Positions 1 to 34,766 of a stretch of DNA of 34,766 nucleotides are shown here, one piece after another (positions within the stretch are counted from its first letter, which is position 1; every line of letters begins with the position of its first letter). This DNA is from Campylobacteraceae bacterium. Lineage in GTDB: Bacteria; Campylobacterota; Campylobacteria; Campylobacterales; Sulfurovaceae. Where the stretch lies: NCBI GenBank assembly GCA_027081355.1, contig JALWKP010000152.1:1-34766 (forward strand). Direction: 5' to 3'. The translations under genes were made by a program, and so were the position numbers. The notes beneath the pieces are model-generated. The model was not told the DNA's origin and ran no database searches. It worked only from the letters and a program-made list of their open reading frames with translations.

Positions 1-7299
<7,299 letters not shown>

Positions 7300-7322
7300 T
7301 CAACCTTATAATTTGGTTTTAT

Positions 7323-7384
7323 GCATCTTTTAAGCTGCTGCGACTTTTGTTTAGTGCGCTTTAATACAAAAGTCTAAAAGATGC
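7323..7384 (-). promoter_or_regulatory. Hairpin in the rpoB 5' leader
   Basis: Two consecutive perfect stems pair: 7323-7332 with 7375-7384 (10 bp) and 7342-7350 with 7366-7374 (9 bp). A one-sided internal loop of 9 bases lies at 7333-7341 and the apical loop is 15 bases. The hairpin ends 26 bases before the rpoB start codon. The asymmetric internal loop is the kind of shape a protein could bind, but no binding partner can be named from sequence. Confidence 0.6.
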
Positions 7385-7653
7385 CGTTTGTGAGTTGTGG
7401 AGTATTAGCCATAGAAGGCTAAAAATAGGTAAGTTAAATAATTAAATATTACTATACAACAGTTATAATTTGCCCATTTTTAGGCTTCTATGAAAAAACT
7501 GTAAGGCTCTGCATATAGCTTTGCGCATTTTGCTATATCTTGAACCGAAATTTAAAAAATACTCCCACAACTCATCACTAGTGATTCACAAATAAATCAT
7601 TAAATAATAATTATAGTAAAATTTAATAACTTATTTATAAATCAAGGCATTTT

Positions 7654-7682
7654 GCAATATGCGGCAAGATTACCGCATTTGC
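7654..7682 (-). terminator. Terminator/attenuator-like hairpin after rplL
   Basis: Bases 7654-7664 pair with 7673-7682, a G+C-rich stem with one bulged base and an 8-base loop, starting 10 bases after the rplL stop. In the transcribed direction it is not followed by a clean U-run, so it looks more like a partial terminator or processing stem than a full stop. Read-through into rpoB would then set the ratio of ribosomal protein to polymerase mRNA. Confidence 0.4.
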
Positions 7683-7692
7683 ATTAAAAAGC

Positions 7693-8064
7693 TTACTTAA
7701 GCTCAACAGAAGCGCCGGCTTCTTCAAGCTGTTTTTTAAGCTCTTCTGCTTCTTCTTTAGAAACACCTTCTTTAATTGTTGTAGGAACATCTTCAACTGC
7801 GCCTTTAGCCTCTTTAAGACCAAGACCGGTAATTGCTCTAACAACTTTAATAACATTAATTTTCTTAGCGCCTGCACCTGTTAGAACAACATCAAATTCT
7901 GTCTGTTCTTCTTCTGCAGCACCTCCGGCAGCACCTGCAGCTGCAACAACAGTAGCTTGCGCAGATACACCAAATTTCTCTTCGAACTCTTTAACTAATT
8001 CAGAAAGTTCTAATACGCTTAAATTTGAGATATACTCTAATACATCTTCTTTAGTAATAGCCAT
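7693..8064 (-). CDS. rplL: Ribosomal protein bL12 (L7/L12)
   Basis: This 123-residue stalk protein recruits translation factors to the ribosome. The N-terminal dimerisation helix (residues 1-35) is followed by an Ala/Gly-rich hinge and an acidic stretch (about 38-55). The C-terminal domain has the factor-binding helix motif [21 protein letters not shown]. Length and domain order are typical. It follows rplJ across a repeat-bearing spacer, and AAGGATAGG before the ATG supplies the ribosome binding site. Another long frame overlapping it at 7635-7877 is an out-of-frame shadow. Confidence 0.98.
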
Positions 8065-8090
8065 TTTCCTATCCTTTTGTTTTTCTTTTT

Positions 8091-8143
8091 ACTTTTAACT
8101 TTAACGATTAACCATCAACTATAAACCATTAACCATCAACCAG
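8091..8143. repeat. Degenerate heptanucleotide array in the rplJ-rplL spacer
   Basis: From 8091 the sequence falls into about seven consecutive 7-base units, the later ones close to CCATYAA (CCATCAA, CTATAAA, CCATTAA, CCATCAA). The array fills most of the 80-bp spacer and runs up to the rplJ stop. The period matches the 7-base period of the other intergenic arrays in this window, although the unit is different. Confidence 0.7.
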
Positions 8144-8144
8144 C

Positions 8145-8630
8145 TTACGCTTCTTCTTCTTTTTTCTTTCTTAATGCGTCAAGACCGATTGTAAAGTTGC
8201 GAATCGGCGCTTGCCAAACATTAAGAAGCATACCAAGAAGCTCATCACGGCTTGGCAATTTAGCCATAGCCATAATAGTATCTAACTCAACTGCTTTGCC
8301 TTCTAGCGCACCGGCTTTAATCGAAAAGGTATTCTTGAATTCAGTTGCAGCTTTGTCAGCAACTTTACAAGTTCCTATCTGATCTTCGCCCCACACCAAA
8401 AGGTTGGTATCTTTTAGCTCTAAGCCTTCGATACCCGCATTTTTCAGAGCAATCATTGCCAATGTGTTTTTAACTACACGAACTTTTGTGCCGCTCTCAG
8501 ATGCGAAAGCGCGAACTTGTTCAAGTTCTTGACACTTAGTCCCTTTGTAGTCGCAAACCACAATAGCATTCGACTCTGAAAAAGAGGCTGCTAAGTCAGC
8601 TACCAGTTGCTCTTTTTGGGCTCTTGTCAT
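8145..8630 (-). CDS. rplJ: Ribosomal protein uL10
   Basis: The 161-residue L10 anchors the L7/L12 stalk to 23S rRNA. The N-terminus has the L10 pattern MTRAQKEQLVADLAASF and the globular domain includes VVKNTLAMIAL. The C-terminal helix (about residues 130-161) that binds L12 dimers ends in a charged KKKEEEA tail. It starts with ATG after a strong AAAGGAG site. The 122-base leader upstream carries an L10-leader-like element, so feedback control by the L10-L12 complex is expected from what is known of the family. Confidence 0.98.
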   Translation of the reverse strand: MTRAQKEQLVADLAASFSESNAIVVCDYKGTKCQELEQVRAFASESGTKVRVVKNTLAMIALKNAGIEGLELKDTNLLVWGEDQIGTCKVADKAATEFKNTFSIKAGALEGKAVELDTIMAMAKLPSRDELLGMLLNVWQAPIRNFTIGLDALRKKKEEEA

Positions 8631-8639
8631 TTTTTCTCC

Positions 8640-8745
8640 TTTCAGACCTTACAAAAGGGTTGTTAAGCAGTGCTTAACAGGATTTCTCCAATTTTAAGCT
8701 TTACGCCCCTGATGTCTTCGTCTAAGATAAACGCGCTAAGCGTAA
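8640..8745 (-). promoter_or_regulatory. Probable ribosomal protein L10 leader
   Basis: The rplA-rplJ spacer contains, on the minus strand, GACGAAGACATCAGGGGCG (8704-8722). As I recall it, this resembles the conserved core of L10 leaders, in which the L10(L12)4 complex binds a kink-turn. Downstream is a nearly perfect hairpin, 8661-8669 with 8671-8679, just ahead of the rplJ ribosome binding site. Upstream is a short stem, 8731-8734 with 8740-8743. The placement before rplJ fits. A covariance-model search would settle the assignment. Confidence 0.6.
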
Positions 8746-8752
8746 TTAAAAA

Positions 8753-9457
8753 TTATTTAATTTCCATTAATTCTTGAGTATCCATTTTAACAGACGGACT
8801 CATAGTCAAAGAGAGCGCAGCATTAGTAATATATCTGCCTTTTGCGCTTGCTGGTTTTAATTTATTAATTTTATTAATAAAAGTTCTTAAATTCTCTTCT
8901 AATTTTTCTGCGTCAAAACTGGCTTTACCTATACCTGCGTGGATATTTCCTTTTTTATCGGTTCTAAAATTAACCTGCCCGCCTTTTGCATTTTTAACAG
9001 CTTGAGCAATATTTGGAGTAACTGTTCCAACTTTAGGGTTAGGCATTAAACCTTTTGGTCCTAAAATTCTAGCAACCCTTCCCAATACACCCATCATATC
9101 CGGCGTAGCTATTACAATATCGAAATTAATTTCACCTTTTTGGATTTGCGCTAAAAGTTCATCATCACCTATAATATCAGCGCCTGCTTCTTTGGCTTCA
9201 TCTATTTTTTCACCTTTAGCAAAGACTGCAACGGTAACTTTTTTCCCTGTTCCGTGAGGCAGGACAACTGAGCTTCTAATCATTTGGTCGGCATGTCTTG
9301 GATCGACATTTAAATTTAGTGCAACCTCTACTGTTTCATCGAATTTTGCCGATTTTAACTCTTTTACGGTTGCAACTGCTTCGCTTAAAGAGTAATTTTT
9401 ATTTTTATCTATTTTTTCTAATAGTGCTTGTTTTCTTTTACTTATTTTTTTTGCCAT
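8753..9457 (-). CDS. rplA: Ribosomal protein uL1
   Basis: The 234-residue L1 forms the mobile L1 stalk at the E site. Family landmarks include [22 protein letters not shown] in the first domain, the central [15 protein letters not shown] loop, and the [10 protein letters not shown] region near the C-terminus. Full length and uninterrupted. It lies 53 bases after rplK. In many bacteria L1 represses the rplKA messenger; I did not identify an L1 target site here. Confidence 0.98.
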
Positions 9458-9510
9458 ATTTTTCTCCGCGTATTTTTACTGCCACATTATTTTAAATCCT
9501 GCGGTAAGGA

Positions 9511-9936
9511 TTATCCTTCTACTTCGATACCCATACTTCTGCAAGAACCTTCGATGATTTTTGCAGCCTGGTCTCTGTCGTTTGTATTTAAATCTTCGAT
9601 TTTTAAATCTACGATTTTATAAATTTGCTCTTTGCTCAATTTTGCAACTTTGTTTAATAGAGGGTTGTCGCTGCCTTTTTTGATGCCTGCCTCTTTCATA
9701 ATCAAGTCTGTTGCAGGCGGCTGCTTTGTAACAAATGTAAAACTTCTGTCTGTATAAACAGTAATTTCAACAGGAATTTTAAATCCCATTTTATCTTTTG
9801 TTTTCTCATTAAAAGCTTTACAAAATTCCATAATGTTAATACCTCTTTGCCCCAAAGCAGGACCAACAGGAGGTGATGGATTTGCTTGACCAGCTTGAAT
9901 CATTAGCTTAAATTTGCCAGCTACTTTTTTAGCCAT
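9511..9936 (-). CDS. rplK: Ribosomal protein uL11
   Basis: The 141-residue L11 sits at the base of the stalk in the GTPase-associated centre. The N-terminal domain carries the typical proline-rich [20 protein letters not shown] stretch (about residues 17-36), which contacts the thiopeptide site. The C-terminal RNA-binding domain includes a lysine-rich segment and [10 protein letters not shown] at the end. The start follows an AAGGAAA ribosome binding site, 19 bases after nusG. Confidence 0.98.
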
Positions 9937-9955
9937 TTTATTTCCTTTTTTTGAT

Positions 9956-10486
9956 TTAAATAATTTTCTCTACTTGAGAGTAAAGAATTTCAACAGGTGT
10001 ATTTCTACCAAAAATTGATACATTTAACTTTAACTTTCCGTGGTCTAAGTCATATTCTTCTACCACGCCTGTAAAGTTGGCAAAAGGTCCTTCTATAATT
10101 CTGACCATTTCACCGTTTTCAAAATCAATTTTCGGTCTAGGCGGCGCTTTTTGCTCCATTTTCTCCAAGATAACATCAATATCTGATTGACTAAGAGGAG
10201 TTGGAGTTTTTTGCTCCCCGATAAATCTAGATACTTTCGGCAAAGATTGAATCTTGTGCCACAAAGCAGTATCCAAATCTATATGGGCGAATACATAACC
10301 GGAATAGAGTGAGCGTTCGGTTATCTTTTTTTCTCCGTTTTTTACCTCTATTACCTCTTCGGTCGGAACAACCACCTGCTCGATTTTATCTTGTAAGTTA
10401 TAATCAATACGCATTTGCTCAATAGCTCTTTTTACCGCTCTTTCGCTGCCGGCATATGTTTGAATTGCATACCATTGTAGTGCCAT
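9956..10486 (-). CDS. nusG: Transcription termination/antitermination factor NusG
   Basis: The 176-residue NusG binds the RNA polymerase clamp through its N-terminal NGN domain (starting [11 protein letters not shown]). Its C-terminal KOW domain (about residues 122-176, [14 protein letters not shown]) contacts Rho or S10. Only three bases separate it from the secE stop, and its AAAGG ribosome binding site lies in the last codons of secE, so the two are translationally coupled. secE-nusG is the usual pairing. Confidence 0.98.
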
Positions 10487-10489
10487 TTT

Positions 10490-10675
10490 TTAACCTTTTA
10501 AAGAGCTGCTAACAATAGAAGACATTAGCAAATCAACTAGAGCTAAATATGCAGCAATTACAGCAACAACTATAATTACAGCAATAAATGCTTGCTTAAC
10601 TTGAATTTTGGTTGGAAAAATTACTTTATCTAATTCTGTTTTAGAACTTTTAATAAAACTTACTAATTTGTTCAT
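10490..10675 (-). CDS. secE: Preprotein translocase subunit SecE
   Basis: A 61-residue single-span SecE, the clamp around SecY in the Sec channel. An amphipathic, lysine-bearing N-terminal helix (with the TELDKVIFPTK motif) leads to one membrane segment at about residues 31-50. I chose the ATG at 10675. A longer reading frame extends to 10750, but its extra N-terminal codons lie inside the tRNA-Trp gene and cannot be coding. The single-helix form is usual outside enteric bacteria. Confidence 0.95.
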   Translation of the reverse strand: MNKLVSFIKSSKTELDKVIFPTKIQVKQAFIAVIIVVAVIAAYLALVDLLMSSIVSSSLKG

Positions 10676-10689
10676 TACTTTACCTTTAA

Positions 10690-10765
10690 TGGCAGGCCAA
10701 GAGGGACTCGAACCCCCGACACCTGGTTTTGGAGACCAGTGCTCTACCAACTGAGCTATTGGCCT
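10690..10765 (-). tRNA. trnW: tRNA-Trp (anticodon CCA)
   Basis: The minus strand folds into a complete 76-base cloverleaf. The acceptor AGGCCAA pairs with TTGGCCT. The anticodon stem CTGGT/ACCAG encloses CTCCAAA, giving anticodon CCA. The T-loop sequence GGTTCGAGTCC is present and the 3' CCA is encoded. It ends 15 bases before the secE start, so it is likely co-transcribed with secE and released by processing. Confidence 0.97.
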
Positions 10766-10770
10766 ATGTT

Positions 10771-10834
10771 CTAGTTGGCTAGTGTCTAGTTTGCCAGTAT
10801 CTAGCTGGCTAGCGCTTAACTGCTAGCTTACTAG
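10771..10834. repeat. CTAG-rich tandem array, period 15 (8+7)
   Basis: Four consecutive 15-base units start at 10771, 10786, 10801 and 10816, each resembling CTAGYTGGCTAGYGY, followed by a final CTAG at 10831. Each unit splits into an 8-base and a 7-base half. The array fills the gap between tRNA-Trp and the rpmG stop codon. A related CTAG array lies at 16568-16604. Confidence 0.8.
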
Positions 10835-10838
10835 TTTA

Positions 10839-10991
10839 TTACAGCTTCATCTCTTTATGAACTGTATGTTTTCTGCACCACTTGCAATATTTTTTTAAAG
10901 CAAGTTTTTCAGTTGTTGTTTTTTTATTCTTGGTTGTGTGATAGTTTCTTCTATTGCACTCTTCACAACCTAGATGGATTGTTTCTCTCAT
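10839..10991 (-). CDS. rpmG: Ribosomal protein bL33
   Basis: A 50-residue L33, starting [21 protein letters not shown] and ending in a basic tail. Two CxxC pairs (CEEC at residues 9-12 and CKWC at 36-39) make this the zinc-binding form. An AGGAG ribosome binding site precedes the ATG. The gene is short but full length for the family. It lies between tuf and tRNA-Trp-secE, an arrangement found in many bacteria. Confidence 0.96.
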
Positions 10992-11010
10992 CTTTTCTCC
11001 TAATGTTTTA

Positions 11011-11031
11011 GGAGCACAAAAACGTGCTTCC
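11011..11031 (-). terminator. Small hairpin right after tuf
   Basis: GGAGCAC at 11011-11017 pairs with GTGCTTCC at 11024-11031, with one bulge, three bases past the tuf stop and 20 bases before the rpmG start. There is no U-run, so it may be an attenuator or mRNA-stabilising stem, not a strong terminator. Confidence 0.3.
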
Positions 11032-11034
11032 TAA

Positions 11035-12243
11035 TTACTCGATAATTTTAGTTACAACACCCGCACCGACAGTTCTGCCGCCTTCACGGATAGCGAATCT
11101 TGTTCCATCTTCAAGAGCGATAGGTGCAATCAATTCTACATTTAATTTTACGTTATCGCCTGGCATAACCATTTCTGTTCCCTCAGGCAAAGTAACAGTT
11201 CCTGTTACGTCAGTTGTTCTAACGTAGAATTGAGGTCTGTAATTATTAAAGAATGGAGTGTGGCGTCCGCCCTCTTCTTTAGTTAATACATAAACTTCCG
11301 CTTCAAATTTAGTATGCGGTGTAATTGAACCCGGTTTACAAAGAACCATACCTCTTTGAACCGCTTCTTTTGCAGTTCCGCGAAGAAGAACACCAACATT
11401 GTCGCCTGCTTCACCGCAATCCATCTCTTTTCTAAACATTTCAACACCAGTAACAGTAGTTTTTTGTGTATCTTTAAGACCTACAATTTCTACCTCTTCA
11501 CCAACACAGATTTTACCTCTTTCGATTTTACCAGTAACAACTGTTCCACGGCCTTGGATAGAGAAAATATCTTCGATTGGCATTAAGAATGGTTTGTCTG
11601 TATCTCTTTCTGGAGTTGGGATATAGTTATCAACCTCTTCCATTAATTTAAGAATTTTTTCTGACCACTCGCCGATTTGACCTTTTTTAGCTTCTTCTAA
11701 AGCTTGGAATGCAGAACCTGCTACGATTGGAGTATCATCACCAGGGAATTCATACTCGTTAAGAAGTTCTCTAACTTCCATTTCTACAAGTTCTAACATT
11801 TCTTCTTTATCTTCATCGTCTAACTGGTCTTCTTTGTTTAAGAATACAACGATGTATGGAACACCAACTTGGCGAGATAATAGAATGTGTTCTCTTGTTT
11901 GCGCCATTGGACCGTCAGTAGCAGCAATAACTAAGATTGCACCGTCCATTTGCGCAGCACCTGTAATCATATTTTTAACATAGTCTGCGTGTCCCGGACA
12001 ATCAACGTGAGCATAGTGTCTGTTGTCTGTTTCATACTCTACGTGAGAAGTTGCAATTGTAATACCTCTTTCTCTCTCTTCCGGCGCATTGTCGATTTGG
12101 TCATAATCCATAAATGCAGAATCGTTTTTAGTCGCAAGAACAGCTGTGATAGCAGCAGTTAGAGTTGTTTTACCGTGGTCAACGTGACCGATTGTACCAA
12201 TATTAACATGCGGTTTGGTACGTTCAAATTTTTCTTTAGCCAT
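11035..12243 (-). CDS. tuf: Elongation factor Tu
   Basis: The 402-residue EF-Tu delivers aminoacyl-tRNA to the ribosome. The GTPase motifs are G1 GHVDHGKT (residues 19-26), G3 [10 protein letters not shown] (about 82-91) and G4 NKED (about 137). Domains 2 and 3 follow, with [21 protein letters not shown] and a conserved C-terminus ending GVVTKIIE. An AGGAGAAAC ribosome binding site precedes the ATG. It is the last reading frame downstream of a Thr-Tyr-Gly-Thr tRNA cluster, exactly as tufB is in E. coli. Confidence 0.98.
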
Positions 12244-12339
12244 TTTTGTTTCTCCTAGCTTTTATTTTACGCGTGGCATTATATCTAAAAACACTTAAAA
12301 GGAAGCTCTTTTTCTGTGTTATTTACCTAAGCCCAAGCA

Positions 12340-12383
12340 GATGGACAAGACTTTAACCGTCTTAAGATAAACTCTTGTCCATC
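12340..12383 (-). promoter_or_regulatory. Long hairpin between tRNA-Thr(GGT) and tuf
   Basis: Bases 12340-12350 pair perfectly with 12373-12383 (11 bp). The enclosed 22 bases can form a competing short AAGAC/GTCTT stem with the left arm. The hairpin begins five bases after the 3' end of tRNA-Thr in the transcribed direction. A tRNA 3'-processing signal or an attenuator in the tuf leader is plausible. Confidence 0.45.
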
Positions 12384-12387
12384 ACAC

Positions 12388-12462
12388 TGGAGCCCAGAAG
12401 CGGATTTGAACCGCCGACCTCTTCCTTACCAAGGAAGTGCTCTGCCCCTGAGCTATCTGGGC
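12388..12462 (-). tRNA. trnT: tRNA-Thr (anticodon GGT)
   Basis: A 75-base cloverleaf with acceptor GCCCAGA/TCTGGGC. The anticodon stem CTTCC/GGAAG encloses TTGGTAA, giving anticodon GGT. The T-loop is GGTTCAAATCC and the 3' CCA is encoded. It is the last tRNA before tuf and corresponds in position to thrT of the E. coli tufB operon. Confidence 0.97.
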
Positions 12463-12528
12463 ATATCATATAAAAATTAAATAAAATATTAATCAGTGAA
12501 ATTACAGTATTATTGGGGTTGAGTAGAA

Positions 12529-12534
12529 ATTATA
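12529..12534 (-). promoter_or_regulatory. -10 box within the tRNA cluster
   Basis: A TATAAT on the minus strand, in the context GTTAGTATAATTTC, lies in the 113-bp gap between tRNA-Gly and tRNA-Thr(GGT). It could give tuf an internal promoter. There is no clear -35, as is common in Campylobacterota. Confidence 0.4.
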
Positions 12535-12575
12535 CTAACAATAAAGTAGTAGCTAATAAAACTCAGCTCCCAGTA

Positions 12576-12652
12576 TGGAGCGGGTGACCGGACTCGAACC
12601 GGCGACAACCTGCTTGGAAGGCAGGAGCTCTAGCCAACTGAGCTACACCCGC
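12576..12652 (-). tRNA. trnG: tRNA-Gly (anticodon TCC)
   Basis: A 77-base cloverleaf with acceptor GCGGGTG/CACCCGC. The anticodon stem CCTGC/GCAGG encloses CTTCCAA, giving anticodon TCC. The T-arm is GGTTCGAGTCC and CCA is encoded. Only three bases separate it from tRNA-Tyr, so the two must be cut from one transcript. Confidence 0.97.
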
Positions 12653-12655
12653 AAA

Positions 12656-12741
<86 letters not shown>

Positions 12742-12776
12742 ACTGTTTGCACTGGTCAAACACTGATATAAAAAAA

Positions 12777-12853
12777 TGGAGCTGGTGATGGGACTCGAAC
12801 CCGCGACCTGCTGATTACAAATCAGCTGCTCTAGCCAACTGAGCTACACCAGC
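12777..12853 (-). tRNA. trnT: tRNA-Thr (anticodon TGT)
   Basis: A 77-base cloverleaf with acceptor GCTGGTG/CACCAGC. The anticodon stem GCTGA/TCAGC encloses TTTGTAA, giving anticodon TGT. CCA is encoded. It is the first gene of the tRNA-tuf transcript and corresponds to thrU of E. coli. Confidence 0.97.
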
Positions 12854-12883
12854 ACCAAACAGTTCCATTCAAAATGGACTGCA

Positions 12884-12889
12884 ATTATA
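12884..12889 (-). promoter_or_regulatory. Promoter -10 of the tRNA-tuf operon
   Basis: TATAAT on the minus strand in the context GTCAATATAATTGC lies about 30 bases upstream of tRNA-Thr(TGT). An A/T-rich tract with runs of T lies further upstream, typical of Campylobacterota sigma-70 promoters. Nothing between it and the tRNA looks coding. Confidence 0.55.
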
Positions 12890-12953
12890 TTGACTTAATC
12901 CTTAAAAAATTATTAAACGAATGAAAAAATGCAAAAAATTTTTAAATTTAATG

Positions 12954-13089
12954 TTGGTGATTGGTGATTGGTGATTAGTGATTAGTGATTAGGGATTAGG
13001 GATTAGGGATTAGGGAAATTTGTTTTTAGCTTTGTGCCAATAAATGGCTAACTTGCTCTTAACTTAATAGTAATGCGGGTGTCCTTAAG
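12954..13089 (+). repeat. Heptamer array plus conserved tail, copy 1
   Basis: Nine consecutive 7-base units run from 12954 to 13016, grading from TTGGTGA through TTAGTGA to TTAGGGA. They lead into AATTTGTTTTT and then a tail with GCCAATAAATGG and TTAACTTAATAGTAATG, ending near CCTTAAG at 13089. The same tail recurs at the other copies of this family. It fills most of the divergent gap between the tRNA cluster and the ATPase gene, and ends a few bases before the predicted ATPase promoter. Confidence 0.8.
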
Positions 13090-13094
13090 TTTTG

Positions 13095-13100
13095 TATGAT
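13095..13100 (+). promoter_or_regulatory. -10 box of the ATPase gene
   Basis: TATGAT (13095-13100), preceded by TTTTG, ends only 11 bases before the ATG. A start site at the usual distance would leave a leader of about five bases or none, which agrees with the absence of a ribosome binding site. Confidence 0.45.
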
Positions 13101-13111
13101 ATATTTAAATT

Positions 13112-14170
13112 ATGACTATTTTAGATACTTTTTTTACAAATCCGCCGAAATTAGAGCGTTTTTATCCCCGTAAATTGCAATTGCCTAAAGATGAATCTTT
13201 TTTGCTTTGCGGAGCGCGGGGGTGCGGCAAGAGCGCTTTGGTTATTGATTATATCAACAGTTTGCAAGAGCAGTTTTTATATATCGACTGCGAAGACCCT
13301 GCATTTATTTTAAAAACTCTTGATGAATTTGAATTAGAAGAGTTTATAAAAGAAGAAGGGATTAAAGTTTTAATTTTAGACCACTACTTTGAGGGTTTTT
13401 TAGAATATTTGCCAAAAGCAGAACAGTTAATTGCGGTATCTAGGCTGCCGCTTGATTTGGGTTTAAAGAGACTTCGTTTATATCCGCTTGATTTTGAAGA
13501 GTTTATAAATTTTAAAAACAGGAACGAAGCTATTGATGCATTTAATTTATATGCAAAATTCGGTTCGCTTGCACATATTGCCAAATCTTCAAACACTTTA
13601 TTGGCAAGCCGGGAGCTCTTTTTTGAAAAGTTTGATTCCCAAGAGGGAAAAGTGCTTTTGATACTTTCATTTTTTCAGGGAAAAGTTGCAACTTCCCACC
13701 AAATTTACCAGCGGGCAAAAGAAGATTTTAAAATATCAAAAGATTGGCTTTATAAAACTATTAAAAATTATGAAAAAGAGGGTGTTTTATATAAAATAAA
13801 AACCCTTGAGGGCGGTTTTGGGGAAAAGATTTTTCTTTACGATTTTATTTTTAGCAAATATTTAAATAAAAATCAGCTTTTTATAACAACTTTTGACACG
13901 CTTGTGGCTTTGGCTCTTTTGAAAAAGGGGGTTAAAATTCTAGCTTCAAATTCGCCGCTTGGGTATCTAAACGGCAACAGATTTATACAAGTTGCCCCTT
14001 TTGAAGATGAGGCAAATTTATGGAAAAAGGCGCAAAACAGTTTTGGTTTTTACACGAAACATAAAATTAAAAAAGTAATTGCAGTAACGGTAAACGGGCG
14101 GTATAATTTTAAAATTAAAGATATAAAATTTGAAGCAGTGCCGTTTTACGAGTGGACAATCGGAGAATAA
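13112..14170 (+). CDS. P-loop ATPase of the COG1373-like AAA family
   Basis: A 352-residue ATP-binding protein of unknown job. Walker A is GARGCGKS (residues 34-41) and Walker B is VLILDH (86-91). The sensor-like SRLPLDLGLKRLRLYPLDFEEF segment resembles the archaeal-type AAA ATPases grouped as COG1373. A winged-helix-like middle (about 180-240) is followed by a C-terminal region with KKVIAVTV, which in this group often has a nuclease-like fold. The catalytic residues of such a fold cannot be confirmed by eye. No ribosome binding site precedes the ATG. A small unknown gene follows after nine bases. The ATPase assignment is firm; its substrate is unknown. Confidence 0.8.
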   Translation: MTILDTFFTNPPKLERFYPRKLQLPKDESFLLCGARGCGKSALVIDYINSLQEQFLYIDCEDPAFILKTLDEFELEEFIKEEGIKVLILDHYFEGFLEYLPKAEQLIAVSRLPLDLGLKRLRLYPLDFEEFINFKNRNEAIDAFNLYAKFGSLAHIAKSSNTLLASRELFFEKFDSQEGKVLLILSFFQGKVATSHQIYQRAKEDFKISKDWLYKTIKNYEKEGVLYKIKTLEGGFGEKIFLYDFIFSKYLNKNQLFITTFDTLVALALLKKGVKILASNSPLGYLNGNRFIQVAPFEDEANLWKKAQNSFGFYTKHKIKKVIAVTVNGRYNFKIKDIKFEAVPFYEWTIGE

Positions 14171-14179
14171 GGAGTTTTT

Positions 14180-14518
14180 TTGTTTAAAAAAAAAGAAAAG
14201 TTATATATAAAAGATTTACTGCCTAATCCGGCGCTGGAGTATCCGGGGTATTATATTTTAAGTGCTTACCTGGCAAAAAATGAATTATTGCAAAGCACAT
14301 TAATTGCGCTGCATAGTTTTGAATTTAGCAATTATAAAAATCCAGAAAGTTATGATGAAATTTTTGCAATGGTTAAAAAGGGACAGTTTTCTATATATAA
14401 AGAAAAATATGCAGTAGGTTATTTTGGCGGCAAACTGATGTATTTAGAACCGTATGGATGGAAAGCGATGCCGGTTACAAAAGATTTATTTGATTTAAAT
14501 AATTGGTTAATTTGTTAA
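14180..14518 (+). CDS. Conserved-looking small protein of unknown function
   Basis: I do not recognise this 112-residue protein. It starts at TTG, supported by an AAGGAG site at the right distance; no ATG fits as well. It has a lysine-rich start and an aromatic-rich body (EYPGYYILSAYL, YGWKAMP), with no signal peptide or membrane span. It follows the ATPase by nine bases and ends before a new promoter, so the two form a short operon and may act together. Confidence 0.7.
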   Translation: MFKKKEKLYIKDLLPNPALEYPGYYILSAYLAKNELLQSTLIALHSFEFSNYKNPESYDEIFAMVKKGQFSIYKEKYAVGYFGGKLMYLEPYGWKAMPVTKDLFDLNNWLIC

Positions 14519-14541
14519 ATAGTCTAAGATTTTTTTGATAT

Positions 14542-14547
14542 TATAAT
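14542..14547 (+). promoter_or_regulatory. -10 box of the aldolase-like gene
   Basis: TATAAT in the context GATATTATAATGC lies 25 bases before the chosen start. It overlaps an upstream in-frame ATG at 14546, which therefore cannot be the translation start if this promoter is used. Confidence 0.55.
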
Positions 14548-14572
14548 GCAATTATTGGCAAAAAGGTTTAAT

Positions 14573-15547
14573 ATGCTAAAGAAAAAGGGAACAATGCTTA
14601 GTGTTAGAGAAGATTTAAGAATATTAGATTGCACAATCAGAGATGGGGGATTGGTAAATAAATTCCATTTTACCGATGATTTTGTGCGCGGCGTTTATGA
14701 AACTTGCGTAGCAAGCGGAGTTGATTATTTTGAAATAGGCAAAAATAATTCTCCTACGCTTATGAGCGAAGATGAATTTGGCGCTTGGAACTTTTGTAAA
14801 GAAGAGGATATAAGACGCATAGTCGGCGAGAATAATACCGATATGAAAATTGCTGTTATGTCGGATATTGGACGGACTGTTAAAGACGAACTGCTGCCAA
14901 AAGCGGATTCGGTTGTTGATATGGTCCGCATTGCAGCTTATGCGCACCAGATTCCTGAAGCGATTGAGCTAATAGAAGATGCCCACGCTAAGGGGTATGA
15001 AACAACTATTAACATAATGGCGATTTCAAAGCTTTTTGAAAGCGATTTGGATGAAGTGTTAGAGACTGTCAGCAAAACACCTGTGGATGTTATTTATGTT
15101 GTTGATAGTTTTGGTTCTTTTTATCCTGAGCAGATAAGAAAATTAACTGAAAAATATTTAAAGATTGCAGAAGAAACCGGTAAAAAAGTGGGGATTCATG
15201 CGCATAACAATATGCAGTTAGCTTATGCAAATACAATTGAATCTATGGTTTACGGCACCAGTTTTTTAGATGCGACAATATCCGGCTTGGGGCGCGGTGC
15301 GGGGAATTGTCCGCTTGAGCTGCTTATTGGTTTTTTGAAAAATCCAAAATATAAAATTCAGCCTCTGTTAAAATTTATTCAAGATGAAATTGTGCCGTTA
15401 GAGAAAGAGCTGGATTGGGGTTACAGTATTCCTTATATGATAACCGGTCAATTAAATGAACACCCTCGAAGCGCAATGAAAGCAAGAGCAGAAGGCGATA
15501 CTCAATTTGTTAAATTTTATAATTCGCTGCTTGATGCTCAACAGTAG
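14573..15547 (+). CDS. DRE-TIM metallolyase (aldolase catalytic domain) protein
   Basis: A 324-residue TIM-barrel enzyme of the HMG-CoA lyase / 4-hydroxy-2-oxovalerate aldolase superfamily. The first strand has LDCTIRDGG, matching the metal-binding Asp and catalytic Arg of the DRE motif. GIHAHNN supplies the HxH metal ligands, and VVDSFGSFYP is the expected strand before it. The C-terminal extension is short, so it is unlike isopropylmalate or citramalate synthase. I chose ATG 14573, with AAAAAGG upstream; 14594 is an alternative and 14546 lies in the promoter. The substrate cannot be told from sequence; a lyase or aldol reaction on a 2-oxo acid is the family expectation. Confidence 0.8.
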   Translation: MLKKKGTMLSVREDLRILDCTIRDGGLVNKFHFTDDFVRGVYETCVASGVDYFEIGKNNSPTLMSEDEFGAWNFCKEEDIRRIVGENNTDMKIAVMSDIGRTVKDELLPKADSVVDMVRIAAYAHQIPEAIELIEDAHAKGYETTINIMAISKLFESDLDEVLETVSKTPVDVIYVVDSFGSFYPEQIRKLTEKYLKIAEETGKKVGIHAHNNMQLAYANTIESMVYGTSFLDATISGLGRGAGNCPLELLIGFLKNPKYKIQPLLKFIQDEIVPLEKELDWGYSIPYMITGQLNEHPRSAMKARAEGDTQFVKFYNSLLDAQQ

Positions 15548-15559
15548 CAGTTTTGGCTG

Positions 15560-15574
15560 CTGCTGATATAGCAG
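15560..15574 (+). terminator. Small hairpin after the aldolase-like gene
   Basis: CTGCT and AGCAG at 15560-15574 form a 5-bp stem with a 5-base loop shortly after the stop, followed by TAATTAAAA. Weak, but it is in the right place between convergent genes. Confidence 0.3.
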
Positions 15575-15582
15575 TAATTAAA

Positions 15583-15655
15583 AAGCTAAAAGCTAAAAGC
15601 AGAAAAAATGACGAGGCTTTTGGCTTTAAGCTTTATGCTTTTTATTGAAGGGCGC
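15583..15655 (+). repeat. Partial copy of the modular intergenic repeat (GCTTTTA array)
   Basis: AGCTAAAAGCTAAAAGC is followed by AATGACGAGG and then GCTTTTGGCTTTAAGCTTT. The first part is nearly the reverse complement of the last, so the segment could fold on itself. The AATGACGAG junction followed by the CTTTTGG array matches the copies near 26950 and 27190. It sits between convergent genes. Confidence 0.6.
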
Positions 15656-15692
15656 TTGTATCTTTTTAAAGAACCTAAAATAACTTGCTTTA

Positions 15693-16553
15693 TTAAAGCT
15701 GGCGGTATTTTTTATACTCTTTTGGTATCAGATAATCTTCGGTTTTTATTAAGCAGTCGTATTCTCCGTGCTTGTGCCCTATTTCAAATAGTTTATCAAG
15801 CGCTTCAATTTGCAGCGGGCTTAGGGTTATTGATTCATCCGAGGCATACATATTTAGATACTGCTCCAGCATTTTATCTTCGATTCTTACTAAATTTTTC
15901 TCTACAAGCAAATCGCTAAGCTCTTTTTTACGCTCTACGGCTGCGCGCACGCCCTCTATTAAAATATCTTCCAGTTCAATTGCCCTATTAAGCGGCAAAG
16001 AGCGGCGAAGAGCCATTCCGCCAAGGGGCAGCGGAAGTTCTTTGCCAGCAAGTTCCAGCCACCACTCCCAAAGTTCAAGCTCAACTTCTAAGCTTTTGTC
16101 AAAATCCAAAATAGATTCGTGAATTAAAACCCCCGCATCGACTTCGCCTCTTACAACTGCCTGCTCGATTTCTAAAAAGTTCATATATTTTATGCGGGCA
16201 TTCGGATAGCGCAGGCGGATAAGCATTGCATTTGTTGTATTTTCGCCAGAGAGCGCCAATTTTAAATTATCGCGCAGCCTTTTGCCCTTTTTCTTAATAA
16301 GTTTTGGTCCATACCCCTGCCCAAAACTCACAGCCGTTCTAAGAAGTGCGTATTCATCCCGAATTTTCGGATATAAAGCAAAGCTGATTGCCGTTACGGG
16401 AAACTCGTTTTCTAGCGCTTTTACATTTAGTGTTTCTATATCAAGCGCATAATTTTCAAAATTGTAATCTTTTGTATCCACCCAGCCGAATTTTATTGCA
16501 TAATACATAAAAATATCATCTGCATCGGGAGAGTGTGCGATTTTAATATCCAT
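15693..16553 (-). CDS. mqnD: 1,4-dihydroxy-6-naphthoate synthase-like protein (futalosine menaquinone pathway)
   Basis: A 286-residue periplasmic-binding-protein fold enzyme. The N-terminus IAHSPDADDIFMYYA matches the HSPD-type ligand loop of Campylobacterota MqnD, and LPLPLGGMAL (about residues 176-185) is the second family signature. MqnD converts cyclic dehypoxanthinyl futalosine into 1,4-dihydroxy-6-naphthoate on the route to menaquinone, which suits an anaerobic or microaerobic respirer. An AAGGATAAC site supports the ATG. The related MqnA is the main alternative, but the HSPD start favours MqnD. No other pathway gene is in the window. Confidence 0.8.
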   Translation of the reverse strand: MDIKIAHSPDADDIFMYYAIKFGWVDTKDYNFENYALDIETLNVKALENEFPVTAISFALYPKIRDEYALLRTAVSFGQGYGPKLIKKKGKRLRDNLKLALSGENTTNAMLIRLRYPNARIKYMNFLEIEQAVVRGEVDAGVLIHESILDFDKSLEVELELWEWWLELAGKELPLPLGGMALRRSLPLNRAIELEDILIEGVRAAVERKKELSDLLVEKNLVRIEDKMLEQYLNMYASDESITLSPLQIEALDKLFEIGHKHGEYDCLIKTEDYLIPKEYKKYRQL

Positions 16554-16567
16554 TGTTATCCTTGGTT

Positions 16568-16660
16568 CTAGTTTACTAGGTGCTAGAGACTAGATTGCTA
16601 GATTGCGGCGAAGCCGCCCGATTTGCTCTTTGCTCTTAGCTCTAGGCTCTAAGCTTTTTT
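16568..16660. repeat. CTAG array and GCTCTWR heptamer array
   Basis: CTAG recurs every 7 or 8 bases from 16568 to 16604, related to the array at 10771. A GCGGC-GAA-GCCGC stem follows at 16605-16617. Four 7-base units (GCTCTTT, GCTCTTA, GCTCTAG, GCTCTAA) run from 16625 to 16652 and continue into GCTTTTTT. The tract occupies the divergent spacer between mqnD and recA. Confidence 0.7.
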
Positions 16661-16687
16661 ATTTGAAGCAAAAGCTTCAAATAAAAA
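16656..16687. terminator. Perfect 14-bp hairpin upstream of recA
   Basis: Bases 16656-16669 are exactly complementary to 16674-16687, with an AAAA loop. T-runs on one arm and A-runs on the other make it look like a bidirectional intrinsic terminator. It lies between divergent genes, where a terminator is not needed, so it may instead belong to the repeat tract next to it. Confidence 0.55.
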
Positions 16688-16757
16688 TTTGCCAATTGTA
16701 GCCTAATTTTGATGAAAATTAGATACAATTAAAGAAAAATTTGCAAAGGTTATTTTT

Positions 16758-17798
16758 ATGGATCCTAATAAGAAAAAAGCTTTAGATTTAGCGATAAAAC
16801 AGATAGACAAAGCCTTTGGCAAGGGCACTTTGATGCGCCTTGGCGATAAAGAGATAGAGCCTATTGAAGCAATCAGCACCGGTTCTTTGGGGCTTGATAT
16901 GGCGCTTGGAATCGGCGGTATTCCAAAGGGGAGAATTATCGAAATTTACGGACCGGAGAGTTCGGGTAAAACCACTTTGGCGCTTCAGTGTATCGCTTCG
17001 GCTCAAAAAGAGGGGGCGATTTGCGCATTTATCGATGCAGAGCACGCCTTAGATGTTTACTATGCCAAAAACTTGGGCGTAGATATTGACAATTTACTTG
17101 TTTCTCAGCCAGATTTCGGCGAACAGGCGCTAGAGGTTTTAGAAACATTAACAAGAAGCGGCGCGGTTGATTTAATCGTTATCGACTCTGTTGCGGCGCT
17201 TACGCCAAAAACTGAAATAGAAGGCGATATGGGCGATACCCATGTGGGGCTTCAGGCGCGTTTAATGAGCCAGGCGCTAAGAAAAATTACTGCAATTTTG
17301 CATAAAATGAATACAACTGTAATTTTTATTAACCAAATCCGTATGAAAATCGGAACTATGGGGTATGGCAACCCCGAAACCACCACAGGCGGAAATGCGC
17401 TTAAATTTTACGCTTCTGTGCGCATAGATGTTAGAAAAATCGCAACGCTAAAACAGGCAGATAGCCAAATAGGCAACCGTGTTAAGGCAAAAGTGGTTAA
17501 AAACAAAGTCGCGCCGCCGTTTAGACAGGCAGAGTTTGACATAATGTTTGGCGAGGGTATCAGCTTTGAGGGCGAATTGTTAGATTACGGCGTTAAGCTT
17601 GATATTATCGATAAAAGCGGAGCATGGTATAGTTACGGCGCTACAAAACTTGGGCAGGGCAAAGAGAATTCTAAAAATACTTTAAAAGAGAATCCGGAAT
17701 TAAAAGATGAGATAGAGCACAAAATTAAAGAGGCGCTCGGATTTGGAGAAAAGCTTCAAATAGAAGAAGATGAGATGTCAAAAAGCAAAAAGAAATAA
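16758..17798 (+). CDS. recA: Recombinase RecA
   Basis: The 346-residue RecA forms the DNA strand-exchange filament and triggers SOS-type cleavage where such regulators exist. Walker A is GPESSGKT (residues 65-72). The L2 loop region with [21 protein letters not shown] is intact, as are [10 protein letters not shown] and [12 protein letters not shown]. The C-terminus is acidic then lysine-rich. A -10-like GATACAAT lies about 30 bases upstream. No LexA-type box is evident in the short leader, in line with Campylobacterota lacking LexA. It is followed by eno, the usual neighbour in this phylum. Confidence 0.98.
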
Positions 17799-17855
17799 AC
17801 TTTTTTAAAAAATTTTGATACAATTGCGTATTTTAAAGAGGGAGATAGAGTCAAT

Positions 17856-19130
17856 ATGGTTTTTATAGAAGATATTTATGCAGACGAGGTTTTAGACAGC
17901 CGCGGGAATCCGACTGTTAGGGCAACTGTTGTTTTAAGCGACGGGACAAAAGAGAGTGCGATTGTTCCAAGCGGGGCGAGCACCGGTTCTAAAGAGGCGC
18001 TGGAGCTTCGTGACGGCGGAGAGAGATTCGGCGGCAAAGGAGTGCTTAAGGCTGTTGAGAATGTAAACGAAGCGATTGCCGAAGCTTTAATTGGAATGAG
18101 TCCGTTTAATCAAGCTGAAGTTGATTTGGCTATGAAAGAGTTAGACGGCACAAGCAATTACTCTAACCTTGGGGCAAATGCGGTTTTGGGCGTTTCTATG
18201 GCGGTTGCAAGAGCGGCTGCAAGCAGCCTTAAAATGCCTCTATACCGCTACCTTGGCGGTGCAAACGGGGTTGTAATGCCGGTTCCTATGTTAAATATTA
18301 TTAACGGCGGAGAGCATGCAAACAATTCTGTGGATTTTCAAGAGTATATGATTATGCCGATTGGTTTTAATGCTTTTAGCGACGGTTTAAGAGCATCTGC
18401 AGAGGTTTATCATAAATTGAAAAAAATTATCGACGGTATGGGGCAAAGCACTGCTGTGGGCGACGAGGGCGGATTTGCACCGAATTTAAAAAGCAATGAA
18501 GAGCCGATAGAGGTTATTATGCAGGCAATTAAAGAGGCAGGTTACGAGCCGGGCAGAGATATTGTGCTGGCTCTTGATGTTGCTTCCAGCGAACTGTTAA
18601 ATGATGAGGGCAAATATGTGCTAAAATCTGAAGGCAAAGAGCTTACAAGCAGTGAACTTATAGATTATTACGAAAATTTAATTAATAAATATCCGATTGT
18701 TTCTATTGAAGACGGTCTTGGCGAAGACGACTGGGAGGGGTGGAAAGAAATTACAGACAGACTCGGCAGCAAAATTCAGCTTGTCGGAGATGATTTATTT
18801 GTTACAAATGTGGAGATATTAAGCGAAGGTATTAAAAAAGGCACTGCTAATGCTATATTAATTAAGCCTAACCAAATCGGAACCATCAGCGAAACTATGA
18901 TGACAGTGCGTATGGCGCAAAGAAACGGATACAGATGCGTAATGAGCCACAGAAGCGGCGAGAGCGAAGATGCATTTATTGCAGATTTTGCCGTGGCGTT
19001 AAATACCGGACAGATTAAAACCGGCTCAACAGCAAGAAGTGACAGAATTGCAAAATACAACAGGCTGCTTGAAATCCAAAGAGAGCTTGGGCAGTTTGAA
19101 TATTTAGGAAAAGAGCTGTTTGGTGAGTGA
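17856..19130 (+). CDS. eno: Enolase
   Basis: The 424-residue enolase interconverts 2-phosphoglycerate and phosphoenolpyruvate. The N-terminal part has DSRGNPTV and the mobile loop [25 protein letters not shown] carries the catalytic Glu. Metal ligands are in [15 protein letters not shown] and [10 protein letters not shown], and LIKPNQIGT and SHRSGESED form the phosphate and catalytic Lys/His region. A TACAAT -10 lies in the 57-base recA-eno gap, so it probably has its own promoter. The end overlaps the next gene. Confidence 0.98.
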
Positions 19131-19389
19131 TATAGTCGAAGAGTTAAGCGATAAAGAAGAAAAAGAGAGCAAAAGCTTCTCTTTTCTCCCTTTGATTGTG
19201 TTTATTTTCTTAATTACATACCTCTATTCTATACTTTTTGGCGAATACTCCATAAATACTTTCTTAACAGTTAAAAAAGAGAAAGCAAAAATCCAAAAAG
19301 AGTATGACGATTTACAAAAAGAGAATCAAAAACTGCAAAAAGAGCATTTTAATTATATAAATTCTACATCTATGCAAGATTTGCAATAG
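19123..19389 (+). CDS. FtsB/DivIC-like septum protein
   Basis: An 88-residue bitopic protein. A short acidic cytoplasmic start ([17 protein letters not shown]) is followed by one membrane helix (about residues 20-40). A lysine/glutamate-rich coiled coil follows outside ([20 protein letters not shown]). This is the architecture of FtsB/DivIC, which joins FtsL and FtsQ at the division site. eno-ftsB adjacency is well known in other proteobacteria and supports the call. I chose GTG 19123, giving an 8-base overlap with eno; TTG 19120 is equally possible. The gene is too short and variable for certainty. Confidence 0.65.
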
Positions 19390-19451
19390 TTAATCAATAT
19401 TAGCATTTTTACTAAGCTTAATAGATATTATAACAGCTTTATTAAAGTAAA

Positions 19452-19483
19452 GAGACTGCTGCACAATATTGTGCAGCGGTCTC
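19452..19483. terminator. 32-bp near-perfect palindrome after the eno operon
   Basis: GAGACTGCTGCACAAT pairs with ATTGTGCAGCGGTCTC, 15 of 16 positions matching with one T/G. It lies 62 bases past the last stop codon and could act as a terminator, although only a mixed A/T tract follows. Each half is almost the same as the ends of the inverted-repeat element at 34526-34688, so it may be two transposon ends fused head to head. Confidence 0.65.
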
Positions 19484-19584
19484 ATAATAATTTTATAAAT
19501 GCAAAAATTGCGATAAATGTAATAAAAATGTCAATTAAATATGTTATTTTGTCTATATTAATCTTTTTTAAGAGAAATATATCG

Positions 19585-19590
19585 TATAAT
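19585..19590 (+). promoter_or_regulatory. -10 box of the pseudopilin operon inside an inverted repeat
   Basis: TATAAT is flanked by ATCGT (19581-19585) and ACGAT (19594-19598), a short inverted repeat covering the -10 region. This could be an operator or chance in A/T-rich DNA. The operon starts 50 bases downstream. Confidence 0.45.
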
Positions 19591-19639
19591 TAGACGATAA
19601 AATCTATATATATAATTTATCTCACTTAAAGGAATTTTT

Positions 19640-20560
19640 ATGAAAAAAGGTGTAGCTTTAATAGAATTAATATTTGCTATTATAGTTATAGGCTTTACAT
19701 TGATGTCGGTTCCTAATTTGCTGACTACTACTGCAAGAGGTTCTAAACAGGTAATTACACAAGAATCTGTCTCAAGTGCGGCTTCGCATATTGATATGGC
19801 TTTATCGCTTTTTTGGGATGAAAATGACACAATTCCTGCATATGGAAATCCGATTTTGGCAGTTAAATCACCGGCTCCGGGTTTGCAAGCTTCAGCTGCC
19901 GGGACTGGAGGGGCTTTGGGCGCTTCGGGGGCTTCTGGAGGAATGAGCGGTGTTAAGAGTCCTAGCACTCCAAGCGTTCCACAGCCTGCAGGCAGTGCCC
20001 ATATGCCTCACATGCCTCACATGCCTCATATGCCTCACATTAAAGACCCAAGAGGTTCTCATCCGCTTCCAAGTAACGATATGTTCAATAGAAATTTAAG
20101 ACCTGGAGCTTCGCTATCAAGCTCAAGAAGGTTTGAATATGATACTTACGGACGTATTTTAACAGCAACTCCAAAAAAGAATTTGGGTTCTGACGGCACC
20201 GAATCTGAACCTGATGATATTGATGATTTAAACAATAAAAGTTATGTTTTAGAACCTCACAACAACAATAAAGCTGTGATAAATGTTGATGGAGATTATA
20301 TTGACCAAAAAATTCATTTAGCGACCAAGGTGCAATATATATCTGACAAACCTACAAATATTTCTGGGAAAACAACAAATTTTAACTCATCAAATATTTA
20401 TTACAGCAATCCTTTTGATTCATCTAAATTAGAAAACAATTCTACAAATGTAAAATCTATAACAGTTACTTTAACAAGCGACAATTCAAAAGAGAAGGTT
20501 ATTTTAAGAGCATTTTCTTGCAATATTGGCAGCTCAAAGCTTAAGGAGAAAATATTTTGA
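19640..20560 (+). CDS. Prepilin-like protein with low-complexity HMP repeat
   Basis: A 306-residue type IV pilin-like protein. MKKG is followed by VALIELIFAIIVIG, so prepilin peptidase should cut after Gly4, with Glu at +5. Residues 77-119 are rich in Gly, Ala, Ser and Pro. Residues 121-133 are an HMP tripeptide repeat encoded by four or five 9-base units (about 19999-20040). This insert is more G+C-rich than its surroundings and is unusual for a pilin. An AAAGGA site precedes the ATG. It is the first of four overlapping pilin-like genes and most resembles a minor pseudopilin. Confidence 0.8.
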   Translation: MKKGVALIELIFAIIVIGFTLMSVPNLLTTTARGSKQVITQESVSSAASHIDMALSLFWDENDTIPAYGNPILAVKSPAPGLQASAAGTGGALGASGASGGMSGVKSPSTPSVPQPAGSAHMPHMPHMPHMPHIKDPRGSHPLPSNDMFNRNLRPGASLSSSRRFEYDTYGRILTATPKKNLGSDGTESEPDDIDDLNNKSYVLEPHNNNKAVINVDGDYIDQKIHLATKVQYISDKPTNISGKTTNFNSSNIYYSNPFDSSKLENNSTNVKSITVTLTSDNSKEKVILRAFSCNIGSSKLKEKIF

Positions 20561-21474
20561 GAAAGGCATTTACTTTAATAGAAATAATTGTAACACTGGT
20601 AATTTTATCTATTGTAAGCTATATTGCCAGCGGGCTGATTGCTAAAACTTATATTGGATACAACCAGACAAATGCTATACATAAAGCCAATATAAAATTA
20701 GAAATTGCTTTAACCGAAATTGCAAACAGATTGGAATATGCAATAGACGGAACTGTTGTAAAACGCCAAGGAAGCAGCATTGCGCCAATAGATATTGCGC
20801 CTTCAAACTATGCTACTCTTGAGTGGGTCGGGTATGACAAAGACGGATTTGAAGCAAATGATAAAAAAAGCAGTGTGGATTATAATGCATCAAATAATGC
20901 TTCTGACAAACCGGCTTGGAGCGGTTTTTGCAATATCGCTTATACAACAACTGCCAATCAAAATATCATTTTAACACCCGGCTCGGATTTACCTTTGGCA
21001 GAAGATGTTATAAAGCATTTATCAGATGACAAAGCAAATTTAATAAATGGAACAGTTGCTATATTTTTTCCAGGGAATTATGACTATACAAATATAGGAT
21101 ATAAAGGTTCGCAGCCAACAGGTGTAAGAACAATAGCCAATTTTAATTCTGCAAACTCTACTTTACAGCTTTCATCCAATGCAAGCAGAATAACTGAGCA
21201 CTACAAATTGGCTTGGAGCGCTTATGCTGTGGTGCCTACAAATTACAATTCAGCAGAGAAAACTTATGATTTATATTTAAAATACAATTTTAGACCGTGG
21301 AATGGACAAGATTACGATAGCAGCGGTGTTAAAAGCGCCCTTTTGGTAAATAATGTCACTGTTTTTAAAACTTATGCGACTGAAAACAGGATTCATATAA
21401 AAATGTGTGTAAAAGAGAAATTTGGCAAAACGAAAAATGCTATTATTTGTAAAGAGAAGGTGGTATTTAAATGA
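20557..21474 (+). CDS. Prepilin-like minor pseudopilin (GspJ-like)
   Basis: A 305-residue protein. MRKA is followed by FTLIEIIVTLVIL, a class III signal with Glu at +5 and Ala in place of Gly before the cut. It starts with TTG, overlapping the previous stop by four bases and supported by AAGGAG. The body is Asn/Tyr/Ser-rich, consistent with a secreted beta-rich domain, and the C-terminus has two cysteines that could pair. By size and order it most resembles a GspJ-type minor pseudopilin, but this is an inference. Confidence 0.75.
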   Translation: MRKAFTLIEIIVTLVILSIVSYIASGLIAKTYIGYNQTNAIHKANIKLEIALTEIANRLEYAIDGTVVKRQGSSIAPIDIAPSNYATLEWVGYDKDGFEANDKKSSVDYNASNNASDKPAWSGFCNIAYTTTANQNIILTPGSDLPLAEDVIKHLSDDKANLINGTVAIFFPGNYDYTNIGYKGSQPTGVRTIANFNSANSTLQLSSNASRITEHYKLAWSAYAVVPTNYNSAEKTYDLYLKYNFRPWNGQDYDSSGVKSALLVNNVTVFKTYATENRIHIKMCVKEKFGKTKNAIICKEKVVFK

Positions 21475-21959
21475 GAAAATTCAGAAGCGGTTTTTCTATG
21501 CTGGTTGCGATATTTGTTATTTTGCTTTTATCTATGGTTGCCAGTTATATTTTTTACTCAAGCAGCGCTATAACCAAAGAGGGGGCTTTGCAGTATCAAA
21601 GCGAGCAAGCCAGGCTGCTGGCAAGAAGTTATACAGAGTATGCGGTTTTAGCAGTAAGCGGAAATGATAGGACTACTGGAAATTGCATAAATGAAATTAA
21701 TGCAAATATCGGTTCTAATCCGGCAATGGGGCTTGGTTACAGCATTCATGTTGATATAACTTATATCGGAAATCAAAGATATATTCAATATTGTGCCCAT
21801 AAAGCGGCTCAGTTATCAAATTTAGACACAGATACACTCTCTATTATAGTAGATGTTTATGTTAAATATAAAGATATTCAGCAGCGCAGTTTATATAATG
21901 GCAATGCAAATTCTGTGCCTTGGCAAGTGTTTCATAAAAGGAGTATTCAAAAAATATGA
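21471..21959 (+). CDS. Prepilin-like protein lacking Glu5 (GspK/PilX-like)
   Basis: A 162-residue protein. MRKFRSG is followed by FSMLVAIFVILLLSMVAS. The residue at +5 is Val, not the Glu found in almost all pilins. Lack of Glu5 is characteristic of GspK, the tip pseudopilin of type II secretion, although this protein is much shorter than classical GspK; PilX-like is the alternative. An ATGA overlap couples it to the gene before. Cysteines at about residues 67 and 108 may form a disulfide. Confidence 0.72.
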   Translation: MRKFRSGFSMLVAIFVILLLSMVASYIFYSSSAITKEGALQYQSEQARLLARSYTEYAVLAVSGNDRTTGNCINEINANIGSNPAMGLGYSIHVDITYIGNQRYIQYCAHKAAQLSNLDTDTLSIIVDVYVKYKDIQQRSLYNGNANSVPWQVFHKRSIQKI

Positions 21960-22651
21960 AAAATAGAAGCGGATTTAGTTTAGTAGAGTTATTGATTGTT
22001 CTTGTTGTTATTGGAATTTTGGCTTCTTACTCAATTCCCAGAGTAAATAGAGACAACCGCACAGAAGCGATGACAGATATGTTAAATATGATAAGATATG
22101 CCCAAAATTTAGCTCTGCACGATAGTGTGCATAAAAGATTTGATACAAAGTGGCAAAGAAGTTACTGGAGATTTCAAATATATAAGTGCGCAAATAAAAC
22201 AGGGTTATTTTATATGATTGGAAAAGACGGCAATATGAATGGCTCAATAGACAGAGGAGAAACGGCTATTGACCCAAGTAACGGCAAGTATCTCTTTTGG
22301 AATACAGCGTATGAATGCAAAAAAGATTCAGAAAACAGCAGCATAGATATAAAAACTATCAGTCCAAATATATTTATAACTCAAAGATATGGGATAAACA
22401 ATGTGGAATTTAAAAGTTGTGCTGTTTATAAAGACTCCAAAAGTTCTACAACTGTAAAACATGTAGGTTTTGACAATTTTGGAAGACCTCATAAATCTTA
22501 TACTAATACTTTAAAACCTAATCACTTTGGGTATCAGCGTAAAACTTGCAGTATAAAATTTAGTTTTGTAAACAGTTCAACTAAACCGTTTACAATAAAA
22601 ATTGAGCCAGAAACGGGGTATGCATATATACCGGAGAATCCAAATTTGTAA
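21956..22651 (+). CDS. Prepilin-like minor pseudopilin (GspH-like)
   Basis: A 231-residue protein. MKNRSG is followed by FSLVELLIVLVVIGILAS, a textbook type IV prepilin signal. The next segment, PRVNRDNRTEAMTDMLNMIRYAQNLAL, is typical of GspH/FimT-like minor pilins. Four later cysteines could form disulfides. It ends the four-gene operon, again joined by an ATGA overlap. Together the four look like a pilus-tip initiation complex, for secretion, pili or DNA uptake; the rest of the machine is not in this window. Confidence 0.8.
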   Translation: MKNRSGFSLVELLIVLVVIGILASYSIPRVNRDNRTEAMTDMLNMIRYAQNLALHDSVHKRFDTKWQRSYWRFQIYKCANKTGLFYMIGKDGNMNGSIDRGETAIDPSNGKYLFWNTAYECKKDSENSSIDIKTISPNIFITQRYGINNVEFKSCAVYKDSKSSTTVKHVGFDNFGRPHKSYTNTLKPNHFGYQRKTCSIKFSFVNSSTKPFTIKIEPETGYAYIPENPNL

Positions 22652-22711
22652 TTTTTATGATTCTTTTAGTATAAAAACGGCATAATGCTGTATTTTATTT
22701 TAAGGATTGAT

Positions 22712-23086
22712 ATGGCAACAGTTAATTTGACAGCAGAAAACTTTAATGATGTTGTAGGGAATAACCCTATCGTTTTTATCGATTTTTGGGCAGAGTGGTG
22801 CGGACCGTGCAAGCAATTTGGACCGATTTACGAAAAAGTTTCTAACGAAACAGAAGGCGTGGTTTTTGGCAAAGTAAACACAGAAGAACAGCAGGATTTG
22901 GCAGCATATTTTCAAATCCGCTCTATTCCTACAACTATGGCAATCAGAGAAGGCGTTATTGTATTTTCTCAGCCGGGCTTATTGCCGGAAGAAGCTTTAA
23001 AAGATGTAATAAATCAAGTTAAAGCGTTGAATATGGATGAAGTCCGCGAAGAGATTGCAAAACAAGAGGCAAATGCCAACAGTTAA
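22712..23086 (+). CDS. trxA: Thioredoxin
   Basis: A 124-residue thioredoxin with the redox motif WCGPC (Cys30 and Cys33), the conserved DFWAEWCGPCK strand-helix and the cis-proline segment SIPTTMAI. It has a longer charged C-terminus than E. coli TrxA (about 15 extra residues). I chose ATG 22712, preceded by AAGGAT; the frame opens earlier at 22685 but the extra nine residues are not thioredoxin-like. It may reduce cytoplasmic disulfides generally. Whether it is the main thioredoxin or a second copy cannot be told. Confidence 0.9.
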   Translation: MATVNLTAENFNDVVGNNPIVFIDFWAEWCGPCKQFGPIYEKVSNETEGVVFGKVNTEEQQDLAAYFQIRSIPTTMAIREGVIVFSQPGLLPEEALKDVINQVKALNMDEVREEIAKQEANANS

Positions 23087-23093
23087 TTTAAAC

Positions 23094-23113
23094 GCTTCCT
23101 CGAAAGAGGAGGC
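23094..23113 (+). terminator. Hairpin after the thioredoxin gene
   Basis: GCTTCCTC and GAGGAGGC, separated by a GAAA tetraloop, form an 8-bp stem with one G-T pair, eight bases after the stop. The following bases are A/T-rich but not a pure T-run. GAAA tetraloops are common in intrinsic terminators. Confidence 0.55.
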
Positions 23114-23310
23114 TTGCAATTAAAAAAGTTCTTTTCTTTCAAAATTTGAATATTTATTCATAAATTAAACTCTGCAATAATTCTATTTTTTATAATTTTT
23201 TTGTAATATCATAAAAAATTTATTTATAAACTTACTTTTATTAAATATATTTTATTGTAAAATACGGGACGATTTTATACCAATAAATGCAATAAAAGTA
23301 GTTAAAAGCG

Positions 23311-24891
23311 ATGATAGAATATAAATTTAATACATTTTACCAGGCACTTAAGCATTATGCTTATTTACAACCTAATGTTACAGCAATAGTTATAAAAGAT
23401 AAAAAAATATCTTTTTCTAAATTGCACGATTTTACAAACAGGGTTGCTTCGTTTTTGCAAAGCAGAAATGTTAAACCGGGCGACAGAGTGGGGATATTTT
23501 TAAACAATTGCTGGGAGTATATACCTATTGTTTATGCTATTTCTAAAGTCGGAGCGGTTGCTGTTCCTATAAATACTCACTTTAAATCGCAAGAGTTAAG
23601 CAGTATAATAGAAGATGCCAATATAGATGTATTTTTTGCTAATGACAGTCTGCGTGATATTGTAGTAAAATCTATCGCTATTCATAAGTGCCCAAATGTC
23701 GCATGGATTGGAAATGATGTAGTAGGCACAAGATTCAAAAATATTTTAAAAGCAAAAGATACCTCGATAGAGATAGAGAGAAGTTTAGATGATGTTGCTT
23801 CTATTTTTTATACTTCTGGAACCACCGGCGACCCAAAAGGCGCAATTTTGACCAATAGAAATATGCTTTTTAATGCGATTTCTGCAAATAAGCTTTTTAA
23901 AACGACAAAAAAAGACAGAAGCGTGGTATTCTTACCGCTTTTCCACATATACAGTTATAATGTGGCGGCGTTTTTGCCTTTAAATTTAGGGGCATCGATA
24001 GTTATGATACCCCCAAATACACCTTTTAGCGAAATTTTAAAAAGCGTATATAAAAATAAGGTTACACTGTTTTTTGGAATTCCTAATGTTTATGATGCGA
24101 TGGCAAAGAGCAAATTGTCTTGGCGTTTTATGAAATTTAATAAAATACGGCTTTTTGTTTCTGGAGCTGTGGCAATGCCGCTAAGTGTGCATGTTGCTAT
24201 GCAAGAGAAGTTTAAAAAGATACAATTAGTAGAAGGCTATGGTTTGACCGAAGCGTCTCCGATAGTGACTATAAACCCGCCAAATGGCTCTAAAATATCT
24301 TCGGTAGGCAAACCGATACCAGGATGCGAGGTTAAAATTGTTAATGAGCGCTGTTTAGATTTAAGCAATAAAACAATTGGAGAAGTTATCGTTAAAGGCG
24401 ATAATGTTATGAAAGGTTACTTAAACAGAGAAGAAGAGACTAAAGAGGCTATTGTTAAAGGGTGGCTTTACACCGGAGATTTGGGCTATATTGATGAAGA
24501 CGGCTACTTATATATTGTAGATAGAAAAAAAGATGTAATTATTGTTAATGGTTTAAATATTTATCCAACAGAGATAGAACAGATAGTAAATCAATTCGAC
24601 GGTGTAAAAAGGTCTGCTGTTATAGCTAAAAAGGATGAATTAAGGAATGATATTCCTATCTGCTATATTGAGCTTGAAGATTCTGATAAAGAGTTAAATA
24701 TAGAAAAATTGGTTAAATATTTAAAAGGATTTTTAGCAGATTATAAAATTCCATCAGATTTTGTATATATCGAAAAAATTCCGGTAGGTCCCAGCGGAAA
24801 AATTTTAAAAGAGAAGTTAAAACAGATAATTATAGAAAAAGAGCATAAAGAAATTATTGATGAAAGCAAATATTTAAACAGTTATTATTAG
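23311..24891 (+). CDS. Acyl-CoA ligase / AMP-binding enzyme
   Basis: A 526-residue member of the ANL superfamily, which activates a carboxylic acid with ATP and transfers it to CoA. The phosphate loop is YTSGTTGDPKG (167-177). The A5 motif is EGYGLTEASP (308-317), the ribose-binding Asp is in YTGDLG (387-392), and the hinge follows DRKKDVIIVNGLNIYP. The catalytic Lys is in GPSGKILK (Lys497). Length and order match long-chain fatty acyl-CoA synthetases (FadD-like); the exact acid is unknown. It stands alone between spacers. Its TAG stop is the first TAG of a heptamer repeat that follows. Confidence 0.88.
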   Translation: MIEYKFNTFYQALKHYAYLQPNVTAIVIKDKKISFSKLHDFTNRVASFLQSRNVKPGDRVGIFLNNCWEYIPIVYAISKVGAVAVPINTHFKSQELSSIIEDANIDVFFANDSLRDIVVKSIAIHKCPNVAWIGNDVVGTRFKNILKAKDTSIEIERSLDDVASIFYTSGTTGDPKGAILTNRNMLFNAISANKLFKTTKKDRSVVFLPLFHIYSYNVAAFLPLNLGASIVMIPPNTPFSEILKSVYKNKVTLFFGIPNVYDAMAKSKLSWRFMKFNKIRLFVSGAVAMPLSVHVAMQEKFKKIQLVEGYGLTEASPIVTINPPNGSKISSVGKPIPGCEVKIVNERCLDLSNKTIGEVIVKGDNVMKGYLNREEETKEAIVKGWLYTGDLGYIDEDGYLYIVDRKKDVIIVNGLNIYPTEIEQIVNQFDGVKRSAVIAKKDELRNDIPICYIELEDSDKELNIEKLVKYLKGFLADYKIPSDFVYIEKIPVGPSGKILKEKLKQIIIEKEHKEIIDESKYLNSYY

Positions 24892-25066
24892 AAATTAGAG
24901 ATTAGAGATTAGAAATTAGAGATTAGAGAAATTTGTTTTTTGTAGTCTATATTCTGTAATACGAATGTCAAGATGGTTTTTTCTGTCGGCTTTTAGCTTT
25001 TAGCTTTTTGCCAATAAATAGAAACTTTCGTGTTTAACTTACGATGGTAATGGAGGTCTCCTTAAA
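24888..25066 (+). repeat. Heptamer array plus conserved tail, copy 2
   Basis: Six 7-base units (TTAGAAA or TTAGAGA) run from 24888 to 24929. They begin inside the last two codons of the acyl-CoA ligase, so the stop codon is part of the first unit. The following tail (24930-25066) is nearly identical for about 85 bases to the inverted copy at 29214-29325, and its last part matches the tails at 13030-13089 and 27000-27044. It fills the gap to the convergent DUF2059 gene. Confidence 0.85.
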
Positions 25067-25067
25067 A

Positions 25068-25079
25068 CGCCAAAAGGCG
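25068..25079. terminator. Short hairpin between convergent genes
   Basis: CGCC-AAAA-GGCG forms a 4-bp G+C stem with an AAAA loop. On the plus strand a T-rich tract follows a few bases later, so it may help end the acyl-CoA ligase transcript. Confidence 0.4.
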
Positions 25080-25086
25080 GCAAAAA

Positions 25087-25635
25087 TTATTTTTTTTGCT
25101 CTTTTTTATGCTCTTGCTTAGCGCTTTTTTTGGATTTTTTATTTTCTAAAGTTTTTTTAATTAAATTGTTTAACTCGTCAGAGTGTTTTGAAATTTCTTC
25201 TAAACTGAGTCTTTGAATTTGCAAACCTATTTTTGGCTGCAATTTAAGCACTTTTTGACCTATTGGAGTTTTATAAAATTCATCCAGTTTTTTTAATTCA
25301 TCAGTAGTGTAATTGGCTGCATATATTTTAGAAATTTTAGGTTTTAAAGCCTTCCAGCCGGTATATTTAACATAAAATGCTTTTATTTTACCTTCAATTT
25401 TTTTTAATTTAGGCTCTCTTGTAACCAATACTTTTACAGCAGTGTCAATCATTTTTTTATATGCATTTTCAACACCCATATCTTCTAACATTTTACCTGC
25501 TGCAACAATTGCAGAATTGTCAGCCTTTGCTGTTTTATTGCTATCTTTTGCCGCAGTTGAATTTGCTTCTCCTGCATAAATTACACAGGTTGCCAAAGTG
25601 GAAATTAGTGCAATTTTTACTGTTTTTTTTAACAT
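25087..25635 (-). CDS. Secreted DUF2059-family protein
   Basis: A 182-residue protein with a signal peptide (MLKKTVKIALISTLATCVIYAG, cut probably near residue 21). A Lys/Asn/Ser-rich linker is followed by a helical domain. Residues around 115-140 (ELKKLDEFYKTPIGQKVLKLQP) match the DUF2059 pattern of a short helix pair with a KTPIGQK core. The tail is extremely lysine-rich. DUF2059 proteins are periplasmic and of unknown function. An AAGGAG site lies upstream, with a -10 box inside an inverted repeat. Confidence 0.75.
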   Translation of the reverse strand: MLKKTVKIALISTLATCVIYAGEANSTAAKDSNKTAKADNSAIVAAGKMLEDMGVENAYKKMIDTAVKVLVTREPKLKKIEGKIKAFYVKYTGWKALKPKISKIYAANYTTDELKKLDEFYKTPIGQKVLKLQPKIGLQIQRLSLEEISKHSDELNNLIKKTLENKKSKKSAKQEHKKEQKK

Positions 25636-25656
25636 AACTTGCTGCTCCTTAATAAA

Positions 25657-25679
25657 TTTTAGGCAAATTATACCTAAAA
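25657..25679 (-). promoter_or_regulatory. -10 box within an inverted repeat upstream of the DUF2059 gene
   Basis: TTTTAGG at 25657-25663 and CCTAAAA at 25673-25679 are exact inverted repeats. Between them, on the minus strand, lies TATAAT (25672-25667). It may be an operator over the promoter, or a weak terminator of the gene at 25706 that doubles as the next promoter. Confidence 0.45.
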
Positions 25680-25705
25680 AGTATAGAAATATCTTAAATT
25701 TTTAT

Positions 25706-26629
25706 CTATTTTTTATGAATAATCCAATTTTTTTTATTATATTTTGCAATAAAAATTATACGCTGTTTTTTAGCGGTTTGGGCAATTAGCGAATAGTTAA
25801 ATTTAATTGCTTCGAGTTTCAGGGTATTTGCACCGATGATTTTGATTTTTCTGATTCTTAAATTGGGCTCTGGCAATTCTAAAAGCTTGTAAGGTTTGTT
25901 GATAATTTTAGAATTTTCGATTTTAAATGCATAAAGAGCGTTTTTCCTTGCACTGCCTGCTAACAGAAATTTGCCGTTTTTTGCGTGTAAAATATTGATT
26001 GTCAAAGCGTCAAAACCGCTTATTTTTTGCAAAATATCCTGAGTTTTTGGGTTTATATGATAAATCTCACCTTTTTGGGCTTTGTAATTGCTCTCATCAA
26101 TTGCACTAGCCCAAAGGGTGCCGTCATCGCAGTCAAAAACTACTGAAATTAAGCCGTAAGGGTTTGTAGCGTTTGGATTGACATCGTCAATAACCATCCA
26201 GCGCTCAAGTTTGCCGCTTGCACTGTCGATTTTATAAATAGCTTTTTGCAAATTAAATGTGCTTGGTTTTATGCTTATAAACGGATTTGGCGTTAAGTAG
26301 ATATTTCCGCTGCTGTCAATTGTGTAAGTGCCCAAAGCATCATAGGCTTCCCACTCTTTTTTGTGCAAAACCTTTTTAAAATCCGCTCCGTAATAAAAAG
26401 CAATGCCTTTGTAATTAATTTGACTCAAATCGATTATAGGGCGTTTTATCCCCATTTTGTTTAAAAATGCCGGGATTCTGGCACAGCTTCTTTGTTTATT
26501 AAAAGCGCCTGTGTCTAAAGTTTTAGCAGGCTCTTGATTATTTGCCGGCGTATTGCCATCTTGCAAAACAAAATACCCTATTCCTGCTAAAATAAGCAGT
26601 GCAAAAAGTATAGGCATAATTTTTTTCAT
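25706..26629 (-). CDS. Membrane-anchored propeller-like protein of unknown function
   Basis: I do not recognise a named family. The 307-residue protein begins with a membrane or signal segment (residues 4-23, MPILFALLILAGIGYFVL). Repeated segments of the form GNIYLTPNPF, AIYKIDSASGKLERW, GTLWASAID, GEIYHINPKT and GKFLLAGSARKNALYAF suggest the blades of an SMP-30 or YncE-like beta-propeller. There is no clear catalytic motif. An AAAGGAT site precedes the ATG. A large repeat-filled spacer lies upstream. Confidence 0.6.
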   Translation of the reverse strand: MKKIMPILFALLILAGIGYFVLQDGNTPANNQEPAKTLDTGAFNKQRSCARIPAFLNKMGIKRPIIDLSQINYKGIAFYYGADFKKVLHKKEWEAYDALGTYTIDSSGNIYLTPNPFISIKPSTFNLQKAIYKIDSASGKLERWMVIDDVNPNATNPYGLISVVFDCDDGTLWASAIDESNYKAQKGEIYHINPKTQDILQKISGFDALTINILHAKNGKFLLAGSARKNALYAFKIENSKIINKPYKLLELPEPNLRIRKIKIIGANTLKLEAIKFNYSLIAQTAKKQRIIFIAKYNKKNWIIHKK

Positions 26630-26752
26630 TTTTATCCTTTTGAATTATTTGCGGCACACTCTTATACGCATCAACTTAAAAATTTCATTCATATAAAAAA
26701 TATAGTATTGCGTCATTCCCGCAAAAGAGAAATGACTGGATTCCTCAAGCTT

Positions 26753-26832
26753 TAGGGCACCTCCATTGCCATTAAGTTAAGAGTAAAATATCCATTTATT
26801 GGCATAAAGCTTAAAGCCAAAAGCAGAAAGCT
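26753..26832 (-). repeat. Modular repeat tail, inverted copy
   Basis: This is the reverse complement of the conserved tail: GGCACCTCCATTGCCATTAAG, then CCATTTATTGGC, then the AAGC array and AAAGCAGAAAGC. It lies immediately next to the dRS3-like element at 26840 and points opposite to the copies at 26951 and 27191. Confidence 0.8.
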
Positions 26833-26839
26833 GTCACTG

Positions 26840-26949
26840 CGTCATTCCCGCGAAAGCGGGAATCCACAGACTTTGTAACCAAAAAATTTGGATTCCTTAC
26901 TTTTTTGGTTATTTAAACTGTGGATTCCTGGTCAAGCCAGGAATGACGA
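26840..26949. mobile_element. MITE-like element with dRS3-like hairpin ends, copy 1
   Basis: The ends are CGTCATTCC and GGAATGACG. The left end contains the 20-bp palindrome ATTCCC-N8-GGGAAT (26844-26863) and the right end a similar hairpin near 26923-26943. CCACAG and CTGTGG add further inverted bases. The length is about 110 bp with no reading frame of its own. ATTCCC-N8-GGGAAT is the consensus I recall for the neisserial dRS3 repeat. A degraded half copy lies at 26710-26742. Confidence 0.7.
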
Positions 26950-26950
26950 G

Positions 26951-27044
26951 ATGCTTTTCTCTATCGGCTTTTGGCTTTGAGCTTTAAGCTTTGTGCATTT
27001 TATGGACATAAAAACCTTAACTTAATGGCATTGGAGGTGCCCTT
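26951..27044 (+). repeat. Modular repeat tail, direct copy A
   Basis: This starts directly at the end of the MITE-like element with ATGCTTTTCTCTATCGGC, continues through the CTTTTGGCTTTGAGC array, GTGCATTTTATGGACATAAA and CCTTAACTTAATGGCATTGG, and ends in AGGTGCCCTT. The last 77 bases (26968-27044) are identical to 27201-27277. Confidence 0.85.
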
Positions 27045-27084
27045 CAATGCCAAAAGCAGAAAGCAAAAAAATTATCTGCCTCCT

Positions 27085-27190
27085 GTCATTCCCAACTTGA
27101 TTGGGAATCCACGATTTAAATTGCTTAAAAGTAAAAATAGGACTTTTGTAGCAGTTCAAACTGTGGATTCCCGCTTTCGCGGGAATGACG
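27085..27190. mobile_element. MITE-like element with dRS3-like hairpin ends, copy 2
   Basis: About 106 bp. The left hairpin is ATTCCC-N9-GGGAAT (27088-27108) and the right is ATTCCC-N8-GGGAAT (27167-27186). The outer ends are TGTCATTCC and GGAATGACG. It has the same plan as the copy at 26840 but a different interior, and is again followed directly by the modular tail. No coding capacity. Confidence 0.7.
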
Positions 27191-27278
27191 AGGTGGTTAG
27201 CTTTTGGCTTTGAGCTTTAAGCTTTGTGCATTTTATGGACATAAAAACCTTAACTTAATGGCATTGGAGGTGCCCTTT
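27191..27278 (+). repeat. Modular repeat tail, direct copy B
   Basis: The second copy of the tail begins just after the MITE-like element. From 27201 to 27277 it is identical to 26968-27044. Together with 26630-26830 this means the whole 672-bp gap between the genes at 25706 and 27302 is repeat DNA; I see no gene in it. Confidence 0.85.
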
Positions 27279-27301
27279 AGCCCTTAATCCTAACCAAATT
27301 A

Positions 27302-29176
27302 TCAATTATGAATTAAAACAAATTTCGGTCCCACAACGCAAGGCCATACTTTAGCAACCGGGTTGCCGTATTTGTCAATTGCGCTGTCTGCCCAGCAGTA
27401 TTGGTGCCCTTCTCTGTCGTCGTTGTGGATTGTAGGCACATACCAAAGCACTATATCACTGTTTTCAATCAACTCTTTATCGGCTATAAATCTCTCGGGA
27501 CCGTCTTCGTCCAGTTTGCAGCAGCTGCCAAGAGTCAGCAAATCTTCATCGCCCTCATCTTTTTTAAATTTGCTTATAAAAATATGCTCGTGGTCTCCGC
27601 GGCTTCCGTCTTTAAACTGTCCGCGGTTTGGCTCTACATAATATCCGCTGTCTGGATTTTCGATTTCGGTAAATTTATAAAGATATTTACCCTTATACAT
27701 CGGTTCTTTGGAACTAGCTTTATACTCGCCCTCTAAATCAAATTTCTGCCAAGCTCCGTTTTTATACAAAGAGAACTCTTCATGGCTGTCTAAATCTATA
27801 TCTAGGCGCATTACAGGGCGGTAAATTGCTTTATTTGAACATCCGCGCCCCATACTTACAGCTGCTGTTCTAAATGAGCCGTCTTTGTAAAAGAAAAAGC
27901 GGTTTTGATAGCGGTAATTGCAAGCCATCGGCCATTTTGGGTTTCTAAAGTCTTGAATAATACTAAAGCCCACGGTTTTATTGTTTTCTACAATATCTTT
28001 AACCTGCGGTCCGTTAAATGCCAGCACAACCGAAGTAGAAAACATAGGACACCCCATAGCATCGTTATATCCAAAGGTATATTCATTATTTTCGCCTTTA
28101 ACAAACTCAACCCGGCGCCCTTCGATGATTGTCGGCGTAGATGTATCGAGCTTATCGGCGCCGTAACCTTTGTAAGCTACGTGCCAATCGACCACTTTAA
28201 GCGATTTTGCAACTTTGTGCCCCTTAAATTTAACATCGCGAAGCTCCAGCCCGTCGGAGCCTGTTAAGTGGTAAACCATACTCCAGCCGTCTTTTTGCAG
28301 TTTTGTATCTTTTTGGCAGAAATTTTTAACAATATAGCGGTTTTCAAGCTCTCGCTCATCAATGCAGGCAGGTGTATAGGTTTTGCCAAGCCCTGCCCAT
28401 TTTGCCGCAGCAAGTTTAAGCTTTGTTAAATCTACAATTGCCCAAAGCGCCCTTTGCTTTTCGCGCTGCGGGAAGGTTGGCGCAACGCAGAGGTGGTTTT
28501 TGTTCTCGCACGGTGAATTTTCCAAATTAGTGCGCACATTGGGCATAGAAATTTCATTTGGTGTCGGTTCGTGCCCCAAATCTGCTATAATTTTCGGATT
28601 TTTCAAAGCAATAGCTTTAGCAATATTTGTTAATCTTACGCTAATATCGGGCTGCATATTCGGATAATTGTGAATTGCTATAATTTTTCTTGCATTAACA
28701 TCCACAATAGCCCTTTTAGTGCTGTTTAGCGCAAAATTGTATTTCTCTACAACATAACATACGCTCTCTTTGCACTCCTGCTTTGCTTTGCTATCTAGCA
28801 TAGAAACGGGCGCAGGCACTACACGCATAATGTCATTGTGCAAAATTTTGCCGTCTATTTTTGTATCGCTTAAAAATTTTTTGCTTTTTAACGCGACATC
28901 CTGAGCGATTTTGCCGTTGCTGTCTAATTCGCTATTATCTAAAGGCAACACGGTTTTTCCGCTTGCATAAGCCTCTTTTATATCATTTAAATATGCTTGA
29001 ACCTCTTCGATTTTTTCGTAATCGTTTCCTACATCGGGGATAATTATTTTTTTATCAGCTTTGCTGTAATGCTCGCTTTTTACCATAATTTTAGAGTGCT
29101 TTTTAAGATACAGCCCTCCAATAACCCCAAGCCCGGCAACAAATACAGCTGCCGCTATTTTATACTCTGATTTCAA
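27302..29176 (-). CDS. Anchored copper amine oxidase-like protein (diverged)
   Basis: A 624-residue protein starting at TTG with a strong AAAGGAG site. Residues 7-25 are a membrane anchor. Residues 300-335 (YHLTGSDGLELRDVKFKGHKV), 419-435 (CNYRYQNRFFFYKDGS), 457-461 (RLDID) and 574-584 (DIVLWYVPTIH) follow, in order, the catalytic domain of copper amine oxidases. Tyr421 falls where the cofactor-forming Tyr of the N-Y-D/E motif would be, but the next residue is Arg. The HxH copper ligands expected just before RLD are absent; another HxH (His529, His531) lies later. Many cysteines suggest an exported, disulfide-rich protein. A diverged oxidase or a non-catalytic relative is my best guess; the similarity is by eye. 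Confidence 0.5.
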   Translation of the reverse strand: MKSEYKIAAAVFVAGLGVIGGLYLKKHSKIMVKSEHYSKADKKIIIPDVGNDYEKIEEVQAYLNDIKEAYASGKTVLPLDNSELDSNGKIAQDVALKSKKFLSDTKIDGKILHNDIMRVVPAPVSMLDSKAKQECKESVCYVVEKYNFALNSTKRAIVDVNARKIIAIHNYPNMQPDISVRLTNIAKAIALKNPKIIADLGHEPTPNEISMPNVRTNLENSPCENKNHLCVAPTFPQREKQRALWAIVDLTKLKLAAAKWAGLGKTYTPACIDERELENRYIVKNFCQKDTKLQKDGWSMVYHLTGSDGLELRDVKFKGHKVAKSLKVVDWHVAYKGYGADKLDTSTPTIIEGRRVEFVKGENNEYTFGYNDAMGCPMFSTSVVLAFNGPQVKDIVENNKTVGFSIIQDFRNPKWPMACNYRYQNRFFFYKDGSFRTAAVSMGRGCSNKAIYRPVMRLDIDLDSHEEFSLYKNGAWQKFDLEGEYKASSKEPMYKGKYLYKFTEIENPDSGYYVEPNRGQFKDGSRGDHEHIFISKFKKDEGDEDLLTLGSCCKLDEDGPERFIADKELIENSDIVLWYVPTIHNDDREGHQYCWADSAIDKYGNPVAKVWPCVVGPKFVLIHN

Positions 29177-29213
29177 TGCAACTCCTTTACAAAATTGACA
29201 ACTCTATTGGGTG

Positions 29214-29325
29214 AAAAGCTTAAAGCTAAAAGCCAACAGAGAAAAGCATCTTGACATTCGTATTACAGAATATAGATTACAAAAAACAAATTTCTCTAAT
29301 CTCTAATCTCTCTTCTCTAAAATAG
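29214..29325 (-). repeat. Heptamer array plus conserved tail, copy 3 (inverted)
   Basis: On the minus strand it starts with TTTTAGAGAAGAGAGATTAG, whose first TAG is the stop codon of the TraB-family gene. It then matches the tail of the copy at 24888 for about 85 bases with only a handful of differences. It fills most of the gap before the 624-residue gene. Confidence 0.85.
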
Positions 29326-30216
29326 CAGCTTCTTAACTTTAAACCCCTCTTTTTTTAAATAATCCAAAACATTCCTTTTGCTTAAAAAGTGCATCGCTCC
29401 AAATGCGAAAAGATACTTTTTATTCGGATTTTTGCTTACAATTTCTGCAATTCTTTTTGCCATACGGATATTTCTTTTATATAAAATTGTATCTAAATAG
29501 CGCTTTTTTAAATCTTGACTTACCGTAGAATTTTGCATAGAATTCACAAAGTGCTCTATTACACACTTGCCGTCGCCTTTTGCATAGCAGTTTAAAAACT
29601 TTTCTATCATTTTAGGATTTTTTTCGTATTGAATTAAACCATCGCGCAGTATTTCGATGCTCTCTTTGCGGCTAAAGCTGTCGAAAATTGCGATTTGCTC
29701 TTCTACCTTTTCTACCCCTCCAACCTTTTTGCCCCGAGCTTTTGCGTATTCGTAAATTTGCTTATCCAAAGGCTTTATATAGCGGTATTTTAATTGATAT
29801 TTAAGCAATCCGACATTTAATGCAACTGCCCATATCTTAAATTTGTCAAAAGCCTTGAGGTTTAAATACGGCGCTTCTTTCTTTAGCTGCATTTGCAATT
29901 TATCGTAAACATCTTTTGGCAAAATCTCTTGTAAAGTTTTATTGTCATCGCGCAAGGAAGCTTGCATTATAGCCATTGTTGCAAACATATTTAGAGGAAT
30001 TTCGGTATAAACCTCATCTACGCTGTCTATTATCTTTTTTACCCTTTGAAATTCCGCATTTGCAACAGGGTGCGGCAGGTGCATTGTGCCAAAAAGATAA
30101 ATTGTGCTTTTGTTTTTTACTGCTTTCCACAAAAAGGGCTTAACATTAACTGCCGTGTAAGCATTTCTGCCAAAAGCAAGCCCAAAAAAGAGAATTAAAA
30201 CGGTTAAAATTCTCAT
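29317..30216 (-). CDS. TraB/GumN family protein
   Basis: A 299-residue exported protein. The first 16 residues are a signal peptide. The two family motifs are both present: GTMHLPH (residues 43-49) and GAMHFLS near residue 273. These Gly-x-x-His motifs define the TraB/PrgY/GumN fold, related to metal-dependent hydrolases. The biological substrate is unknown. The ATG overlaps the stop of the M15 peptidase gene by four bases, so they form an operon. The TAG stop lies in the first unit of a repeat array. Confidence 0.8.
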   Translation of the reverse strand: MRILTVLILFFGLAFGRNAYTAVNVKPFLWKAVKNKSTIYLFGTMHLPHPVANAEFQRVKKIIDSVDEVYTEIPLNMFATMAIMQASLRDDNKTLQEILPKDVYDKLQMQLKKEAPYLNLKAFDKFKIWAVALNVGLLKYQLKYRYIKPLDKQIYEYAKARGKKVGGVEKVEEQIAIFDSFSRKESIEILRDGLIQYEKNPKMIEKFLNCYAKGDGKCVIEHFVNSMQNSTVSQDLKKRYLDTILYKRNIRMAKRIAEIVSKNPNKKYLFAFGAMHFLSKRNVLDYLKKEGFKVKKLLF

Positions 30217-30929
30217 TTAAGCAGTTCCGGTCTGTATTCAAAATGCATTGTGTCGTAGTGATACCATTTTCCGCCCCAAATAAAGCCGTGGCGCTCGAAA
30301 ATTTGCACAATCTTTTGGGGAATTTGGTTGCGGTATCTGTAAGCCCCTTTGCTCCAGCGCCAGTATGCCGAATATTTCACATTTATATCTATTGCCGCGC
30401 CAAAAGAGTGCACGCTTAGCCGCTTTGTGCCCGCAATACGGCGCCATTTAAATGTTCCGCCAATAGGATGCAGATATTTTTGAAACTGCGGCGGCAAAGT
30501 TTTTAAATCGCGGTAAACCGCTTTAAGCGCATTTGCCACCCCCTCTTTTTTTGTAACCTTAACAGCCCCGCCAAACCAAGGTATTGTAACTAAATTTGCC
30601 CTTACTTCGCTTTCGTTATGCCCGTAAATCTCTTTAAAAAGCGGCTCAAAACGAATCCTTCCGGGGTCGAAATTTTTAGGCAGAGCCTTAATTGGGTGTT
30701 TAGGGTATTTAAATTTAAACATATCCTCAATATCCGGGCTGTTTAAAAGCTGAGTAAAACTTTTTTTCTTCCCGTCATCATATATAAAACTCTTTCCGTT
30801 GCTTAAATAAATTCGGTTATTTTCACATTTAACAATAGATTTGTAAGAAGCAATAAGTTTTAAAGCATTGTAGTCGCAATTTGCAAATAAGTAAGCTGTT
30901 GTTATTAGCAGGTATGAGAACAACTTCAT
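30213..30929 (-). CDS. M15-family peptidase (VanY / D-Ala-D-Ala carboxypeptidase-like)
   Basis: A 238-residue periplasmic enzyme with a signal peptide (cut near residue 17). The zinc site is complete: SVHSFGAAIDIN gives His174 and Asp181, and DTMHFEYRPE gives His229. Such enzymes cut D-Ala-D-Ala or cross-links in peptidoglycan. It is upstream of the TraB-family gene and overlaps it. Its ribosome binding site (AAAAAGG, ideally spaced) lies inside the stem of a hairpin four bases before the start, so translation may be limited unless the hairpin opens. Confidence 0.85.
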   Translation of the reverse strand: MKLFSYLLITTAYLFANCDYNALKLIASYKSIVKCENNRIYLSNGKSFIYDDGKKKSFTQLLNSPDIEDMFKFKYPKHPIKALPKNFDPGRIRFEPLFKEIYGHNESEVRANLVTIPWFGGAVKVTKKEGVANALKAVYRDLKTLPPQFQKYLHPIGGTFKWRRIAGTKRLSVHSFGAAIDINVKYSAYWRWSKGAYRYRNQIPQKIVQIFERHGFIWGGKWYHYDTMHFEYRPELLK

Positions 30930-30932
30930 AAA

Positions 30933-30967
30933 AAGCCTTTTTATTGCATTTTAGCAATAAAAGGCTT
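30933..30967 (-). terminator. Terminator hairpin that also holds the M15 ribosome binding site
   Basis: Bases 30933-30947 pair with 30954-30967, a 14-bp stem with one bulged T and a short loop. It follows the lipoprotein gene by 27 bases and, on the transcribed strand, ends in a T-run. The 3' arm contains AAAAAGG, six bases before the ATG of the M15 gene, so the same stem can stop transcription and mask translation. Confidence 0.65.
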
Positions 30968-30994
30968 AAAGATTTAATTAAGAAAATATTAAAA

Positions 30995-31909
30995 TTATTT
31001 ATCTTCGCATTTCTCTTTCATTTTATTGTCAAACTCTTCTAAGCTCATAGTTTCACTTTCGCCGCTAGGCTTTGTAATCTTTACCGTTTTATCATCAAAC
31101 TCAACGGTAACCGATTTTGAGTTAGATTCAACTTTAATTTTGCCGTACATACTATCATCATCACTTTCGTTATCGTATATATCTTTTACTTGAGGCTGCG
31201 TTTCTACATAAACATAACTGCTTAAGCAGTAAGGTTTTACATACCCTTTTGCTTTAACAATAGTTGTTTCTTTATTATTTTCTTCTTTATTCTGTAAAGA
31301 AATATTGTAATTTAAATATTTTTGAATCTTTTTATCCACATTAAATGTGGCATAAAGTTTTGAAATAGATTCAGAGTGAGAATTTCTATTCATATATATT
31401 TTGGCATGTTTTATTTCAATATATGCATTTAATGATTCATTTTTTGTGGTAAAATTATCGTATTCGGCCGTAACCTCTTGAATTTCTTCTCCATCTAGAG
31501 TAATATCAACTTTAATTTTTCCGTTATATACACCATCTCCAATTTGGCAATTGTTATATATAACAGTTCCGGAAGTATCATTTTTTTTATCAAATTTTGC
31601 AGTGCCGCTGTCGCATATATCCATATTTTCAGTTTTATATGCTTTTTCGGCACTCAATTTTGCCATTTTGCTTAATTTACTATGAATTTTTAAGTCGGCT
31701 CCCGGAATGGAATTGTCACTAAGCTTAGAACTTGATATAATGCTTCCAACAGAACCCTCTGCTGCATTTTCTGAATTGCTATCATTTAATTTTTGAATTT
31801 CCGAAGCAGACGGTTTACTAGGCAATGAACTGCCGCCACCGCCTCCACATCCGTTAACTACAAATAGTCCGCCAACTAATAAACTTGTTGCAAATTTTTT
31901 AAGACCCAT
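30995..31909 (-). CDS. Lipoprotein of unknown function
   Basis: A 304-residue protein with a classical lipoprotein signal: MGLKKFATSLLVGGLFVVNG then Cys21 and a Gly/Ser run. I chose ATG 31909 because AAAGGAAA lies at the right distance and the signal peptide starts there; the frame opens 12 codons earlier. The mature part is Ser/Asn/Lys-rich and beta-strand-like (GKIKVDITLDGEEIQEVTAEYD), with two or three cysteines. No family recognised. It sits in its own transcription unit between two terminator hairpins. Confidence 0.72.
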   Translation of the reverse strand: MGLKKFATSLLVGGLFVVNGCGGGGGSSLPSKPSASEIQKLNDSNSENAAEGSVGSIISSSKLSDNSIPGADLKIHSKLSKMAKLSAEKAYKTENMDICDSGTAKFDKKNDTSGTVIYNNCQIGDGVYNGKIKVDITLDGEEIQEVTAEYDNFTTKNESLNAYIEIKHAKIYMNRNSHSESISKLYATFNVDKKIQKYLNYNISLQNKEENNKETTIVKAKGYVKPYCLSSYVYVETQPQVKDIYDNESDDDSMYGKIKVESNSKSVTVEFDDKTVKITKPSGESETMSLEEFDNKMKEKCEDK

Positions 31910-32029
31910 GTTTTTTCCTTTATCAAAGATTTTAATTGACATCAATACTAATTAAGGCAAAATCAATAAGGATATCTTATAAAATTATACTTAAAAAAAA
32001 TTATATTTTCTTTTTATTTACACAGTTAT

Positions 32030-32057
32030 AATGGTTCTAAAATATTTTAGAATCATT
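32030..32057. terminator. 28-bp palindrome after the LOG-family gene
   Basis: The two 14-base halves (32030-32043 and 32044-32057) match as inverted repeats at 13 positions. It lies 14 bases past the LOG stop. The stem is A/T-rich and no long T-run follows on the minus strand, so strength is uncertain. Confidence 0.5.
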
Positions 32058-32070
32058 ATTTTAGTAGCAT

Positions 32071-32919
32071 TCAATTACCCAAAAGCCCCCTGCCCTTATC
32101 TTTGTGCCATTGTAAGATATAATCCCAAGCTTCCTGGGCGCAGTTTACTACTTTGAAAATATTTAAATCATCTGCTGAAATCATCCCCTCTTCGATTAAA
32201 AATTCAATATTTAGGAGGTTGCTCCACCACTGTTTTCCGACAATTGCCACGGGAATTTGTTTCATAGATTTTGTCTGTGTCAGCGTTAGCAGTTCAAATA
32301 GCTCATCCATAGTTCCAAAACCGCCTGGGTAAACAACCATAGCTTTTGCGCGCTGGAAAAAGTGGAATTTTCTTATTGCAAAATAGTGAAACTGCAGGCA
32401 AAGTTCGGGGGTAATGTATGGGTTTGGGTGCTGTTCGTGCGGAAGCTGGATATTTAAGCCGATAGAGTTTGCCCCAACCTCAAAAGCGCCTCGGTTAGCC
32501 GCTTCCATAATTCCCGGACCTCCGCCTGTCATTACCATTACGCGGTTATCATCAACCCCTTTGCCGCTTTTGCCTATAATTCTGCCAAGCTCTCTTGCAT
32601 CTTCGTAAAAAAAGCTGTTATCAAGCGCTTTTGTGGCTTTTTTAAGCTCTTGACCGTTTACCCCTTTTTTAATAAGTTCATCGACTCTGGCTTTTGCCAC
32701 ATCTTGCGGCAGGGTTCTAGCGCTTCCAAAAATTGCAATGGTGGACTCTATGCCAAACTTTTTCATAGCAAGCTCGGCTTTTAAATAATCAAGCTCTAAG
32801 CGCACACCTCGGGTTTCATACTCTTTTAAAAACTCTTTGTCATCTTCTGCCAGCTTATATGTAGGCGAATTTTCGATTTTTTTTAACAGTTCTAACTCTT
32901 CTTTTGTATAATAAAACAT
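32071..32919 (-). CDS. LOG-family Rossmann protein (nucleotide phosphoribohydrolase-like)
   Basis: A 282-residue protein with both hallmark motifs of the LOG family: GGGPGIMEAANRGA (132-145) and PGGFGTMDE (198-206). LOG proteins cleave nucleoside 5'-monophosphates to base and ribose 5-phosphate; in bacteria PpnN is the best-known relative. An N-terminal helical extension of about 55 residues precedes the Rossmann core. A GGAG site supports the ATG. The exact substrate cannot be read from sequence. Confidence 0.85.
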   Translation of the reverse strand: MFYYTKEELELLKKIENSPTYKLAEDDKEFLKEYETRGVRLELDYLKAELAMKKFGIESTIAIFGSARTLPQDVAKARVDELIKKGVNGQELKKATKALDNSFFYEDARELGRIIGKSGKGVDDNRVMVMTGGGPGIMEAANRGAFEVGANSIGLNIQLPHEQHPNPYITPELCLQFHYFAIRKFHFFQRAKAMVVYPGGFGTMDELFELLTLTQTKSMKQIPVAIVGKQWWSNLLNIEFLIEEGMISADDLNIFKVVNCAQEAWDYILQWHKDKGRGLLGN

Positions 32920-33002
32920 ATCCGTTTCTCCAAATAAATTTTATAATTATAGCGATTTATGTTTAGGATTTGGAAGCAAAAAGCGGATATATTTTGAAGA
33001 GA

Positions 33003-33149
33003 TGGCACTCATTTCCATTGTTAAGTTAAAGATTTTATATCCATAAAATGTATAAAGCTCAAAGCAAAAAAGTTGTTTGCCTCCCCTCACCCATCCGGAA
33101 TACGAAATGCGGATTACAAATATTCTAATCTCTAATCTCTCTTCTCTAA
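33003..33149 (-). repeat. Heptamer array plus conserved tail, copy 4 (inverted)
   Basis: Read on the minus strand it starts with TTAGAGAAGAGAGATTAG, identical over 28 bases to the start of the copy at 29320. It continues with a different middle (33075-33120) and ends in the shared tail (GCTTTGAGCTTTATACATTTTATGG, then CTTTAACTTAAC). It fills most of the gap between the LOG gene and the Hsp20 operon. Confidence 0.75.
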
Positions 33150-33162
33150 AAAAATTGAAGAT

Positions 33163-33182
33163 GCCGCTATCTAATTAGCGGC
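33163..33182 (-). terminator. Rho-independent terminator of the Hsp20 operon
   Basis: GCCGCT and AGCGGC (33163-33182) form a G+C-rich 6-bp stem with an 8-base loop, 13 bases past the stop. On the transcribed strand a seven-base T-run follows after a short gap. A convincing intrinsic terminator. Confidence 0.75.
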
Positions 33183-33195
33183 GGATGTTTAAGAT

Positions 33196-33627
33196 TTATT
33201 TTACAGAAATATCTCTGCGTTTTTTGTTTTCTACTTTTTCAAAAGTGATTATCAGTCTGCCGTTTTCATATTTTGCATCTATTGAATCTCGGTCTATATC
33301 GTCGCCAAGATAAAATGTTCTGTAAAATTTGCCGAATTTGCTTTCGATTAAGTAGTAATCGCTCTCTTTAACCTCTTTTTTCATTTTACGCTCCGCGGTT
33401 ACTACAAGATAATCGTCTTCAACACTTACATTAATATCTTTTTTATCGACACCCGGCAAATCGATTTCTACCGTAAAAGTATCTTTTTTCTTATTGTGCA
33501 TAAGGTTTGCAAGAGGAATATGGCGGGCTACATTTGTAAAAACCTCTTTTGTTTTCTCAATTCCCTCGACAATGCCTTTTTCTACCTTTTTCTCTACATT
33601 TTGCAACTCTTTAGTTATATTTGCCAT
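33196..33627 (-). CDS. Small heat shock protein (Hsp20), second of pair
   Basis: A 143-residue alpha-crystallin-type chaperone that holds unfolding proteins. The crystallin domain (about residues 47-135) has VEIDLPGVDKKDINVSVE and ends in YENGRLIITF, with Gly-Arg-Leu in place of the usual Gly-Val-Leu. The tail has an ISV version of the I-x-I motif. AGGAGG sits right before the ATG, 11 bases after the first hsp20. The N-terminal 45 residues differ entirely from its neighbour's, so the two proteins could form mixed oligomers; that is a guess. Confidence 0.9.
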   Translation of the reverse strand: MANITKELQNVEKKVEKGIVEGIEKTKEVFTNVARHIPLANLMHNKKKDTFTVEIDLPGVDKKDINVSVEDDYLVVTAERKMKKEVKESDYYLIESKFGKFYRTFYLGDDIDRDSIDAKYENGRLIITFEKVENKKRRDISVK

Positions 33628-33638
33628 TTTGCACCTCC

Positions 33639-34070
33639 TTATTTAATTTCGATTTTTTTAGGTGTTTTTTCTACTTTTACAACTTTTGGAATTTTTATTT
33701 CTAAAACGCCGTTTTTATGCTCTGCTTCGATTTTATCGGTATCTACATCTTCTGGCAGGCTGAAGCTTCTTTCAAATTTGCCGTAAACGCTTTCTATTTT
33801 GTAAAAGTTGTCATCTTTGTGCTCATCGCTTACTTTGCGTTCTCCGCTGATTGTCAGTGTATCGTTATCTACATTAATGTTAATATCTTCTTTTTTTACA
33901 CCGGGCAAATCAACTTCGATATAGTAAGCATCGTCGCCTTCTCTTGTGTTTACTCTTGGAACAAAGTCGTAATTTTTCTTGCTCTCTTGCACATTAAAAA
34001 GACGGTTGAATTGCTCTCTTAACTCTTCTAATTCTGCAAAAGAACTGTAAGCTCTAACAAGTGCATTCAT
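33639..34070 (-). CDS. Small heat shock protein (Hsp20), first of pair
   Basis: A 143-residue alpha-crystallin chaperone. The domain spans about residues 37-130 with IEVDLPGVKKEDININV and ends in HKNGVLEIKIPK. The C-terminal IEI is the I-x-I motif used for oligomer contacts. I chose ATG 34070, with a perfect AGGAGG upstream; the frame opens earlier at 34127, but that part lies in the promoter region. A 16-bp palindrome lies about 60 bases upstream and may be a stress operator. Confidence 0.92.
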   Translation of the reverse strand: MNALVRAYSSFAELEELREQFNRLFNVQESKKNYDFVPRVNTREGDDAYYIEVDLPGVKKEDININVDNDTLTISGERKVSDEHKDDNFYKIESVYGKFERSFSLPEDVDTDKIEAEHKNGVLEIKIPKVVKVEKTPKKIEIK

Positions 34071-34100
34071 TTTAAACCTCCTGATGTTTTCTTTTTGTGA

Positions 34101-34106
34101 ATAATA
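34101..34106 (-). promoter_or_regulatory. Probable -10 box of the Hsp20 operon
   Basis: TATTAT on the minus strand, in the context TTTGTATTATTCAC, lies about 30 bases before the first hsp20 start, with a run of T upstream. The palindrome at 34128-34143 sits at the -35 position relative to it. Confidence 0.45.
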
Positions 34107-34127
34107 CAAAAAAAATCGGCTTTGCAT

Positions 34128-34143
34128 TGCAACTTAAGTTGCA
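34128..34143. promoter_or_regulatory. 16-bp perfect palindrome in the divergent Hsp20 promoter region
   Basis: TGCAACTTAAGTTGCA is a perfect palindrome between the hsp20 pair and the divergent gene at 34201. It covers the -35 region of hsp20 and lies about 20 bases upstream of the -10 of the other gene. It does not match the CIRCE element of HrcA. A repressor operator is plausible, not proven. Confidence 0.55.
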
Positions 34144-34161
34144 TTCTAATAGAAATATGGG

Positions 34162-34167
34162 TATAAT
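34162..34167 (+). promoter_or_regulatory. -10 box of the small secreted protein gene
   Basis: TATAAT in the context TGGGTATAATAAG, 34 bases before the ATG, followed by AAGGAAAAG as ribosome binding site. Confidence 0.6.
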
Positions 34168-34200
34168 AAGATAAACAAAATTTATTTATAAGGAAAAGTT

Positions 34201-34497
34201 ATGTCAAAACTTCTTATCGCTTTTTTTCTGACTGTTTCTATATATGCCCAAAACAATGTAACAGATGCAAATAAAACCGATAGCAATATAAGTAAAGATA
34301 ATAACAAAAGCGAATATGAGAAAAATTTGCAAAAGGCAATAGAGAAAGAGAAAAAATTTAAAAAAGAGCAAAAGTTTTATATGGGGAAAGATTATAACTT
34401 AACCGATAAAAAAATAGATAAAAAAACTTTAGATAATGTTCCTCTTATTGAACCTGAATACGATTTTGACATAACAGACCTTTATAACGACCAGTAA
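34201..34497 (+). CDS. Small secreted charged protein of unknown function
   Basis: A 98-residue protein with a signal peptide (MSKLLIAFFLTVSIYA, cut before Gln17). An Asn/Asp/Lys/Ser-rich stretch, a lysine/glutamate helical segment (about residues 38-60) and an acidic, proline-containing end follow. No family recognised and no cysteines. It is transcribed away from the hsp20 pair, sharing the palindrome in between. Confidence 0.7.
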   Translation: MSKLLIAFFLTVSIYAQNNVTDANKTDSNISKDNNKSEYEKNLQKAIEKEKKFKKEQKFYMGKDYNLTDKKIDKKTLDNVPLIEPEYDFDITDLYNDQ

Positions 34498-34506
34498 TTA
34501 CCTCTT

Positions 34507-34525
34507 TTTAGCTTTTTGAGCTAAA
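34507..34525 (+). terminator. Hairpin after the small secreted protein gene
   Basis: TTTAGCT and AGCTAAA pair over 7 bp with a TTTTG loop, nine bases after the stop. It touches the left end of the inverted-repeat element, whose TAAA target duplication is part of this stem. Confidence 0.5.
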
Positions 34526-34688
34526 GAGACCACTGCACAATAGTAAGCCCAAATTACAGCACTATAAAATATCATAAATCAAAAAAATTCCTCTGGGCTT
34601 AGCTTTGGCTAGGCTTTCGAGTAATTTTATTTAATTTCTGATACTTTCTAGCACCATACTTTGGAACTAACTATTATGCAGTGGTCTC
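34526..34688. mobile_element. 163-bp MITE with terminal inverted repeats
   Basis: The left end GAGACCACTGCACAATAGT and the right end match as inverted repeats at 18 of 20 positions. TAAA flanks both ends, a plausible 4-bp target duplication. The interior has no reading frame but has its own inverted pair (TAAGCCCA near 34543, TGGGCTTA near 34604). The ends look like those of an IS5-type insertion sequence as I remember them, so this is probably a non-autonomous derivative moved by a transposase encoded elsewhere. Nothing coding is visible from 34498 to the window end. Confidence 0.72.
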
Positions 34689-34766
34689 TAAAGGGTACTT
34701 CTTTTATTCTTTATTTCAAAAACACATTTAATATTGCTATTTTGTCATATTTTTACACATTTTTGT

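Follow-up and report, generated by a model that had tools for sequence, protein, structure and literature searches.

The repeats analysed here most probably are non-autonomous transposons of the IS4 family (MITEs) whose centres have been exchanged between common ends. They were studied in a window of 34,766 nucleotides, the whole stretch of DNA that was analysed, from a Campylobacteraceae bacterium. The probability of the whole explanation, including mobilisation in trans, insertion into hairpin targets and exchange of centres, is put at about 0.87. The first-pass annotation had seen eight spacers sharing interchangeable parts in one fixed order. Its observation was largely right, and its interpretation is partly supported: the parts are present where it placed them, but in seven copies, not eight, those at 26753 and 26951 being opposite halves of a single palindromic element.

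Ends, target duplications and empty sites

The window belongs to a MAG of 1.86 Mb in 181 contigs, which is 95.6% complete. BLAST of two window copies against this genome gave 64 and 133 matching pieces, and the aligned pieces show common ends, CAATGCCATTAAGTTAAG and CTTAACTTAATGGCATTG, in inverted orientation. The terminal inverted repeat (TIR) CAATGCCATTAAGTTAAG was counted at 72 ends genome-wide (39 + 33) against 0 + 0 for the reversed pattern, in an incomplete census of copies found by search and by stretches, with up to 3 mismatches per end. Paired ends are mostly 195–290 bp apart, with direct repeats outside them, and complete elements of about 200–290 bp are non-coding. Perfect 11-bp target duplications were found by automatic search at eight G000 copies (AAGGGCACCTC, TAGGGCACCTC, GAGGTGCCCAT, TAGGGCTCCTC, AGCCAGCCCCA and GAGGTGCCCTA once each, AGGGGCAGACC twice) and also flank window copy 27045–27266.

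The genes on both sides of 26764–27266 are 672 bp apart here versus about 12–69 bp in six congeners, other species of the genus (G001, G004, G005, G006, G009 and G010), where the site is empty of any element. The copy at 29214 is missing in relative G008, and the gap there is about 145 bp shorter. Terminal inverted repeats, target-site duplication and presence or absence at orthologous sites, the marks of a MITE, were all observed. The earlier opinion that the pattern is not typical of MITE families did not hold, since the size of the element, its intergenic location, its inverted repeats and its target duplication are all those of a MITE. The window elements encode no transposase and hence are not autonomous IS4 elements; many copies are decayed, and their mobility may lie in the past.

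Two of the seven window copies are near complete and five are truncated or decayed (Table 1). The main shared parts occur far above chance in a scan of the window: TTAACTTAATGGCATTGGAGGTG has 3 matches at up to 3 mismatches and 0 in 100 shuffles, and GCCAATAAATGG has 3 at up to 1 mismatch versus 0.45 expected. GATGCTTTTCTCT, with 5 matches versus 1.75 expected, is weakly above chance in the window, and its two exact matches stand in context. GCCAATAAATGG and GCATTTTATGGA, previously joined into one part, represent the alternative arms X and Y, which as a rule stand at opposite ends. Because the left flank of the first MITE is inverted relative to the right one, this element has no direct target duplication; perhaps two insertions, one at each end of another MITE (element 2), were fused here. 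GAGGTGCCCTT stands on both sides of the second copy, so the tail GGAGGTG or GAGGTG, which had been assigned to the element, is mostly target duplication. Targets closely similar to GAGGTGCCCTT occur at C109 (GAGGTGCCCAT) and C142 (GAGGTGCCCTA). The copy at 29214 is 93% identical to that at 24888, and the latter carries arm X at the position where its class normally has arm Y; the arms, too, can be exchangeable.

Table 1. Coordinates of the repeat copies in the window and of their parts
Feature	Coordinates	Strand	Description
First MITE, class 1	26764..27033	.	Complete, IS4-type; annotated before as copies 26753 and 26951
First MITE, left flank	26754..26763	+	AGGGCACCTC, inverted versus right flank GAGGTGCCCT
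First MITE, left TIR	26764-26781
First MITE, arm X	26791-26804
First MITE, inner part a1	26830-26843
First MITE, CGTC-REP dimer	26840-26948
First MITE, inner part b1	26950-26968
First MITE, GCTTTTGG array	26967-26989
First MITE, arm Y	26995-27012
First MITE, right TIR	27016-27033
Target duplication, left copy	27034..27044	+	GAGGTGCCCTT, of second MITE; also right flank of first MITE
Second MITE, class 2	27045..27266	.	Left arm mostly deleted, reduced to CAATGCC
Second MITE, inner part a2	27072-27089		Followed by CGTC-REP dimer
Second MITE, inner part b2	27187-27201
Second MITE, arm Y	27228-27245
Second MITE, TIR	27249-27266
Target duplication, right copy	27267..27277	+	GAGGTGCCCTT, of second MITE, direct reading
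24888 copy, class 3	24887..25052	+	Truncated; left TIR and arm lost
24888 copy, TTAGAGA heptamer array	24887-24929
24888 copy, GAATGTC seam	24957-24975
24888 copy, b1	24972-24990		Decayed
24888 copy, GCTTTTA array	24989-25008
24888 copy, arm X	25009-25022		Inverted
24888 copy, TIR	25034-25052		Decayed
29214 copy, class 3	29214..29322	-	Truncated; heptamer segment, GAATGTC seam, b1, GCTTTTA array; both TIRs lost
33010 copy (annotated before at 33003), class 4	33010..33151	-	Truncated
33010 copy, TIR	about 33010-33030		Decayed
33010 copy, arm Y	33034-33051
33010 copy, GTCATCCATTCGG-type seam	33086-33104
33010 copy, heptamer segment	33125-33151
12954 copy	12954..13075	+	Truncated; contains AAATTTGTTTTT
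12954 copy, GTGATTA/TTAGGGA heptamer array	12957-13013		Replaces left end
12954 copy, arm X	13035-13048		Inverted
12954 copy, TIR	13058-13075		3 mismatches
Remnant	15581..15641	.	Inverted AAAAGCT / GCTTTTGGCTTTAAGC (GCTTTTA-type) arrays around AATGACGAGG; no TIR; annotated before at 15583

One chassis with different centres

In about 50 copies or part-copies of the genome the consensus order is TIR, arm X, GCTTTAA array, inner left part (a1, a2 or heptamer), centre, inner right part (b1, b2 or heptamer), GCTTTTGG array, arm Y and TIR. The fixed order proposed earlier is thus confirmed genome-wide inside the elements, where parts out of order and at random distances were not found, although REP dimers and heptamer arrays are also found by themselves at other places in the genome. 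The description of a front that is swapped and a back that is kept likewise proved apt, with four combinations of left and right inner parts covering most copies. In class 1, a CGTC-REP dimer lies between a1 and b1, and in class 2 another such dimer lies between a2 and b2. Class 3 consists of a heptamer segment joined at GAATGTC to b1, and class 4 of a2 joined at GTCATCCATTC to a reversed heptamer segment; b1 is therefore common to classes 1 and 3, and a2 to classes 2 and 4.

In their X and Y arms, classes 1 and 2 resemble each other (0.93/0.95) as closely as copies of the same class do, which indicates that a single chassis took up different centres. Similarity is highest among copies of classes 1 and 2 (0.93–0.98), and those of classes 3 and 4 are more decayed (0.81–0.90). 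This suggests successive waves.

The opinion that slippage alone made modular-looking heptamer arrays, their order being a coincidence, can be drawn from the long pure arrays at L104, L105 and L107, but it is refuted as a full explanation and hardly credible, as the non-heptameric parts (TIR, arms, a1/a2, b1/b2) are ordered in about 50 copies.

The centres of classes 1 and 2 have the features of CGTC-REPs, namely a CGTC or TGTC tag, a stem of 8–9 bp, a loop of 4–5 bases, a CCA tail and a head-head dimer arrangement. Comparison with published CGTC-REPs (PMC3733652) identified such units at 26840–26867 and 26920–26948. The head-head dimers of that work, including dRS3 in Neisseria, share tag, 8-bp stem, loop and tail with these centres. 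REP dimers inside unexplained palindromes were also noted there (PMC3733652); the difference is that the enclosing palindrome is identified here as an IS4 MITE with target duplications.

The main alternative for the origin of the centres accepts the IS4 MITE chassis but brings in REP dimers or heptamer elements by nested insertion, not by recombination. It is a serious though rather less probable reading. REP dimers and TTAGAGA arrays do exist outside the chassis, nested stacks were observed in relatives (L111 and L139), and the palindromes with REP dimers inside were reported from Halothiobacillus neapolitanus and Anabaena variabilis (PMC3733652). However, REP dimers showed no recognisable target duplication at their junctions, and the heptamer class replaces one REP arm together with its flank rather than interrupting it (b1 in classes 1 and 3, a2 in classes 2 and 4). 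The arm X found in the place of Y in the 24888 copy is also left without explanation by nested insertion. We infer that the centres were exchanged by recombination at the heptamer and REP seams.

The probable IS4 parent and mode of insertion

An insertion sequence of 1587 bp, both ends of which are exactly CAATGCCATTAAGTTAAG, was found at 275–1861 on a contig of a Helicobacteraceae MAG (L343), so that a parental transposase element with the same ends exists outside the window's own genome. It encodes an IS4 transposase of 456 aa with the YREK motif YSLRWGIETYYDLIK and has no recognisable target duplication. A second element of 1568 bp (L167, G098:C3, 1047–2614) has the ends CAATGCCATTAAGCTAAG with one TIR mismatch, and its left target, GAGGTGCCCAT, is also used by a MITE in the window's genome. 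Its transposase (409 aa, above the IS4 family cut-off) contains D104, D193, E302 and the YREK motif YARRWGIETYYDVLK; the L343 transposase is 58% identical to it. The Y(2)R(3)E(6)K motif is present in both candidate parents, and the DDE residues named are those of L167.

Subgroup IS4 was described as having the ends -AATR--------WTW, duplications of 10–13 bp, a size of 1400–1650 bp and the YREK motif (PMC2266710). L167 and L343 agree with it in size, end pattern, motif and duplication length, L167 having C at the first W of the end pattern. The duplication length was established from the 11-bp duplications of the MITEs and from L206, a relative in a one-contig genome with an exact 11-bp duplication, ACCCCAACTTG. 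The window elements differ from this subgroup in being non-autonomous and in having unrelated interiors. The ends are those of subgroup IS4 within the IS4 family, and the relevant enzyme family is DDE (IS4) transposase, with no support for RAYT or reverse transcriptase.

Of 399 genomes of the order, 10 contain homologues or fragments, among them the one-contig genome with L206. A search for PF01609 transposase gave no match in the window's own genome, a 95.6%-complete MAG of 181 contigs that can miss one. Plasmids yielded distant IS4 relatives only, the best (50%) in Sulfurospirillum, and no solved structure of a relative was found by sequence. At G005:C66 an apparent MITE beside its own transposase was rejected, as the transposase falls outside the ends.

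RAYT or reverse transcriptase had been proposed as the agent, and on this reading the modules are REP/BIME palindromes moved by RAYT (Y1 HUH) or copied by reverse transcriptase, their order reflecting that machinery. The genome contains four Y1_Tnp matches, and CGTC-REP dimers form the centres of classes 1 and 2. However, the two readable Y1/RAYT-type genes adjoin other hairpin repeats (GGTCGGTAAACCGACC; TCCCAAAGCTCCAGCTTTGGGA), not elements of the window type, and no RAYT gene flanked by copies of the window repeat was found, two of the four matches running into contig ends. An RVT_1 search of the genome detected no reverse transcriptase, and the 11-bp duplications with CAATG..CATTG ends are a DDE signature, not that of Y1. 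The target duplications, together with the IS4 parent, largely refute this very improbable reading for the chassis, the first movement of the REP dimers in the centres apart.

Joined target sites have a stem of at least 8 pairs in 15 of 73 cases versus 17 of 327 control stretches (p = 9e-5), while 58 of the 73 duplications are not in strong hairpins, making the hairpin preference partial. Frequent targets in this genome are the GTAG-REP-like AGGGGCAGACC and AGGGCACCTC/GAGGTGCCCT, the latter marking the end of another MITE, about 266 bp long and unrelated to this family.

All 22 checked copies are intergenic, 11 between convergent, 10 between codirectional and 1 between divergent genes, and RNA from 26754–27043 is predicted to fold at −148.5 kcal/mol (z −15.7). 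This very stable hairpin and the 21 of 22 copies not lying between divergent genes would suit, instead of a transposon, a family of functional RNAs or bidirectional terminators that selection retains at 3' ends. Such a role is very unlikely, for terminator-like sites were at chance in a pattern scan (8 versus 8.3 in shuffles), one truncated copy folds no better than shuffles (z −0.47), an Rfam search matched tRNAs only, and copies are missing from the same gene pair in congeners.

According to the preferred mechanism, an IS4-type transposase that the genome no longer has, or that escaped assembly, would have mobilised the MITEs in trans. Such an enzyme would have recognised the ends only, and so the interior would be free to change. 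Insertion would have favoured G/C-rich palindromic repeats, namely GTAG-REP-like hairpins and the ends of the unrelated MITE of about 266 bp, a preference that may explain why GAGGTG recurs beside the element end. Centres would have been exchanged via recombination or replication slippage at seams, which are probably the GCTTTTA heptamer arrays (arm to centre) and GAATG microhomology at REP ends, and each new chimera may have been amplified by transposition to give the four main subfamilies. If transcribed, an element would form a long hairpin. In the simplest reading, the elements are selfish DNA tolerated at the 3' ends of genes, with no host role assigned.

Distribution and significance of the family

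The ends CAATGCCATTAAGTTAAG are present in many genera, in at least 120 stretches of a public genome collection, and among the matches listed many come from Thiomargarita, Parabeggiatoa, Thioploca and other sulfur bacteria. Over the fetched loci 115 distinct elements were delimited, 73 of them with a duplication (exact in 51), and the interiors of up to 700 bp form 37 clusters between the same ends, mostly hairpins; 94 of 107 interiors fold at z < −3. A search for carriage by phages gave one viral contig only. In Methylomonas lenta, a 1492-bp end pair around a GNAT gene was considered as a cargo transposon and rejected, being two separate MITEs in REPs.

A MITE in hupL of Ca. Thiomargarita nelsonii was published with a 10-bp direct repeat and a 19-bp inverted repeat, with matches on 260 of 439 contigs and no parent in ISfinder, and a PD-(D/E)XK origin was suggested (PMC4853749). 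At the published coordinates in the T. nelsonii genome, it has exactly the ends CAATGCCATTAAGTTAAG and an 11-bp duplication, ACTGTTTGGAT. It resembles the window elements in its ends, duplication length, very many copies and hairpin-rich GTAG-tagged centre, and differs in having another centre and a host of another phylum (PMC4853749). As the ends are the same, an IS4 parent is proposed for the hupL MITE.

Several known systems are similar in part. ISRm22 (IS4 family, subgroup IS4Sa) of Sinorhizobium meliloti was found in REPs in 10 of 10 cases (PMC1525189, PMC2266710); it is also an IS4-family element inserting into REP palindromes, but it is autonomous, whereas the hairpin preference of the window family is partial. 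QMITE2 of Coxiella burnetii (PMC5896051), likened here without comparison of end sequences, is a MITE with duplications of 7–11 bp and a GTAG-REP inside, mostly located 3' of genes; an exchangeable centre was not reported for it (PMC5896051). TIMEs, mosaic miniature elements derived from Tn3, have conserved ends and different cores, but belong to the Tn3 family, make duplications of 5–6 bp and carry genes in some cores (PMC4133298). Neither an IS4 link for the CAATGCCATTAAGTTAAG ends nor exchange of centres on one IS4 chassis was found in the open-access papers searched.

A wider view, to which we would give only tentative credence, is that IS4-type ends serve as a general vehicle for REP palindromes: MITEs of this family may insert into REP-like hairpins, take such hairpins up repeatedly as exchangeable cargo and carry them from one species or phylum to another (Campylobacterota, Beggiatoaceae, Methylomonas), the heptamer arrays acting as seams for recombination.

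In our opinion, the results point to subgroup IS4 of the IS4 family as a concrete candidate for the parent of a MITE family that was published as parentless in the giant bacterium Thiomargarita, and show the palindrome around the CGTC-REP dimers of this genus to be a transposon. A puzzling class of mosaic intergenic DNA is explained as stacked mobile elements. If the exchange of centres is true, REPs can ride inside MITEs and may be spread without RAYTs.

Nested elements, landing sites and REPs

A single pair of IS4-type ends can enclose a nested stack of several repeat families, and a GNAT-domain gene of Methylomonas lenta is flanked on both sides by MITEs, both lying in CCCACGC..GCGT-type REPs. 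The window's own genome (G000) also contains another MITE family, its members roughly 266 bp long and bounded by GGGCACCTCTAATAAT; these ends are favoured insertion sites of the IS4-type MITE. Two Y1/RAYT-like genes (L214 in G000:C79 and L217 in G000:C92) each adjoin their own REPs, GGTCGGTAAACCGACC and TCCCAAAGCTCCAGCTTTGGGA.

Coordinates of elements (L, fetched loci; C, contigs)
Feature	Position	Locus or contig
Nested stack	L111:992-1518	
Nested stack	L166:2537-3063	
M. lenta MITE	L287:2562-2715	
M. lenta MITE	L287:3900-4053	
Second-family MITE	G000:C61:3-268	among L186/L189/L193
Second-family MITE	G000:C24:14191-14456	among L186/L189/L193
Second-family MITE	G000:C142:1088-1352	among L186/L189/L193
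Element with other ends	L019:2132-2254	
IS4-type MITE	L367:944-1090	G009:C45

Heptamer arrays

At L104 (G000:C100), L105 (G000:C139) and L107 (G000:C118) the TTAGAGA heptamer forms long, pure arrays, each with some 20 repeats or more, and one of the three passes straight into a class 4 centre. Another, heptamer-like array contains a 123-bp element whose inverted end, CAATGCCAATGAATTAA, differs from the IS4-type ends and which has a 10-bp duplication, ACTTCCAACT. At the window's MITE-bearing gene pair, two congeners carry a short heptamer-like array instead (L357 in G005, with CTAACCA/CTAACCC-type units; L358 in G004), and thus such arrays can arise there independently.

Copies in other species

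IS4-type MITE copies in congeners G009 (L367) and G005 (L171, on G005:C2) share 97% and 91% identity with G000 copies, against only about 68–71% between these species and the window genome for the genes of this region; this sequence disparity makes between-species transfer or recent spread probable.

Follow-up and report, generated by a model that had tools for sequence, protein, structure and literature searches.

Elements of the IS4 subgroup are 1400–1650 bp long, have ends that follow the consensus -AATR--------WTW---- and are bordered by direct repeats of 10–13 bp, and a YREK motif is present in IS4-family transposases (PMC2266710; De Palmenaer 2008). The element described here resembles this subgroup, including IS4 of E. 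coli, in its end consensus, in its 11-bp duplication and in having related full ISs with YREK. Unlike these ISs, it has no transposase, and its inverted arms are much longer. MIC231 and other IS4-family mobile insertion cassettes are also non-autonomous and have IS4-family ends. MIC elements carry passenger genes, whereas the present element has none.

An internal tandem repeat, an intergenic location and the presence of multiple copies are shared with BrickBuilt, a MITE of Porphyromonas gingivalis, but that element has a 23-nt unit and other ends, whereas the present one has a 7-nt unit and a replaceable core (PMC4596501). CGTC- and GTAG-tagged palindromes (PMC3733652) resemble one of its cores (type 3, CGTCATTCCCGC...) and some of its targets, but, unlike them, the complete element is bounded by TIRs and target duplications. 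Heptamer arrays such as TAACTGA are likewise intergenic 7-bp direct repeats, found in sulfur-oxidising bacteria (PMC4679880). Those arrays mostly lie just upstream of start codons and were described without a MITE, whereas the arrays reported here are part of a MITE and lie near stop codons. Heptamer arrays are generally described as intergenic repeats that stand alone; the present case shows how they can be moved about a genome within a transposable element.

We consider it about 90% probable that the repeat studied here forms the core of a MITE, a non-autonomous DNA transposon, belonging to the IS4 subgroup. It represents a new family of a kind already known, present in an uncultured genus of Campylobacterales, and no description of it was found in the open-access literature searched. 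The distinctive feature of the family is a replaceable core, which often holds a tandem 7-base repeat.

Copies of the element in the window

The window, i.e., the whole 34,766-nt stretch of DNA that was analysed, is contig 152 of a fragmented MAG (1.86 Mb in 181 contigs, 95.6% complete). A repeat search of the window identified inverted arms at 24902-25008 (copy A) and 29214-29320 (copy B), 107 nt long, 93% complementary and separated by 4205 nt; a chance match is excluded by the length of 107 nt. A first-pass annotation had reported two nearly identical inverted copies here, each at the 3' end of a gene, and both statements agree with the repeat search and the ORF limits. Copy A abuts the stop of ORF 23311-24891 (plus strand) and also borders the 3' end of 25087-25635 (minus strand). 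Copy B overlaps the stop of 29317-30216 (minus strand), a TraB/PrgY-like gene whose last codons (AAG CTG CTA TTT TAG) come from the repeat. The extent of about 110 bp proposed earlier was too small: the repeat is real, but these limits enclose just the core of a larger MITE, of which A and B are two truncated copies. The features recognised in the window are as follows.

About 12946-13092, plus strand: relic copy with an expanded heptamer array (GTGATTA/GGGATTA) and a right arm, TIR at 13058-13075 (repeats, TRF, TIR pattern)
24888-24929, plus strand: heptamer array of copy A, ATTAGAG-type units (TRF period 7, 91% matches)
24930-24987, plus strand: core type 1 of copy A, AATTTGTTTTTTGTAGTCTATATTCTGTAATACGAATGTCAAGATGG..., matched nearly over its full length at about 15 other places in the genome
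24988-25052, plus strand: right arm of copy A (GCTTTTA units, TTTGCCAATAAATAG...) with the degraded TIR TTTAACTTACGATGGTAATG at its end; no left arm (sequence, arm matches)
26753-26763, unstranded: TAGGGCACCTC, left flank of the complete copy, fitting the target consensus; it forms an inverted and not a direct repeat with the right flank (flank comparison)
26764-27033, unstranded: complete MITE of 270 bp; its core is of type 3a (CGTCATTCCCGCGAAAGCGGGAATCC...) and its TIRs occupy 26764-26781 and 27016-27033; copies of 96-98% identity in contigs C15 and C2
27034-27044, unstranded: GAGGTGCCCTT, left copy of the direct repeat bordering the next element (sequence)
27045-27266, unstranded: second MITE; its core is of type 3b, its left TIR is truncated (CAATGCC followed by AAAAGC) and its right TIR lies at 27249-27266 (sequence, arm and TIR matches)
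27267-27277, unstranded: GAGGTGCCCTT again, the right-hand member of the 11-bp direct repeat (sequence)
29214-29320, minus strand: core type 1 and heptamer array of copy B, both outer arms absent (inverted repeat)
About 33021-33152, minus strand: relic copy, an arm and core type 2 with heptamers (repeats, heptamer analysis)

Copy A runs to about 25052, where the degraded TIR (25033-25052) is accompanied by the target-like flank GAGGTCTCCTT. The whole MITE at 26764-27033 and the left-truncated one at 27045-27266, which have a different core, both lie between copies A and B. The inverted instead of direct flanks of the whole MITE perhaps reflect a rearrangement with its tandem neighbour, which itself lies within direct copies of GAGGTGCCCTT.

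At the 5' side of copy A, the heptamer array determines where the product of the AMP-binding enzyme gene 23311-24891 ends, as this gene has its stop codon in the first TAG of the array (24888-24891).

Copy number and distribution

In the genome to which the window belongs, the repeat as BLAST query gave 61 matches, about 15 of them near full length, and the arm gave 46. The 18-bp TIR pattern occurred at 81 sites, compared to one for a reversed-pattern control. After merging matches by hand, the element or fragments of it were found in about 60 places on 46 contigs. The first-pass annotation had suggested a dispersed, recently spread element, to be given up if a genome-wide search showed only these two copies; the many further copies bear out the dispersal. 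Recent spread applies to the family, which includes whole 270-bp copies with 96-98% identity, but not to the two truncated copies.

The proximity of copies A and B, which are among the most alike pairs, could also be explained by a local inverted duplication within the 4.4-kb stretch. This explanation was rejected in view of the genome-wide copies and has a practically negligible probability: similar copies occur on more than 10 other contigs, including one (C16) whose score against copy A equals that of copy B, and TIRs and 11-bp duplications are present in complete copies.

The MITE is also multi-copy in the congeners G004, G005 and G008. When the exact arm pattern was compared with named GTDB contigs, matches were obtained in two MAGs only, both labelled Campylobacteraceae bacterium. 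The family accounts for a large share of the repeats in this uncultured genus.

Anatomy of the complete element

Complete copies measure 195-290 bp, with one of 428 bp that carries a further insert, and they start with CAATGCCATTAAGTTAAG and finish with CTTAACTTAATGGCATTG. The two inverted arms are long, about 70-90 bp, and both open with an 18-bp TIR; they continue inward with TTTTATGGATATAAAATCC and AAGCTTAAAGC units and enclose a variable core. There is no transposase gene and the short ORFs are incidental. With TIRs at both ends, a target-site duplication, a short length, multiple copies and no transposase, the element has the properties by which a MITE is recognised.

While the arms are constant, at least three core types were found. 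Type 1, the core seen in the first-pass annotation, consists of heptamers and ATTCTGTAATACGAATGTC. Type 2 consists of heptamers and ATTCCGTATTCCGAATGGATGAC and is apparently related to type 1, though diverged from it. Type 3 is composed of CGTCATTCCCGCGAAAGCGGGAATCC palindromes. The heptamer stretches of types 1 and 2 vary by whole 7-bp steps only, with lengths of 14, 21, 28 or 35 (0 mod 7) in 11 of 11 cases and, in a second length class, of 12, 19 or 26 (5 mod 7) in 10 of 10. Such whole-unit variation is the pattern expected from replication slippage, which we infer to have occurred.

Long arrays of GATTAGA-type heptamers were also present at C100:57608-57733 and C139:6929-7054 of the same genome (G000), with no core match in the same search; therefore heptamer arrays may also occur apart from the core.

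Copy B is a core without arms, a form that simple transposition does not yield, and several copies, A among them, have only one of the two arms. Together with the occurrence of at least three differing cores within the same arms, this would suit a core (heptamers and the TATTCTGTAATACGAATGTC segment) that is an independent mobile or recombining unit, with the IS4-type arms as its commonest carrier. However, core-only copies are rare, at least one arm is kept in most core copies, and neither a duplication nor constant ends were seen around the core, which makes this reading unlikely. On the preferred reading of an IS4-subgroup MITE, a modular organisation can be proposed tentatively, and with considerable doubt: the constant arms might serve as a chassis in which the core is swapped among unrelated palindromic or tandem-repeat modules, allowing one transposase to spread many intergenic hairpins, and the core might at times be copied without arms, as in copy B.

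Target duplications and empty sites

For 23 TIR pairs, flank identity was highest at 11 bp (0.64, against 0.23-0.41 at 7-10 and 12-14 bp). The number of matching flank bases was 162, whereas shuffled pairings averaged 100 and none of the 10,000 attained this value; the set includes two spurious pairings, which weaken the result. Seventeen duplications, some from copies in relatives, gave the consensus WRGGGCACCTC with invariant GG at positions 3-4, a consensus that is somewhat sharpened because the reading direction of the sites was picked by G content and several sites were turned by eye.

Sites lacking the element were found in related genomes. In G005 and G008, the genes on both sides of copy B (27302-29176 and 29317-30216) abut or overlap, and in G004 they come close to doing so. 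The gap at 26629-27302, which here contains two MITEs (26751-27277), is short in seven congeners. Being between-species comparisons, these empty sites show absence of the element and not the exact base of insertion. For copy A, no empty site was found among the syntenic relatives.

Gene context and RNA folding

Classified places comprised 25 convergent, 25 tandem and two divergent gaps, and none was within an ORF. Gaps of at least 60 bp without a TIR, taken as a baseline from a 205-kb sample, included 16 convergent and 16 divergent ones. Most copies thus lie where genes end, and divergent gaps are avoided. The genes were called simply as longest ORFs, so that the counts are approximate, and one such error was seen, in which the apparent ORF 26971-27213 inside the MITEs upset one gene-context count; the direction of the skew is safe because the skew is large.

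Whole copies are predicted to form strong RNA hairpins (z -13.9, -9.7 and -4.8), and an effect of the MITE on the ends of neighbouring transcripts is possible. The same hairpin scores, and the 25:2 ratio of convergent to divergent gaps against a 16:16 baseline, might point to a conserved functional RNA or bidirectional terminator that is held at 3' ends by selection, with copying playing a minor role. The long inverted arms of any such element fold strongly, however, and the gene-end bias is also expected from selection against promoter insertions. In addition, congeners lack insertions at the same sites. We regard a conserved RNA as very unlikely; identity with an Rfam RNA was rejected, as only tRNAs in the window matched above the gathering score. 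Recognition of the family as an IS4-subgroup MITE keeps its cores from being mistaken for regulatory motifs.

The intergenic location, 3'-end bias and hairpins are also features of REP/BIME-type palindromes of the GTAG and CGTC classes, whose spread depends on a RAYT tyrosine transposase. There is a resemblance between core type 3 and a CGTC-tagged palindrome, some target sites are like GTAG-type hairpins, and Sulfurovum sp. NBC37-1 is listed as CGTC-positive (PMC3733652). Against such an origin, which was rejected and to which we attach hardly any weight, stand the 11-bp target duplication and IS4-type TIRs, which are features of DDE transposition, and the size of the unit, 200-290 bp with long TIR arms versus palindromes of 20-40 bp.

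IS4-subgroup assignment and candidate transposase partners

The end sequence CAATGCCATTAAGTTAAG fits the IS4-subgroup consensus -AATR--------WTW---- (PMC2266710, Table 1), and the 11-bp duplication falls within the 10-13 bp of the subgroup. The end of E. coli IS4 is AATGCCGATCAGTTAAGG, with 14 of the 18 terminal bases the same as in the MITE. In other Campylobacterales, IS4-family transposases that score above the cut-off of NF033592 (NCBIfam) were found, and YREK was present in all seven putative partner transposases. The full ISs of these organisms are about 1.5-1.6 kb long (1511-1610 bp for the partners, as taken from TIR positions), with TIRs that are identical to those of the MITE at 15-17 of 18 positions. 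An intact IS of 1511 bp is present on plasmid pSulSP of the cultured Sulfurospirillum sp. 'SP', with TIRs that match at 16 of 18 positions at both ends and a perfect 11-bp duplication, AGCCTCCCCCT; its IS4-family transposase is WP_316723176.1. The repeats can thereby be tied to a definable IS4-subgroup transposase on a plasmid of a cultured relative. The sequence common to the MITE and the full ISs is the TIR of about 18-20 bp alone, not the long arm.

A search of the genome that contains the window revealed no DDE_Tnp_1 transposase, and we therefore infer mobilisation in trans; absence from this genome is weak evidence because the MAG is fragmented into 181 contigs. Neither was an autonomous IS with the same ends found there, a feature that does not define a MITE but is needed for activity here, and no IS with these exact arms was found in the genus.

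On the basis of this anatomy, the IS4-family DDE transposase of a full IS would act in trans on the TIRs of the MITE. Insertion would take place at a GC-rich 11-bp site, WRGGGCACCTC, with staggered cuts producing the duplication. The cores would diversify by replication slippage at the heptamers and, probably, by taking up other palindromic repeats through exchange or insertion. After insertion, copies would decay to fragments like copies A and B. Selection or target choice may leave copies mostly downstream of genes, and a transcribed copy would fold as a long hairpin.

Nested and adjoining elements

A complete 1.49-kb IS4-family IS encoding a 455-aa transposase lies within a MITE copy in congener G005 (L087:857-2348). 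It has the TIR CAATGCCAATGAAATAAG and the duplication CGGAAGTGGG. Since MITE arms surround it, this IS was considered as the autonomous parent and rejected, as it is a separate IS with a related but different TIR that lies inside the MITE. A small element with the TIR CAATGCCAATGAATTAAG is nested in a MITE core of type 3 (L074:1505-2060), and therefore at least two related TIR types have been active in the genus. Sequences of the GAGACCACTGCACAATAGTTA type, which resemble an IS end, adjoin MITE copies (flanks of the L007, L009 and L020 matches).

A further MITE-like family, about 268 bp in length and with the inverted ends AGGGCACCTCTAATAATAGGT...ACCTATTATTAGAGGTGCCCT, occurs in G000 at C24:14190-14457 (L154), C61:2-269 (L155) and C142:1087-1353 (L162). 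Its tip contains the target motif of the IS4-type MITE, and in C142 an IS4-type MITE is located exactly at the tip.
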